The notes under the pieces are model-generated. The model was not told where the DNA came from and made no database searches. It saw only the letters and a list, made by a program, of their open reading frames with translations. DNA of 64,000 bases, taken from NCBI RefSeq assembly GCF_900184265.1, contig NZ_FXXA01000002.1, positions 1,846,539 to 1,910,538 of the forward strand, written 5' to 3'. Position 1 is the stretch's first letter. Each line of letters begins with the position of its first letter. The DNA is from Eggerthella timonensis. Lineage in GTDB: Bacteria; Actinomycetota; Coriobacteriia; Coriobacteriales; Eggerthellaceae. The position numbers were made by a program, and so were the translations under genes. Shown here in pieces: positions 1 through 64,000 of this stretch.

Positions 1-2
1 CT

Positions 3-74
3 GCCGGCAGCGGCGGGCGCGGCACCCTCGGCCGGCAGCGGCGGGCGCGGGGCCCTCGGCCGGCAGCGGCGGCC
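3..74. repeat. GC-rich tandem repeat, 28-bp unit, about 2.6 copies
   Basis: Units start at 3, 31 and 59, each beginning GCCGGCAGCGGCGG; the first two differ only near their 3' ends and the third is partial. A perfect 6-bp stem (CGGCCA/TGGCCG, 74-89) follows and lies just past the stop of the minus-strand repair operon, so it could help end that transcript, although it has no U-run. No convincing reading frame is visible across the repeat; it may be the tail of a gene outside the window. Confidence 0.6.
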
Positions 75-106
75 GGCCATCGCTGGCCGACGGGCGAGGC
101 GCGGGG

Positions 107-952
107 CTATCGCGGGGAGATCTCGGTGCCGGGGAGGTCTTCCTGCATCTCGGTGAGGTTCTTCCAGAAGCGCTTGGGCATGAACTGACGGCGCAGCTCG
201 GGATTGTAGCGAGCCTCCACGGCGACGGTGTCGTAGAAGCGCTTCCAAGCCTGCTGCATGAGCCGCTCTTCGGACGCGCGATCGGGAAGGTCGACGTGCT
301 GCGCCTCCACGAGGTACCAGTCGGAGCCCCCGTACACGCCGGCGACGTTGTGCGCCTCGTCGAAGATGATGAACGGCTGCGTGTTGAAGCGCCCGCTGAA
401 CCAGTTCATGAGCAGGGGGATGACCGAGGCCGCAGGGTTGCAGCGCGCGAACCAGACGCCGTTCTCCAGGTGTTCGAAGCGGAGGAACTGCAGCATCCGG
501 TGGCGCTCGTTCAGGACGGAGCGCTCGAGGCGATGGAGCGGCTGGACGGCGGGGTGCGCGAGGTCGTTCAGCACGTTGCGGCGCGTCCGCCCTCCGCGGC
601 TCTGCGCCATGGCGTAGCGGATGAAACGGTAGACGATGGTGCCGGCGTCGGGGTGGTCGCTGAGCGAGGCGTGCTTGACGGCGTCGTAGGCCGCGTCGCC
701 GCAGCGGCGCCTCAGTCCGCGCCGAACGCGCACGGCGTGCTGCTCGTTCGTCTCGATGACGCGCACGGTCTGCCCGAGGCGCGGCTGCAGCACGTCCGCG
801 GAGGCGACGTCCTGCGGGTCCTCGCGGCGCGCGTACGCTTCGAACACGGCCGACAGCAGCCCCTCGAGCGTGCCGTCGTGGCAGTACGCCACGTCGGCGA
901 GGGGCTCTTCCGCGGCGACGGGGGCATCGTCGGGCCGAGGCGAGCCTTTCAT
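107..952 (-). CDS. TIGR03915-type putative DNA repair/metabolism protein
   Basis: This 281-aa protein matches by recall the TIGR03915 family, the usual genomic partner of the radical SAM protein encoded just upstream (TIGR03916 type). The family is linked to DNA modification or repair, but its reaction is not established. Recognisable features are an early FEAYARREDP segment, an RGLRRRCGD basic stretch, and a C-terminal MPKRFWKNLTEM block of the DUF4130 type. The ATG at 952 overlaps the upstream stop (TGA at 949-951) by 4 bp in an ATGA arrangement, so translational coupling is likely. In some relatives this module is fused to a uracil-DNA-glycosylase domain; no such fusion is seen here. Expression should follow the SOS-type promoter at 2440-2468. 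Confidence 0.85.
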   Translation of the reverse strand: MKGSPRPDDAPVAAEEPLADVAYCHDGTLEGLLSAVFEAYARREDPQDVASADVLQPRLGQTVRVIETNEQHAVRVRRGLRRRCGDAAYDAVKHASLSDHPDAGTIVYRFIRYAMAQSRGGRTRRNVLNDLAHPAVQPLHRLERSVLNERHRMLQFLRFEHLENGVWFARCNPAASVIPLLMNWFSGRFNTQPFIIFDEAHNVAGVYGGSDWYLVEAQHVDLPDRASEERLMQQAWKRFYDTVAVEARYNPELRRQFMPKRFWKNLTEMQEDLPGTEISPR

Positions 953-2391
953 GCGCACACTGCTTCCGGCATTTCGAGGGCGCGCTGCCACCCGTAGACC
1001 CCGTCGGCCGCCGTCGGGGCGGCGGGGGCGAGCTCGCGCGCGGGCGCGCCCCCGGCGATGCGCGCCTTCTCGGGCGTCTCGACGCTCTCGAACAGGCTCA
1101 TCTGCCCCGGCGTGGTCTTGTCGGCGCGGCGGCCGTGGTTGCCGCCCTTGATGGGCGCTGCCAGCTGCGCGCGCAGCCCCTCGCGGGAGAAGTCGACTCC
1201 CTGGCCCGCGTAGCCCCCGCTGCACGTGATGAAGAAGCGGGCGCGCTTGTAGGCGATGCCGAGCTTGCGCAGCTCCGGCTCGCGAAGGCTGGTCGTGCGC
1301 CGCGCCCGCACGATGAGGTTCGCCCCGCGCACGCCGATGCCGGGCACGCGCAGCAGCGCCTCGAGCGGGGCCGTGTTCACCTCCACCGGGAAGAAGTCGA
1401 GGTGGTTGATGGCCCAGTTCGCCTTCGGGTCGAGGTCGGGATCGAGGAACGGGTTGTCCTCGTCGATGATCTCGGTCACGTCGAAGCGGTAGAAGCGCAG
1501 CAGCCAGTCCGCCTGGTAGAGCCGGTGCTCGCGGTTGAGCTGGATGGCGTCGGTGCCGGGCAGGCGCTTGTCGTCGTTCACGGGGGTGTAGGCGCTGAAG
1601 AACACGCGCTTGAGCGACAGCGTACGGTACAGCGCGGCCGATAGGTTGAGGATCTGGAAGTCGCTCTCGGGGGAGGCGCCGACGATCATCTGCGTGGACT
1701 GGCCGGCGGGCACGAAGGCGCGCTCCTTCTTCTTGGGGCGGATCTGCTTCATGTAGGTGGTCTGCTTGCGCACGAGCGCCCGGGTGTCCTTGTCCACGGC
1801 GATGTTGTCGCGGATCTGGCGCATGGGCGCGATGATGCGCTGCTTGTCCTTCTCGGGCGCGAGCAGCTGCAGGCTCTTCTGGGAGGGCAGCTCCATGTTC
1901 ACGCTCATGCGATCGGCCAGGTGCCCCAGCTGCTGCACGAGCTCGGGCGAGGTGCCGGGCACCGCCTTCGCGTGGATGTAGCCGCGGAAGCCGTGCTCCT
2001 CGCGCAGGATGGCGAGCGTCTGGATCATGAGCTCGGTGGTGTAGTCGGGGTTGCGGATGACGCCCGAGCTGAGGAACAGGCCCTCGATGTAGTTGCGGCG
2101 GTAGAACGCGATGGTGAGGTCGGCCAGCTCGCGCGGCTTGAACGCGGCGCGCGGCACCTCGTTCGACACGCGGTTCACGCAGTAGGCGCAATCGTACACG
2201 CAGACGTTCGTCATGAGCACCTTGAGCAGCGTGATGCAGCGCCCGTCGGCCGCGAAGCTGTGGCAGCATCCGGCGGCCAGCGTGTTGCCCAGCTTGCCCT
2301 TTTGCGCGTCGCGGTCGATGCCCGACGACGTGCACGCCACGTCGTATTTCGCGGCATCGGCGAGGATTTCGAGCTTGCCAACCAAGTCCAT
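949..2391 (-). CDS. Putative DNA modification/repair radical SAM protein (TIGR03916 type)
   Basis: This 480-aa cytoplasmic protein has a radical SAM iron-sulphur motif CVYDCAYC (Cys64, Cys68, Cys71, CX3CX2C spacing). Additional cysteines lie just upstream (C42, C43, C52), and a helix-hairpin-helix-like segment occurs around residues 340-365 (LLRVPGIGVRGANLIV), consistent with DNA binding. The architecture, and the coupled TIGR03915 partner immediately downstream, match the radical SAM/HhH family thought to act on DNA; the substrate is unknown. The start at 2391 (MDLVGKLEIL) is the first ATG giving the full family-like N terminus. It is the first gene of a two-gene operon whose promoter contains a LexA-like box, which supports a DNA-damage role. 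Confidence 0.88.
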   Translation of the reverse strand: MDLVGKLEILADAAKYDVACTSSGIDRDAQKGKLGNTLAAGCCHSFAADGRCITLLKVLMTNVCVYDCAYCVNRVSNEVPRAAFKPRELADLTIAFYRRNYIEGLFLSSGVIRNPDYTTELMIQTLAILREEHGFRGYIHAKAVPGTSPELVQQLGHLADRMSVNMELPSQKSLQLLAPEKDKQRIIAPMRQIRDNIAVDKDTRALVRKQTTYMKQIRPKKKERAFVPAGQSTQMIVGASPESDFQILNLSAALYRTLSLKRVFFSAYTPVNDDKRLPGTDAIQLNREHRLYQADWLLRFYRFDVTEIIDEDNPFLDPDLDPKANWAINHLDFFPVEVNTAPLEALLRVPGIGVRGANLIVRARRTTSLREPELRKLGIAYKRARFFITCSGGYAGQGVDFSREGLRAQLAAPIKGGNHGRRADKTTPGQMSLFESVETPEKARIAGGAPARELAPAAPTAADGVYGWQRALEMPEAVCA

Positions 2392-2439
2392 TCGTTCATC
2401 CGTTCGTCAGATCAAATGTTCGCGAGAATGTATGTTCGT

Positions 2440-2468
2440 ATACTACGCAAACGAGTGTTCGAAGTCAA
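2440..2468 (-). promoter_or_regulatory. SOS-type promoter with LexA-like box in the spacer
   Basis: Read on the minus strand, TTGACT (2468-2463) and TAGTAT (2445-2440) are separated by exactly 17 nt. The spacer contains CGAACACTCGTTTG (2461-2448), which fits the Gram-positive SOS box core GAAC-N4-GTTY. A LexA dimer there would block RNA polymerase. Two weaker boxes lie just downstream at 2426-2437 (GAATGTATGTTC) and 2410-2421 (GATCAAATGTTC), each one base from GAAC-N4-GTTC. Confidence 0.75.
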
Positions 2469-2619
2469 GGGGAAAGCGTGAGGGGTGTATGCGCGTTCGG
2501 GCTTCTTTCGCCCATCCCGCCGATTTCTGATAAGATGAATATATTCAACATTTGATCGATCGAGGCGCGAGGGCGGCGCGAGAGGCGCGCCGGTTGCGTC
2601 GGTGCGGGAAAGCGGGAGG

Positions 2620-4242
2620 ATGTCGGGTTTCGACGACGAGTCATTGTCTTTGGAGAGCCTGTTCGCGTTCGTGAACGGGCCGGCGGAGCATGTCGAGGAC
2701 GAAGCGCGTCGCGATCCGGCCGACGACGAGCCTCCTGCCGAACCTCAGGCTTCGACGGATGCTCCCATCGAGCCGCCGCTGGCCGCGCCGGAACGCGAGC
2801 CGGAGCCGGAGCCCCGACCTGAGCCGCAGCCTGCGCCCCGGCCGGAACCCCGGCCAGAGCCTCGGCCCGAATCTCAACCAATGCCCCAGCCTGCGCCTCA
2901 GCCCGCACCCGCGACCGCCGCGGAGATCCTGGAGCCGGAAGCGAAGCGCCGTGGAAGCGCGCCGGTTGCAGGCGGCGAGGATCTGCGCGTGCTCGAGATG
3001 ATCGCCAAGGCTCCGGCCGTGTTCGCGCTGCCGGTTGCGGCGGCCGAGCCGTCGGCGACGGATTCCGAAGGGCGCGAGCCGGCCGCGAGGCCAAGCTCGG
3101 CCGAGGCGGCCGCTCCGAGCGCCGATCGCGCGACCGCGGCGCCGCGCGGGAAGCATTCCTCCGGCCGCCAATCGTTCGAGCGGGCTTTTCGGGGGAAGCA
3201 CGCCTCGGTCGACGAAGGCGCGGCTGCGATCTCCGAAGGCGCGGCGGAAACGGCGGAGCGTCCCGTCGCGAAGCCGAAGGACGAGTGCGGCGCGTTCGAG
3301 GAGCCGTGCGAGACGGCTCTCGAGAAGGGGAGGACGGTTCCGACGCTTCTCGAGGCGTTGGCCGGAATCCAGGACGATCCGGGCGAGGTTCGCGCCCTGA
3401 TAGACGAGCGGTTGGAGCAGCTCATCCAGCAGCGCTTGGACGAGGTGCGCGAAGGGGCCGGAGCGCGCGCGTCCGCCGACGAGGAGCCCGGGGAGCCGCA
3501 GGCGGCTTCGCCGGAGCGCGCGCCTGAGCCGGCTGAGCAGCGACGCCCCGAGCCCGTGGAGCGCAAGGCTGAGGCGAAGGCGGAAGCGAAGGCTGAAGCG
3601 GGGTCCCGGAAAACCGAAGAGCCGAAGGTCGAGGCGGTGTCGAGCGTGATGTTCGACGAGCCTCCCACCAGCCTCGAAGAGGGCATGAGGGAGGCCGAGG
3701 CGCTTCATCGGCGCGGGTTCGCGCGCAAGGCGGGCTTGATCGTCGCATCGGGCGCACTCGTCCTGGGTCTGATCGCGTTCGCGGCGTTCCAGCTGCCTCG
3801 GTTGGACGGCGGGGAGCGGGAGGCGAGCGATGACCCTCCGGCTGCCGAGACGGCACCCGAGCGGATCGATGCGCCCGAGGGCGAGGCGGAGAAAGCGAAG
3901 CCGGTCGAGAAGGAGAAAGACCTGTCGGGTTCCGTCACGTACCGCTACATGACGGCCGGTCCCGACGGGGAAGAGCGGCAGACCACGGAGACCGTGCAGT
4001 TCGACGCCGGGGGGTTGTGCGAAACGTCGACGCTCGAGGTGCAGCTTGCCGACGGTGAGGCGGTGGAGGCTTTCCTCGCCGAGTTGGAGCGCGACTTCGG
4101 ATCGGGCTGCAAGGAGAGCGAGGCGCAGGGAGCGAACGCGCGCGCCGTCATCGACGTGTCGGCGAACAAGCTCGACCGCGAAGGATACGAGGACGCTCTG
4201 CGCGTGAGCGTGCAGGATTTGACGATCGTCAAGAAATCTTAG
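2620..4242 (+). CDS. Pro/Glu-rich single-pass membrane protein of unknown function
   Basis: The 540-aa product has a long acidic, disordered N-terminal half with PEPEP/PQPAPRPEP-like low complexity (about residues 35-105) and an AEAKAEAKAEA stretch near residue 330. One hydrophobic segment spans about residues 372-393 (GLIVASGALVLGLIAFAAFQL), followed by an extracytoplasmic C-terminal domain of about 105 residues (from about 434) with two cysteines that could form a disulphide. There is no signal peptide, so the disordered half is predicted to be cytoplasmic. The ATG at 2620 abuts GGGAGG; a GTG at 2602 is an alternative start. The 3' end overlaps the convergent regulator gene by 14 bp. I do not recognise a family. 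Confidence 0.8.
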   Translation: MSGFDDESLSLESLFAFVNGPAEHVEDEARRDPADDEPPAEPQASTDAPIEPPLAAPEREPEPEPRPEPQPAPRPEPRPEPRPESQPMPQPAPQPAPATAAEILEPEAKRRGSAPVAGGEDLRVLEMIAKAPAVFALPVAAAEPSATDSEGREPAARPSSAEAAAPSADRATAAPRGKHSSGRQSFERAFRGKHASVDEGAAAISEGAAETAERPVAKPKDECGAFEEPCETALEKGRTVPTLLEALAGIQDDPGEVRALIDERLEQLIQQRLDEVREGAGARASADEEPGEPQAASPERAPEPAEQRRPEPVERKAEAKAEAKAEAGSRKTEEPKVEAVSSVMFDEPPTSLEEGMREAEALHRRGFARKAGLIVASGALVLGLIAFAAFQLPRLDGGEREASDDPPAAETAPERIDAPEGEAEKAKPVEKEKDLSGSVTYRYMTAGPDGEERQTTETVQFDAGGLCETSTLEVQLADGEAVEAFLAELERDFGSGCKESEAQGANARAVIDVSANKLDREGYEDALRVSVQDLTIVKKS

Positions 4243-4570
4243 CGGCCGGCTGCTGCATGGCGGCGGCAAGCCCCTTCACGGCGTCGAGTAGAAACGCCTT
4301 GCGCGCCTCGTCGAGCTGTTCGTAGAGTCGGTTGATCTCGTTTTGGCGTTCGTCTGCGAAACGGTTCTCGGGCCATGTTCGGCCTGCTAGTTCGTCGATG
4401 GAGCAATCGAGGACATCGGCGATGCGGCGGGCCTCGTTGAGCGACAGCCCCACTTCTTCACGCTCCCATGAAGCATAGGTGCGAGGGTTTGCGCCAAGGA
4501 CGTGAGCGAGGTCGGCTTGCGTGTCGTACCCTGCTTGTTTGCGGAGACTCTTCAGTTGCAGGTTGTGCAT
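4229..4570 (-). CDS. Small XRE-type helix-turn-helix regulator
   Basis: The start at 4570 gives 113 aa beginning MHNLQLKSLRKQ. AAAGGG sits about 4 nt upstream; an in-frame ATG at 4594 would add MKNDRKGI. Residues about 5-60 form an HTH_3/Cro-C1 domain: QADLAHVLGANPRTYASWE is the helix-turn-helix and LSLNEARRIADVLDCSIDEL the stabilising helices. The C-terminal half (NEINRLYEQLDEARKAFLLDAV) is helical and resembles the tail of small SOS- or plasmid-type XRE regulators. It is divergent from the 112-aa gene at 4717, with AT-rich DNA between them that could hold its operator. Its target is unknown. Confidence 0.82.
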   Translation of the reverse strand: MHNLQLKSLRKQAGYDTQADLAHVLGANPRTYASWEREEVGLSLNEARRIADVLDCSIDELAGRTWPENRFADERQNEINRLYEQLDEARKAFLLDAVKGLAAAMQQPAAKIS

Positions 4571-4642
4571 GATGCCCTTTCTGTCGTTCTTCATGGTACA
4601 GAAAGAATGAGTGCATCGCAAATATATACATTCATCCTGAGC

Positions 4643-4679
4643 TTGAAGGTACATAAATGCTGTGATAATGTGATATAAG
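4643..4679 (+). promoter_or_regulatory. Possible promoter in AT-rich divergent intergenic region
   Basis: The 4600-4700 stretch is markedly AT-rich. On the plus strand TTGAAG (4643-4648) is followed by GATAAT (4664-4669, spacer 15) and an overlapping ATATAAG (4673-4679). GTACAT occurs on both sides (4649-4654 and 4679-4684), a possible operator for the divergent XRE regulator. The spacing is not ideal, so this is tentative. Confidence 0.3.
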
Positions 4680-4716
4680 TACATGTATATTGTAAGTTTT
4701 GGCAAGGGGATGTGGT

Positions 4717-5055
4717 ATGGGGATACGGCGGAGAGCGCGTGAGGCCGCCTGCACGGATTTGCTGTTGGCAATGAAGCATGCTCTGTCGACGCTCGATCAG
4801 CTGCGGGCGGGCGCCGCGAGCATCGAAGGGGCTCTCGACGACTACCAACGGGCTTTGGACGAGGTGAGGACGCGCAACGAGCACGTGTGGCACGGGCGCA
4901 GGATCGTGGGGGATCTGTCGGAAGACGACTGGATGACGTGGGATTGCTGCCAAGGGCGCATCGATGCGACGGTGGAGGCGTGTCGGAGCTTGGGGTATCT
5001 CGCCTGGTGCGACGAGAACGGGTCGTGGCACGTGGAGTTCGATCGCGGCCGGTGA
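4717..5055 (+). CDS. Hypothetical 112-aa protein
   Basis: The start at 4717 (MGIRRRAREAAC) is chosen because AAGGGGA (4704-4710) lies 6 nt upstream. The product is soluble and probably helical over residues 10-60 (LLLAMKHALSTLDQLRAGAASIEGALDDYQ). Its C-terminal half is rich in tryptophan and cysteine (EDDWMTWDCCQGR, LAWCDENGSWHVEF). There is no signal peptide or membrane segment. It is divergently transcribed from the XRE regulator, a layout typical of a regulator controlling its neighbour. I do not recognise a family and assign no function. Confidence 0.65.
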   Translation: MGIRRRAREAACTDLLLAMKHALSTLDQLRAGAASIEGALDDYQRALDEVRTRNEHVWHGRRIVGDLSEDDWMTWDCCQGRIDATVEACRSLGYLAWCDENGSWHVEFDRGR

Positions 5056-5070
5056 TCGCTCAGCCTCTGT

Positions 5071-5239
5071 TGTGAAGAATATGTGGACTATATTCCGCAT
5101 TGTCGACCGGTGGGATCGCGGGGATTGACGGCTTCCCATCTGCGGAGACGGGGTTGCTCGCGCTCGGCCGCGGACGCCGCGCTGTGCGACCGAACGCTTG
5201 GCGTGCGGGTCTTGCATGCTATCATGTCGAATATATGCC
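5071..5239 (+). promoter_or_regulatory. Shared-type promoter region of surface gene A
   Basis: Order of elements: direct-repeat motif TGTGAAGAATATGTGGAC (5071-5088); AT-core palindrome GGACTATATTCC (5085-5096); -35 TTGGCG (5198-5203); 16-nt spacer ending TGC; -10 TATCAT (5220-5225); second AT-core site CGAATATATGCC (5228-5239) at the expected transcription start. The same layout precedes genes B-F. A is the most divergent copy, with a weaker -35 and no CCTGCG after the first palindrome. Confidence 0.7.
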
Positions 5240-5303
5240 GCATATCGGCATGCAACGGGAACCTGGCAGCGATGCCGGGAAGCAAGAAAAAGGGGCAGTT
5301 ACT
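5240..5303 (+). promoter_or_regulatory. Leader of gene A with CGGGAA motifs
   Basis: The short untranslated leader carries CGGGAA at 5256-5261 and at 5276-5281. The second is flanked by TGC/GCA, and GGCAT (5247-5251)/ATGCC (5272-5276) can enclose the region. AAAGGGGCAG, the shared ribosome-binding region, ends 6 nt before the ATG at 5304. It is the weakest member of the six-gene leader family. Confidence 0.5.
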
Positions 5304-8300
5304 ATGGGAAGCCGATCTCAGATGATCGGCAGGTCGGCCTGCGCGGCCGTCCTGTCGTGCGTCCTCGTGCTCGGTCCGGCGCTTGATGGCGCGCGGGCAT
5401 GGGCCGTTGATACCGCAACTGCGGAAACCTCCGGGGGGGGGGGGGTCACAGCTAGATAGCGCCGCCGCAGGCGGCGAAGGGGAGCCGGAGGGCTCCCAAC
5501 GCAGCGAAATCGTCGAGCTGTCGGAGGCGTCCGAGGGGGCTTCCGGCCGCGAAACCGCCCCTGCCGCTCCCGGCAATGTAGGGCAGGCGACCGCCGAAGC
5601 CCCGCTGTCCCACGACGAGCCCCGACCCGTTGCCGGTGAGGTTCGCGTCGACGGCTTCGTTTACTCCGTCAACCCCGACGGCGCGTCCGTTGCACTCGTC
5701 GGTTGGTACGGCGATGCCCCTACGGGCGACGTGTCCGTTCCCGCCCGCATAGCGGTCGGCGAAACTTCCTTCGCCGTCGTCGCGCTGGGCGATTCCTCGG
5801 GAGAGGGCCTGTTCGCGGATGCTCCCGTCGCGTCCCTCTCGATACCTGCGCTCGTCGATGCCGTAGCCGACGGCGCGCTTTCCGGATGCCCCACGCTTTC
5901 CCGGGTGTCCGTCTCCTCCGAAAATCAAACCTACGCGTCCTTCGACGGCATGCTGTTCTCGAAGGACCTCTCCGACCTCCTGCTCGTTCCCGAGGGCAAG
6001 GAGGGCGTTGCCCGCATCCCCGACCCGGCGACCTCTGTCCCGGCCGGAGCGTTTTCCCGAGCGCCCGGCCTCTGCGAAGCCGTGGTCGGGGAGGGCAGCG
6101 CCGCATTCTCCTCGCGGGACGGTTTGCTGTACACGAAAGACATGAATACCCTGGTCGCGTGCCCGCCGGGCGCGGGCGGTGCCGTGGTGCTGCCGGAAGG
6201 CGTGGAGTCGATCGCATCCGGCGCGTTCGCCGGGTGCGCGCTGACGTCCATCACCGCGCTCGGCTTCGTGCGCGACATCGCGGCCGACGCGTTCGACGCG
6301 GAGGCGCGCGCCGGCTCCGTCGTGGCGCTGCCCGCCGGCGAGGACTACGAAGCCCGCAGGGCCGTGTGGAAGGCGGCCGGGTTCTCGAGCTTCAAGGAGC
6401 CTGCGAAGCCGGGCGACGTCGCCGTCCCCGAGCCGTCCGAGCCCGAGGCCCCGCAGGCCTCCGGCCTCGCCTACGAGGTGCTGGTCGACTACACGCTGGC
6501 CGTCTCCTGGCAGGGCGCCGAGGGGCCGGAAGGCGCCCTCGAGATCCCGGCAGCCGCCGAGGTGGGCGGCGTGTCCTACCGCGTGAGCGCGATCGCGGAC
6601 GCCGCGTTCGCAGGACGAACCGGATTGACCGGCGTTACGCTCCCCGCGAGCGTGACCGCCGTCGGCGAGCGAGCCTTCGAGGCGACCGGCATCACGGAAG
6701 CCTGGCTCCCTGCCTCCGTCGCGTCGGTGGGCGAGCGCGCATTCGCGGCGTGCCCTTCGCTCGAGCGCGTCGTCGCCCTCGGCTCGCCATGGGTCGCCGA
6801 CAGCGCGCTCGCCGAGTGCTCCGGCGTGAGCGTCTACGCCCCGTCGGGATCGGCGGACTCCTGGAACGTCGGCCTACCGGCCGCGGGCAACCACCTCATG
6901 CCCTACGGCGTCTCGCTCCCCGAAGAGCCCCTCGCCCTCGAAGTCGGCAAGTCCGCGAGCATCCTCGAAGGCGGCCAGCTCAGCGCTCCCGAGCCGATAG
7001 AGGCCTCCTACTCCTACGCCGCGAAGCCCCTCTCCGTCGACGCCGACGGCACGGCGACCGGCAAGGCCGAAGGCTCCTCCGAGGTCGCCGTAACGCTGTC
7101 CCTCGACGGCGTCGAGCTCGCCCGCGCCACCCGCACGGTCGAGGTTGCGGCAGCACCAACTGAGCTGGCGGGGCCGATCAAGCGGGAGTCGTTCTCTGCT
7201 GAACGCATCAAGCCCATGTCGTTCACTGCGCTCCCTGAAGACTTGCTTGGAACTTTGGAAGGGCCTGCGACCTCGCGTGCGGCGGGAGACACGTTCGTTG
7301 CCACCGTCCCCGGAGGTCAGCAGCTGCTGTGCACGATCGAAAGCGGGGGCGACACCGTTGCGATTGCTGAAGCGTCTAACAAAATCGCCGGCGATCTGGT
7401 CATCCCCGAAACAATCACTGATGCCTCCACGGGCAAGTCCTATATCGTGCGTTCGTTCAGCTCGTTCTGCTTCTCCAAGTGCTTCAATCTGACGAGCATT
7501 CATTTTCCTTCGACGTTAGTAGAATTCAAAGATGACTATACCCTGGTAGACGGCTTGAAGATGACCTCCATCACCGTTGATGCAGCCAACCCCCGCTTCT
7601 CTTCAAGCGATGGAATCCTGCTTAGCAAGGACGGAAGCGAGATCGTACGGTATCCTCCTGCCAAGCCGGGCGCTTCGTATCGTATTCCCGACAAGGTTGC
7701 GAGCGTCGTTTCTACGGCTTTTCGAAGCCCGCGATTTTTGGAGAAGCTTTCCGTCGGGCCATCCACGACTCGCTTGGCATCTCCTGTCGTATCGCTGTCG
7801 ATCTCATTCAAGGAATTCGAGGTGGACGCGGGCAATCCGGCTTACGTCTCACAAGATGGCGTACTGTTCTCCAGGGACATGAAGACGTTCGTTCGCTATC
7901 CTGAACGCAGGACGAAGGGTTCCTATGTCGTTCCGGATGGAATCGTGAACGTTTCGGATCTGGCGTTCTACTCGTGCGAGTTAACATCGGTTTCACTGCC
8001 CGAGGGAGTTCGCGACATCAAAAACGGTACGTTCAGGTTGTGCCAGATGCTCGAATCTGTGGTGATTCCCTCTACGGTGGAACGTTTCGGTGCCGACTCG
8101 TTTCTGGGCTGCGTTGAGCTCGATGAGATGCTGCTTCTTCAAGAGGATGGGGCGACGCTGTCGATCGACGGATCGGAGACGTTCCAGAACGTGTCCGACA
8201 GCGTTCGGTTTTACGCGAGGCAAGGCTCGGTCTTTTCGGGATCTGCCGCCGATTTCGTGAACGCTCGTCTTACCCGTCTGTCCATGCCGGCCGTCACGCC

Positions 8301-11010
8301 GACATCAGCGCGCTTAGGACGCGGCGAAACAGGTACTGCTTCCTACGATGCGTCTACGACCATCGTGAAGCCGTCGCTCATCGAGACGACCGTGGGGTGG
8401 GGGTCTACCGACGAATCGGTGGCAACCGTCAGCGCGGCCGCGGGCTCTGCGACGGCTGCGTTCACCGCGGTAGCGGGCGGGACTGCCCAGGTGCAGGCTC
8501 AGCTGCGGTACGGTTCGACGGTAATCGCTACTTCGTCAATGGATGTGCAGGTTGACTGCACTGTGGCATACGACTCGCAAGGCGGCTCGAGCGTCTCGCC
8601 GGGGACGTCGCCGGTGGCGGTGGGCTCGGCCCTCGCGAAGCCGGCGAATCCGTCGCGCGCGGGCTACGTGTTCAGCGGCTGGTACAAGGAGCCGACGTGC
8701 GAGAGCGCGTGGGATTTCGCCGCCGACAAGGTGGCCCGCGACACCGTGTTGTACGCTCGGTGGGTCGCGGGCAATCCGTTCGGCACCTGCGGTTGGAGCA
8801 TTGACAATGCGGGCAAGCTGACCGTCTGGCCTGCCGAGGGGACGAGCGGCACGCTCCCCTCGATGACGGCTGCGACCGATGTGCCGTGGGATGCCCTGCG
8901 CGCGTCGGTGACCTCGGTGGAAGTGCGGCCGGGCGTGGCTGCCGACGGCGGCTTGGCATGCCTCTTCCAAGGCTGCGCTAATATGACTGCGGCGGACCTC
9001 GCGGGCCTCGACACGACCAACGCTACGAGCATGTCCAACCTGTTCCAAGGCTGCTCCAAGCTCGAAGTGCTCGACGTTTCGCATTTCAGAACGTCGCAGG
9101 TGGAGGACATGGGCGGCATGTTCAAAGGCTGCTCGGTCCTTTCCTCGCTGAAGGTTCCCGACGGGTTCGTGGGCGCGAGCGTGTCGACTGCCGCGCGCAT
9201 GTTCTTCGACTGCCCGGCGCTCATCGTGGTGCCCGTGAACCTGTCCTTCGCCGATGGCTGCGACATGGCCGGCACATTCGGTTTCACCGAGAAGCCCGCC
9301 GCCTGGGTCGCCACCAAATACGACGGCGACGATCGCAGGCTGCTCGATTACGACTGGCTGTCCGACGGTCGCATTCTCAACCCCAGCGAGTTGTCGAACC
9401 CGCTTCCGATGGTCGGAACGGGCGAGGGCCGGTGGTCGATCGACGCCGCCGGGACGCTGTCCATCACGGGCGAGGGCGAGGTCGACAGCCTCGGGTGGGT
9501 GACCAACGCGCCCGGCGAGCTGTGGAACAAAACGCACTGGGGCCCGTACCGCAACCTCGTGAAGAAGGTGGTCATCGACCCGCGTCTCAAGATCGAGAAC
9601 ATGGAGATGTGGTTCCTGGATATGGTGAACCTAGCCGACATCGCCGAGGCTCGCATACCGCAGGGGTGCAAGAGACTGGATAACGCGTTCAACGGCTGCT
9701 CGTCGCTCGTGTCGCTGCCCGGGGATTTCGCGTTCCCCGCTTCAACGGAAACGCTCAACGGCGTATTCAACGGCTGCTCGTCGCTGGCTTCGCTGCCGAC
9801 CGGGTTCAGGCTGCCCGACAACGTGTGGGACGTGTCGTGGATGTTCGGACGCTGCGCCCAGCTGCGCGAGCTGCCGTCCGGGTTCTCGCTGCCTGGGAGC
9901 GTGACCTCCGTGCGCTCTATGTTCAGGGATTCCGGGCTGGTCGTGCTGCCGGACGGCTTCCTGTTGCACGACGGCATGGAGGAGCTTTCGTCGATGTTCC
10001 AAAGCTGTTCGTCGCTGGCTTCGCTGCCGGAAGGGTTCACCATCCCCGCGAGCGCCACGAAGGTCGACATGATGTTCTACCGGTGCACGTCGTTGGCGAT
10101 GCTGCCGGAGGGGTTCGCTATTCCGACGGACGCGCCGCTTGACCCGGCCACGCTCATGAACCGTTTGTTCGAGGGGTGCGACCGACTCGTCGCACTGCCG
10201 TCCTCCTTCGACTTTCCGCTTGATGCGGCAAGGGCGTCGACGAACCCGTTCCTTGCCTCCTCGGCGGGCACGCTCACGTACTGCGCCGATCCGAGCGAGG
10301 CGGTGAAGGCGTACGACTGGAGCGCTCAGAACCGGACGCTCGCTGTGCCGGGCGACCCCGACCATCCGGTTCCCGACGGCGTGCGCGTCGCCACGTTCAA
10401 GCTGCCGAAGGCCGCCGATCCTTCGCGGTGGGACACGTATGCCGTCGCGCTCGCGGACGCCGACGGCCTGGTGGCGAACCCCGGCGACCCGGCTCGGTTC
10501 GGCTACGCCTTCGAAGGCTGGTATGCCGATGACGGGTGCGCGCAGCCCTTCGACTTCGACGCGGCGGTGGCGGGCGACGTGACCGTGTACGGCAAGTTCG
10601 GTGCGCCTGTTCTGCGTTACGAGGTGCCCGTGTCCGCTGAGGTGACCGTCCAAGCGTCGGGCGACGTGGTGGACGACGACCTGGTGTTCCGTTCGTTCAC
10701 GCCAGTGAAGACGCAGGTGGCGGGAGTGAGCGCGGTGGAAGGCCCCGGGGCGGCATTGCTGTTCCCCGACCCTGGGCAGCGCCAGAACGTGTCGCTGGTG
10801 CTGCGTTTCGGCAAACGCGACACGCCGGTGTGGTTCGGCGACGAGTACGCCGCCGCCTTCGCGGCCATGGAGCCGTCGGCGGGCTTCCTCGCGCCGACGG
10901 AAGCGAGGGGGGCGCTGTCTCTGGACCTCGACGGCGTGCAGGTTGCCTATTCCGAGAAGCCCGTCGAAGACGTGGCGAGGCTGGTGTGGACCGTGAAGGC
11001 GGCTTCGTAG
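5304..11010 (+). CDS. Gene A: giant LRR surface protein, phase OFF as sequenced
   Basis: A 1,901-aa product is predicted when the poly-G tract has the right length. Residues 1-~35 are a signal peptide (MGSRSQMIGRSACAAVL...ARAWA). Then come BspA-type LRRs at about 112-365 and 385-532, a Big_2-like bridge (532-615), a divergent LRR core (700-982), a Big_2-like domain (997-1085), an InlB-type B-repeat (1086-1155), an MF-x-x-C-x-SL array (1165-1675), a second InlB module (1693-1765) and the shared C-terminal domain (1768-1901, ending ARLVWTVKAAS). There is no LPXTG motif or C-terminal membrane segment. With G13 (5433-5445) the frame opened at 5304 stops at 5459 after 51 aa; G12 would join it to the long downstream frame. 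This is interpreted as phase variation, not a pseudogene. Likely role: surface adhesin or matrix protein (inference). Confidence 0.88.
5433..5445 (+). repeat. Poly-G phase-variation tract of gene A, G13 (OFF)
   Basis: Thirteen consecutive G follow the codons for ...AETS. G12 or G15 would give S-GGGG-SQLDSAAAGGE, continuing into the LRR frame. As sequenced the reading is GTC ACA GCT AGA TAG; the third frame stops at GGT CAC AGC TAG. Confidence 0.85.
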
Positions 11011-11020
11011 GCTGAGGTGC

Positions 11021-11072
11021 GGCGGCGCCCATCTCGGGCGCTGCCGGAAGGGCGCGCTTATGCAGCGCGCCC
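11021..11072 (+). terminator. Tandem terminator-like hairpins after gene A
   Basis: The first stem is 11021-11030 with 11036-11045 (10 bp, one G-U, loop ATCTC). The second is GGGCGCGCT/AGCGCGCCC at 11050-11058 with 11064-11072 (loop TATGC). Both start within 40 nt of the stop codon. Neither has a clear U-run. Confidence 0.5.
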
Positions 11073-11086
11073 GGTCTTGCCCCGCT

Positions 11087-11096
11087 GGGGGGGGGG
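11087..11096 (+). repeat. Intergenic G10 tract
   Basis: Ten consecutive G lie between the gene A terminator hairpins and the long inverted repeat at 11114. The tract is not in a supported gene, so its length cannot be read as an ON/OFF state. Confidence 0.7.
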
Positions 11097-11113
11097 TGCT
11101 CGCTTTTCTTCGT

Positions 11114-11180
11114 TCGCGCACGCTTTTGTCAACCAAAACGGCCTCGAATGGCCAAAATTGGTTGACAAAAGCGTGCGCGA
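11114..11180. repeat. Perfect 23-bp inverted repeat, 21-bp loop
   Basis: Arms 11114-11136 and 11158-11180 are perfect reverse complements and contain GCACGCTTTTGTCAA. The loop itself holds GGCC/GGCC (11140-11143, 11150-11153). A related element lies at 40049-40111 after gene D, and a solo half-arm (AAAGCGTGCAT) at 21094-21104 after gene B. It could be a terminator or a small dispersed palindromic element. From 11181 to 11316 I see nothing else. Confidence 0.7.
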
Positions 11181-11316
11181 GCTGCTGCATGGACGGATCG
11201 TTGCCCTCGATCGCGATGAGGGCCGTGGCGGCAAGCGCAACGTTGGGGAAGCGGTGGCCGGTCGCCCGGCCGTCTGAAATCCCGCCGCCCAGAGCCTTGC
11301 TGCCTCGCTTGCTTAT

Positions 11317-11497
11317 TGTGTAGAAAATGTGAACGCGCAATCGGGTGAGAGGAGCAGGCGGCACCTGTGCTGCATATATTCTACCTGCGCTTTTGCGGGG
11401 AGCGCTGCATGGTTTAGCACGGGCGCTTCGGAATGCGCTTGCCTGCGAGACGAGGTTTACAAACTGGGAACGCGTGCTACTATGCGGAATATATGCA
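11317..11497 (+). promoter_or_regulatory. Shared-type promoter region of surface gene B
   Basis: Direct-repeat motif TGTGTAGAAAATGTGAAC (11317-11334); AT-core site TGCATATATTCT (11371-11382) followed by ACCTGCGCTTTTG; -35 TTTACA (11456-11461); 16-nt spacer ending TGC; -10 TACTAT (11478-11483); second AT-core site GGAATATATGCA (11486-11497). Confidence 0.78.
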
Positions 11498-11634
11498 GCA
11501 GGTAGGGAAGCTGTTGCATGTGCATCGAGGGGGCGAATCGTCGCGGGAAACGACGATCGTGCCGTTTCGGCGATGCGCGCGCCGACGGGAATCGGCGTGG
11601 ATACAACGGGAATATGCAAAGGGACAGAGGAATC
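11498..11634 (+). promoter_or_regulatory. Leader of gene B with serial CGGGAA-loop hairpins
   Basis: Hairpin ATCGTCG/CGACGAT with loop CGGGAAA (11537-11557). Hairpin CGCCGA/TCGGCG with loop CGGGAA (11580-11597). A further GGGAA is in a 7-bp stem (11495-11517), and an unpaired CGGGAA lies at 11607-11612. AAAGGGACAGAGG precedes the ATG at 11635. Repetition of the same loop in distinct stems, where the stem sequences differ, argues for a structured RNA. Confidence 0.65.
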
Positions 11635-14600
11635 ATGGGATCGAGAATCGTTCATGCACGGACGAGCGCTTCCGCGCTCGCGCTAACCCTTGCTCTCCTC
11701 CTCGCCATGGGCGCTCCGCTTGACGCTGCCGGCGCCTATGCCGCCGACCTTCAGGTCGAGCAAAATCCGGGGGGGGGGGCTTCACAGCCTCTAACTAACG
11801 CCGAAGGCGCTGAAGGCGGCTCCGGTGATTCGGGGCGCGCCGATGCTCCTGCTTCCGGGCAGGTGGTGGAAGAAATCGAGTTGTCTGGCGAGTCGAAGGA
11901 GTCTTCGGAACCCGTCCTTCCCCCCGTAGAACCTGCTCCTCCCGCCAATCAGACCTCGGCCGACGTGCCGCTGGCTTCGGAAACTCCGAAAGCCTCCACT
12001 GGCGAGCTCGTCCAGGACGGGCTCGTCTTCCGCATCGACGGCGAGACGGCAGCCCTCGTGGGAGTGCGCGCCTCGAGTCTCGACGGCGAGGTCGTCGTGC
12101 CTGCAACCGTGTCGAGCGGCTCGGATTCCTATGCGGTCGTTGCGGTCGGCGATCCCGACGCGTCCGAGGGCGTGCTTGACGGGGCGGCCGTCGTTTCGCT
12201 TTCGCTGTCCGAATCCATCGAAACCATCGAAGACGGCGCCCTCGCGGGCTGCCCGTCGCTCTCCCGCATCTCCGTCAGCTCGAAGAACGAATCCTTCGCG
12301 TCCTTCGACGGCATGCTGTTTACGAAGGATATGACCGGCCTCTTGCTCGTTCCCGAGGGCAAGGAGGGCGTTGCCTGCATCCCCGACCAGACGGTTACTG
12401 TCCCAGCCTCGGCTTTCTCGCATTGCGCCAGGCTCTCCGCCGTCGAAGTCGGGGTGGGCAGCGCAGCCTTCGCCTCGCGGAACGGTTTGCTTTTCACGAA
12501 AGACATGAATACCCTGGTCGCGTGCCCCGTCGGCGCGGGCGGCGCGGTCGTGATTCCTGAAGACGTGGAGTTCATCGGCTCCGGCGCGTTCGCCGGTTGC
12601 GCGGCGGCGTCGATCACGGCGCTCGGTTTCGTGCGCGACATCGCGGCCGACGCGTTCGACGCGGAAGCGCGCGCCGATGCCGTCGTGGCGCTGCCCGTCG
12701 GCGAGGACTACGACGAGCGCAAGGCCGTGTGGAAGGCGGCCGGGTTCTCGAACTTCAAGGAGCCCGCGAAGCCGGGCGACGTGTCGCAGCCGGAGCCGTC
12801 CGAGCCCGAAGGCGGCGACGGCTCGACCGCCCCGCAAGCCTCCGGCCTCGCGTACGAGGTGCTGGACGACTACACGCTGGCCGTGTCTTGGCAGGGAGCC
12901 GAGGGGCCGGAAGGCCATCTCGAGATCCCCGCGACCGCCGAGGTGGGCGGCGTGTCCTACCGCGTGAGCGCGATCGCGGACGCCGCGTTCGCGGGGCGCG
13001 CGAACCTGACGGGCGTCGCGCTCCCTGCGAGCGTGGCCGTCGTAGGCGATCGTGCGTTCGAAGCGACCGGCCTCGCCGAGGCCTGGCTCCCGGCCTCCGT
13101 CGCGACGGTCGGCGACCGCGCTTTCGCAGCGTGCCCCTCGCTCGAGCGCGTCGTCTCCCTCGGCACCCCCTGGGTCGCCGACAGCGCGCTCGCCGAGTGC
13201 TCTGGCGTGAGCGTCTACGCCCCGTCGGGTTCTGCGGACTCCTGGAACGTCGGCCTGCCCGCCGCCGGAAACCACCTCATGCCCTACGGCGCCTCGCTCG
13301 CCGAAGAGTCACTCGCCCTCGAAGTCGGCCAAAGCGCCAGCCTCCTGGAAGGCGGCCAGCTCGACGCCCCCGACCCCGTCGAGGCCTCCTACTCCTACGC
13401 CGCCAAGCCCCTCTCCGTCGACCCGGATGGCACGGCGACCGGCAAGGCCGAAGGCTCCTCCGAGGTCGCCGTGACGCTGTCCCTCGACGGCGTCGAGCTC
13501 GCCCGCGCCACCCGCTCGGTCGAGGTTGCGGCGGTGCCGGAGCCCGAAGCGCCCGCAGTAGAGCCCGAAGCTCTTGAGGATCCCCAAGTGCAGGCACCTT
13601 CGAGCGAACCGGAAGTCTTGTCGCAGACCGTTTCCCTCGCCTCGACGGCTGCGAAAGAGGAACGTGCGATCGATCGCGATAGCGTCGATCCGTTGTCGAT
13701 GGCTGCGCTGTTGACTACGGGATCTTCGTTTGAAAAGACGGTGAGCACTGGCCAAACGCTTGCATTCGACGTGGTCTCAGAAGACGAGCAAAGCAAAACC
13801 GGCACCGTGTCGGTTTCGAAAGGCGACGTTGAGCCGGTGGGCGCGCTGACCGTGCCGGCTGTGGTTGAGCATGGCGGCATCACGTACGATGTGGTTGCCG
13901 TGGGTGCGCGCGGCTTCTTCGAGTGCAATGCGCTGATGTCTGTTTCCTTCGAAGGGGACAAGATGAAGTCCTTCGGCGAAAGCTCGTTTGACGGGTGTCG
14001 CGGCATGCTGGGCATCGCCCTTCCGGAAAGCCTCGAATCGTTGGGCAGGAGGTCGTTCGCGAACTGCGGTTCCTTGATTAACGTGAGCATTCCCGATTCA
14101 GTAAGGACCTTCGGGGAATACCTGTTCCTTGACTCCAGCTCGCTGTCCGAGGTTACCTTGGGAACCGGGTACCGCAGCGCATCTGCAGGAGATTTTGCCG
14201 GATGCGGCCGCTTGAGCAGGATCGTGGTTGAAGGCGAGGTTGCTTCGTTCGCGTCGAGCTCTTTCAACTATGTGCCCACCGAATCGGTGGATGTGCTCGT
14301 TTCGTCTGACCAGGCAAGAACAGCTTGGCTCGAATCGTCACGCGCTGCCGGAATCGCATTCTCGGATAGCCGGGTTAGGGTGGCAGGGGAGATGTGGACC
14401 GTCACGTTCGAGGCGAACGGGGGCACGCCCGCGGTGTTTACGAAGGCGGTGCCGAAGGGAGAGCCCTTAGGGTCGACTACGGTTCCTTGGAAAAACGGTT
14501 TCGGCTTTGCTGGCTGGTACACCGACGAAGCGTGCACGAGCGCTTGGACGGCGACGGATCCTGTCATGGAAGATATGACCTTGTATGCCGAATGGGTCCA

Positions 14601-17600
14601 AGAGGCTCGAGACGGCGGGTTCGTGTACCGCATGCGCGAAGACGGGACGAGCCTGTCCGTTTCGGCTGAGAACGCATCGGGCCTTCGCGGTGCCGTGGCT
14701 ATTCCTGGCGGCAAGGACATGGGAGGGACGGTGTATCCCGTCGCGGAAATTGCCTCTAACGCGTTCTCGGGCGCATCGGGGTTGACGTCGATAGAGATTC
14801 CCGACTCTATTCGGGAGATCGGGTCTACGGCTTTCAAGGGCTGCGCCTCTCTCGCTACCGTGGTGATCGGGGACGCGAGCGAGCTTGAGGTGGTCGGCTT
14901 TGACTCCTTCTCGGGCTGCACGTCGCTCGAAAGCGTGCGTTTGCCCTCCTTGGTCGAATCGATCGAGCCCGGTGCGTTCTACGGTTGCTCCGAGCTTGCG
15001 ACGGCGGATCTTTCAGCATGCGCCAACTTGAAGACGATCAAATCCGCTGCTTTCAGCGATTGCGCATCGCTTGAGTCCGTTATGCTGCCTGACACGCTAG
15101 AGGCCATTGAGAAAAACGTGTTTTACCGGTGCGCGTCGCTCGATTCCATCGTATTGCCATCGGCGCTGAAAACCATCGGTACCCGAGCCTTCTTCGAATG
15201 CGCTAATTTGTCGCAGGGCATCGAAGTGCCTTCGGGCGTTGAATTCATGTTCGACTCCACCTTCCAAGGATGCTCTGCTTTGCCTTCGGTGGACTTGCCT
15301 GGCGTAAAAAAGATCGGTGAGCAAGCATTCGAGTCTTGCACGAGTCTCGAATCCGTTTCGATGCCTTCGGTGTCCAGTATCGCGCCCTTGGCTTTCAAGG
15401 GGGATGTCTCTTTGGCATCGGTTTCGCTTCCCGACACGCTAACGTCGATCGGGCAGGATGCGTTCAATGGATCGGGTCTCCGCTCGGTCGAGATCCCGTC
15501 TTCGGTCAGAAGCCTCTCCATGGGTGCGTTCAGCAAGTGCGCCGATTTGAAAACGGCCACGGTGGACGCACGTGTCGAAGCGGTTCCTGCGTGGCTGTTC
15601 TCCGAGTGCACCGGTCTCGTCTCCGTGCTTCTTGACGACGGCATCGCGGAAATCAAGACGTCGGCTTTCGGTTCGTGCAGCGCTCTTTCTTCCATCAACC
15701 TGCCCCTGTCTCTGACGACGGTGGCCTCCAATGCGTTCGAGGGATGCGAGTCGCTGTCTGCGGTGAGGGCGGAAGGCTCGATGCGCTCCGTCGATATAGC
15801 TTCGGTGTTCTCCGACGACGTCAAATCCAAGGCGACGGTGGCGCTTCCGCCGACGTCGCGCGATGGAAGCGGCGAGAGCTTCGAGACGATGTCCGAGGTG
15901 TGGAAGTCCAAGCACGGGTTCAGCAAGGTGATCTGCACCGAAGGAGCGCTGCCGCTGGAAAGCGATGCGCCCGGCTCGCCCAATGCCGATCCGGCGAAGG
16001 CCGGCTGGTCGCTCGACGAGAACGGCGTGCTCAAGGTATGGAGCACTGAGAAGCTTGCCGATTTCCAGTGGCGGCACACCGGCTCCGAGTTCCGCGAACA
16101 GTACTGGGGCCCGGTGCGGAGCCTCGTGAAGAGCGTCGACACGACGGGCGTGCACTCGGCGTACAGCCTGTGGGCATGGTTCCGCAACATGCCGAACCTC
16201 ACCGACATCTCGAAGTTCGCGGTGCCTGCCGAAACCGTCGAGGTCATCGACGTGTTCACAAGCGACGAAGCGCTGACGGAGATCCCCGCCATTGCGTTCC
16301 CGGACAGCGTCACCAGCGTGTGGGCTTGCTTCAACGCGTGCAACTCAGTCGAGAGGATTGCGGACGATTTCGTGCTTCCGCCGAATTTGATCCAGGCGAG
16401 GCACCTGTTCGCGGAGAATACCAGCTTGGCCGAGCTGCCCGCCGCATTCTTCTTGCCGGATACGGTGACGGATGCTTACGGCCTGTTCGAGGGAAGCACT
16501 TCGCTCGCGCGTCTGCCCCAGGGATTCGCGCTGCCTCGTGACATCGAGGACGCTACCAGGATGTTCATGGGTTGCTCTTCGCTTGGCGAGGTGCCGGACG
16601 GCATCTTCGCGAAGAGCGGTTCCGTCAAGCTTGCGAGTCGCATGTTCGAGGGCTGCGCATCGCTTCCCTTGCTGCCAAACGACTTCGCTGTGCCCACGAC
16701 GGTCACGGACGCTCGTTGGATGTTCCAGAATTGCACCTCGCTCGCCTCGCTGCCCGCTGGCTTCTCCGTGTCTGCAGGGTGCAATGTGACCAGCATGTTC
16801 GCGATCGAAGCCGATCGCCTGGTCGACGGTCAGAAGCTTTCGACCTACTATGCCGGCAGCGGCCTGGCCGGCTACGATTGGGCGGCGTCGAACCGCACGC
16901 TGGTGGCGCCTTCGGCCAAACCGGCGAACGCCAAGGAGATCACCCTAAACGTGAAGGCCGATGGCGAGGCCGGCCCCGGCTCGTACTGGACGACCGCCTA
17001 CACCGACGGCTCCGGTTTGGTGGCCGAACCTTCCTACGCGCCCTCGCGCCTGGGCATGGTGTTCGCCTTGTGGTACGCCGACGAGGCGTGCACCCAGCGC
17101 GTGGACTTCTCGCAGCCGTTCTCGGCCGACGCGACGCTGTACGGCAAGCTCGTTTCCGGCACGATCGGGGGCGCGCTGCCCACCGAGGCCGGCACCGGCA
17201 GCGCGTTCTGGACGCTCGCCGACGACGGCGCGCTGTACATCCGCGGCGCGGGGACGATCGATTTCATGATCCCGGATTCCGGATGGAACGCGCCCGAATA
17301 TGCGTGGGCTTCGTATCGGTCGTCGGTGCTCAAAGTGTCCATGTGCCCTTCGGTAAAGGCCACGAAGATGCACAGCTGGTTCTATCAGTGCAAGAACCTT
17401 TCCGATGTGAGTGAGGTGTTCTTGCCGGAAGGCGTCAAGAGCCTGCACCAGACGTTTTCGGAATGCAAGTCCATAACTTCGCTGCCCGATGGGTTCTGCA
17501 TTCCGGACAGCGCGACGAACGCGGCGAGCATGCTCAGGTGGTGCACCTCCCTCCGATCCCTTCCTTCTTCGTTCCTGCTTCCCGATACCGGCAAGCTGGG

Positions 17601-20600
17601 CAATGTGTCGCATATACTCGAAAGGTGCACGTCCTTGGCATCGCTGCCCGAGGGGTTCTACGTTCCCGGATCGGTGCGGTATATGGAGATGATGCTCTAC
17701 GGCTGCTCCTCGCTCGTCGGGCTTCCCGACAGCTTTTCGATGCCTGCGGATACGCTGGGGGTGGGCAAGTTCTTCTATGTTCCGCTAGATCTCGGTCAGC
17801 CGCGCTTGACCACCTATTACTCCGGATCCGATCCCGTTGTGCTTGGACACGACTGGGAGGCCGACAACCGCACGCTGGTCACCGACCCCGCCGACATGGG
17901 TGAGTGGGGCATGCGTCAGGTGAAGCTCCGAGTGCAATCGCCCGACGAGACGAAGGTCTTCCCGTGGGAGACGCGCACAGTGGCCTGGACGGACAAGCAG
18001 GGCGTCCTCGTAGATCCCGGCCAGCCGCAGCTGGAAGGCTACGCGTTCAGCGGCTGGTGCGTGGACGAGGCATGCCTCGAGCCCGCCGACTTCACGAAGC
18101 CCTTGCCCGTGGGCGTCGACACGCTCTACGGCAAGTGGGCGAAGCGCGGTGGACGCGGAACAGCCGAGGGCGCGCTGCCGACTTTGTCGGGGGAGGCCTG
18201 GTGGCGCATCGATGCCGACGGGACGCTTGCCATCGGCGGCGAAGGCAAGATCGAGGACTTCCAGTGGATTTGGCAGGACGGTGCGACCGACAGCGCAAGG
18301 AATACGCAGCATTGGGGTCCGTGGCGCACCGAGGTCTCGAGAATCGAGATGAGCCGTGCTCTCGATGTGCAAGGCGGTATGCGCTATTGGTTCTTCGACA
18401 TGGACAACCTCGTCGACGCGTCGGGTTTCTTCGTGCCCGCAAGTGTTTCGGATCTGAGCGATGTGTTCGGGTTCTGCTCGAAGCTGACGAAGCTGCCTGA
18501 TGACCTGAACATCCGTGAAGGAATCACGTCGGTGGCGTCGATGTTCAATATGTGCTCGAGCCTTTCCGAGCTGCCTGTCGGTTTCAAGCTTCCCGACAGC
18601 ATCCAAAACGCGAGCTGGGCGTTCGCCCGCACGGCATTGAAGACCGTACCGGACGGGTTCTCGGCTCCTGCCGACCTCGTCGAGGCCGAAGGCATGTTCG
18701 GCGAATGCGCCAAGCTGGAGCTGGTGCCGGACAGTTTCGATTTGTCTGTATGCACGAATCTTAAAAACGTGAGTTACCTCTTCTACCAGTGCCATAGGCT
18801 GCGCGCGCTTCCCTCCGACTTCAGCATACCTTCGACCGTGGTCAAGGTTGGCTGGGCGTTCTTCGAATGCGAGAACCTCACGGCGCTTCCCGCAAGCCTC
18901 AAGATCGCCGAGCTGTCGGACGAGGCGAAAGCGACGGCTTCGACTATGTTCTCGTTCTGGGTGGAGCGCAATCCGAGGCTGGCAACGTATTATCCTGGCG
19001 CCCTTTCCGACATGCCCTCGAACGGCGATTTCTGGAACGCGCAGTATCGTGAGCTCGTGTCTGCGGTTCCCTTAGGAAAAAACGAGGTAAGTCTGATGCT
19101 TTCCGATTCGGACACGAATACGTGGCGTGCCTGGTCCACGATACTCGTTGATGAGGGAATCGCCTTTTCGGAACCCGCAGCTCCATTGAAGAAAGGATTC
19201 ATGTTCGTCGGATGGTTCGTTGGCTCCGGTTCGGATGCCGCCCCGTACGATTTCTCGAAGACGCCAGAAGAAAACGGGGTGGTCGTAACGGGCGGTTCGT
19301 TTTCTCTGTATGCGAAATACGTTGCGACGAGCGGGCCGCTGCCGACCGTCGGCGGGGAGGACGATGCCTCGTGGGAGCTGGCGCAGGACGGCACGCTGTC
19401 CATCCGCTCGGGCAGCTCGCCTATCGCCGATTTCGGATGGGGCGAGAGCCTCGGTAGCGGCTCGTCCCAGCACTGGGGGGCGTTGCGCTCGAAGGTGAGC
19501 AAAATCGCCATGGATCGTGACGTGACGGTCGAAAGCGAGATGGACGGTTGGTTCCAGGGGATGGCGAACCTCATCGACGTGGGCGAATTCCGCATTCCCG
19601 ACGGGGTGGCGTCCGTGAGGTCGCTGTTCAACGGATGCTCCTCGCTGGAAAGCCTGCCGAGCGGATTCACCTTGCCGGAGGGCGTCACGGACGCCTATCG
19701 CCTGTTCGACTGGTGCACGAGCTTGGGGTCCTTGCCCGAGTCGTTCTCGCTGCCGTCCACCCTCGAGGATGCGTACGCCCTGCTTGCGGACTGCCCTGAG
19801 CTCGAGAGCCTGCCGAGCGGTTTCCAGCTGCCCGATGGCTTGAAGAACGTTCAGAGCATGTTCTACGGCGATTCGAAGCTGCGGGCGCTGCCCGAAGGGT
19901 TCTCGCTTCCGTCCAGCGTCGATGCCCTGAGCTATATGTTCTACGGCTGCGAGCGGCTCGAGTCCCTCCCGCAGGGGTTCGCCATCCCTGCGAGCATCGT
20001 GGCGACCAGCTTCGATTCCATGTTCTACGGGTGCTCGTCTTTGGGATCGCTGCCGGAAGGGTTCGACGTTCCGGAAAGCGCGACCGCAGTTCGAGAGATG
20101 TTCTTCGGCTGCACGTCCTTGAGGTCGCTTCCCGCCTCGCTCGATCTTTCGAAGCTGACGCATGCGACGGGCGTCTCGAGCATGTTCCACGTGGGGGAGG
20201 GATTCTCCGGGACGTTGCCGACGTACTTCGCAGGAGCCGACGCCTCGCTGCTCGCTCCGCCGGGGACGGCTGACGTCGCCTATTACTGGAAGGAGAGCTA
20301 CCGCCGCGAGCTGTCGGCGGGCGCGCCGCCTGCAGGCACCCACGCAGTCACCTTCATGCTGCAGAGGACCGGCGAGGACGCGCCCTCGGCGTGGCAGACC
20401 GTGCTCGTGGACGAGGGCGCGGCGTTGCAGAGGCCGGACGACCCCTACGCGTTCGGCTACCGCTTCGGCGGCTGGAAGCTGAGGGGCGCGGACGGCTCGC
20501 TTGCCGACTACGACTTCGGCGCGCCGGTGGCCTCCGATCTCGTGCTGGCGGGGACGCTCGCGATGGAGGTGGATGTCGACGTGCCGATCCAGGCGAAGGC

Positions 20601-20979
20601 GACCGTGGACGCGGCGGGGAAGTGGAGCCCCGGCGAGGTCGAGTTCAGGTCGCTCACGCCGGCGACGGTGCGCGTCGCGGGCGTGTCCGGCGAGCTCGCG
20701 CCGCATGCGGGCGAGCTGTTCCCGAGCGGCGCCGAGAAGGTGGGCGTGAAGGCGACGTTCGGGCGCGCGTCGGGCGCGGTCGTGCCGGGGTCGCCCGATC
20801 CTGCGGAGCGCTCGGTCGGCCTGAGCGCGAGCCTCGCCCCCGCGGCTCCGGGCGCGCCCTCGCTCCTGCCGTGCTCCATCGCCGTGGAGCCCAACGGCGC
20901 GCAGGTGAGCTACCAGCCCGGCGACGGCATGGCCACGTTCGCGAGGTTGTCGTGGACGATCGAGGTGGCGGTCCCGTAG
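11635..20979 (+). CDS. Gene B: giant LRR surface protein, phase ON
   Basis: The 3,114-aa product reads in frame through G11. The start at 11635 (MGSRIVHARTSASALAL...) is chosen over an upstream in-frame ATG at 11518 because it follows AGAGG and begins a signal peptide ending near AYA-A (about residue 36). Domains: shared LRR modules at about 123-382 and 404-548; divergent LRR core about 718-1385; then five InlB-type modules (starting near nt 14395, 16935, 17914, 19080 and 20341) alternating with four MF-x-x-C-x-SL arrays (nt 15950-16860, 17190-17830, 18170-18990, 19340-20230); shared C-terminal domain from about 2976, ending ARLSWTIEVAVP. There is no LPXTG. BspA and InlB families are known surface adhesins; adhesion here is inference. 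Confidence 0.92.
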   Translation: MGSRIVHARTSASALALTLALLLAMGAPLDAAGAYAADLQVEQNPGGGASQPLTNAEGAEGGSGDSGRADAPASGQVVEEIELSGESKESSEPVLPPVEPAPPANQTSADVPLASETPKASTGELVQDGLVFRIDGETAALVGVRASSLDGEVVVPATVSSGSDSYAVVAVGDPDASEGVLDGAAVVSLSLSESIETIEDGALAGCPSLSRISVSSKNESFASFDGMLFTKDMTGLLLVPEGKEGVACIPDQTVTVPASAFSHCARLSAVEVGVGSAAFASRNGLLFTKDMNTLVACPVGAGGAVVIPEDVEFIGSGAFAGCAAASITALGFVRDIAADAFDAEARADAVVALPVGEDYDERKAVWKAAGFSNFKEPAKPGDVSQPEPSEPEGGDGSTAPQASGLAYEVLDDYTLAVSWQGAEGPEGHLEIPATAEVGGVSYRVSAIADAAFAGRANLTGVALPASVAVVGDRAFEATGLAEAWLPASVATVGDRAFAACPSLERVVSLGTPWVADSALAECSGVSVYAPSGSADSWNVGLPAAGNHLMPYGASLAEESLALEVGQSASLLEGGQLDAPDPVEASYSYAAKPLSVDPDGTATGKAEGSSEVAVTLSLDGVELARATRSVEVAAVPEPEAPAVEPEALEDPQVQAPSSEPEVLSQTVSLASTAAKEERAIDRDSVDPLSMAALLTTGSSFEKTVSTGQTLAFDVVSEDEQSKTGTVSVSKGDVEPVGALTVPAVVEHGGITYDVVAVGARGFFECNALMSVSFEGDKMKSFGESSFDGCRGMLGIALPESLESLGRRSFANCGSLINVSIPDSVRTFGEYLFLDSSSLSEVTLGTGYRSASAGDFAGCGRLSRIVVEGEVASFASSSFNYVPTESVDVLVSSDQARTAWLESSRAAGIAFSDSRVRVAGEMWTVTFEANGGTPAVFTKAVPKGEPLGSTTVPWKNGFGFAGWYTDEACTSAWTATDPVMEDMTLYAEWVQEARDGGFVYRMREDGTSLSVSAENASGLRGAVAIPGGKDMGGTVYPVAEIASNAFSGASGLTSIEIPDSIREIGSTAFKGCASLATVVIGDASELEVVGFDSFSGCTSLESVRLPSLVESIEPGAFYGCSELATADLSACANLKTIKSAAFSDCASLESVMLPDTLEAIEKNVFYRCASLDSIVLPSALKTIGTRAFFECANLSQGIEVPSGVEFMFDSTFQGCSALPSVDLPGVKKIGEQAFESCTSLESVSMPSVSSIAPLAFKGDVSLASVSLPDTLTSIGQDAFNGSGLRSVEIPSSVRSLSMGAFSKCADLKTATVDARVEAVPAWLFSECTGLVSVLLDDGIAEIKTSAFGSCSALSSINLPLSLTTVASNAFEGCESLSAVRAEGSMRSVDIASVFSDDVKSKATVALPPTSRDGSGESFETMSEVWKSKHGFSKVICTEGALPLESDAPGSPNADPAKAGWSLDENGVLKVWSTEKLADFQWRHTGSEFREQYWGPVRSLVKSVDTTGVHSAYSLWAWFRNMPNLTDISKFAVPAETVEVIDVFTSDEALTEIPAIAFPDSVTSVWACFNACNSVERIADDFVLPPNLIQARHLFAENTSLAELPAAFFLPDTVTDAYGLFEGSTSLARLPQGFALPRDIEDATRMFMGCSSLGEVPDGIFAKSGSVKLASRMFEGCASLPLLPNDFAVPTTVTDARWMFQNCTSLASLPAGFSVSAGCNVTSMFAIEADRLVDGQKLSTYYAGSGLAGYDWAASNRTLVAPSAKPANAKEITLNVKADGEAGPGSYWTTAYTDGSGLVAEPSYAPSRLGMVFALWYADEACTQRVDFSQPFSADATLYGKLVSGTIGGALPTEAGTGSAFWTLADDGALYIRGAGTIDFMIPDSGWNAPEYAWASYRSSVLKVSMCPSVKATKMHSWFYQCKNLSDVSEVFLPEGVKSLHQTFSECKSITSLPDGFCIPDSATNAASMLRWCTSLRSLPSSFLLPDTGKLGNVSHILERCTSLASLPEGFYVPGSVRYMEMMLYGCSSLVGLPDSFSMPADTLGVGKFFYVPLDLGQPRLTTYYSGSDPVVLGHDWEADNRTLVTDPADMGEWGMRQVKLRVQSPDETKVFPWETRTVAWTDKQGVLVDPGQPQLEGYAFSGWCVDEACLEPADFTKPLPVGVDTLYGKWAKRGGRGTAEGALPTLSGEAWWRIDADGTLAIGGEGKIEDFQWIWQDGATDSARNTQHWGPWRTEVSRIEMSRALDVQGGMRYWFFDMDNLVDASGFFVPASVSDLSDVFGFCSKLTKLPDDLNIREGITSVASMFNMCSSLSELPVGFKLPDSIQNASWAFARTALKTVPDGFSAPADLVEAEGMFGECAKLELVPDSFDLSVCTNLKNVSYLFYQCHRLRALPSDFSIPSTVVKVGWAFFECENLTALPASLKIAELSDEAKATASTMFSFWVERNPRLATYYPGALSDMPSNGDFWNAQYRELVSAVPLGKNEVSLMLSDSDTNTWRAWSTILVDEGIAFSEPAAPLKKGFMFVGWFVGSGSDAAPYDFSKTPEENGVVVTGGSFSLYAKYVATSGPLPTVGGEDDASWELAQDGTLSIRSGSSPIADFGWGESLGSGSSQHWGALRSKVSKIAMDRDVTVESEMDGWFQGMANLIDVGEFRIPDGVASVRSLFNGCSSLESLPSGFTLPEGVTDAYRLFDWCTSLGSLPESFSLPSTLEDAYALLADCPELESLPSGFQLPDGLKNVQSMFYGDSKLRALPEGFSLPSSVDALSYMFYGCERLESLPQGFAIPASIVATSFDSMFYGCSSLGSLPEGFDVPESATAVREMFFGCTSLRSLPASLDLSKLTHATGVSSMFHVGEGFSGTLPTYFAGADASLLAPPGTADVAYYWKESYRRELSAGAPPAGTHAVTFMLQRTGEDAPSAWQTVLVDEGAALQRPDDPYAFGYRFGGWKLRGADGSLADYDFGAPVASDLVLAGTLAMEVDVDVPIQAKATVDAAGKWSPGEVEFRSLTPATVRVAGVSGELAPHAGELFPSGAEKVGVKATFGRASGAVVPGSPDPAERSVGLSASLAPAAPGAPSLLPCSIAVEPNGAQVSYQPGDGMATFARLSWTIEVAVP
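11769..11779 (+). repeat. Poly-G phase-variation tract of gene B, G11 (ON)
   Basis: Eleven G encode the P-GGG-A part of QNPGGGASQPL, in frame with the downstream LRR protein. One base lost or gained would hit TAA within about six codons: CTT CAC AGC CTC TAA, or GGC TTC ACA GCC TCT AAC TAA. Confidence 0.88.
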
Positions 20980-20987
20980 CCGGTTGT

Positions 20988-21019
20988 CGCCGGGCCCCGC
21001 GATAGGAGAGGGCCCGGCG
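20988..21019 (+). terminator. Terminator-like hairpin after gene B
   Basis: GCCGGGCCC (20989-20997) pairs with GGGCCCGGC (21010-21018), loop 12 nt, extended by one C-G pair. It begins 9 nt after the stop codon. There is no U-run. Confidence 0.5.
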
Positions 21020-21286
21020 GCATCGGCGGCTGCTGGTCGGCTGGAAGCCGGATTCTGGCACAAATTTCGAGGTAGGTAAACGAAACCGGTTCGAAAGCGT
21101 GCATCGATCACGAGCTTTAATAGGAAAGGCCAGGTCACAAAGCTACTTGACGGGTAATGCATCGATTGAGCCGAGGCTAACATTCGCCTAGGTCGAAATT
21201 CGTGCCAGAGTTGGCAGTTCGGGAATGTTCGGAACGCGTTCCGGCGATTCTCGCGTAACGGTACGCTCCAAGCGAGACCCATCGCT
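21020..21286. other. Intergenic stretch without a recognised gene
   Basis: The stretch holds a solo half-arm AAAGCGTGCAT (21094-21104) of the palindromic element seen at 11114 and 40049, plus a repeated GCATCGAT on either side of an AT-richer segment. No ORF with a ribosome-binding site is visible. Confidence 0.5.
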
Positions 21287-21466
21287 TGTGGAGAAAATGT
21301 GAACGCCTAGCCGCCGACTTCGAGCCTTGTGACCGGAGTGGTGGATATATCCCACCTGCGATTACTCGCTCGCGCCGATCTTCCCGACGGTGCGGGCTTG
21401 CCGCCTCCTGGTTCGATGGTGGCGTTTACATTCCCCGGTCGCGTGCTACTATGCCGAATATATGCC
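21287..21466 (+). promoter_or_regulatory. Shared-type promoter region of surface gene C
   Basis: Direct-repeat motif TGTGGAGAAAATGTGAAC (21287-21304); AT-core site TGGATATATCCC (21342-21353) followed by ACCTGCG; -35 TTTACA (21425-21430); 16-nt spacer ending TGC; -10 TACTAT (21447-21452); second AT-core site CGAATATATGCC (21455-21466). Confidence 0.8.
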
Positions 21467-21615
21467 GCATCGCGGGAAACGATGAGGCATAGCCGCTCGC
21501 GCTTCGGCGCGCCCTGTCGCGGGAAACGAATGGGCGGGCGCCATCGAAGCGTATCCGTCAATGGGAAGACGGTGCAGAGCGGTTTCGGGAACAAAGACAT
21601 AAGGGGCAGAGAACC
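21467..21615 (+). promoter_or_regulatory. Leader of gene C with serial CGGGAA-loop hairpins
   Basis: Hairpin CATCG/CGATG with loop CGGGAAA (21468-21484). A second stem, GCCC..TCG/CGA..GGGC, has loop CGGGAAA (21511-21535). A third CGGGAA (21586-21591) sits in a weak TTT/AAA stem. AAGGGGCAGAG precedes the ATG at 21616. Confidence 0.65.
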
Positions 21616-24600
21616 ATGGGACAGGCATCCTCGTCATCTCGTATCGTCAGGTCGACGTTCGCGATAGCGTTGTCGGCGCTTCTGGCTGTTTCGGCGCCGA
21701 TCGACGCAGCGCGTGCGTACGCCGCCGATTCCGCGACCCTCGACGTGGCGGGGGGGGGGCTTCTAAGCCGTTAGCGGCCCAAACCGAATCCGTCGAGGAC
21801 GCCGAGGCTCCCTCAGTCGAGGAGAACCAGGTCGTCGAGACGGTGAAGCTGCCAGAGTCCTCCGACTCCCCGCAAGCCGCCCTCTCGGCCGAAGCGCAGG
21901 ACAAGCCTTCCGCCGACAGCGCCCCCGCGTCTCCCAACGCGACGAAGAATTCCAACGCCCAGGTAGCGGGCGACGTTCCCCTTGCATCGCAAGATCCCAA
22001 GGCTTCTGTCGGCGACGTGCGCGCCGACGGCTTGCTGTATCGCATCCTTCCCGACGGCGCCTCGGCTGCGCTCGTGGGCTGGTACGGCGAAGCGCCCAAA
22101 GGAGACATGCAGGTGCCCGCCTCCGTTTCGAGCGGGGAAGACTCCTACGACGTGACGCGCATCGGCGAGGCTGGCGAAGACGGCCGGTCGGCGGGCGTGT
22201 TCGCCGGGTCGAACGCCGCCTTCGTCGCGCTTCCGTCGACGGTGCGCGAAGTCGTGGATGGGGCGCTGTCCGGTTGCCTGTCGCTCGCGCGCATCGACGT
22301 CAGCCCGAAGAACGAATCCTTCGCGTCCTTCGACGGCATGCTGTTCTCGAAGGACCTGACCAGCCTCCTGACCTTTCCCGAGGGCAAGGAGGGCGTCGCC
22401 CATATCCCCGATCAGACCGAAACTGTCCCTGCCTCGGCGTTTTCGCAGGCGCCGGGGCTCCTTATGGTCGAAGTCGGGGAGGGCAACGTCGCCTTCCGCT
22501 CCGAGAAAGGAATCCTGTATAGCAAAGACATGAAGACCCTGGTCGCATGCCCCGTCGGCGCGGGCAACGCCGTGGTGGTGCCGGAAGGCGTGGCGTCGAT
22601 CGCGGCTGGCGCGCTCGCCGGGTGCGCGGTGTCGTCGATCACGGCGCTCGGGTTCGTGCGCGACATCGCGGCCGACGCGTTCGACGCGGAAGCGCGCGAG
22701 TGCGCGGTCGTGGCGCTGCCCGCCGGCGACGACTACGAAGCCCGCAAGGCCGTGTGGGTGGCGGCCGGGTTCTCGAGCTTCAAAGAGCCCGCGAAGCCGG
22801 GCGACGTCGCCGTCCCCGAGCCGTCCGAGCCCGAGGCCGCGCTGGCCTCCGGCCTCGTCTACGAAGTCCTCGACGACTACACGCTGGCCGTTTCCTGGCA
22901 GGGAGCCGAGGGGCCGGAAGGCGACCTCGAGATCCCCGCGACCGCCGAGGTCGGCGGCGTGTCCTACCGCGTATCGGCCGTCGCCGACGCGGGCTTCGCG
23001 GGCCGCTCGGGCCTGACCGGCGTCGCGCTCCCTGCGAGCGTGGCCGTCGTCGGCGACCGCGCCTTCGAGGCGACCGGCATCTCCGACGTGTGGCTGCCGG
23101 CCTCCGTCGCGACGGTGGGCGAGCGCGCCTTCGCCGCGTGCGCGAGCCTAGAGCGCGTCGTCGCGCTCGGCTCGCCATGGGTCGCCGACAGCGCGCTCGC
23201 CGAGTGCTCCGGGGTGTCGGTCTACGCCCCCTCAGACTCCGACAACCTCTGGAACGTCGGCCTTCCGGCCGCCGGCAACCACCTCATGCCCTACGGCGTC
23301 GCGCTCTCCGAGGAGCCGCTCCAGCTTGAGGTCGGCCAAAGCGCCGGCCTCCTGGAAGGCGGCCAGCTTAGCGCCCCCGACCCCATCGAGGCCTCCTACT
23401 CCTACGCCGCCAAGCCCCTCTCCGTCGACGCGGACGGCACGGCGAGCGGCAAGGCCGAGGGCTCCTCCGAGGTGACCGTCGCCCTCGCCATCGAAGGCGT
23501 CGAGCTCGCCCGCGCCACCCGCACGGTGGAGGTGACAGCGGCGACTGAGCCGGAGGAGGAGCTTGCCGACGAGAATCAGCGGGCAAGCGACGACAGATTC
23601 GCCGAGGACGGTTTGACTCCTCAGGTGTCGCAGATGGAGCAGCTTATTTCAAGCGAGCCAGAATCCGTAGCAGAGGGCGAAAGGGTGTCGCAAGTTGCTT
23701 TGCTTTCGACGGGAGATACGTTTGAGCAGAAAGTCGCGTCGGGGCAGACGCTCAAGTTCGAGGTTCTCACCGAGGACGAACCCGCAAAAACGGGCACGGT
23801 TTCTGTGGCGAAGAGCGATGATGCGACTCTCGAACCGTCGGGCGATGTCGTTATCCCGGCGTACGTGTCGAACAATGGTGTCTTGTACGAAGTGACGGCT
23901 GTTGCCGATAGCGGTTTCTCGCTGGCTTGGCGTGTGACATCGGTGTCGTTCGAAGAGCAGAGCTCCTTGAAGACGGTAGGCTCGAACGCGTTCAACAACG
24001 TGGGCAGCTGTCGATCTATCGATCTGCCCCAAACGGTCACATACATAGGAGCGAATGCGTTTTCCAACGATGTCTCGCTCGTTTCTGTAAATATACCCGA
24101 TTCTGTTACGACTCTCGGAGAACGAACGTTTGCTCGGAACCTCGCGCTTGAGACGATTCAACTTGGATCCGGCGTCGCCGTTATTCCGCGCGAGGCGTTC
24201 GAGTACTGCACGAGCCTTACGGAATTGCACGTCGCGGGCGAGGTCGCTTCGATAGACGAAGCAGCGTTTTCCCATGTGGCGACTCGCGACGTTTCCGTAT
24301 ACGTACCCGACGCTGCCAGTGAAGCTGCATGGCGCAAGGCTTCATCGGAGGCAGGATACGATTTCAAGGATATCGTGAGGCAGGGTGAGGTATGCACTGT
24401 CGTGTTCGATGCCCAAGGAGGGACTCCTGCCCGCCAAGAGGCAGTCGTCGGCAAGGGATCGCCTGTCAGGATGCCCGCCTCCCCGAGCAAAGGCGGAGCC
24501 AGCATCGCGGGTTGGTTTACCGATCCGGCATGCGAAGAGGGAAGTCGATGGGATTTCTCTTCCATCGTGGATTCCGATACGACGCTGTATGCGAAATGGG

Positions 24601-27600
24601 TTGATGAGGTTCGGGACGGAGATTATGTCTACCGTATGCGTTCCGATGGTGCGAGCCTGTCGGTTGCCGCGGTCGATTCCGAATCGCTTTCCGGCGACAT
24701 CGCCATTCCGGCGACGTATGAATTCGGAGGGGACGGCATCGCCCTGCCCGTCAAGGAGATAGCTTCTTGTGGGTTCAGCTTGTCGAAGATAGAAACGCTG
24801 AGTGTCCCGAATACGGTCGAAGTCATCGGCAACGAAGCGTTCCGGCAAAGCGAGAAGCTTCGATCGGTCGTGCTCGAGCAGGGCAGCGCTTTGTCGTCGA
24901 TCGAGACCAACGCATTCAGGGAATGCACGTCGCTTGCCGGTTTTCAGTTTCCCGCGTCGCTCGAAGTGTTGGGAAATTGCGTATTCGAGAAATGCTCTTC
25001 GCTGGCGACCGTCGAATTCAATAACGACATGACCTTGAGCACGCTTTCTACCTACACCTTCCGGGATTGTGCGAACCTTCGCGAGGTTCGGTTGCCTGAT
25101 TCGCTTTCCGCCTTGGACTACGGGGCCTTTCTGAATTGCGCGTCGCTTGCGGACATCGATTTGTCCGGCATCGAGATCATCGCGTATAAGGCTTTTGCCG
25201 GTTCGGGCCTTGTGTCCGTCGTGATCCCCGAGTCGGTGACTACTCTTGAGGCAAACGTGTTCGAGGCATGCAAAAGCCTTGCGCATGCAACGGTACAAGC
25301 GCGGCTTTCGGCGATTCCCGCTGCCACTTTCAGGCTTTGCGAAGCTCTTGTCAGCGTGAGCCTGCCGTCGTCGGTGAAGTCGTTTGGCGTGTCGGTTTTT
25401 CGTAACTGCCCTCTGAGTACCATCTATGCGGACGGCTCGATGCAAGACGCTGACATCCCCGGTGTGTTCGACGCTGCGGACAAAGCAAACGCCTTCGTCA
25501 TCCTGCCGGAAAAGTCCGCAGACGGTACCGAAACGTTCGAAGCCATGAGCAGTGCATGGAAGGGCTACGGTTTCGTTCACGTCATCGCTTCTTCCTGTAC
25601 GTTGCCCACCATCGATGGGGGCGAGAACGCCCGTTGGACGCTCGATGCGGACGGCACGCTGCGCATCGAGTGCACGAAGACTGGAGCTGTAATCGAGAAC
25701 CTCGGATGGTCGGAGACGGCGTACTCTGACGGCTATTGGGCGCCCGTGCGCTCTGCGGTGAAGCGAATCGAGCTCGCCTCCGGCACTGACGCGCTTGATA
25801 TGGAGTGGTGGTTTGCCGGCATGACGTCCCTTGGGTTCGCGCCCGACTTCTCGTTCCCCTCGAGCGTCGAAAGCGTACGGGGCCTGTTCGCGGGCTGCTC
25901 GTCGATGACGGGTCTGCCGGACGGGTTCAAGCTTCCCGATTCCGTGAAAGCGTGCAGCCACCTGTTCAAGGACTGCTCTGCGCTGGCATCGCTGCCTGCG
26001 AGCTTTACGGTGCCCGCTGGCATCGATGACATCGACTTCGGTTTGTGCGGCATGTTTTGGAACTGCTCTTCGCTGAAGGCCCTGCCCGAAGGGTTCTCCA
26101 TTCCCGATACCCCTGGCCTCACGAAGATGGATGGCGTGTTCATGAATTGCAACTCGCTCGCCACGCTTCCTGTTGGGTTCTCCATTCCTGATCGGGTTGA
26201 AAAATGCAGCGGAACGTTTCAGAACTGCTCGGCACTTACCTCTCTTCCGGACGGATTCAACGTCCCTTCGAGTTGCAAGGTGCTGACGTACACGTTCTCG
26301 GGCTGCACGTCGTTGCTTGCTCTGCCTGAAGGGTTCTCGGTGCCGTCGGGCGCGAATCCAGCGTACGCGTTCAACAACTGCGCTTCTCTGACCAGGCTTC
26401 CCGACAGCTTCGATTTGCCTGCGTCTTCGTTGGCCGACGGCTCCGTGTTCGGAGTTGCCGGTGCGAAGCTGCCCATGTACTACAGCGGCCTGAACGGAAA
26501 CGTCATCGGTTACGCATGGGATCAGGCGAACCGCACGCTGGTGAAGCCTTCGGACAGGCCTGCGAACGCCAAGACTGTCACGCTCAACGTGAAGGCCGAG
26601 GGCGAAGGCGGCCCCGGCTCGTACTGGACGACCGCCTATACCGACGGCTCCGGCATGCTCGCCGAGCCCGTCGCGCCCTCGCGCCAGGGCATGGTGTTCA
26701 CGCTGTGGTACGCCGACGAGGCGTGTACCCAGCGCGTGGATTTCTCGCAGCCGTTCGAAACCGACGCGACGCTGTACGGCAAGCTCGTCCCCGGCACGAT
26801 CGGGGGCGCATTGCCCACCGAGGCCGGCACCGGCAGCGCGTTCTGGACGCTCGCCGACGACGGCACGCTGTACATCCGCGGCGCGGGGAAGGTAGCCGAC
26901 CTCGGCTGGTCGAGCGACCTGGCGGCTCCGCCTACTCAGGGATACTGGCGTCCGTGGACATCGGAGGTGCGGGCCGTGGCGATGGCGCCTTCGCTGAGAG
27001 CTGTGACCTGCGATCACTGGTTTGCGGACATGCAGAATCTAACCGACGCTTCGTCGGCCTGCATTCCTCGAGATTCGACAAGCTTTTATCGCATGTTCCG
27101 AGCAACTGGCATCAAATCTCTGCCCGAAGGGTGCACGATCCCCTCAGGAGCGAAAAGCACCTGGGGCATGTTCTACAACTGCCGCGAGCTGGAATCGCTT
27201 CCCGACGGCTTCAAGCTGCCGGATTCTTTGGAAAACGCGAACTCCATGTTCGGTCATTGCGAGAAGCTCAAGACCCTTCCCGAGGGATTCTCGCTCCCGC
27301 AAGGCATCCTCGTCGCGGATTGGATGTTCGGTAGTTGCTACGACTTGGTTTCGCTTCCTTCCGGCTTCGTCATTCCGGACGGCTCGAATGCAAGCGTTAA
27401 AGGCATGTTCCAGATTTGCACGTCCCTCGTCTCTTTGCCCGATGGGTTCCGCATTCCCGAAAGCATCTTGAGCGAAGGCGCGGGGAAGCAGGGCGGCATG
27501 TACCGCATGTTCTACCGATGCAATGCGTTGGCTTCGCTTCCTGCGTCGTTCGATTTCCCTCTTGCCGTTGCAAGCGAGTCTGACGAGGCATTCTTCTGCG

Positions 27601-30600
27601 ATATTGAGGCGGGGAAGCCTCGCGTGGCGACGAGTTATGCGGGTGAAAGCGCGGCAGTCCTCGCTTATGACTGGGCAAGCCAGAACCGCGTGCTGATCGC
27701 CGATCCCGCGGATCGCGATATGCGCGAGATTTCGTACAAGCTGGTGAACGAGGACGGTTCCTGGTCGACGCGCTCCACCGTTCTCACGGGTTCCGACGGC
27801 ATGGTGCCGAACGTCGGGGAACCGCAGCGCGACGGCTACGGCTTCACCGGCTGGTGCGTCGACGAAGAATGCCTCGTGCCGTTCGATTTCAGCGAACCCG
27901 TCAGCGAGGACAGGACCCTCTACGGCAAATGGGTCAAGCACGGCGGCCGCGATGCGAAGCTGCCCCTGGTCGCGGGCACGCAGGGCGACGTGTGGTGGCG
28001 CATCACCGTGGACGGCCAGCTGTGCATCGGCGGCGAGGGCCAGGTGGGCGACCTCGGGTTCACGTACAATCAGAGCGTCGCGCGGGTGAACTACTGGGAT
28101 CCGTATCGCGACGAGGTCGAGGACATCCTGATGGAGCCTGGCGTGACGGTTCCCGGATCGACCGGCATGGCCGCATGGTTCTGCTGGCTGCCGAACCTCG
28201 TGAACGTGGATTCCCTCGTCATTCCCGAGGGAACCAAGAGCCTGCTGGACCTGTTCTACGGATGCGCGAACCTCAAATCCCTGAACGAGGGCTTCGGCAT
28301 CCCCGCGTCCGTGGAATCCGTCGTCGGCATGTTCAACTCCTGCCTTTCGCTCGAATCGCTCCCTCAGAGTTTCGTCTTTTCGGAGGCGGGCAATTTGAAG
28401 TCCGTGATGTGGATGTTCAATTTGTGCAAATCGCTCAAGCACCTGCCGGCAGGGTTCACGATTCCCTCCGGCGTGGAGACGATCGACCATTTCGCCAGCG
28501 GTTCCGCGCTCGTCTCGCTACCCGAAGGGTTCGACATCCCGACGTCGGTTCAGGCAGGCAGCTATGCGTTCGAGAAAGCCGCGAACCTGCGCGTGCTGCC
28601 GGAGTCTTTGAACTTGTCCAAGCTGTCGGGAAGGACGAAAGGGACTATGTCCAACGCGTTCTTCTGCGACGAGCTTACCGAAACCTTCTATCCCGGCGAC
28701 CCGGCGAATCTGAACATGGGCGACGGCTACTGGGCCAAGCAGAACCGCACGATTGTGAGCGCCGCCCCGACGGGGAAGACGTTCGTCGACCTCTACCTGC
28801 CCGACGAGGCGGGCGCGCAGAAGCTGTGGACGCGCGAGGCGCTGGATGCGAACTCGTCGATGGGCGAGCCTGTCGCGCCCGGCCGCGAGAACAGCGCGTT
28901 TCTCGGCTGGTACACCGACCCGGACTGCACGGCGAAGGCGACGTTCCCGCTGACGTTGAACGGCGAGACGTCGCTGTACGGGAAGTACGTTCTCTCGGAC
29001 GGCAAGCTTCCCACGGTTCGCGACGGCGTGCCGGGGGAGGAGGCCTCCTGGTCGTTCCATGACGGTACGCTCACCATTCGCTGCGACGTGGAAGGCGCCG
29101 CGATCGACACGTTGTGGAGCTTGCCGGAGGACGGCAACGTCAACGGCGTGCCGCGAGTCGCGCATTGGAGCCCGCTGCGCGACCAAGTGACGAAAGTCGT
29201 TATCGAAAGCAACGTGCGCGTTCGCCGCGACATGCGGTTCTGGTTCACCGGTATGGAGAATCTGACGGACATATCCGAGTTCCGCTTCCCCGCGGGGGCC
29301 GCCGACGTCACGCACTTGTTCGCGAAGTGCTCGAACCTCGCTTCCGTGCCAGGCGATTTCACCATACCCGATTACGTCACCAGCTTGAACGGCCTGTTCC
29401 TCAATTGCGCCGTGGAAAGCCTGCCCGCAGGCCTCACGCTGCCGGAAAACGTCGTCGACGTCGCATCGATGCTGGACGGATGCAAGATCACCTCCCTGCC
29501 GAGCGGGTTCGCTCTTCCTCCGACGGTTGAAAAGACCTCGTTCATGTTGAGCAGGACCCCCATCAAGGAGCTTCCTCCCTCGTTCTTGCTACCTGACGCA
29601 GTCGAGAAAGCGCAATCGATGTTTGCCGGCTGCTCGAATCTGACGTCGCTGCCCGACGGGTTCAAGATCCCTAAAAACATGATCCTCGCGGACAAGATGT
29701 TCAGGGGATGCTCGTCGCTCGCGGCGCTGCCCGACGGGTTCGCGTTAGAGAATCCTTCTGCGTTGACGGACGTGAACGGCATGTTCGAGAATTGCAGCTC
29801 GCTGACGACGCTTCCCGCGAGCCTCGACGTCAGCGGCATCCCCGCAACATGCACGGGCCTTGACACGATGTTCAAGATCGGCTCGGGAAAGCTCTCCACC
29901 TACGTCCTCGGCGGCGACCTGGCGAAGCTCTCCGTCGGCGGCAACGATGCGGAGTCGTACTGGCTGACGACTTACAACCGCAAGCTCGTGACAGACCCGG
30001 CCGAGCTCGGCGGCGCGAAGGCCGTCACGTTCAAGACCAAGGTCGTGGGCGAGCAGGAATGGACGACGTGGCAGACGATGCTCACGGACCAGGCCGGCGC
30101 GCTTGCCGACCCGCAGTACTCCGGCAGGTTCGGCTACGCGTTCGACGGGTGGTACGCCGATGCCGACTGCACGCAGAAGTACGTGTTCGGGAAGACGCCG
30201 CTACCGGCTGAGGGCGTGCTGTACGGCACGCACAGCCTGATCATGAAATACGATATCCCGGTCAAGGCTCAGGTGACCTTGGATGCTACGGGCGCTGTCA
30301 CGCCTGCCGACGTGCGCATAAAGTCGTTCACGCCGGTTCCGCTGGCTGTTTCTCGGGTTTCCTGCACGGCGGCGAACTCGTCTTCGGACGTTATGGACTC
30401 CGACGATCTGCTGAAGGTCTCCGTATCGATCACCCCCGAAGGGGCGGCGTACCCCGTGCGCGTGTCTCCGGGCGGTTGGACGGGCACGAACCAGGCGTTC
30501 GCATTGCCCGCTGCGGAGTCGGGCAAACCGGGCGAGCTGGGCTGCTCCATCGGGCTGGATATACCCGACGCTTCCAAGGTGAAGTTCTGGCGGGACGGAT

Positions 30601-30650
30601 GGAGCACCGATCTGGTGAAGCTCGAATACACGGTGGAAGCGGCGTCGTAG
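21616..30650 (+). CDS. Gene C: giant LRR surface protein, phase OFF as sequenced
   Basis: A 3,011-aa product is predicted with one more G. The signal peptide begins MGQASSSSRIVRSTF and ends near ARAYA-A. With G10 (21750-21759) translation stops at 21772-21774 after 52 aa. With G11 it reads V-A-GGG-ASKPLAAQTE into the long frame. Domains in the ON form: shared LRR modules about 131-388 and 411-558, divergent LRR core about 738-1278, five InlB-type modules (near nt 24394, 26577, 27726, 28783 and 30020) alternating with four MF-x-x-C-x-SL arrays, and the shared C-terminal domain from about 2875 with GLDIPDASKVK and a final VKLEYTVEAAS. A 222-bp segment is identical to gene D. There is no LPXTG. 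Confidence 0.88.
21750..21759 (+). repeat. Poly-G phase-variation tract of gene C, G10 (OFF)
   Basis: Ten G lie directly after GTGGC. The present frame reads CTT CTA AGC CGT TAG. G11 would read GCT TCT AAG CCG TTA (ASKPL), matching gene D. The third frame ends at GGC TTC TAA. Confidence 0.85.
27669..27890 (+). repeat. 222-bp segment identical to part of gene D
   Basis: Bases 27669-27890 match 36951-37172 with no difference by eye. Similarity continues with a few mismatches to about 28066 (37348 in D). The segment covers the junction of one MF-x-x-C array and an InlB-type module. Flanking arrays are clearly diverged, so a recent recombination or gene-conversion tract is likely. Confidence 0.8.
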
Positions 30651-30680
30651 CTCGCGACGGGGGATCGCTTCCTCCCGAAC

Positions 30681-30849
30681 TATGGAGAAAATGTGAACAG
30701 CCGGCCGTCGAGCCAGTATTCGACGGCCGGCGTGATGGATATATCCCACCTGCGCTTTTGACTCGCCGACGTCCCTGTCCTCGTCGGTGGGCTGGGTCAA
30801 GCTGCGGTTTACATTCCCCGATCACATGCTACTATGCCGAATATATGCC
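30681..30849 (+). promoter_or_regulatory. Shared-type promoter region of surface gene D
   Basis: Direct-repeat motif TATGGAGAAAATGTGAAC (30681-30698); AT-core site TGGATATATCCC (30736-30747) followed by ACCTGCGCTTTTG; -35 TTTACA (30808-30813); 16-nt spacer ending TGC; -10 TACTAT (30830-30835); second AT-core site CGAATATATGCC (30838-30849). Confidence 0.8.
30700..30731. terminator. 12-bp inverted repeat between genes C and D
   Basis: GCCGGCCGTCGA (30700-30711) and TCGACGGCCGGC (30720-30731) are perfect reverse complements with an 8-nt loop, 50 nt after the gene C stop. It may end gene C transcription. It lies between the direct repeats and the first AT-core site of gene D, so a regulatory role is also possible. 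Confidence 0.45.
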
Positions 30850-30992
30850 GCACTGCGGGAAACAGTCGGCATATGCTCGCGCGCATCTGCGCACGGCTCG
30901 CTGCGGGAACAGCGGGGCGGGCGGAGGTCTGATGCGGCGACCGTCGTCGGGAAGCGGCGGGGCGAGTCATTGGAATGTGAAGGGACAGACAC
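30850..30992 (+). promoter_or_regulatory. Leader of gene D with three CGGGAA-loop hairpins
   Basis: Stem GCCG(c)ACTG/CAGTCGGC with loop CGGGAAA (30847-30870). Stem CGCTG/CAGCG with loop CGGGAA (30899-30914). Stem CGTCGT/GCGGCG (two G-U pairs) with loop CGGGAA (30942-30959). AAGGGACAG precedes the ATG at 30993. Stems differ in sequence while the loop is constant. Confidence 0.7.
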
Positions 30993-33900
30993 ATGGGACA
31001 GGGTACATCTGCGGCTCGACGAGCCGGAAAGGCGAGCGCGCTCGCTTTGTCCATCCTCCTCGCGTTCGGCGCTCCCCTCGACGGGTTGAGCGCGTACGCA
31101 TCTGAGAACGCTCCGGGGGGGGGGGGGGCTTCTAAGCCGTTAGCCGAAGAGGCTGAAACCTTCTCGGACGATACGCAATCCAATCAGGTGGAAGACGAGG
31201 TCAAGCTCGATCCGCCTGCCGTTTCCGAGCCGTCGGCACCTCCGGCGGAACCTTCAACTGGGAAAACCGAAGATACGAAGGCCGAAGTTCCGGCCGAGCC
31301 CTCTGCGGGCCAGACCGCCGTCGATGTGCCGCTTGCGTCCGAGGCGGCGAAGCCCGCCGCGGGCGAGATCGTGCAAGACGGGCTGGTCTACCGGATCGAC
31401 GGCGACGAAGCCGTGCTGGTCGGCTGGCGCGCGCCCTCGCTCGAAGGCGACGTGGTCGTGCCCGCGACCGTTTCGAGCGGGGCCGACTCGTATGTTGTGA
31501 CGCGCGTCGGCGAAGCCGACGCCGACAAGGCCGTGCTCGCGGGCTCGTCTGCGACCTCCGTGTCGTTGCCCGCCTCCGTCGCTGCCATCGAAGACGGCGC
31601 CCTTGCGGGCTGCCCGTCGCTCTCCCGCATCTCCGTCAGCTCGAAGAACGAATCCTTCGCGTCCTTCGATGGCATGCTGTTCTCGAAGGACCTTGCAAGC
31701 CTCCTGCTCGTTCCCGAGGGCAAGGAGGGCGCCGCCCGCATCCCCGACCAGACGAATGCTGTCCCTGCCTCGGCGTTTTCGCATTGCGCCAGGCTCTCCT
31801 GCATCCTGGTCGGGGAGGGCAGCCGCTCTCTCGCCTCATGGAACGGTTTGCTTTTCACGAACGATATGAAGACCCTGGTCGCGTGCCCCGTCGGCGCGGG
31901 CGGCGCGGTCGTGATTCCTGAAGACGTGGAGTTCATCGGCTCCGGAGCGTTCGCCGGGTGCGCGGCGGCGTCGATCACGGCGCTCGGGTTCGTGCGCGAC
32001 ATCGCGGCCGACGCGTTCGACGCGGAAGCGCGCGAGTGCGCCGTCGTGGCGCTGCCCGCCGGCGACGACTACGAAGCCCGCAAGGCGGTATGGGAGGCGG
32101 CCGGGTTCGGGAGCTTCAAGGAACCCGCGAAGCCGGGCGACGTCGCCGTCCCCGAGCCGTCCGAGCCCGAGGCCCCGCAGGCCTCCGGCCTCGCGTACGA
32201 GGTGCTGGGCGACTACACGCTGGCGGTTTCGTGGCAGGGCGCGCGAGGGCCCGAGGGGACGCTCGAGATCCCGGCAGCCGCCGAGGTCGGCGGCGTGTCC
32301 TACCGCGTATCGGCCGTCGCCGACGCGGGCTTCGCGGGCCGCTCGGGCCTGACCGGCGTCGCGCTCCCCGCGAGCGTGAACGCCGTCGGCGACCGCGCTT
32401 TCGAGGCCACCGGCGTCTCCGACGCGTGGCTCCCGGCCTCCGTCGCGACGGTGGGCGAGCGTGCCTTCGCGGCGTGCCCCTCGCTCGAGCGCGTCGTCTC
32501 CCTCGGCTCCCCTTGGGTAGCCGACAGCGCGCTGGCCGAGTGCTCCGGCGTGAGCGTCTACGCGCCTTCGGATTCCGACAACCCCTGGAACGTCGGCCTC
32601 CCGGCCGCCGGCAACCACCTCATGCCCTACGGCGTCTCGCTCGCCGAAGAGCCCCTCGCCCTCGAAGTTGGCCAATCCTGGAGCATCATCGAAGGCGGCC
32701 AGCTCGACGCCCCCGAGCCTATCGAAACCTCCTACGCCTACGCCGCCAAGCCCCTCTCCGTCGATCCCGACGGCACGGCGACCGGCAAGGCCGAAGGCTC
32801 CTCCGAGGTCGCCGTAACGCTGTCCTTCGACGGCGTCGAGCTCGCCCGCGCCTCACGCCCGGCCGAGGTCGCTCCTACTTCCGAGCCTGAAGCGCCTGTG
32901 GTGGAACCCGAGGCCCCCGTCGAACCTACCCCGACCGAGAACGTAAACAAGCCGGCAATCATCACCGAAACCGCCTCCCTCGCATCGGCCGCCCTCGAGG
33001 AAGCCGCATCTCTCGAGTCCGAACCCGAAACCATCTCATATGCCGCAGCTCTCGCCACCGGCGAGACGTTCTCCCAGAGTTCTCCCAGCGGCCATCTGCT
33101 CGCATATTCCGTGCTCGCGGACGACCCGACTGCGGTCGAGGTGTCCATGGATAGCGCCTCCCCTAAGCTCGACGGCGAGCTCGTGATTCCTGCAAGCGTC
33201 GAGCATGAGGGAACTCGTTACATCGTCAAAAGCGTCGCTGCGGAAGGCTTTCGAGCGCTCCGGGGATTGTCGTCGGTTTCGTTCAGTGCCCAACCGGGCG
33301 AAGTGGTTCAGCTGGAAACGATCGGCGCATGGGCGTTCGCCATATGCTCCAATCTGAAGTTCTTCGATTTCCCCGATTCTCTCAAGATCATTCGCGACCG
33401 TGCATTCACGATCAGCGCGCTGCGCTCCGTGCAGTTGCCTGAAGGGCTCGAGACGCTGGAGGGTTGGTCGTTCGAATCGTGCGTCGATCTCGCATCCTTC
33501 GCTCTGGGCGGCAAGGTGACCTCTCTGGAGGATTACGTGCTCGGCGAGGCCGTCAACCTGAGGGAGCTTGTGGTGGGCGGATCGATCTCGACGTTCTCTC
33601 CGTTCGCGTTCGCGGCGATGTCCTCCCCGGACAAGCTGAAGATATTCGTTCCGACGGCCGAGGAAAAAACCAAGTGGGAGGCTGCGAACAGTCAGTACGC
33701 ATACGGGTTCGATCCGGCGAACATCATCGTTTCCACTGCGAATCGGCACACGGTGACCTTCGAAGGCTGCGGAGGTTTTCCGGAGCAGGTCGTGCAATCG
33801 GTGGCATCGGGTCAACCGATCGTCGATCCCGGGATAAGCAGGGAAGGGTTCGGCCTCGAGGGGTGGTACCTCGACGAGGGGTGCTCGATTCCGTGGGACA

Positions 33901-36900
33901 TCGATACGCCCGTGAACGAGGACACCGTGCTGTACGCGAACTGGGTGGAGAACGCGACCGAAAACGGCTTCTCGTTCGTCGTACGCCCGGACGGCGGCTT
34001 GACCGTCGTAGCGGTCGATCCGTCGAAGCTGGAAGGCGACGTCTCCATCCCTGCTTCGCATCGCATGGGGGGTGTCGAGCGGCCCGTGGCGGAGATCGGA
34101 TACCATGCGTTTTACGGTGCTGCCGGCATTAGGTCGGTCGCAGTGCCCGATTCGGTCGAGGAGGTCGGCTTCGAGGCTTTCGTCGGCTGCTCGAATCTCG
34201 AAAAGGTGGACTGGTCTCCTTCTTCGTCGCTCAAATCTATCGGGATGGATGCGTTCACCGGCTGTGCTTCGCTCGAAAGCTTGTTCCTTCCCGCCTCCCT
34301 ACGTCAGCTGACGCGCGCGGCTTTCTACCGGTGTTCCAGCTTGAAGACGGTCGTGTTCGGCGAAGGAAGCAGCATCGAGAGCATCGGCGACCGCGCGTTC
34401 GGGTACTGCAGCGCCTTGAGCGAGGTCAACCTTCCCCAAAGCGTGAAGAGGATCGAGAACCATGCTTTCGGCGGCTGCTCGGCCCTTCAATCGATCGAGT
34501 TGCCCGAAGGGCTGGAATTCATCGGGCAGCAGGCATTCCAGGACACCGGCTTGACCTCGATGGACGTGCCGTCTTCGGTAACCGCCATCAAGATGTACGC
34601 ATTCGATCGCTGCTCCAAATTGGCGGCGGTTTCGCTGCCTGCCGGGCTCAAAACGCTCGATCCCGTCGCGTTCAGGGGCTGCACGGCACTCGCCGCCGTC
34701 TCGGCGCATGGACTGATGGACGATGTAGCCGACGCGCTCAAACCGTCCGACGCGGAGCATGATGCATTCCCGGACGTCGACAAGTCGAAGGTCACCGTCG
34801 TCCTGCCTGCAACGGGCGACGACGGGAGCACGTACGACCAGATGGTCGCAACGTGGAGCGGTTACGGCTTCTCGAAGTTCTCGCCGATGAGCGGGCCTTT
34901 GCCCACTGTCGACGGGGGCGAGAATGCCCGCTGGACGCTCGATGCCGACGGTACGCTGCGCATCGAGTGCACGAAGCCTGGTGCGGTGATCGAGGACCTC
35001 GGATGGGCCGACACGTGTTCAGACACCTGGTGGGGACCGGTGCGTGCCGCTGTGAAAGCCGTTGTTGTGGATTCGGGAGTCGATGCCGTCGACATGGTGA
35101 ACTGGTTTGCCGAGATGCCCAATCTCGTTTCGGTGGGAATGGATGCCATCCCGCAACATGTGCAGAGTGTCGTGTCGATGTTCTCGAATAGCTCGAGCCT
35201 CAAGAGCTTGCCCGACGGGTTCACGATTCCCGATACGGTGACGGAGTGCAGGGCGATGTTCTTCGGATGCTCTTCGCTTGAATCGTTGCCTGCGGGCTTC
35301 AGGGTCTCAGAGAATATCGCCGGAGGGGAGGGAGCTCCCGGTCTGAACAACATGTTTTACCAATGCGCCTCGCTTGCATCACTTCCAGAGGGGTTCGAGA
35401 TTCCTCGATCAGTGACTGAGCTATCCGGCATGTTTCTGGGCTGCACCTCGCTGACATCTCTTCCCGAGAGCCTTCTCATTCCCGAAAGCGTAACGGGCAT
35501 GCACGGCATGTTCAAAGGATGCAGCTCCTTACGTAACCTTCCGATCGATTTCAAGATACCCAGTAAGGCGGGCAAGATCGGTGAAGTGTTCAACGGCTGT
35601 TCCTCGCTCGAATTCCTTCCCTCAGGGTTTAGGATTCTTAGCACGGTGGAAGCTTCGATGCAAAGCATGTTCTATGGGTGTACGGCCTTGCGGTCGTTGC
35701 CCGAAGGCTTCACGCTTCCGGAAACTGCGGTGAACACGACGTGGATGTTTTACAATTGCACCTCGCTCTCTTCGTTGCCGGAAGGGTTCTACATACCCAT
35801 GTCGGTAACGTCCGATTGGCATATGTTCAATAACTGCACCTCGCTTGTGGCGCTTCCTGACAGCTTCGACCTGCCCGATGGATGGAGTGGGAAAGACCCT
35901 ACGGTGTTCCAGCATAGCGGCGTTAACATCCCCATGTACTATGCTGGGGATAACCCGAAAGTCGTGCAATACCCTTGGGCTCAAGTGAACCGCACGCTGG
36001 TGAAACCTTCGGACAAGCCGGCGAACGCCAAGACTGTCACGCTCAATGTGAAGGCCGAGGGCGAGTCCGGCCCCGGCTCCTATTGGACGACCGCCTATAC
36101 CGACAACTCTGGCATGCTCGCTGAGCCCGTCGCGCCCTCGCGCCAGGGCATGGTGTTCGCCCTGTGGTACGCCGACGAGGCGTGCACGCAGCGCGTCGAT
36201 TTCTCGAAGCCGTTCGCCGAGGATGCGACGATCTACGGCAAGCTCGTCGCTGGCACGCTCGGGGACGTACTGCCCACGGAAGACGGCACCGGCAGCGCGT
36301 TCTGGTCGATCTCCGATGACGGCACGCTGTACATCCGCGGTACGGGCAAGGTGTCGAATTTCGGATGGGATTGGAACACCCCTTCGGCGGCGACCGATCA
36401 TTGGGGCGCGTATCGCGATCGCGTCGTGCGCATCTCCATGGCTCCCTCCGTTAGAGCCGAGTTCATGCGTTCGTGGTTCATGAGGATGCCGAATTTGTTC
36501 GACGTTCGAGAGGTCGCTATCCCGGTGGAGGCCAGCGACATCAGCCGCCTCTTCCAGCAATGCTACTCTCTGGAAACGCTGCCAGAGGGTTTCACCATCC
36601 CCGACGGCATCAAGCAGACAATGGCGATGTTCGAGAACTGCTGGGCCCTGGGGTCGCTTCCGGAAGGATTCGCAGTAGCTGACACCGTGACGAATCTGAG
36701 CGGCATGTTCCTTAATTGCAGCTCGCTTTCTTCGTTGCCCGAGGGTTTCAAGCTGTCGAAGAAGGCTGACTGGTTCGTTGACGGGGTGTTTGAGAATTGC
36801 TCGTCCTTGACATCTCTTCCCGACAGCTTCACCTTCACGAATGTGTTCTACGCGCAAACCGTGCACCGTGTGTTCAAATGCGCTCTTGGCGAAGGTCAGC

Positions 36901-39900
36901 CGCGCGTTCCTATGTATTACGCCGGCTCCGATCCGACTGTGCTCAACTACGACTGGGCAAGCCAGAACCGCGTGCTGATCGCCGATCCCGCGGATCGCGA
37001 TATGCGCGAGATTTCGTACAAGCTGGTGAACGAGGACGGTTCCTGGTCGACGCGCTCCACCGTTCTCACGGGTTCCGACGGCATGGTGCCGAACGTCGGG
37101 GAACCGCAGCGCGACGGCTACGGCTTCACCGGCTGGTGCGTCGACGAAGAATGCCTCGTGCCGTTCGATTTCGGCGAACCCGTCAGCGAGGACAGGATCC
37201 TCTACGGCAAGTGGGTCAAGCACGGCGGCCGCGATGCCAAGCTGCCCCTGGTCGCGGGCACGCAGGGCGACGTGTGGTGGCGCATTACCGTGGACGGCCA
37301 GCTGTGCATCGGCGGCGAGGGCCAGGTGGGCGACCTCGGGTTCTCGTTCGACCAGAGCAAGGGTCGGGTTAACTATTGGGATCCGTTCCGCAAAGAGATT
37401 ACGGACATTCTGATGGAGCCCGAAGTGAAAGTTCCGGGAGAAAACGGCATGACCGCATGGTTCTGCTGGCTGCCGAAGCTCCAGACGGTTGATTCGCTCG
37501 TCATCCCTGAGGGAACTCGAAACGTGCAGGATCTGTTCCACGGATGCAACAATCTCAAGGCCCTGCACGAAGATTTCGCCATCCCGACTTCGGTGGAGTC
37601 CATTATCGGCATGTTCAATTCTTGCCTATCGCTCGAGCATCTTCCTCAGAGCTTCATTCTGAGAAAGGGCAATTTGAAGTACGCGACGTGGGTGTTCAAC
37701 GCGTGCGGCGCGCTCAAGGCGCTGCCCCCGGGATTCACGATTCCCGAAGGCGTGACGGCGATAGAGTATTTCGCCAAAGGCTCCGGGCTGGTTTCGCTGC
37801 CGGAAGGATTCGATATTCCTGAAACGCTGCAGACCGGCGATCGCGCGTTCGATGGCATTCCGACTCTTCGCACGCTTCCGGGATCGTTGAATTTGGCAAA
37901 GCTGCCCGCGAAAACTAAAGAGCTCTTGCCGAGCCTTTTCCGATGCGACGACCTTACCGAGACGTACTATCCCGGCGATCCGGCGAACCTGGATATGGGC
38001 GACGGCTACTGGGCCAAGCAGAACCGCACGATCGTGAGCACCGCTCCGGCTGGGAAGACGTTCGTCGACCTCTGCCTGCCCGACGAGGCGGGCGCGCAGA
38101 AGCTGTGGACGCGCAAGGCGCTGGATGCGAATTCGTCGATGGGCGAGCCCGTCGCGCCTGGCTGGGGGGATCATGCATTCCTCGGCTGGTACACCGACCC
38201 GGACTGCACGGCGAAGGCGACGTTCCCGCTGACGCTGAGCGGCGAGACGTCGCTGTACGGGAAGTACGTAGTGACGGGTGGAACCCTGCCAACCGTGCGC
38301 GACGGCGCGGAAGGGGAGGAGGCCTCCTGGTCGTTCGATGACGGTACGCTCACCATCCGCTGCGACGTGGAAGGCGCCGCGATCGACACGTTGTGGCAGA
38401 TGCCTGAGGACGGCAACGTCAATGGCGAGCCGCAAACTAAGCATTGGAGCCCGTTGCGCGACCTGGTGACGAAAGTCATTATCGAAAGCAACGTGCGCGT
38501 TCGCAGTGACATCCGTTTTTGGTTCACCGGCATGGACAACTTGTCCGACCTGTCCGAATTCAGGTTTCCCGAGGGAGCGGCCGATGTCACGCATACGTTT
38601 GCGCGGTGCACGAGCCTGACCTCTTTACCAAGCGATTTCTTCATACCTGATTTTGTTACCATTCTCGATGGGCTGTTCCACAATGGCGGTTTAGAAAGCC
38701 TTCCTGCGACGTTTACTTTGCCCAGCGGCGCGACGAACGTCAACGCTATGTTGGGATGGAGCAACATAACTGCGCTGCCTGACGGATTCGTTCTTCCCCC
38801 TTCGGTTAAGACTGCGGCATACCTGTTCAGTAGCACGCCGTTGGAAAAGCTTCCTTCTTCGTTCCTGCTTCCCGAAGGGATTCAAGAAACCCGGTCGATG
38901 TTCGCGGAATGCGCCCAGCTCGCTTCTCTTCCTGACGGGTTTAAGATTCCGAAGAACGTGAACAGAGCAGACAAAATGTTTGAGGGCTGTCCGTCGCTTG
39001 CGGCGCTCCCCGATGGGTTCTGCTTCGACAATCCTGCTTTGCTGACGGACGTAAGCGGCATGTTCAAGGGATGCAGCTCGATGATGACGCTGCCCGCAAG
39101 CCTCGACGTCACCGGCATCCCTTCGACGTGCGCGGGCCTTGACACGATGTTCAAGGTCGCGGCCGGACCGCTGTCCACCTACGTCATCGGGGGCGACCTG
39201 TCGAAGCTCGCCGTCCTGGGCAACGATGCGACGTCGTACTGGTCGACCAAGTACAACCGCACGCTCGTGACGGATCCGTCCGACCTCGGCGGGGCGAAAC
39301 CCGTCACGTTCAAGACCAAGGTCGTGGGCGAGCAGGAATGGACGACGTGGCAGACGATGCTGACGGACCAGGCCGGCGCGCTTGCCGACCCGCGCTACGC
39401 CGGCAGGTTCGGCTACGCGTTCGACGGGTGGTACGCCGATGCCGACTGCACGCAGAAGTTCGTCTTCGGAGAGACACCGCTGCCGGCTGAGGGCGTGCTG
39501 TACGGCACGCACAGCTTGATCGTGAAATACGAGATACCCATCGAAGCGCAGGTCACGCTCAACGCCTTGGGTGAAGTCGCCCCAGCCGACGTGCGGATGA
39601 AGTCGTTCACGCCGGTGCCGCTTGCGATCACGCAGGTGAAGTGCGCGCCCGTGAACTCGTCCTCCGACATCATGGATTCGGCAGACCTACAGGCCGTCGC
39701 AGCGACGCTCCTTCCCGAGGGCGCGAAGCGTCCCCTGTTCGTGGAAGTGGGGGAAACGGCTGGCACGTCGTCGAAGGCGTTCTCGGTTCCGGAGGCGAAG
39801 CCCGGTGCGCCCGGCGTGTTCAACTACGCCATCGGCCTGGACATCCCCGACGCTTCGAAGGTGAAGCTCTGGCGCGACGGCTGGAGCACCGACCTGGTGA

Positions 39901-39929
39901 CCCTCGAGTACACGGTTGCGCCTGCATGA
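30993..39929 (+). CDS. Gene D: giant LRR surface protein, phase ON
   Basis: The 2,978-aa product reads in frame through G14. The signal peptide starts MGQGTSAARRAGKASALAL and ends near SAYA-S. The tract encodes P-GGGG-ASKPLAEEAE. Shared LRR modules occupy about 126-379 and 399-543, and the divergent LRR core about 726-1246. Five InlB-type modules (near nt 33748, 36040, 37008, 38056 and 39298) alternate with four MF-x-x-C-x-SL arrays (nt 34900-35950, 36270-36930, 37240-37980, 38285-39190). The C-terminal domain starts near 2843 (KYEIPIEAQVTLNA) and ends VTLEYTVAPA; no LPXTG follows. It is the closest paralog of gene C in its C-terminal half. Confidence 0.92.
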   Translation: MGQGTSAARRAGKASALALSILLAFGAPLDGLSAYASENAPGGGGASKPLAEEAETFSDDTQSNQVEDEVKLDPPAVSEPSAPPAEPSTGKTEDTKAEVPAEPSAGQTAVDVPLASEAAKPAAGEIVQDGLVYRIDGDEAVLVGWRAPSLEGDVVVPATVSSGADSYVVTRVGEADADKAVLAGSSATSVSLPASVAAIEDGALAGCPSLSRISVSSKNESFASFDGMLFSKDLASLLLVPEGKEGAARIPDQTNAVPASAFSHCARLSCILVGEGSRSLASWNGLLFTNDMKTLVACPVGAGGAVVIPEDVEFIGSGAFAGCAAASITALGFVRDIAADAFDAEARECAVVALPAGDDYEARKAVWEAAGFGSFKEPAKPGDVAVPEPSEPEAPQASGLAYEVLGDYTLAVSWQGARGPEGTLEIPAAAEVGGVSYRVSAVADAGFAGRSGLTGVALPASVNAVGDRAFEATGVSDAWLPASVATVGERAFAACPSLERVVSLGSPWVADSALAECSGVSVYAPSDSDNPWNVGLPAAGNHLMPYGVSLAEEPLALEVGQSWSIIEGGQLDAPEPIETSYAYAAKPLSVDPDGTATGKAEGSSEVAVTLSFDGVELARASRPAEVAPTSEPEAPVVEPEAPVEPTPTENVNKPAIITETASLASAALEEAASLESEPETISYAAALATGETFSQSSPSGHLLAYSVLADDPTAVEVSMDSASPKLDGELVIPASVEHEGTRYIVKSVAAEGFRALRGLSSVSFSAQPGEVVQLETIGAWAFAICSNLKFFDFPDSLKIIRDRAFTISALRSVQLPEGLETLEGWSFESCVDLASFALGGKVTSLEDYVLGEAVNLRELVVGGSISTFSPFAFAAMSSPDKLKIFVPTAEEKTKWEAANSQYAYGFDPANIIVSTANRHTVTFEGCGGFPEQVVQSVASGQPIVDPGISREGFGLEGWYLDEGCSIPWDIDTPVNEDTVLYANWVENATENGFSFVVRPDGGLTVVAVDPSKLEGDVSIPASHRMGGVERPVAEIGYHAFYGAAGIRSVAVPDSVEEVGFEAFVGCSNLEKVDWSPSSSLKSIGMDAFTGCASLESLFLPASLRQLTRAAFYRCSSLKTVVFGEGSSIESIGDRAFGYCSALSEVNLPQSVKRIENHAFGGCSALQSIELPEGLEFIGQQAFQDTGLTSMDVPSSVTAIKMYAFDRCSKLAAVSLPAGLKTLDPVAFRGCTALAAVSAHGLMDDVADALKPSDAEHDAFPDVDKSKVTVVLPATGDDGSTYDQMVATWSGYGFSKFSPMSGPLPTVDGGENARWTLDADGTLRIECTKPGAVIEDLGWADTCSDTWWGPVRAAVKAVVVDSGVDAVDMVNWFAEMPNLVSVGMDAIPQHVQSVVSMFSNSSSLKSLPDGFTIPDTVTECRAMFFGCSSLESLPAGFRVSENIAGGEGAPGLNNMFYQCASLASLPEGFEIPRSVTELSGMFLGCTSLTSLPESLLIPESVTGMHGMFKGCSSLRNLPIDFKIPSKAGKIGEVFNGCSSLEFLPSGFRILSTVEASMQSMFYGCTALRSLPEGFTLPETAVNTTWMFYNCTSLSSLPEGFYIPMSVTSDWHMFNNCTSLVALPDSFDLPDGWSGKDPTVFQHSGVNIPMYYAGDNPKVVQYPWAQVNRTLVKPSDKPANAKTVTLNVKAEGESGPGSYWTTAYTDNSGMLAEPVAPSRQGMVFALWYADEACTQRVDFSKPFAEDATIYGKLVAGTLGDVLPTEDGTGSAFWSISDDGTLYIRGTGKVSNFGWDWNTPSAATDHWGAYRDRVVRISMAPSVRAEFMRSWFMRMPNLFDVREVAIPVEASDISRLFQQCYSLETLPEGFTIPDGIKQTMAMFENCWALGSLPEGFAVADTVTNLSGMFLNCSSLSSLPEGFKLSKKADWFVDGVFENCSSLTSLPDSFTFTNVFYAQTVHRVFKCALGEGQPRVPMYYAGSDPTVLNYDWASQNRVLIADPADRDMREISYKLVNEDGSWSTRSTVLTGSDGMVPNVGEPQRDGYGFTGWCVDEECLVPFDFGEPVSEDRILYGKWVKHGGRDAKLPLVAGTQGDVWWRITVDGQLCIGGEGQVGDLGFSFDQSKGRVNYWDPFRKEITDILMEPEVKVPGENGMTAWFCWLPKLQTVDSLVIPEGTRNVQDLFHGCNNLKALHEDFAIPTSVESIIGMFNSCLSLEHLPQSFILRKGNLKYATWVFNACGALKALPPGFTIPEGVTAIEYFAKGSGLVSLPEGFDIPETLQTGDRAFDGIPTLRTLPGSLNLAKLPAKTKELLPSLFRCDDLTETYYPGDPANLDMGDGYWAKQNRTIVSTAPAGKTFVDLCLPDEAGAQKLWTRKALDANSSMGEPVAPGWGDHAFLGWYTDPDCTAKATFPLTLSGETSLYGKYVVTGGTLPTVRDGAEGEEASWSFDDGTLTIRCDVEGAAIDTLWQMPEDGNVNGEPQTKHWSPLRDLVTKVIIESNVRVRSDIRFWFTGMDNLSDLSEFRFPEGAADVTHTFARCTSLTSLPSDFFIPDFVTILDGLFHNGGLESLPATFTLPSGATNVNAMLGWSNITALPDGFVLPPSVKTAAYLFSSTPLEKLPSSFLLPEGIQETRSMFAECAQLASLPDGFKIPKNVNRADKMFEGCPSLAALPDGFCFDNPALLTDVSGMFKGCSSMMTLPASLDVTGIPSTCAGLDTMFKVAAGPLSTYVIGGDLSKLAVLGNDATSYWSTKYNRTLVTDPSDLGGAKPVTFKTKVVGEQEWTTWQTMLTDQAGALADPRYAGRFGYAFDGWYADADCTQKFVFGETPLPAEGVLYGTHSLIVKYEIPIEAQVTLNALGEVAPADVRMKSFTPVPLAITQVKCAPVNSSSDIMDSADLQAVAATLLPEGAKRPLFVEVGETAGTSSKAFSVPEAKPGAPGVFNYAIGLDIPDASKVKLWRDGWSTDLVTLEYTVAPA
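31115..31128 (+). repeat. Poly-G phase-variation tract of gene D, G14 (ON)
   Basis: Fourteen G, the longest tract in the window, encode P-GGGG-A in frame. The following bases are the same as in gene C (GCTTCTAAGCCGTTAG), so either slipped frame stops at TAA or TAG within about five codons. Confidence 0.88.
36951..37172 (+). repeat. 222-bp segment identical to part of gene C
   Basis: Partner of 27669-27890. The first mismatch is at 37173, where GGCGAA replaces AGCGAA, and four or so scattered differences follow to about 37348. Confidence 0.8.
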
Positions 39930-39939
39930 TCGCACCGAG

Positions 39940-39969
39940 CCGGAGCCCCTTCAGGAGGAGGGGCTCCGG
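39940..39969 (+). terminator. Terminator hairpin after gene D
   Basis: CCGGAGCCCCT (39940-39950) pairs perfectly with AGGGGCTCCGG (39959-39969), loop 8 nt, 11 nt after the stop codon. A short TTGATTT follows about 10 nt downstream. Confidence 0.65.
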
Positions 39970-40048
39970 AGGGCGGTCGTTGATTTGAACATCCGGCGGT
40001 GCGTGCGGTCGAGGTGAAGGGGCGTTCTGCCGAGATTCCTCAATGCAA

Positions 40049-40111
40049 ATGCACGCTTTTGACAAGCAGAATGGGGTCTGAGGGGCTGTTTCGATTGACA
40101 AAAGCGTGCAT
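40049..40111. repeat. Inverted repeat related to the element at 11114
   Basis: Arms ATGCACGCTTTTGACAA (40049-40065) and TTGACAAAAGCGTGCAT (40095-40111) pair with one mismatch around a 29-nt loop. The GCACGCTTTTG-x-CAA core is the one at 11114-11180, while loops and outer bases differ. Confidence 0.6.
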
Positions 40112-40323
40112 GAGCAGAGAAACAGCAGCGGCAGAATCGTGCGTCTCTATCGTGCTCGGCAATCCGTAAACCGACTCGGGGGGGGGTATGCAGGCGTACG
40201 ACGGCGATTGCGATACCATCGAGCTGATCGGAGCCCCGCCATGCCGAGCAGCGTCGGTTACTTAGCTAGAGCCGGTTTACCTTCCAGGGGCGACCGGATC
40301 TTCCAGCTTTCCAACACTGTTCG
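40112..40323. other. Intergenic stretch with a G9 tract
   Basis: A run of nine G (40178-40186) follows TAAACCGACTC. No supported gene crosses it. The rest shows no recognisable feature, except that it would be the 3' region, or antisense side, of the small ORF at 40324-40410. Confidence 0.4.
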
Positions 40324-40410
40324 TCACTCGCCGCGCCTCCCGATCAGGTCGAGAATGGCGGCGGCCGCTCCGATCAACGCGCAGGTGGCGATCACGGTCT
40401 GTGCGTCCAT
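40324..40410 (-). CDS. Possible 28-aa hydrophobic peptide (type I toxin-like)
   Basis: The minus strand reads ATG at 40410 to TGA at 40324-40326, giving MDAQTVIATCALIGAAAA then ILDLIGRRGE. Residues 5-24 are hydrophobic and the tail is charged, the build of small membrane-active type I toxins and holin-like peptides. GAGAGGGGG lies 5 nt upstream of the ATG as a strong ribosome-binding site. No promoter or antitoxin RNA could be identified with confidence, and an accidental ORF in GC-rich DNA remains possible. Confidence 0.35.
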   Translation of the reverse strand: MDAQTVIATCALIGAAAAILDLIGRRGE

Positions 40411-40531
40411 AGACGCCCCCTCTCTCGAAGACGCTGCCCGAACATGACGCAGCACTTCCGCTATCGCATCGCACCCGCTCGCGATCTCGATGAGCTGGTT
40501 TGGGCGTTGCCGCGATTCGTTCTTCTAAAGA

Positions 40532-40713
40532 TGTGTGGAAATTGTGAACGGTTGTGCATCATTCTCGAACTGCGTTTCCGATAGGGGAGACGTGATCCAA
40601 CCTGCGCTTTCGCTGGTCCGCTTGGAGGGCGGAGAGGGGTCCGCTTTGCACTTTGCTCCGAACGAATACGGTTTACAATCCCAAACCACGTGCTAATATG
40701 CGGAATATATGCC
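40532..40713 (+). promoter_or_regulatory. Shared-type promoter region of surface gene E
   Basis: Direct-repeat motif TGTGTGGAAATTGTGAAC (40532-40549). The first palindrome is degenerate (GTGATCCAACCTGCGC around 40592-40607, AT core lost but CCTGCG kept). -35 TTTACA (40672-40677); 16-nt spacer ending TGC; -10 TAATAT (40694-40699); second AT-core site GGAATATATGCC (40702-40713). Confidence 0.75.
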
Positions 40714-40858
40714 CCACCGAGCGAAACGGCGGGGGCGATCCGCGCGCACCGTCGCGCCCCCGAGCCGCGGGAACGGCGAAGGGGAGAGGCGCGATGGCGC
40801 AGGCCGGCGGGAACCGGCCGAGCGGGTGGTTTCGGGAACGAAAAAGGGACAGGACCAA
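40714..40858 (+). promoter_or_regulatory. Leader of gene E with CGGGAA-loop hairpins
   Basis: Stem GCCG/CGGC with loop CGGGAA (40764-40777). Stem GGCCGG/CCGGCC with loop CGGGAA (40802-40819). A TTTC/GAAA stem with GGGAAC (40830-40843) leads into AAAGGGACAG before the ATG at 40859. Confidence 0.65.
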
Positions 40859-43800
40859 ATGGGACAGACACTCGCACCTGCGGCGAGATCGGCCTGCGCG
40901 CTCGCGCTGGCGATCATCCTCGCCATCTCCACGCCTATCGACGCCCTCGCGGCCTCCGGGCCCGTTGATCTCCGGGGGGGGGGGCTTCTGAGCCGTTAGC
41001 CTCTTCCGGCGAGAACCCCCGCGAGCGGGAAGGTGCCGAAACCACTTCGAACGACCAGCCGTCCGGCCAGGTCGAAAGCGAGGCGAAGCTCGATCCTCCC
41101 GCTGCTTACGAACCATCTCCCGATACAACCGAACAGTCTGAGGCGACGGGCCAGGCGACCGAGCCTGCACGTCCCTCTGCGCCCTCTGCGGGCCAGACCG
41201 CCGTCGACGTCCCGTTGGCTCCCGAGGCTGCGAAGCCGGCCGCAGGCGAGATCGTTCAGGAAGGTCTCGTGTACAAGATCGACGGCGAGACGGCCGTCCT
41301 GGTCGGTTGGCGCGCGCCGTCGCTCGAGGGCGACGTGGTCGTGCCTGCCCTCGTGACGAGCGGCGTCGACTCCTATGCCGTGACCTCGATCGGCGAGGCC
41401 GACGCGTCCGAAGGCGTGTTCGCGGGCTCGTCCGTCGAGTCCGTTTCGCTGCCCGCTTCGGTGATGTCCGTCGCCGACGGGGCTCTTTCCGATTGTCCGA
41501 CGCTCGCGAGCGTCGCGGTCGGCACCAAGAACGAATCCCTCGCGTCCTTCGACGGCATGCTGTTCACGAAGGACCTCTCCGAACTCCTGTCCATTCCCGA
41601 GGGCAAGGAGGGCGTTGCCCGCATCCCCGATCAAACGGTCACGGTTTCGGCCTTGTCGCATTGTGCCGGTCTCGCCGCCGTGGAAGTCGGGGAGGGCAAC
41701 GCCGCATTCTCCTCGCGGGACGGTTTGTTGTACACGAAAGACATGAATACCCTGGTCGCATGCCCCGTCGGCTCGGGCGGTGCCGTGGTGCTGCCGGAAG
41801 GCGTGGAGTCGATCGCGGCTGGAGCGCTCGCCGGGTGCGCGGTGTCGTCGATCACCGCGCTCGGGTTCGTGCGCGACATCGCGGCCGACGCCTTCGACGC
41901 GGAAGCGCGCGCCGGCGCCGTCGTGGCGCTGCCCGCCGGCGACGACTACGAAGCCCGCAAGGCCGTGTGGGTGGCGGCTGGGTTCTCGAGCTTCAAGGAG
42001 CCTGCGAAGCCGGGCGACGTGTCGCAGCCGGAGCCGTCCGAAGGCGAAGGGGAGGGCGCGCAGGTATCGGGCCTGGCATACGAGGTGCTGGACGATTACA
42101 CGCTCGCCGTGTCGTGGCAGGGCGCGGAAGGCCCCGAGGGCCATCTCGAGATCCCCGCGACCGCCGAGGTGGGCGGCGTGTCCTACCGCGTGAGCGCGAT
42201 CGCGGACGCCGCGTTCGCGGGGCGAACCGGATTGACCGGCGTTACGCTCCCCGCGAGCGTGACCGCCGTCGGCGAGCGAGCCTTCGAGGCGACCGGCGTC
42301 ACGGAAGCCTGGCTCCCTGCCTCCGTCGCGACGGTCGGCGACCGCGCCTTCGCCGCGTGCGCGAGCCTCTCGCGCGTCGTCGCGCTCGGATCCCCCTGGG
42401 TCGCCGACAGCGCGCTCGCCGAGTGCTCGGGCGTTTCGGTCTACGCCCCGTCGGGCTCCGGCAATCCCTGGAACGTCGGCCTCCCTGCCGCCGGCAACCA
42501 CCTCCTGCCTTACGGAGTCGACCTGCCCGAAGAGCCGCTGCAGCTGGAAGTCGGCCAGTCCGCCGACCTCCTGGAAAACGGCCAGATCGACGCCCCCGAC
42601 CCCGTCGAAACCTCCTACTCCTACGCCGCCAAGCCCCTCTCCGTCGATCCCGACGGCACGGCGACCGGCAAGGCCGAAGGCTCCTCCGAGGTGACCGTCG
42701 CCCTCTCCCTCGACAATGTCGAGCTCGCCCGCGCCTCCCGCGCGGTCGAGGTCGCCCATCCTGTCGCTGCGCCCCTTGCTGAGCCTGTCGCAGGCGCATC
42801 CGAGGTGGTCGACGGCGACCTCGCCTACGTGCTGCTCGACGACGGGACGCTCGGCGTGAAGGCCGTCGAGCCGCTCGCCATCGAGGAGGCCCTGATCCCT
42901 TCGAAACACGCGTATTCCGACAAGGGGTCGTTGCCGGTGACCAAGATCCTGGCCAACGGTTTCGCAGGAGGGCCCAAGGAAAGCAAGCTCGCGAAGGTGG
43001 TTCTCCCGAACACCATCACGGAGATCGGCTCCCAGGCGTTCCAGGGCTGCCTCGCGCTCCGATCCATCACGCTGCCCGCGTCCGTTGCCGTCATCGGCCA
43101 GCACGCCCTGCGCAACTGCACAAGCATGACGTCCATCGAGGTCGACGCTCGCAACGAGACGTTCTCCTCGTCCGAAGGCATCCTGTACAGCAAGGACGGC
43201 ACGCGCCTCTTGCGCTTTCCGCAAGGCAGGGGAGGCTCCTTCGCGGTTCCGGACGGCGTCGTGTCCATCGGAAACCTCTCGTTTTACGGCGTGCCCGTGA
43301 CCTCCGTCGACCTTCCCGGCACGCTACAGACCATCGAGGACGATGCGTTCGCCCAATGCGGCGATCTGACCTCCATCGACGTGCCCGATTCGGTGACGAG
43401 CGTCGGTGCGCGTGCCTTCTACAACAACGTGTCGCTCGAGCGCGCGAAACTGCCCCGAGGCCTCCAGGTCATCGACGGCGACCTGTTCTACGGCGACGCG
43501 AGGCTTGCGACGGTGGTCATGCCCGAGGCGTACCGCGAGCTGGGCGTGCGCGCCTTCGGCGACTGCGCGTCGCTCGAGTCGCTCACGATACCGAGCTCGG
43601 TGCGCAGCATTTTGGCGAAGGCGCTTGAGAATTGCACGGGCCTGAAGACGCTCGACATCCAAACGACCGAGGTGAACGTCGTGGAAGGGGCGTTCTTCGG
43701 CTGCTCGGCGCTCAAGACGGTGTACGCTTACGACGCTTTGCCGGATTCGGGCATGGCCGCCGCGTTCGATGCCGCCGAGAAGACCGGCGCGTACGTGCTC

Positions 43801-46734
43801 CTGCCCCAGGTTGCCGCGTCGGGAGCGACGTACGACCAGATGGCCGCGGCGTGGGGCGAGAGCGGCTTCGGCTTCGCTCACGTGAGTGTCACCGGCGGAG
43901 ACCTGCCGATGGTGAACGACGAGGGTGCGGCGGCGTGGCGTTTCGAGCCCAACTCCGACACGCCCGGCCTCGGAACCCTTATTATCGAGCAGACCGCGGC
44001 CGGCAAGATGGCCACGCTCGGCTGGGCAGGCCCCGATTTCTCGAACGTGGTGCCGACGACGGGGTACTGGTCGCCGCTGCGCGAGGCGGTGTCGAAGGTC
44101 GTCATGCGCTCGTTCGACGGCGGGCATATCCGAGCCGAAGACGCGGCGAACTGGTTCTCCGGCATGACCCAGCTCGTCGACGCATCCCAGACGCACGTGC
44201 CCCTCGAGATCACGTCGGCCAACTTCATGTACAACTACTGCATGAAACTCACGTCGGTCCCCGACGACCTCACGCTGCCCGACACGGTGACCTCGGCCGC
44301 GGCGATGTTCCGCAGCGACCCGCTGGAGCTGTTCCCCACAGGATTGAAAACGCTGTCGAAGAGCATCGTAACAGTGAACAGCATGTTCGCCGGCACGAAG
44401 TTCTCGAAGCTGCCCGAGGACTTCACCCTCGAGGGTTTCGACAAGCTCGTCGATGCCGGGTGGATGTTCGCCGGTTCGGAGCTGACCTCGCTGCCGTCAA
44501 GCTTCCGCATCCCGAGCGACGTATCGGTGCTCAACATGTTCGACAGCTGCTCGAAGCTGACCTCGTTGCCTGAGGGCTTCGTCATGCCCACGCCGTCGGG
44601 CACATTCATCGGCGACGACGGCAAGCAAGCCGTGAAAACCATCGAGGGAATGTTCCGGTCCTGCACGTCGCTGACCTACCTGCCTGCGAGCTTCGACTTC
44701 GCTTCCATCAAGGACGTCGAAGGCTTCGACAAGCTGTTCAACTGGAAGTACAACGACCCGCCGACCGAGCCGATCCAGACCTACTACGCCGGCACGCTTC
44801 CCGCCGACGTGAGTCCCGACACCTGGTCGGGACGGCATATCCGCGACGCGGCCGAGGGCCTGCCCGCAGGTGCCGCGGAGGTGTCGTGCCTGCTGCCGAA
44901 CGCCGACGGCTCCTATCCGGACCAGGCGTGGGCGAAGGTGGTCACCGACGCTTCCGGTAAGTTGAGCGTCGAGCCGCAGCCGGCGGAGCGCGACGGGTTC
45001 GCGTTCGTCGGCTGGTACGTTGACAAGGCGTGCACGCAGAAGTTCGACTTCACGAAGAGCGTGACCGCCCAAGGCGGCATCGCGCCTGCATCGGTGGATA
45101 CGCTGTACGCGAAATTCGCGGCGACGAGCGGGTTGTTGGATACCGAGGATGGCGGGCGGAACGCTTCGTGGAAACTGGAAGGCGGCACTCTGTACATCGA
45201 TTGCGAGGAAGGAGCGTCCATCAAGCCGTTCGGATGGAACTGGAACCAGGCCGATCTTGACGGTTGGGGGCAGGTGCGAGGCCTGGTCGAGCGCGTGCGC
45301 ATGAGCCCGACCGTGCGCGTCTCCGACATGGGGTACTGGTTCAAGGAAATGCCCTTGCTTCGCGATGCGACGGGAATAACCGTTCCCGAAGGGACGAAGT
45401 CCGTCTACGGATTGTTCCACAGGTGCCCCGGGCTGAGCACGATCCCTGCCAGCTTTACGCTTCCCGAAGGACTGAGAACGACCGGGGGCATGTTCCTGCA
45501 AACGAGCATCTCCAGCTTGCCGGACAGCTTCAAGATTCCTGAAACCGTCACCGAGGTGCAGCATATGTTCCGTACATGCGGCAAGTTGGAATCGCTTCCC
45601 GAGGGCTTTCGCCTTCCAAGCGGGGTGGAGCGAACCGAGTACATGTTCGAGGGCTGCACGACGTTGAAGAAGCTTCCCGAAGGTTTCACTCTCGGGCCGC
45701 GCGTGCGGCAGGTCGAGCGCATGTTCCAGTATTGCAGGGCGCTCGTCTCGCTTCCGGAGGGCTTCACGCTGGCCGGGACGCAGGTGGTTTCGTCGGAGTA
45801 CATGTTCAACGACTGCTACAGCCTGGCATCCCTTCCCGAAGGGTTCACCATTCCGGACACCGTGGGCCTCGGGTCGTCGGGCATGGATGGCATGTTCGTC
45901 AGATGCAACCGCCTCACGGTGCTTCCCGACTCGTTCGATTTCCCGCTGGCGGTGGCCAACGCCTCAGCCGATCCGTTCAAAACAACGGCTGCCGGCACGC
46001 TGACGTACTACGCCGGTTCGAGCGATGCGGTGAAGAGCTACGACTGGGGCGCTCAGAACCGCAAGCTCGTGCTGGCGAACGATCCCGACAACCCGCTGCC
46101 CGACACCATGCACCTTGCAACCTTCAAGGTGCCCGATTCGGCATCGTCCGACGGTTGGGCCACGTACGCCACCTCGCTCACCGATGCGGCCGGCAAGGTC
46201 GCGAACCCCGGCGACCCGGCGCGCTTCGGCTACCCGTTCCAGGGGTGGTACGCCGATCCGTCGTGCACCGAGCCGTTCGACTTCGCGGCGGCGGTCACGG
46301 GCGATGTCGTCGTGTTCGGCAAGTTCGGCGATCCGATCCTGCGCTACGAGGTTCCGTTGAGGGCGAGCGTGACGTTGAACGCGGACGGGTCGATTACTCC
46401 GGCTGCCCTGCGCTTCCGCTCGTTCACGCCGCAGGCTGTATCGATCAAGGCCGTTTCGTCGCAGCTGGGGGAGGGGGCGGCGGCGCTCGTCCCGCAGGAG
46501 GGGCAGCGAGCGCTCGTCTCGGCGAACCTCTCGCTCGGTTACACAACGTCGTTCCCGCTGGACGGCAGCAATGTGCCCCTGTCGGCCGCAATGGGCGCTG
46601 CGTCCAGTTTCTACGACCCCGGCGTGGCCGACGGCTCGCTCTCCCTCGACTTCAAGGGTGCGCAGGTGAGTTATGCCGAAAACGAGCTCGATGACGTCGC
46701 GCGCCTTGCATGGACCGTCGGATTGTCGGGCTGA
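40859..46734 (+). CDS. Gene E: giant LRR surface protein, phase OFF as sequenced
   Basis: A 1,958-aa product is predicted with one more G. The signal peptide is MGQTLAPAARSACALAL... ending near ALAA-S. With G11 (40974-40984) the frame stops at 40997-40999 after 46 aa. With G12 it reads L-R-GGG-ASEPLASSGEN and continues. Domains in the ON form: shared LRR modules (nt 41260-42010 and 42070-42510), a compact divergent LRR core (nt 42800-43740), two MF-x-x-C-x-SL arrays (nt 43900-44780 and 45140-46020), two InlB-type modules (near nt 44880 and 46111), and the shared C-terminal domain (nt 46333-46731, ending ARLAWTVGLSG). With A it forms the shorter class. There is no LPXTG. Confidence 0.88.
40974..40984 (+). 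repeat. Poly-G phase-variation tract of gene E, G11 (OFF)
   Basis: Eleven G follow CTCC. The present frame reads CTT CTG AGC CGT TAG. G12 or G9 restores GCT TCT GAG CCG (ASEP). The third frame stops at GGC TTC TGA. Confidence 0.85.
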
Positions 46735-46781
46735 AAGCGGAAAACGGCTGTTCATCCTGCTCGTTCGCCACGAGTGCGCAA

Positions 46782-46959
46782 TGTGAAGAAAATGTGAAGG
46801 ACTGTTTCCAAACCGAAACGGAACCGAAATAGTGTGGAATATATTCCACCTGCGGTTTTAATGCACCTGCCTAGGTTTTGAGAAGAAGGCAGGGTTAGGG
46901 GAGCTCGCTGTCAAGAATTTACATCTCTCGTTTGCGTGCTAAGATGTCGAATATATGCC
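46782..46959 (+). promoter_or_regulatory. Shared-type promoter region of surface gene F
   Basis: TGTGAAGAAAATGTGAAG (46782-46799) is the clearest direct repeat of TGTGAA, 11 bp apart. GTGGAATATATTCCAC (46834-46849) is a perfect 16-bp palindrome followed by CTGCG. -35 TTTACA (46918-46923); 16-nt spacer ending TGC; -10 TAAGAT (46940-46945); second AT-core site CGAATATATGCC (46948-46959). This copy best defines the shared consensus. Confidence 0.82.
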
Positions 46960-47033
46960 TCTTTGAGGCGTATACCTCGGGAAATGCGGCGTAACGGGAA
47001 TTGCGCTGCAAGCAGGAGTAAAGGGACAGAACA
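46960..47033 (+). promoter_or_regulatory. Leader of gene F with CGGGAA hairpin
   Basis: Stem CGTAA/TTGCG (one G-U) with loop CGGGAA (46990-47005). A second CGGGAA (46978-46983) lacks a clear stem. A GCCTC/GAGGC hairpin (46957-46969) overlaps the second AT-core site. AAAGGGACAG precedes the ATG at 47034. Confidence 0.6.
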
Positions 47034-50000
47034 ATGCGACAGAGAAACCGAACCTCGCGGTTCGGCAGGGTGGCGTGCGCTTTCATCCTGTCGGGCCTAT
47101 TGGCGGCAGGACCGATGTTGGAAGGAGCGGCATGGACGAGTTTTGCGTATGCGGACGATGCTGCGCCATCGACGGAGCCCGCGCAAGCGGACGCGTCGAG
47201 CGCGGGCGAGCCATTGCCGGCCGAACCGTCATCGGAGGAACCGACGCGCGAGGGAGAAGGCGCGACGCCGCCCGCACGGGAGAACGGCGCGCAGCTCTCC
47301 GAGGAGGTCGTGCTCGGAAAGAAGACGGGCTCTGGAGCGAAAGAGGGCGGAACGAGCGAAGAGGAGCAGGCATCGAGCCAGATCAAGGGCGATGTCGAGC
47401 TGTCGGAGGAGAACGCGCAAGCGAAGATCGGCATTATCGTGCATGACGGACTGACATACGAGGTGCAGCCCGATGGCGCCACCGTGGCGCTGACGGGCTT
47501 CGATGCAGCGCCCCTTCGGGGCGATTTCGTCGTGCCCTCGTCCGTTTCGAGCGGATCGGATCGCTTCGCCGTGACGGCCATCGCCGAGCGCGCGTTCGAC
47601 GGCTGCGTCGAACTCGTGTCGATATCGCTGCCCGCTACGGTTGAGCGCGTCGCCGAAAACGCGTTCAACGAATGCGACTCGCTCGTGTCCATCCAGGTAA
47701 GCAAGAAGAACGAGCGGTTCAGCTCGCATGACGGCATGCTGTTCGACAAGGAGGGCGCCGCCCTTCTGCGCTGCCCTCGCGGCAAGCAGGGGGCAGCGGT
47801 ACTGCCCGCGAGCGCACGCGAAGTCTCGCCCGACGCGTTCTCGGGCTGTGCGAGCCTGGGCTCCGTGCAGGTTGCCGAAGGAAACGAAGCGTACGCCGCG
47901 ATCAACGGGACGCTGTACACGGCCGATCGCTCGACTGTGGTGTTCTTCCCGGCTGGTGCCGGCGACGCGGCGCTCATCGTAGAGGAGGCCCACGCGATCG
48001 CATCCGGCGCGTTCGCCGGATGCGCGCTGACGTCCATCACCGCGCTCGGCTTCGTGCGCGACATCGCGGCCGACGCCTTCGACGCGGAGGCGCGCGCCGG
48101 CGCCGTCGTGGCGCTGCCCGCCGGCGAGGACTACGAAGCCCGCAAGGCCGTGTGGGTGGCGGCTGGGTTCTCGAGCTTCAAGGAGCCTGCGAAGCCGGGC
48201 GACGTGTCCGTCCCCGAACCGTCCGAGCCCGAGGCCCCGCAGGCCTCCGGTCTCACGTACGAGGTGCTCGGCGACTACACGCTGGCAGTTTCGTGGCAGG
48301 GCGCCGAAGGGCCGGAAGGCGTCCTCGAGATCCCCGCGACCGCCGAGGTGGGCGGCGTGTCCTACCGCGTCTCCGCCATCTCCGACGCCGCGTTCGCCGG
48401 CCGTTCGGGCCTGACCGGCGTTACGCTCCCCGCGAGCGTGACCGCCGTCGGCGAGCGAGCCTTCGAGGCGACCGGCATCACGGAAGCCTGGCTCCCTGCC
48501 TCCGTCGCGACGGTCGGCGACCGCGCCTTCGCGGCGTGCGCCTCGCTCGAGCGCGTCGTCGCGCTCGGCACCCCCTGGGTCGCGGACAGCGCGCTCGCCG
48601 AGTGCTCCGGGGTGTCGGTCTACGCCCCGTCGGGCTCCGACAACCTCTGGAACGTCGGCCTCCCGGCCGCCGGCAACCACCTCCTGCCTTACGGAGTCGA
48701 CCTGCCCGAAGAGCCGCTGCAGCTGGAAGTCGGCCAATCCGCTGACCTCATCGGAGGCGGCCGGCTCGACGCCCCCGATCCCGTCGAGGTCTCCTACGCC
48801 TATGCCGCCAAGCCGCTGTCCGTCGACCCCGACGGCACGGCAACCGGCAAAGCCGAAGGCTCCTCCGAGGTCGCAGTAACGCTGACCCTCGACGGCGTCG
48901 AGCTCGCCTGTGCCACCCGCGCGGTGGAGGTTGCGGCGTCCTCTCTGGCTCCTGATGCTGATGCAGAATACGGAGAAGGGCCTTCGAACGAGCAGATCGT
49001 TACCGATGCCCAATTGGCTTCGGTCGAATCTCCGGCGTTTTTGATCGAAGATTTCGATCCGCTCTTTCAGTCTTTCGAGACTGGCGAGCTCGTTGACGAT
49101 CATGGCATGATCAATCGCGTATCCCTGCTTGCAACGGGTGAAAGTTTCGAGCAGAAAGTGGCATCAGGGCAAACGCTCAAATTTACAATATTGGCCGAAG
49201 CCGAAGAACAAGGAGTAGGTCAGGTTTCGGTGTCGAAAAGTAGCGATGCCTCGCGCGATCCGCGAGGGTCCCTCGTCATTCCAGCGACAGTCCAGCACGA
49301 CGGGTCGACCTACCAGGTTTCGGCCGTCGCCGATAATGGCTTCTCGACTGCGTTCTATCTGAACTCAGTGTCGTTCGAAACGGGAAGCACGTTGTCGAAG
49401 CTCGGCACCAGCAGCTTCAACAATTGCCGATCGCTGGCTCAGGTTGATCTGCCTGAATCGGTCGCAACCGTTGGGGATTCGGCGTTCACGAATTGCACGA
49501 GTTTAACCAGCATCGATTTGTCGTCAGCGGTTTCGATCGGGAAGGAATGCTTTCTAACTTGCACGATGCTCTCTTCGGTGACGTTCGGTGCCGGCTTGAC
49601 GAGCTTGCCGGAGTTTCTTTTCTCGAATTGCGGCTCGCTTTCCTCCGTTTTCGTAGAAGGAAGCGTGAGCGGTTTCGGGAGAGGAGCGTTCGATCTCGTT
49701 CCAACTCGCAACGTCGTCGTCTACGCCTCGGATTCCCAAGGCGTTGCAGCTTGGCTTTCCGCATCTGACGAGGCGGGGTATTCGTTTAAGGACGTGCAGG
49801 TCTTAGGGGGGCAGTGTTCGGTTTCGTTCCACTCCCAAGGCGGTACGCCTGAATCGTTCGTGCAGACGGTAGCGCAGGGAACGCCTGCAGTGCAGCCCGT
49901 TTCGCCCGTAAGGGAAGGCTACGGTCTTTCGGGATGGTTGACTTCAGATGGTGCTCGCTGGGATTTCTCGCTTCCGGTGGAAAGCGATGTCGATTTGTAC

Positions 50001-53000
50001 GCTCAATGGACGGAGGACGGAACCGACGGAACGTTCGTTTATAAAATGCGGCCTGATGGCGAGAGCCTCTCCGTGGCTGCGATCAGCCCTTCTTCGCTGA
50101 CCGGCCATGTTTCCATCCCGTCGGAGTATCGTCTTGGAGACTCCTCGTATCCGGTGGTCGAGGTTGCGCCCTTTGCGTTGTATCGCTCCCAAGCGGAATC
50201 AGTGGTTATTCCTAACTCCATTGTAGAGATCGGCAATCAAGCTGTTACGGAGTGCCCGCAGCTGAAATCGGTGACGTTTCAAGAGGGGAGCAGACTGCGC
50301 ATCGTCAAAACATCGGCTTTCTCCAAGTGCGTTGCGCTTACGGCTATCGATATACCTGATAGTGTGGAAATTCTTGAGACGAGCACGTTCCATGGCTGCA
50401 TGAAGCTTGAGAGGGTCAAGCTGCCGTCGTCCATCCGCTCGATCGAACCCTTCTTGTTCTACGATTGCCGAAGTCTCGTTTCGGTCGACATTCCGCAGTC
50501 CGTAGCGAGCGTAGGAGGGCACGCTTTCCAGAACTGTCTCATGCTGGAATCCGTGGTTCTTCCTGAATCGGTCACCGAGATCAGGGATTACACGTTCCTT
50601 TCGAATCGATCTTTGAGGTCTTTCGATATGTCCTCAATTGCGTCGATTGGCGACTGGGCGTTCTACGATTGTCGTACGTTTGATACGGTGAGCCTACCCG
50701 CTGTGCGATCCATTGGCGTCAAGGGTTTTCAGGCTTGTTCGAAGCTGCGTTTCGTCCACATGCCTTTCGTTGAGAGCTTGGGCTCGGAGTCTTTTGCAAA
50801 TTGCGGCTCGCTTGTGGATGTGGGTATTCCGTCCTCAACGACATATATCGGTCAGAAAGCCTTCGCTAATTGCACCGGCTTGACTTCGGTGAGTTTGCCG
50901 TCGAACACGACGACGCTTGACCAGACATTCTTCGCCTGCCCGAAGCTTTCGCATGTGATGGCGTACAGCTCGATGTCTCAAGTAGCTGGCCAGGTTGAAA
51001 CGGCATTCGAGAAAAGCGTGAGGGAGGCTGCGACCGTATACCTTCCAGCAGTTGGCGATGACGGCGACGATTACGAGACGATGAAGACCGCCTGGATGGG
51101 GTATGGCTTCGCGAATGTTGCACCTGCGCAAGGCACGCTGCCCACTACGGATGGCGCCGATAACGCCCGTTGGTCGCTCGACGCCGACGGCACGCTGCGC
51201 ATCGAATGCACGCAGCCCGGCGCGGTAATCCAGGATTTGGGGTGGAAGATAGGCGGGGACGCTACGGGCAAGTACTGGGATCCCGTTCGCGGGTTCGTCA
51301 AGCGCGTGAGCGTCGATCCGGGCGTGGATGCGGTGAGCATGGTCAAATGGTTCGTGAAGATGACCAACCTCGAGGCGGTTGACAGCCTGACCATTCCCCC
51401 CAGCACTACAAGCGTGAGCGCGCTGTTCTCCGAATGCTACTCCCTGAGGGAGTTGCCGAGCGGGTTCACCATGCCCGACACGGTGCAGACGTGCAGCCAT
51501 ATGTTCCAATACTGCTCTTCGCTTGCCGAGCTGCCCGACACTTTCAGGATTTCGAACAATATCTACGACAACCTCAACGGTTTCAGCGTGATGTTCCAAG
51601 GATGCTCGTCGCTCAAGCGTCTCCCGGAGGGTTTCGAGATTCCCGAGAACACGCAGGTGAACAGCTTCTCGGGCATGTTCCAGTACTGCTCGTCGCTCGA
51701 GGGCCTTCCGCAGGGTTTCAAACTGCGAAGCAAGCTGGACAATGCACAGCTCTACAACACGTTCGACGGGTGCTCGTCGCTGCGCAGCCTGCCCGACGGC
51801 TTCAGCCTTCCCGAAGGCGCCAAGCAGATGCACAACCTGTTCAACGGCTGCTCGTCTTTGGAGGCCTTGCCCGACGATTTCAGGCTGCCCGCATCGACCG
51901 AGACTGCCATGGAGATGTTCCAGGGCTGCTCGTCGCTCAAGCGCCTGCCCGACGGATTCAAGATGCCCGCATCTATCCTGAACTGCGCCGAGATGTTCAA
52001 CGGCTGCTCGTCGCTGGAGACCTTGTCCGACGGGTTCACGACCAATTCGACGCTGCACTGCTTCAACATGTTCGAAGGCTGCTCCTCCTTGACGGCGCTC
52101 CCTGACGGCTTCACCATATCCCCAAAGGCTAGCAGCACAAGCTACATGTTCAGTGGATGCTCCTCGTTGGCCTCGTTGCCGAGCGGGTTCTCGATACCCG
52201 ACTCGGTGACATCTGCCGAGGGCATGTTCTTGGAATGCGTCTCGCTGACCGCGCTCCCGGACGCGTTCGCCTTCCCGGCGAACGCCCCGGTCGATCCTGA
52301 GCTGAAGGTGTTCTACTGCGCTCCGACCGTCGACGGAGGGCGTGTGCCGCTGCGCTACGCGGGAAGTGACGCCGCCATCCTCTCCTACGACTGGGAGAGC
52401 CAGAACCGCACGCTTGTCACAAGCGATGCCGACATGGGCGAGTGGGGCATGCGCCAGGTGAAATACCAGGTGCAGAGCCCCGACGAGGCCGCGGGCTTCC
52501 CGTGGGAGACGCGCACGACGGCATGGACGGACAAGCGGGGCATCCTCGCCGACCCCGGCAACCTGCAGCTGGAGGGCTACACGTTCAGCGGCTGGTGCGC
52601 CGACGAGGCGTGCCTGGTTCCGTTCGATTTCTCGAAGCCGGTGCCCGAAGGCGTGACCGAGCTGTACGGCAAGTGGATCATCGCGGGCGGAATCGACGAG
52701 CGCCTACCGCTCGAAACGGGAACGAAGGGCGATGTGTGGTGGCGCGTCGCCGCCGACGGCACGCTGTCGATAGAAGGTGCCGGCCAGGTGGCGGATCTGC
52801 AAATAGGAGCTGCCACCTGCACGAAGGGCTACTGGGGGCCGTACCGCAAGCAGGTTAAGAAGATCGAGATGGGCGCAGGCGTCCGTGCTCGCGATATGGA
52901 AGCCTGGTTCGCGCAGATGCCGAATCTCACGGATATCTCCGATTTCGCGATCCCCGAAGGAACGGAGAACGTGCAGGACCTGTTCCAGACGTGCACTTCG

Positions 53001-55541
53001 CTCGCGCGCCTGCCCGAGGGCTTCCATATGCCCGACAGCATGATAATGGCGACGGGCATATTCGCCGAATGCACGAGCCTCGAGACGCTGCCCGAAAGCT
53101 TCGTGCTCACTCCCAACCTCGTATACGCGAACTGGATGTTCAACAACTGCCGTGCCTTGCGGTCGCTTCCCCACGGCTTCACGCTGCCGAAGGTCACGAG
53201 CCGCTTCAATTTCATGTTCCAGAACTGCACGTCGCTGACCTCGCTTCCGGAGGGCTTCGGGTTCGGAGAGCCTGCGAACGTCGTGAACGTCGAGTTCATG
53301 TTCAACGGCTGCACGAAGCTGACGTACATCCCCGCGTCGTTCAAGACGACGGGCCTCACCGCTGCGGCGAAGGCGACGATGGGAAGCTCGTTCAAGGTGC
53401 CGGGAAGCGTCCCGCTCGAAACGCATTACGCGGGAAACCTCGCGGATTTCCAGGGCCCGGATGCAAACTACTGGTCCAGCCAGAACAGAAAGATCGTCTC
53501 CTCGGTTCCGTCCGGTACGGCGTACGTCAACCTGATGGTGCCCAGCAAGGACACGGGCGCCTATGAGCTGTGGATGCGGCAGCCTGCAGAGGTGGGCGCT
53601 ACGCTGGCCGAGCCGAATGCGTTCGTGCGCGAAGGCAGTACTTTCACGGGTTGGTACGTCGACGACAAGCTGACCGAGCCGTACGACTTCGCGACGGGCA
53701 CGGTGCCCGTCGAGGGCCTCACGTTGTACGCGCGCTATCAAGCGAACAGCGGGACGCTGCCCACGACCGACAGCGGGCAGAACGCCTCGTGGTCGTTCGA
53801 GGACGGCACGCTCACCGTCAAATGCGACGTTCCGGAGGCGGAGATCGCCGATCTGGGACTTTTGAAGAACGATGCCGAACCCGGTTACTGGAACTTCTTA
53901 CGCGGCGAAGTGACGGCCGTCGTCGTGGACGCGTCGGTGAAGACAGCGAACATGGACGGCTGGTTCAGGAACATGCCGAGCCTGACCGACATCTCGCGTG
54001 CGACCGTTCCTGCGGGAACGAAGTCCGCGCAACAGCTGTTCGACGGCTGCTCGAAGCTGGCGGTCGTCCCGGCTGGCTTTACGTTGCCCGAAGGGCTCGA
54101 GAACGTGGTGCAGATGTTCAGGAATTGCACGAGCATCGAAGCGCTTCCCGCCGGGTTCGCTCTGCCTGCAGGGGTGCTCAATGCGTCGGGATTCCTCGCG
54201 TATGCCCCGTTAACCGCGTTGCCTGCGGGTTTCACCATCCCTGAAGGCACGACCGACGCATCGTGGATGTTCACCGGCTGCAAGAACCTCGCGACGTTAC
54301 CCGACGGGTTCAGCCTTCCTGGGTCGGTGAGGACTGCTGCGCATATGTTCTCGGAATGCGGGTTGACGTCGCTTCCTTCGAGCTTCTTGCTGCAATACGG
54401 GTTGGAGGATGCAAGCTACCTGTTCTTCTCGAACAAGAAGCTTGAGACGTTGCCGGCGGGCTTCAAGGTTCCCGCGAGCGTCTTGGACGCGCAGGAGATG
54501 TTCAACAGGTGCGAGAGCCTCGCGCTGCTTCCCGAAGGCTTCACGTTCGAGGGCAGCGTCACGAAGACGTGCTGGACGTTCTCCGAATGCTCGTCGCTGC
54601 GCGCGCTGCCGGAAGGCTTCGCTTTGCCGACGTCGTCTTCCACCATCAAATCGATGTTCGCCAAATGCTCGAGCTTGCAATACCTTCCGGCAAGCTTCGA
54701 CCTGTCAACGCTTGTTCCGGAGCTGCGGACGGATGCGAGTTTGTTCGACCTGTTCTATCCGGGATCCGCTCCTTTGACAACGGTTTATTACGACGGATCC
54801 GACCTGTCGAAGCTCGCTCCCGAGGGAGTTGACGCGACGGCGTACTGGAACGACAAGTATCGCCGCACGCTCGTGAACGACGCATCCGCTCTCGATCCGG
54901 GTGTGCTGCTCGTCGAGTTCAAGGCCAAGGCGGAAGGAGAAAACGCTTGGACGACGCAGCGGACGCTCGTAAGCGATGCCGAAGGCAAGGTAACCGAGTT
55001 GCCGGCGGACGCCCGCTATGGCTATCGGTTCGGCGGATGGTGCACGGACGAGGCTTGCCGAATCCCGGCTCTGTTCTCGGAATCGCTGGTTTCGCTTGAC
55101 GGGGACGGGGATGGTGTGGTGACGCTCTACGGCTCCTACACGCTGCGCCTCAGCGCGGACGTTCCACTGGCGGCGAAGGTGACCGTCGGGGCGTCGGGCG
55201 ACGTGGTCGCGGCGGGTTTCGATATGGTTTCGAACACGCCGAAGCCGCTCGTGATCAGGCAGGTCGTCAGCGAGAAAGCAGGCGGCGCATCGAAGCTGAT
55301 CCCGCGTGCGGGCGACCTTGAGAAGGTGCGAATTGGCATTGCGCTCGGCGACAAAACCACGAGCCTTCCCGTGAGCGGGAGCAGCGCCTACGTCGGCTTC
55401 TTGGACGCCGCCTCGCCGGGAAGGCCAACCGTGCTGGGAGGCTCGATCGGACTTGAGCTCAACGGCGCGCAGATCGACTACCAGCCCGGCGACGACATCA
55501 CGTCGCTCGCGAAACTGACGTGGACGATAGAAGCAGCATAA
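47034..55541 (+). CDS. Gene F: giant LRR surface protein without phase tract
   Basis: The 2,835-aa product has a signal peptide starting MRQRNRTSRFGRVACAFIL and ending near SFAYA-D. Unlike A-E there is no poly-G after it; the segment is an acidic Ser/Glu/Pro linker. The first LRR module (nt 47445-48000) is also the most divergent of the family, while nt 48000-48930 is again nearly the family sequence. A divergent LRR core (nt 49280-50960) is followed by three MF-x-x-C-x-SL arrays, the first with about 11 units (nt 51412-52300), and four InlB-type modules (near nt 49816, 52450, 53520 and 54900). The C-terminal domain (nt 55141-55538) ends AKLTWTIEAA. Only 26 nt separate it from the next gene, so it probably heads the accessory operon. 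Confidence 0.92.
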   Translation: MRQRNRTSRFGRVACAFILSGLLAAGPMLEGAAWTSFAYADDAAPSTEPAQADASSAGEPLPAEPSSEEPTREGEGATPPARENGAQLSEEVVLGKKTGSGAKEGGTSEEEQASSQIKGDVELSEENAQAKIGIIVHDGLTYEVQPDGATVALTGFDAAPLRGDFVVPSSVSSGSDRFAVTAIAERAFDGCVELVSISLPATVERVAENAFNECDSLVSIQVSKKNERFSSHDGMLFDKEGAALLRCPRGKQGAAVLPASAREVSPDAFSGCASLGSVQVAEGNEAYAAINGTLYTADRSTVVFFPAGAGDAALIVEEAHAIASGAFAGCALTSITALGFVRDIAADAFDAEARAGAVVALPAGEDYEARKAVWVAAGFSSFKEPAKPGDVSVPEPSEPEAPQASGLTYEVLGDYTLAVSWQGAEGPEGVLEIPATAEVGGVSYRVSAISDAAFAGRSGLTGVTLPASVTAVGERAFEATGITEAWLPASVATVGDRAFAACASLERVVALGTPWVADSALAECSGVSVYAPSGSDNLWNVGLPAAGNHLLPYGVDLPEEPLQLEVGQSADLIGGGRLDAPDPVEVSYAYAAKPLSVDPDGTATGKAEGSSEVAVTLTLDGVELACATRAVEVAASSLAPDADAEYGEGPSNEQIVTDAQLASVESPAFLIEDFDPLFQSFETGELVDDHGMINRVSLLATGESFEQKVASGQTLKFTILAEAEEQGVGQVSVSKSSDASRDPRGSLVIPATVQHDGSTYQVSAVADNGFSTAFYLNSVSFETGSTLSKLGTSSFNNCRSLAQVDLPESVATVGDSAFTNCTSLTSIDLSSAVSIGKECFLTCTMLSSVTFGAGLTSLPEFLFSNCGSLSSVFVEGSVSGFGRGAFDLVPTRNVVVYASDSQGVAAWLSASDEAGYSFKDVQVLGGQCSVSFHSQGGTPESFVQTVAQGTPAVQPVSPVREGYGLSGWLTSDGARWDFSLPVESDVDLYAQWTEDGTDGTFVYKMRPDGESLSVAAISPSSLTGHVSIPSEYRLGDSSYPVVEVAPFALYRSQAESVVIPNSIVEIGNQAVTECPQLKSVTFQEGSRLRIVKTSAFSKCVALTAIDIPDSVEILETSTFHGCMKLERVKLPSSIRSIEPFLFYDCRSLVSVDIPQSVASVGGHAFQNCLMLESVVLPESVTEIRDYTFLSNRSLRSFDMSSIASIGDWAFYDCRTFDTVSLPAVRSIGVKGFQACSKLRFVHMPFVESLGSESFANCGSLVDVGIPSSTTYIGQKAFANCTGLTSVSLPSNTTTLDQTFFACPKLSHVMAYSSMSQVAGQVETAFEKSVREAATVYLPAVGDDGDDYETMKTAWMGYGFANVAPAQGTLPTTDGADNARWSLDADGTLRIECTQPGAVIQDLGWKIGGDATGKYWDPVRGFVKRVSVDPGVDAVSMVKWFVKMTNLEAVDSLTIPPSTTSVSALFSECYSLRELPSGFTMPDTVQTCSHMFQYCSSLAELPDTFRISNNIYDNLNGFSVMFQGCSSLKRLPEGFEIPENTQVNSFSGMFQYCSSLEGLPQGFKLRSKLDNAQLYNTFDGCSSLRSLPDGFSLPEGAKQMHNLFNGCSSLEALPDDFRLPASTETAMEMFQGCSSLKRLPDGFKMPASILNCAEMFNGCSSLETLSDGFTTNSTLHCFNMFEGCSSLTALPDGFTISPKASSTSYMFSGCSSLASLPSGFSIPDSVTSAEGMFLECVSLTALPDAFAFPANAPVDPELKVFYCAPTVDGGRVPLRYAGSDAAILSYDWESQNRTLVTSDADMGEWGMRQVKYQVQSPDEAAGFPWETRTTAWTDKRGILADPGNLQLEGYTFSGWCADEACLVPFDFSKPVPEGVTELYGKWIIAGGIDERLPLETGTKGDVWWRVAADGTLSIEGAGQVADLQIGAATCTKGYWGPYRKQVKKIEMGAGVRARDMEAWFAQMPNLTDISDFAIPEGTENVQDLFQTCTSLARLPEGFHMPDSMIMATGIFAECTSLETLPESFVLTPNLVYANWMFNNCRALRSLPHGFTLPKVTSRFNFMFQNCTSLTSLPEGFGFGEPANVVNVEFMFNGCTKLTYIPASFKTTGLTAAAKATMGSSFKVPGSVPLETHYAGNLADFQGPDANYWSSQNRKIVSSVPSGTAYVNLMVPSKDTGAYELWMRQPAEVGATLAEPNAFVREGSTFTGWYVDDKLTEPYDFATGTVPVEGLTLYARYQANSGTLPTTDSGQNASWSFEDGTLTVKCDVPEAEIADLGLLKNDAEPGYWNFLRGEVTAVVVDASVKTANMDGWFRNMPSLTDISRATVPAGTKSAQQLFDGCSKLAVVPAGFTLPEGLENVVQMFRNCTSIEALPAGFALPAGVLNASGFLAYAPLTALPAGFTIPEGTTDASWMFTGCKNLATLPDGFSLPGSVRTAAHMFSECGLTSLPSSFLLQYGLEDASYLFFSNKKLETLPAGFKVPASVLDAQEMFNRCESLALLPEGFTFEGSVTKTCWTFSECSSLRALPEGFALPTSSSTIKSMFAKCSSLQYLPASFDLSTLVPELRTDASLFDLFYPGSAPLTTVYYDGSDLSKLAPEGVDATAYWNDKYRRTLVNDASALDPGVLLVEFKAKAEGENAWTTQRTLVSDAEGKVTELPADARYGYRFGGWCTDEACRIPALFSESLVSLDGDGDGVVTLYGSYTLRLSADVPLAAKVTVGASGDVVAAGFDMVSNTPKPLVIRQVVSEKAGGASKLIPRAGDLEKVRIGIALGDKTTSLPVSGSSAYVGFLDAASPGRPTVLGGSIGLELNGAQIDYQPGDDITSLAKLTWTIEAA

Positions 55542-55567
55542 AAGGACAAGGAAAGGGAAAGCAACCG

Positions 55568-56158
55568 ATGATGGACCAAAGAGAGCACGAAAACGACAAC
55601 GCACGGCCGACCGCCCGCGAGAGTGACGCGCGGACGTCGAGCCGCGCCGCCTCGCAAGGTGGGTCGCGCACGAAGCGCATCGCGATCATCGCCGGAGTTG
55701 TGGTCGTGCTCGTGGCCGCGGCTTTCGGCGTGTGGTGGTTCGCGGGCAGCGGGGACGACTTCTTCGACCTCAACGCCCAAGAAGGCCAGGCGCCCTACAA
55801 GACGCCCGAGGAGATGCAGGCGGAACTCGACCGTATCGTCGAGGAGGGGATGTTCAACATCTCCATCGCCAGCGTCATCCAGTTCGACGAGGGCACGCAG
55901 CCCGGCAAGGCCTACATCGAGAACGTGCCCGGCAACCGCTACCTCATGCAGGTGACCATCGCGCTCGACGACGGGGGAGAGACCGTCTACGAGACGAAGG
56001 CCATCAAGCCCGGCCAGTACATAGAGGAGATCACGCTGACGAAGGATCTCGACCAAGGCACATACCCCGCCACCGCCACGTTCACGGCGTTCGACCAGGA
56101 GTCCCGCGAAGAAGTGGGCAAGGCCGCCGCCAAAGTGACGTTGAACGTGATGGGGTGA
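55568..56158 (+). CDS. Single-pass membrane protein with extracytoplasmic beta-type domain (paralog 1)
   Basis: The 196-aa product starts at 55568 (MMDQREHENDN) after a purine-rich AAGGAAAGGGA. About 48 polar residues lead to one membrane segment (IAIIAGVVVVLVAAAFGVWWFAG). An outside domain follows, beginning TPEEMQAELDRIVEEGMFNIS and continuing with alternating patterns suggesting a beta sandwich (IENVPGNRYLMQVTI, IKPGQYIEEITL, GTYPATATF). A close paralog lies at 56942. The two flank a secreted protein related to the C-terminal domain of genes A-F, so a role in anchoring or assembling those proteins is plausible but inferred. No named family is recognised with confidence. Confidence 0.85.
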   Translation: MMDQREHENDNARPTARESDARTSSRAASQGGSRTKRIAIIAGVVVVLVAAAFGVWWFAGSGDDFFDLNAQEGQAPYKTPEEMQAELDRIVEEGMFNISIASVIQFDEGTQPGKAYIENVPGNRYLMQVTIALDDGGETVYETKAIKPGQYIEEITLTKDLDQGTYPATATFTAFDQESREEVGKAAAKVTLNVMG

Positions 56159-56189
56159 TGCATAGATGAACGCTCTTGATATGCGGGAT

Positions 56190-56217
56190 CGAGGTGGTTG
56201 ATGGGCAGATGACCTCG
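56190..56217 (+). promoter_or_regulatory. Stem-loop upstream of the 211-aa secreted protein gene
   Basis: CGAGGT (56190-56195) pairs with ACCTCG (56212-56217), plus one flanking T-A pair, around a 16-nt loop in the 107-nt gap between two operon genes. It could be a processing or attenuation site. No convincing promoter is seen in the gap. Confidence 0.35.
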
Positions 56218-56265
56218 AGAAACCTAGGGACAAGAATAATGGCTACGACAAAAGGAGGAACAGCC

Positions 56266-56901
56266 ATGAAGAGAAAGATGTTTGCAGCACTGGCCCTTTC
56301 GGCCACGCTGGCGATGGGAGCCGCCCCCGCGTTCGCGGCAGAGCCTGCGGATACGGGCGCTACCGACGCTGGTGGATTTACCGGGAATGCAGCGACAACG
56401 ACGGTGAGCATTAAGACCGATGCGAGCCAGATCAGCGCCGAAATTCCTATGAAGGTGCAGATCGTTGCGAATGCTGCTGGTGGTGCCATTACGTCGCCGA
56501 CGGCTGACGCATACAAGATCACTAACAAGTCTTCTTTCGACATCTACGTGACGAAGATCTCGGGTGCTGCTGTGGATGCCTCGAAATGGACTTTGGAGAA
56601 CGCGATCAACGATATCAACAACACGCCAAAGGGTTCTATTGGCGATATCGCGCTTGGCGTCAAGAAGGATGGCGCTGATGACGCGACGAAGGTTGTCGTT
56701 GGCAGCGAGCAGAAGATCACTGGCGATACGATGAAGATGACGTCGGCTCCGGCCGCCGATGCAGGCACCACCACTCATATTCTCGGTCTGGATGTCTCCG
56801 GCACGACCACGAAGGTGAAGTCCGTTTCGGATACGGCCACCGAGGCTGTGAAGATCACCTACACCATCTCGGCCCAGCCTGAAAAAGCCCCGGTCGTCTA
56901 A
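56266..56901 (+). CDS. Small secreted protein resembling the C-terminal domain of genes A-F
   Basis: The 211-aa product starts at 56266, 6 nt after an almost ideal AAAGGAGGAA. The signal peptide is MKRKMFAALALSATLAMG... cleaved near AFA-A (about residue 25). The mature protein resembles the C-terminal domain of C and D along its length: IPMKVQIVANAAGG against IPIEAQVTLNALGE, YKITNKS-F-I-VTKI against MKSFTP-P-AITQV, and LGLDVSGTTTKVK...VKITYTISAQ against IGLDIPDASKVK...VTLEYTVAPA. Codons are less GC-rich than in neighbouring genes (many GCT, GTT, AAG), which with the strong ribosome-binding site suggests high expression. It may be a structural subunit or anchor that interacts with the giant proteins (inference). 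A distant WxL-like fold is possible but not demonstrated. Confidence 0.85.
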   Translation: MKRKMFAALALSATLAMGAAPAFAAEPADTGATDAGGFTGNAATTTVSIKTDASQISAEIPMKVQIVANAAGGAITSPTADAYKITNKSSFDIYVTKISGAAVDASKWTLENAINDINNTPKGSIGDIALGVKKDGADDATKVVVGSEQKITGDTMKMTSAPAADAGTTTHILGLDVSGTTTKVKSVSDTATEAVKITYTISAQPEKAPVV

Positions 56902-56941
56902 AGAACCAAAGCCCACTCAAGATTAAGGACCTACGATAACC

Positions 56942-57553
56942 ATGCAGACTCCCGACCGTAACACCAACAGCACCATCCCGCAGCGCGACCGCGTTTCTGC
57001 GCCTCAGCGTAGAAACGCTGGTCGGGAGTCTGCCACCGCTGTGCACCAGCCCGCCGGCAAGCCGAAGAGCTTCTACGTGGCCGTCATCGTGGCCATCCTC
57101 GCCTTGCTGGCAGCGCTGGCGCTGGCGTTCGCCCTGTTCTCGAACAACGGCGCCGGGCGCGACCCGAACGCCGCGGTGGGCCAGCTCGAAGGCAAGACGC
57201 CCGAGGAGATACAGGCCGAGCTCGACCGCATCGTCGAGGAGGGCATGTTCAACATCTCCATCGCCTCCACGGTGCAGCTCGAGGACGGCGCCTCCGAGGC
57301 CGAGCTGCGCATCGAGAACGTGCCGAACAACCCCTATCTCATGAAGGTGGAGCTCAACCGCGACGACACGGGCGAGACCGTCTACACGTCGGGGATGATC
57401 GAGCCGAACCATCACATCCAGAAGGCGAAGCTGGACGTCGACCTGGACGCGGGCGAGTACCCGTGCACGGCCGTGTTCTATGCGTACGACAAGCAAAGCG
57501 AGGAGCTGGTGGGGCAAGCTGCCGCCAAGCTCACCGTGCTCGTTCAGAATTAG
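56942..57553 (+). CDS. Single-pass membrane protein with extracytoplasmic beta-type domain (paralog 2)
   Basis: The 203-aa product begins MQTPDRNTNS; a GTG at 57041 is a possible alternative start closer to the membrane segment. Residues about 44-66 (FYVAVIVAILALLAALALAFALF) span the membrane. The outside domain shares with the protein at 55568 the block TPEE-QAELDRIVEEGMFNISIAS, the ENVP-N-YLM-V motif, GETVY, and a C terminus with VG-AAAKLTV. It follows the small secreted protein by 40 nt and precedes the giant repeat protein by 15 nt, so all are probably co-transcribed. An unusual double inverted repeat occupies its first 90 nt. Function unknown; assembly or anchoring partner by context. 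Confidence 0.85.
   Translation: MQTPDRNTNSTIPQRDRVSAPQRRNAGRESATAVHQPAGKPKSFYVAVIVAILALLAALALAFALFSNNGAGRDPNAAVGQLEGKTPEEIQAELDRIVEEGMFNISIASTVQLEDGASEAELRIENVPNNPYLMKVELNRDDTGETVYTSGMIEPNHHIQKAKLDVDLDAGEYPCTAVFYAYDKQSEELVGQAAAKLTVLVQN
56944..57033 (+). repeat. Nested inverted repeats at the start of the paralog 2 gene
   Basis: Outer arms GCAGACTCCCGACC (56944-56957) and GGTCGGGAGTCTGC (57020-57033) are perfect. An inner 12-bp hairpin (56991-57002 with 57007-57018, one G-U, loop CTCA) stacks directly against the outer right arm. The structure overlaps the start codon region, so it may limit translation or act as an attenuator below the secreted-subunit gene. Confidence 0.6.
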
Positions 57554-57568
57554 GAAGAAGGAAGCGAA

Positions 57569-60500
57569 ATGCATGCTATGAGAAGGCACGCTCACAACTT
57601 CTTGGCGGCACTGCTGTGCATGTGCCTGCTGATATCGTACACACCGCTTCCTGCTTCCGCCGCCGAAGGGGACTACTCTCCGTCGGTGTCGGACGAGCTG
57701 GGCGGGGCGACCTCTATCGGCGACGGAAAAGCGCAGATGAGCACCACGGTCAGCGTGCTCACCATCCCCGCGCTCGCCATCACGAGCCAAACCGAGGACT
57801 ATGCTGCCAAGATCGACGAGATCAAGGCCGACGCCGACAAGTACGACCTCAAGGTCGCGGTAACGGGCCAAGAGCCGTTCACCTACGCCTGGTCGCGCGA
57901 CGACGGCCTCTCGATCAGCGAGAACAGTGCCACATACCCGCTGTCGCAGCACACCGACACGCTCCAGGACGGCAAGACCTACGTCTACACGGTCGTCGTC
58001 AAGGACAAGTCGGGCGAAGAGGTGTCCGCCTCCATCAAGGTGACCGTCTCCAGCGCGTACGCCGAGAAGACGTTCAAAGATGACGAGAAGGGCATCTCAG
58101 TCACGGCGAGCGCCCACTACGACGCCCAGCTGTCCACGGGCATCGTGGCGAACGGCACCGAAACGTTCTCCGCGTTGCAGCAGGCCGCTTCCGAAAAGTC
58201 TTCCGGCGCCTCTATCTCGGGCGCTTGGACGGTGGAGCTCGGAACCACCGACCCGGGTCCTGAGCCGTTCGTCGGCAAGGCGTCCGTGACGCTGCCGGCA
58301 GCGGACATCCCCGAGGGAGCCGAGATCTTCGTCGTGGGGCTCGACGGCACGGGCAAGACGACCATCTACCAGCCCACCGTCGCAGACGGTAAAGCCACGT
58401 TCGACACGTCCGCTCTCGGCGCGTTCGCCGTGGCGTACAAGGTTCCCGAGAAGCCCACGTATACTATCACGCCGTCCGTCGAGGGCATCGGCGGCAAGAT
58501 CGATCCGTTCGAGTCCGTCGAAGTGTCCGAGGGCGATTCCGCCACGTTCACGTTCCGCCCCGACGACACCTACGTCGTCGACACGGTGAAAATCGACGGC
58601 AACCCGGTCGATGCGAGCGAGATCGTCGGGAACTCCTACAAGTTCGAGAACGTCGTCAAGAGCCAATCCATTTCCGTTTCGTTCAAGAAGGTCGAGCCCA
58701 AGCCGACGCAGCACACGGTGTCGGCGAGCGTCGTGAGCGGCAAGGGCACGGTGAAAGTGGAGGACAGCGCGTCCGGCGCTACCGCGCAGGCGCAGGTTCA
58801 GGAAGGCAGCCCGGCCGTCGTCTCGTTCCTGCCCGACAACGGATGGATCGTGGATACCGTCACCATGAAGGTGGGCGACGGCGAAGCGACGACCGTCCAG
58901 CCCACCAGCCTGAACGAGCTTTCGATCTCCGCGGTGACGGGGCCGACCGAGGTGACCGTCTCCTACAAGTCCGGCAGCCAGCCGCCTGTGCAGATGCACA
59001 CGGTGACGGCCACGGCGGGAGAGGGCGGCACCATCCAACCGGGCAGCGCCGAGGTTCCTCATGGCAGCTCCACGTCCTTCGTCGTGAAGGCCGACCCGGG
59101 CTATCAGCTGAAGACGCTCACCATCGACGGCGATGACGCGATGGACAAGCTCGACGGCACGACGCTCAAAGTGCCCAACGTCATCAAGGACAGCGCGGTC
59201 CATGCGACCTTCGAGCTGGTTCCCGCTGCAAACCACACGGTGGAGGCGAGCGTTGCCGGCGACGGCGGCGCCATCTCGCCGGCTGGCGAGCAGACGGTCG
59301 CCGCGGGCTCGTCGCTCACGTTCTACGTGCATCCCGACGAGGGCTACGTCCTCGAATCGCTCATGCTCTCGGAGAACGGCGGCGCCGCCCAGAACGTTGC
59401 CGACCGCGTGATCGGCGGCGTGTTCGTTCTGGACAACATCCGCGCCGATACCGTGCTGACGGCTTCCTTCGAAGATTCGGGCATCGTGGTGCCCGACGAC
59501 ACGTTCTACGCCATCAACGCTTCGGCCGGCGACGGCGGAGCCATATCGCCTGCGGGGTCCGTGCGCGTGAAGGCGGGCGGCAGCCAGACGTTCCACTTCC
59601 TGTCCGATGCGGGCTACAAGCTCTCGAAGGTGGAAGTGGACGGCCAGCCGGTCGCCGTGTCGGGGCTGTCCTACACGATGCAGGGCGTCGCGGCCAACGC
59701 GACCATCAAGGCGACGTTCGAGCTCGTCGGCGATGGCCCGCAGCCGGACGTTCCCACGACGCACGATATCAAGGCCACGTCCGGAGCCGGCGGCACGGTG
59801 TCGCCGTCCGGAATCCAGAAGGTGCTGCACGGCGGCTCCATGAGCTTCGCGTTCATTCCGTACGCAGGCTACGAAGTCGACGAGGTGCACGTGAACGGCG
59901 TGCCGCTCGACGACGAGGCCGTGGCGAAGGGCGTCCATCGCTTCGACAACGTGGTCGACGAGGGGAACACGATCCACGCCACCTTCAAGGCGAAGGCCGC
60001 CGAGCCGGCCGAGCCCGACTACTACAACCTGACGGTCGAGACGGGCGCCGACGGCACCGCTGCGCCCTCCGGCACGACGCGCGTCGCGGCCGGCGCCAAG
60101 CAGACGGTGTACGCGTATCCCAACCCGGGCTTCGTGGTGGACAAGGTGACGGTGACGCAGGACGGTGCAGTCACCACGCCGGAGATGGCCGACGGCACCT
60201 CGTTCGAGCTGACGATGACGGCCGACACGCAGGTGATGGTGACGTTCAAGGCCGGCCAGACGCCCAGCGTCGACAAGGTCACGCTCACCTCGTCGGCCTC
60301 CGCGGGCGGCTCCATTTCGCCCTTGGGCGCGGTCGAGGTCGCCAAGGGCGGATCGCTGACCTACACGGTGGCGGCCGAGGAGGGCTACGTCCTCGACAAG
60401 GTCACCGTCGACGGCAAGGAGCTCGCGGCCGAGAACGGCGGCTACACGGTGTCCCACGCGACCGAGGACATGCAAGTGCGCGCCGAGTTCAAGGCCGAGC

Positions 60501-63500
60501 CGACGGCTCCCGAGGAGCCGACGTACCACACCGTCTCCGCCACGGCGGGCGAGGGCGGTACCATCTCGCCGGCCGGCGCGGTGCGCGTCGCGGCGGGCAA
60601 GGCCCAGACGTTCTACTTCTATCCCGACAGCCAGCACGAGCTCGAAGGCGTGTACGTCGACGGCAAGAAGGTCGAGCCGACCACGGCGAACTCCTACACG
60701 TTCGCGTCGGTTGACGCGGACGCCTCCATCGAGGCCCGTTTCAGCGAGATCGGCGGCGGCGAGCAGCCTCCGATGCCGATCACCTACACGGTGACGGCCA
60801 GCGCGTCCACGGGCGGCACGGTGTCTCCCGCGGGCGTCACGCGCGTGGCCGAGGGCGGCGATTTGCTGCTCACGTTCACGCCCGACGAGGGCTACTATCT
60901 GAAGAGCGTGCTCGTGGGCGAGACCGAGTCGATCGACAAGGTTGCCGACGGCACGCTGCGCTTCTCGGGCGTGGTGGCCGACCATGCGGTGCGCGCCGTG
61001 TTCGAGCGCGTGCCTGCGCCGACGCCCGATCCCGACGTGACCGAGCGCCACACGGTGACGGCGAGCGTCGCGGGCAACGTCGGCGGCACGATCTCGCCGA
61101 GCGGTCCGACCGTCGTGGCCGAGGGCTCGTCCCAGACGTTCTACTTCGCGCCCGAAGCGGGCAAGCAGGTCGCGTCCGTCACGGTGGACGGCACGAAGTT
61201 CGACTGGTCGGGCCTGTCCTACACGCTGACCGACATCTCGAAGGACACGACCCTCGAAGTCGCGTTCGCCGACGTGCCCGACGGAGGCAAGGACCCCGTC
61301 AAGCCGGAGACGCGCACGGTGACGGCTTCGGTGAACGGAACGGGCGGCACCGTCTCGCCTTCTGGCGACACGACGGTCGCGCTCAACGGCTCGCTCACCC
61401 TGACGTTCACGCCGGAGCCGGATTACCGTCTGGCATCCGTGAAGGTGGGCGACGACGAGAACGCGCTGAGCCGCGTCTCGGCCAACGGCACGCTGCGCCT
61501 CGACCGCATCGCGGAGGACACGACGGTGGAGGCTGCGTTCGAGCCGAAGGCCGACGAGGGCCCCAGCGGCGACGACTACCGCACGGTCAACGTGTCGGCG
61601 GGCGGGGGCGGCACCATCTCGCCTGCGGGCGACGTGCGCGTGGCGTGCGGTGCCGACCAAACGTTCACCATCGTGCCCGACGAGGGCAAGCATCTGGCTT
61701 CGCTTGAGCTGGACGGCGACGACGTGACGACTGCGGTGCAGAACGGCGCTTACGTTTTGGCCGGCGGGCAGGGCGACTGCACGCTGCGCGCCGAGTTCGC
61801 CGACGGCGAACCCGATTCTGGCGACCCCCAGCCTCCTGTGCGAACCTACACGGTGAAGGCGTTCGGCTCCACGGGCGGCACCGTGTCGCCCTCCGGCGTC
61901 ACGACGGTTGCCGCCAACGAGAAGCTCACGCTCACGTTCACGCCCGATGCCGGCTATCAGCTGGGCGAGGTGAAGGTGAACGACAGCCCGGTCACGGTCG
62001 AGAACGGCGTGTACGTCCTGGACGTGACCGATAACATGGAAGTGTATGCGACGTTCGACCCGCAGCCGGTCGATCCGCAGCCGGCCTACCGTACGGTGAC
62101 GGCCTCGGTCGAGGGCGGCAACGGCTCGGTGTCCCCGGCCGGCGCGACGCGCGTGAAGGCCGGCGCGAGCCAGACCTTCCTGTTCACGCCCGCCGACGGC
62201 TACGTGCTGGATCGGGTGACGGTCGACGGCCAGCCGGTCGCGACCGACGGGTACACCTACACGCTCGTCAATGTGCAGCAGGATGCCGAGGTCAAGGTCT
62301 CGTTCCGTCAGCAGAACCCGGACGTCGACCCCGATCCGGTGGTTCCCGAGCCCGTCAACGTCACGACGACGGCCGGCGCGGGCGGCAGCGTGTCGCCTCT
62401 GGGAACCTTCCAGGCGGCGAAGGGCACCTCCCCGCTGATCACCATCACGCCCGAGGCCGGCTACCAGCTGAAGAGCGTGCTCGTCAACGGCGAGGACAAG
62501 AAAACGTCCGTGACGGACGGCGCGCTGCGCCTGGCCCCGCTGACCGCCGACGTGACGGTTGCGGTGGAGTTCGAGCGCACGACGGCTCCCGAGCCCGCGC
62601 CGGCCGATCCGGTGATCACGTCCACGGCGGGCGATCACGGCTCCATCTCGCCCGCGGGCCAGCTGCGCGTCAAGAGCGGCGCGTCCCAGACGTTCTCGCT
62701 CATCCCCGAGGCCGGCTACGCGGTGGACACCGTCTCCGTCGACGACGGCGCGCCGTTCGCGTTCTCCGGCTCCACCTACACGCTGTTCAACGTCGTGCAC
62801 GACACGAAGGTGCACGTGACGTTCAAGGAAGAGCAGGGCGCGCCGGCGCCGGATACGTTCACGGTGTCCGCAAGCGCCACGGCGGGCGGCGAGATCGTCC
62901 CCGATGGGGATACTGCGGTCGTCAAGGGCGGGGCGCTGTCGCTGTCCTTCGCGCCGTACGACGGCTACAAGCTGTACCGCGTGACGGTGGATGCCGGCAA
63001 AGATGGCGGCAAAGATCTTTCGCCCGAAGAGATGGCGAAGGGCTACTACCGCTTCGCCAACGTGACACAGGATCACGCCGTTCGCGCGTACTTCGCGCCT
63101 GCGGGCACCGATCCGGTCGACCCCGAGGATCCCGACAAGCCCACGGGCTACGCGGTGATCAAGGCGTCGGTGGACGGTCAGGGCGGCTCCATCGACCCGG
63201 TCGGCGAGGTGAAGGTGACGTTGGGCGACGACAAAACCTTCAGGTTCGTGCCGAACGAGGGCTTCGAACTCGATCAGGTGCTGGTGGACGGCGAGCCGGT
63301 GAACGTGACCGGCCTCACGTACACGTTCCAGAACGTGCGCGCGGCCGCCAGCATCGTGGCGTCGTTCAAGCAGGCCGAGACCCCCGTGCCCACGGTGTAC
63401 TCCATCGAGGCGTCGGCCAGTTCGGGCGGCCGCATCGACCCGTCCGGAACCGTGTGGGTCGACGAAGGCGGTTCGAAGTCGTTCGCCGTCGAGCCCGACG

Positions 63501-64000
63501 AGGGCTTCGAGCTGGCGTACCTGCTGATCGACGACGCGCGCGTCGAAGCTTCCGCAGTGTCGAACGGCACCTACACGTTCGCGAACGTGCAGAAGAACCA
63601 TACGATCAAGGCGGTGTTCGAGCCCGTCGGCACCGAGCCGATCGAGCCGGCGTACACCGTGGTGCACGCGCTCTCGAACGGGAACGGCACCATCTCGCCG
63701 GGCGGCGACGTCCGCGTGATCAAGGGCGCGGGCTGCACGTTCGTCATGCTGCCGGATGAAGGCTACAAGCTCCAGGACGTCACGGTCGACGACACGAGCG
63801 TCATGGGCCGCGTGCAGGACGGCTACCGCCTGGTCCTCGACGGCATCGACGCCGAGACGACGGTGACGGCCACCTTCGCGCCGCTCGAGGGCGACGTCCC
63901 GCCGGTTCTGCCCACGATGCACACGGTGCACGCTTCCAGCACCGCGGGCGGCAGCATCTCGCCGCGCAACGTCAAGGTGGTCGAGGGCGATGATGTCTCC
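57569..64000 (+). CDS. Giant secreted protein with at least 21 divergent InlB-type repeats (partial)
   Basis: The frame is open for 2,144 codons and runs off the window; the 3' end is missing. The start at 57569 (MHAMRRHAHNF) follows AGAAGGAAG; ATG 57578 is an alternative. The signal peptide ends near ASA-A (about residue 31). Residues about 45-160 form an Ig/PKD-like domain (FTYAWSRDDG, YTVVVKD), followed by a second beta-rich domain to about 295. From nt 58461 come about 21 complete units of 73-88 aa plus one partial, with the pattern HTVTASA-GGTISP-G---V--G---TF-F-PD-GY-L--V-VDG---------YTF-NV--D-TV-A-F. This matches the divergent InlB B-repeat (Flg_new_2) type. Linkers are Pro/Asp/Glu-rich. 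Likely a long surface stalk; an anchor, if any, lies outside the window. Confidence 0.88.
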   Translation, partial: MHAMRRHAHNFLAALLCMCLLISYTPLPASAAEGDYSPSVSDELGGATSIGDGKAQMSTTVSVLTIPALAITSQTEDYAAKIDEIKADADKYDLKVAVTGQEPFTYAWSRDDGLSISENSATYPLSQHTDTLQDGKTYVYTVVVKDKSGEEVSASIKVTVSSAYAEKTFKDDEKGISVTASAHYDAQLSTGIVANGTETFSALQQAASEKSSGASISGAWTVELGTTDPGPEPFVGKASVTLPAADIPEGAEIFVVGLDGTGKTTIYQPTVADGKATFDTSALGAFAVAYKVPEKPTYTITPSVEGIGGKIDPFESVEVSEGDSATFTFRPDDTYVVDTVKIDGNPVDASEIVGNSYKFENVVKSQSISVSFKKVEPKPTQHTVSASVVSGKGTVKVEDSASGATAQAQVQEGSPAVVSFLPDNGWIVDTVTMKVGDGEATTVQPTSLNELSISAVTGPTEVTVSYKSGSQPPVQMHTVTATAGEGGTIQPGSAEVPHGSSTSFVVKADPGYQLKTLTIDGDDAMDKLDGTTLKVPNVIKDSAVHATFELVPAANHTVEASVAGDGGAISPAGEQTVAAGSSLTFYVHPDEGYVLESLMLSENGGAAQNVADRVIGGVFVLDNIRADTVLTASFEDSGIVVPDDTFYAINASAGDGGAISPAGSVRVKAGGSQTFHFLSDAGYKLSKVEVDGQPVAVSGLSYTMQGVAANATIKATFELVGDGPQPDVPTTHDIKATSGAGGTVSPSGIQKVLHGGSMSFAFIPYAGYEVDEVHVNGVPLDDEAVAKGVHRFDNVVDEGNTIHATFKAKAAEPAEPDYYNLTVETGADGTAAPSGTTRVAAGAKQTVYAYPNPGFVVDKVTVTQDGAVTTPEMADGTSFELTMTADTQVMVTFKAGQTPSVDKVTLTSSASAGGSISPLGAVEVAKGGSLTYTVAAEEGYVLDKVTVDGKELAAENGGYTVSHATEDMQVRAEFKAEPTAPEEPTYHTVSATAGEGGTISPAGAVRVAAGKAQTFYFYPDSQHELEGVYVDGKKVEPTTANSYTFASVDADASIEARFSEIGGGEQPPMPITYTVTASASTGGTVSPAGVTRVAEGGDLLLTFTPDEGYYLKSVLVGETESIDKVADGTLRFSGVVADHAVRAVFERVPAPTPDPDVTERHTVTASVAGNVGGTISPSGPTVVAEGSSQTFYFAPEAGKQVASVTVDGTKFDWSGLSYTLTDISKDTTLEVAFADVPDGGKDPVKPETRTVTASVNGTGGTVSPSGDTTVALNGSLTLTFTPEPDYRLASVKVGDDENALSRVSANGTLRLDRIAEDTTVEAAFEPKADEGPSGDDYRTVNVSAGGGGTISPAGDVRVACGADQTFTIVPDEGKHLASLELDGDDVTTAVQNGAYVLAGGQGDCTLRAEFADGEPDSGDPQPPVRTYTVKAFGSTGGTVSPSGVTTVAANEKLTLTFTPDAGYQLGEVKVNDSPVTVENGVYVLDVTDNMEVYATFDPQPVDPQPAYRTVTASVEGGNGSVSPAGATRVKAGASQTFLFTPADGYVLDRVTVDGQPVATDGYTYTLVNVQQDAEVKVSFRQQNPDVDPDPVVPEPVNVTTTAGAGGSVSPLGTFQAAKGTSPLITITPEAGYQLKSVLVNGEDKKTSVTDGALRLAPLTADVTVAVEFERTTAPEPAPADPVITSTAGDHGSISPAGQLRVKSGASQTFSLIPEAGYAVDTVSVDDGAPFAFSGSTYTLFNVVHDTKVHVTFKEEQGAPAPDTFTVSASATAGGEIVPDGDTAVVKGGALSLSFAPYDGYKLYRVTVDAGKDGGKDLSPEEMAKGYYRFANVTQDHAVRAYFAPAGTDPVDPEDPDKPTGYAVIKASVDGQGGSIDPVGEVKVTLGDDKTFRFVPNEGFELDQVLVDGEPVNVTGLTYTFQNVRAAASIVASFKQAETPVPTVYSIEASASSGGRIDPSGTVWVDEGGSKSFAVEPDEGFELAYLLIDDARVEASAVSNGTYTFANVQKNHTIKAVFEPVGTEPIEPAYTVVHALSNGNGTISPGGDVRVIKGAGCTFVMLPDEGYKLQDVTVDDTSVMGRVQDGYRLVLDGIDAETTVTATFAPLEGDVPPVLPTMHTVHASSTAGGSISPRNVKVVEGDDVS

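Follow-up and report, generated by a model that had tools for sequence, protein, structure and literature searches.

Five consecutive genes of Eggerthella timonensis (genes A-E) encode giant LRR proteins and carry a poly-G tract close behind the start, and slipped-strand phase variation at these tracts, with A-E as contingency loci, is the best explanation of their structure and very probably the correct one. The genes lie in a stretch of 64,000 nucleotides (the window) from E. timonensis Marseille-P3135, a human stool isolate whose genome was assembled to 3,916,897 bp in two scaffolds from MiSeq mate-pair and paired-end reads (PMC6182555). The poly-G between the signal-peptide-like start and the repeat body would gain or lose G through slipped-strand mispairing at replication. 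As a rule, homopolymer tracts of such length slip readily. One length in three would join the signal peptide to the body and give the on state, with a full product (1,901-3,114 aa); any other length would stop translation within ~16 nt of the tract and leave a peptide of ~43-54 aa. The codons behind the tract would set stops in both wrong frames, keeping the off state clean. The full-length products would be secreted and displayed at the surface, where their switching may vary adhesion or antigenicity in the gut.

The features of the window are listed below. Gene starts were taken from the reading frames with the signal-peptide-like segments called by eye, tracts from a run search and the frames, bodies (and gene F) from open frames and Pfam, intergenic runs from the run search, and promoter-like sequences from a consensus match only.

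5304..5432 (+), gene A start, signal-peptide-like segment and leader
5433..5445 (+), gene A poly-G, G13, out of frame as assembled
5446..11010 (+), gene A body, LRR_5 (BspA type) and Flg_new, 1854 aa
11456..11483 (+), promoter-like TTTACA-N16-TACTAT before gene B
11635..11768 (+), gene B start, signal-peptide-like segment and leader
11769..11779 (+), gene B poly-G, G11, in frame
11782..20979 (+), gene B body, LRR_5 and Flg_new, 3065 aa
21425..21452 (+), promoter-like TTTACA-N16-TACTAT before gene C
21616..21749 (+), gene C start, signal-peptide-like segment and leader
21750..21759 (+), gene C poly-G, G10, out of frame
21762..30650 (+), gene C body, LRR_5 and Flg_new, 2962 aa
30808..30835 (+), promoter-like TTTACA-N16-TACTAT before gene D
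30993..31114 (+), gene D start, signal-peptide-like segment and leader
31115..31128 (+), gene D poly-G, G14, in frame
31131..39929 (+), gene D body, LRR_5 and Flg_new, 2932 aa
40672..40699 (+), promoter-like TTTACA-N16-TAATAT before gene E
40859..40973 (+), gene E start, signal-peptide-like segment and leader
40974..40984 (+), gene E poly-G, G11, out of frame
40987..46734 (+), gene E body, LRR_5 and Flg_new, 1915 aa
47034..55541 (+), gene F, of the A-E family, tract-free and in frame from its ATG, a natural control without the stop trap
11087-11096 and 40178-40186 (+), two further, intergenic G runs

A preliminary description of this DNA had reported five poly-G tracts, with B and D in frame, A, C and E off by one base, and every downstream frame intact. 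The run search of the window located all five tracts (G13, G11, G10, G14 and G11 in A-E) at the positions it had given, and the reading frames together with the computed products confirmed the assembled state of each gene. In all five the tract follows the start codon and the signal-peptide-like segment and precedes a very long open frame, of 1855, 3066, 2963, 2933 and 1916 codons in A, B, C, D and E, respectively (stop counted). When the product was computed for five consecutive tract lengths per gene, one or two lengths gave the full product (1,901-3,114 aa with the tract in the right phase) and the rest gave peptides of 43-54 aa. A homopolymer of at least 8 in or before the coding sequence is one mark of a contingency locus, and all five genes carry it. 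The window contains 7 G runs of at least 9, against 0.37 expected under an order-1 Markov model, and 2 of at least 13, against 0.002; plain base composition was rejected as the source of the tracts on this expectation. All 7 lie on the plus strand and there are no C runs of at least 9 in the 64-kb window, which holds 7 of the 50 G runs of at least 9 (preceded by A, C or T) that occur on both strands of the whole genome.

The bodies of A-F combine BspA-type LRRs, identified by LRR_5 matches with Pfam E-values of 4.9e-41 to 1.5e-129, with Listeria-Bacteroides repeats (Flg_new). A further InlB B-type repeat protein (Flg_new_2) occupies positions 57569-64000 and continues past the end of the window; it has no poly-G run of at least 9. 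When the N-terminal domain of gene B was used as a query, ten places in the genome matched at E 1.9e-55 or better. Six of the ten family members bear tracts, namely A-E and a gene at locus L087 (domain at C2:3895536-3896531, minus strand) that has two, G11 and G10, 37 nt apart; the other four (F and the genes at L076, L077 and L078) are tract-free. A promoter-like sequence, TTTACA-N16-TA[CA]TAT, is common to B-E at ~160 nt before the start (consensus match only). Since each gene has its own leader and B-E have this promoter-like motif, the switch states of A-E should combine independently. The 32 surface states of the preliminary description stand as a combinatorial ceiling for A-E, but gene F in the same array is unswitched and the sixth tract-bearing LRR gene lies elsewhere.

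The giants share exact blocks of 40-222 nt, with at least one in 14 of the 15 pairs among A-F, and their overall protein identity is 44-60%; the longest block, of 222 nt, is found at positions 27669 and 36951. Such exact blocks between proteins diverged to this degree suggest gene conversion within the array. There is no LPXTG motif in the last 260 aa of A-F. The C-terminal 200 aa of the six proteins were aligned and one was folded, giving a predicted structure of mostly strands (pLDDT 77.5). A Foldseek search of this domain against the PDB gave no match at E 0.001 or better, and the weak top matches were the TasA fibre, pilins and others. Among ten neighbouring ORFs that were scanned only DUF4130 and radical SAM were recognized, with no sortase, and thus no linked regulator or invertase is present among those ten.

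The tract lengths rest on one assembly per species, and homopolymers are error-prone in a short-read (Illumina MiSeq) assembly such as this one (PMC6182555). Moreover, the deposited lengths of Bifidobacterium breve G-tracts can misstate the population (PMC9187656). If lengths had been miscounted, the true ones might keep all five genes permanently in frame and nothing would switch. We regard this as very unlikely, as long tracts are found in mixed phases in assemblies of seven genomes, and the wrong-frame stops and the TTA and CTA codons behind the tract that are described below would be hard to explain in a gene that always stays in frame.

The relatives were collected by a family-level search of 138 genomes, 97 of which gave some match at E 0.001 or better, and 40 regions were taken around the stronger matches in other genomes. 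A G run of at least 8 occurs within or just before the gene in 24 of the 40 regions and is absent from 16, including those of G061 and G068, which are both close homologues. A single-gene query gave no match in the three other genomes of the genus, which lack a close relative of the gene. The richest relative, G064, has tracts of G10-G13, many of them flanked as CTCC-Gn-CTTTCTGAGCCTCTAG or nearly so, like that of gene E. In G014 the only two G runs of at least 10 in the whole genome are both inside genes of this family. Two main places for the tract can be distinguished: site 1 is directly behind the signal peptide and site 2 is within the first LRR domain. Both sites are present in five G064 genes, in two of which the first tract is at a contig edge.

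A tract was called in frame when the coding frame before it continues into the long frame, as assigned by eye from printed frames. In seven genomes 13 of 37 phased tracts are in frame, which is near the one third expected under free drift. The in-frame fractions are 3/7 in E. timonensis, 7/16 in G064, 1/5 in G085, 2/5 in G013/G014 and 0/4 in G052/G053. These counts and those of the stop trap below leave out the G8 at position 1072 of L155, which has no long frame behind it, and the first tracts of L124 and L131, which are at contig edges; L089 and L090 were not counted as their contigs are shared with L129 and L132. Among the five G064 site 1 pairs whose flanks exceed 75% identity, four show a length difference of one or two G; the closest pair, with 91% identical flanks, has G11 and G13. 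At site 2 all 6 such pairs share one length, G11. This suggests that in G064 the tract changes faster than its surroundings at site 1 and not at site 2.

As assembled, A, C and E give no full-length product when read from their own start codons, as would be the case for frameshifted pseudogenes in decay. It is extremely unlikely that this is what they are, because their bodies run for 1855, 2963 and 1916 codons without another stop and the only frame break seen is the tract. In addition, dN/dS for the three off-off pairs of A, C and E is 0.33-0.40, near the 0.36 of the on-on pair B-D (over all 15 pairs of giants it is 0.25-0.44); only 60-codon windows in which amino-acid identity reached 50% were used, a choice that lowers the values somewhat. 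A contingency locus keeps its body intact while off, and both the open frames and the dN/dS of these genes agree with this. Judged by these ratios, the out-of-frame genes are under purifying selection and show no sign of decay.

For each tract the distance to the first stop was taken in both wrong frames, and the longer of the two was compared with that at codon-matched positions of the same gene. This distance is 11, 16, 12, 12 and 12 nt behind the tracts of A, B, C, D and E, and the respective within-gene medians are 343, 205, 210, 328 and 661 nt. Over seven genomes, 33 of 36 LRR tracts have a stop distance among the shortest 10% of those at their background positions; the first tract of the L087 gene is left out of this count and of the Leu-codon and recoding counts. 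In a second test only synonymous codons were redrawn, by each gene's own usage; A-E gave P of 0.0015, 0.14, 0.0035, 0.0063 and 0.0022, respectively, and the second L087 tract gave 0.0010. Five of the six E. timonensis LRR tracts thus have P of 0.0063 or less, and gene B fails the test (P 0.14), as do 17 of the other 35 LRR tracts. P was 0.05 or less at 18 of the 36 LRR tracts versus 0 of 109 control positions in A-F. The control positions have a median P of 0.8, so that out-of-frame stops are, if anything, few elsewhere in the giants. The tract genes tested are homologous and the tests are not independent, and therefore the recoding P values must not be multiplied.

The codons behind the tract account for these stops. 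All five of A-E encode the first Leu behind the tract by TTA or CTA, and these two codons account for 33 of 1316 Leu codons (2.5%) elsewhere in the six E. timonensis giants and for 8.2% in the G064 genes. Taking E. timonensis and G064 together, 15 of 18 genes have TTA or CTA at the next Leu, not counting a CTT found in some of them immediately behind the tract, and the other three have Ile as ATA. These Leu and Ile codons mostly hide TAG or TAA. The tract is followed by a short peptide such as S[KEQ]PL[AT] (SQLDS in A), whose first codons are TCT AAG or TCT GAG, with a hidden TAA or TGA, in C, D, E and most genes of G064. In the tract-free gene F a similar GEPL peptide uses TTG, and the wrong frames run 260-298 nt; in L076, which also has no tract, the wrong frames extend 175-205 nt (later) and 2-32 nt (nearer). 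By the recoding test the stop trap is weaker in the relatives than in E. timonensis. At site 1 of G064 the wrong frame ends within 13 nt, so in genes with two serial tracts both must be right, and the two would act as an AND gate.

Stops in both wrong frames would also serve a gene that relies on slippage of RNA polymerase or the ribosome, with some full-length protein in every cell irrespective of the tract length in the DNA, by leaky or programmed frameshifting that is not heritable. Transcriptional slippage on long homopolymers, as in Buchnera, is discussed in PMC2831843. As the main explanation this is highly unlikely, since alone it leaves the phases near one third unexplained, and the close analogue in B. 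breve varies at the DNA level (PMC9187656). It could coexist with heritable switching. The tract might instead be kept for the protein, as a poly-glycine linker after the signal peptide, and when read in frame it does encode GGG(G) in a linker. We give this next to no credence: the tract uses only GGG, though the giants mostly encode Gly by GGC (834 GGC versus 253 GGG), there is no glycine run at this place in F, L076 and L077, 24 of the 37 phased tracts are out of frame, and in some genera the tract is at the second place inside the LRR domain. Phase variation by slipped strands, which the preliminary description had proposed for the giants, is thus strongly supported by comparison, through its recurrence across genera, the near-random phases, the purifying selection on the body and the stops behind the tract.

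Poly-G tracts are also found in front of genes for c-di-GMP enzymes (GGDEF/EAL, one with PAS domains). Two such genes of E. timonensis lie behind G tracts, one at L043 (3002-3013, G12) and one at L047 (3002-3012 and 3087-3097, G11 twice), and the genus-mate G002 keeps both, at L164 (1502-1515, G14) and L187 (minus strand, 1451 and 1502, G13 twice). Judged by eye, the first of these tracts (G12 and G14 in the EAL-gene orthologues) puts the E. timonensis gene out of frame and leaves the G002 gene in frame, within a stretch that is 86% identical. The stop trap is weak at the c-di-GMP gene tracts: four of the five usable recoding tests fail and that of L187 at 1502 passes; the L187 tract at 1451 has no body to test. 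Another protein of E. timonensis, of at least 999 aa and with a signal-peptide-like start, lies behind a G10 at L038 (3002-3011) and is out of frame as assembled (trap P 0.021); it has no Pfam match.

G runs were also considered as promoter-spacer switches and this was rejected after a scan of 51 tracts (7 in the window and 44 in 36 loci), in which an exact TTGACA was found only at L035. There, on the minus strand, a G11 (3002-3012) lies between TTGACA and a -10-like hexamer with two mismatches from the consensus, and this single run may be a promoter-spacer switch. Runs of G9-G10 at L034, L039, L049 and window positions 11087-11096 lie just behind terminator-like hairpins, as judged by eye. 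A hairpin element of ~59-66 bp, in which TGCACGCTTTTG[AT]CAA is followed after ~29 nt by TTG[AT]CAAAAGCGTGCA with small variations, is found at window positions 11114-11180 and 40044-40116 and in eight more copies in the genome (about ten). The arm spacing of this element is constant and the loop is variable, and a G9-G10 run occurs within ~170 bp in 3 of the 10 copies.

The internalin InlA is an LRR surface protein. Like A-E, the Listeria inlA gene is switched by a homopolymer near its start, and its off product is 8 aa; unlike A-E, it is a single gene rather than a family and its tract is a poly(A) of 6-7 (PMC2831843). In Candidatus Mycoplasma girerdii a large BspA-like family was described in which eight genes have repeat-length variants in the reads that yield truncated or intact protein, but this is a mycoplasma with mostly CA-type dinucleotide repeats, and no poly-G array of LRR giants is noted in the portion of the report consulted (PMC5476646). 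Gardnerella, a member of the Actinomycetota, has many homopolymer tracts; surface-protein-like ORFs accompany some of them, and InlB B-repeats occur in part of these ORFs, and variation in tract length was shown for a GA-module gene; unlike A-E, ~70% of its G/C tracts are upstream of ORFs, and no array of LRR giants is noted in the sections consulted (PMC11287997).

A close likeness is to the pili of B. breve, where, also in a gut member of the Actinomycetota, a G-tract of ~10-12 lies between a signal-peptide ORF and a long ORF, as in bbr_1889a (65 aa) and bbr_1889b (2674 aa); slippage at the tracts of bbr_0113 and bbr_1889 was measured in DNA and the in-frame length was enriched in mice (PMC9187656). 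The B. breve protein is a sortase-dependent pilin encoded first in an operon with a sortase and LPXTG (PMC9187656), whereas E. timonensis has tandem LRR giants, C-termini without LPXTG and up to two tracts per gene. With neither a C-terminal LPXTG in the giants nor a sortase in the ten scanned neighbour ORFs, the array differs from a bifidobacterial sortase-pilus cluster. E. timonensis also has stops in both wrong frames behind the tract, of which the consulted text on B. breve makes no mention (PMC9187656).

The preliminary description knew of no report of such switching for a tandem set of giants of this kind, and this has to be narrowed. The BspA-like CA repeats, B. breve, Gardnerella and inlA are precedents in print, and it is for G-tracts of the Eggerthellaceae that the matches listed contain none. 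Among the matches listed, which are mostly from the open literature, there is no description of G-tract switching in Eggerthella, Gordonibacter, the Eggerthellaceae or the Coriobacteriia. A switch that is described in the family is a megabase inversion of capsule loci in E. lenta (PMC13174815, as far as the part consulted goes). Selection for out-of-frame stops has been proposed as the ambush hypothesis, with the suggestion that homopolymer-bearing genes would benefit most (PMC2996987, PMC5909447). These papers, in the parts consulted, argue genome-wide, whereas the stops in E. timonensis are localised just behind a tract that probably switches, and a paralogue lacking the tract serves as control. 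None of the matches listed demonstrates ambush stops for phase-variable genes.

That the A-E array represents a known kind of switch is well supported, and its most original part is the sharp codon signature next to the tracts. We see about an even chance that a wider poly-G programme of the Eggerthellaceae randomises both LRR giants and c-di-GMP enzymes, in which the LRR switches would be sharp and digital, TTA/CTA and ATA would be selected as hidden stops, and two-tract genes would be AND gates. Such a programme, if true, would be a gene-scale case of selection for out-of-frame stops at slippery tracts, which the consulted parts of PMC2996987 and PMC5909447 suggest and do not show. The stop trap itself bears on the selection of out-of-frame stops at the scale of single genes, a question raised in PMC5909447, and as a simple sequence signature it could help to separate real contingency tracts from chance homopolymers. 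The reading of 'frameshifted' annotations in Eggerthellaceae genomes would also be affected by poly-G switching. The switching of A-E would extend heritable on/off switching of surface proteins to the Eggerthellaceae, and it predicts that clonal cultures would be mosaics of surface types, which bears on adhesion, immune recognition and phage sensitivity.
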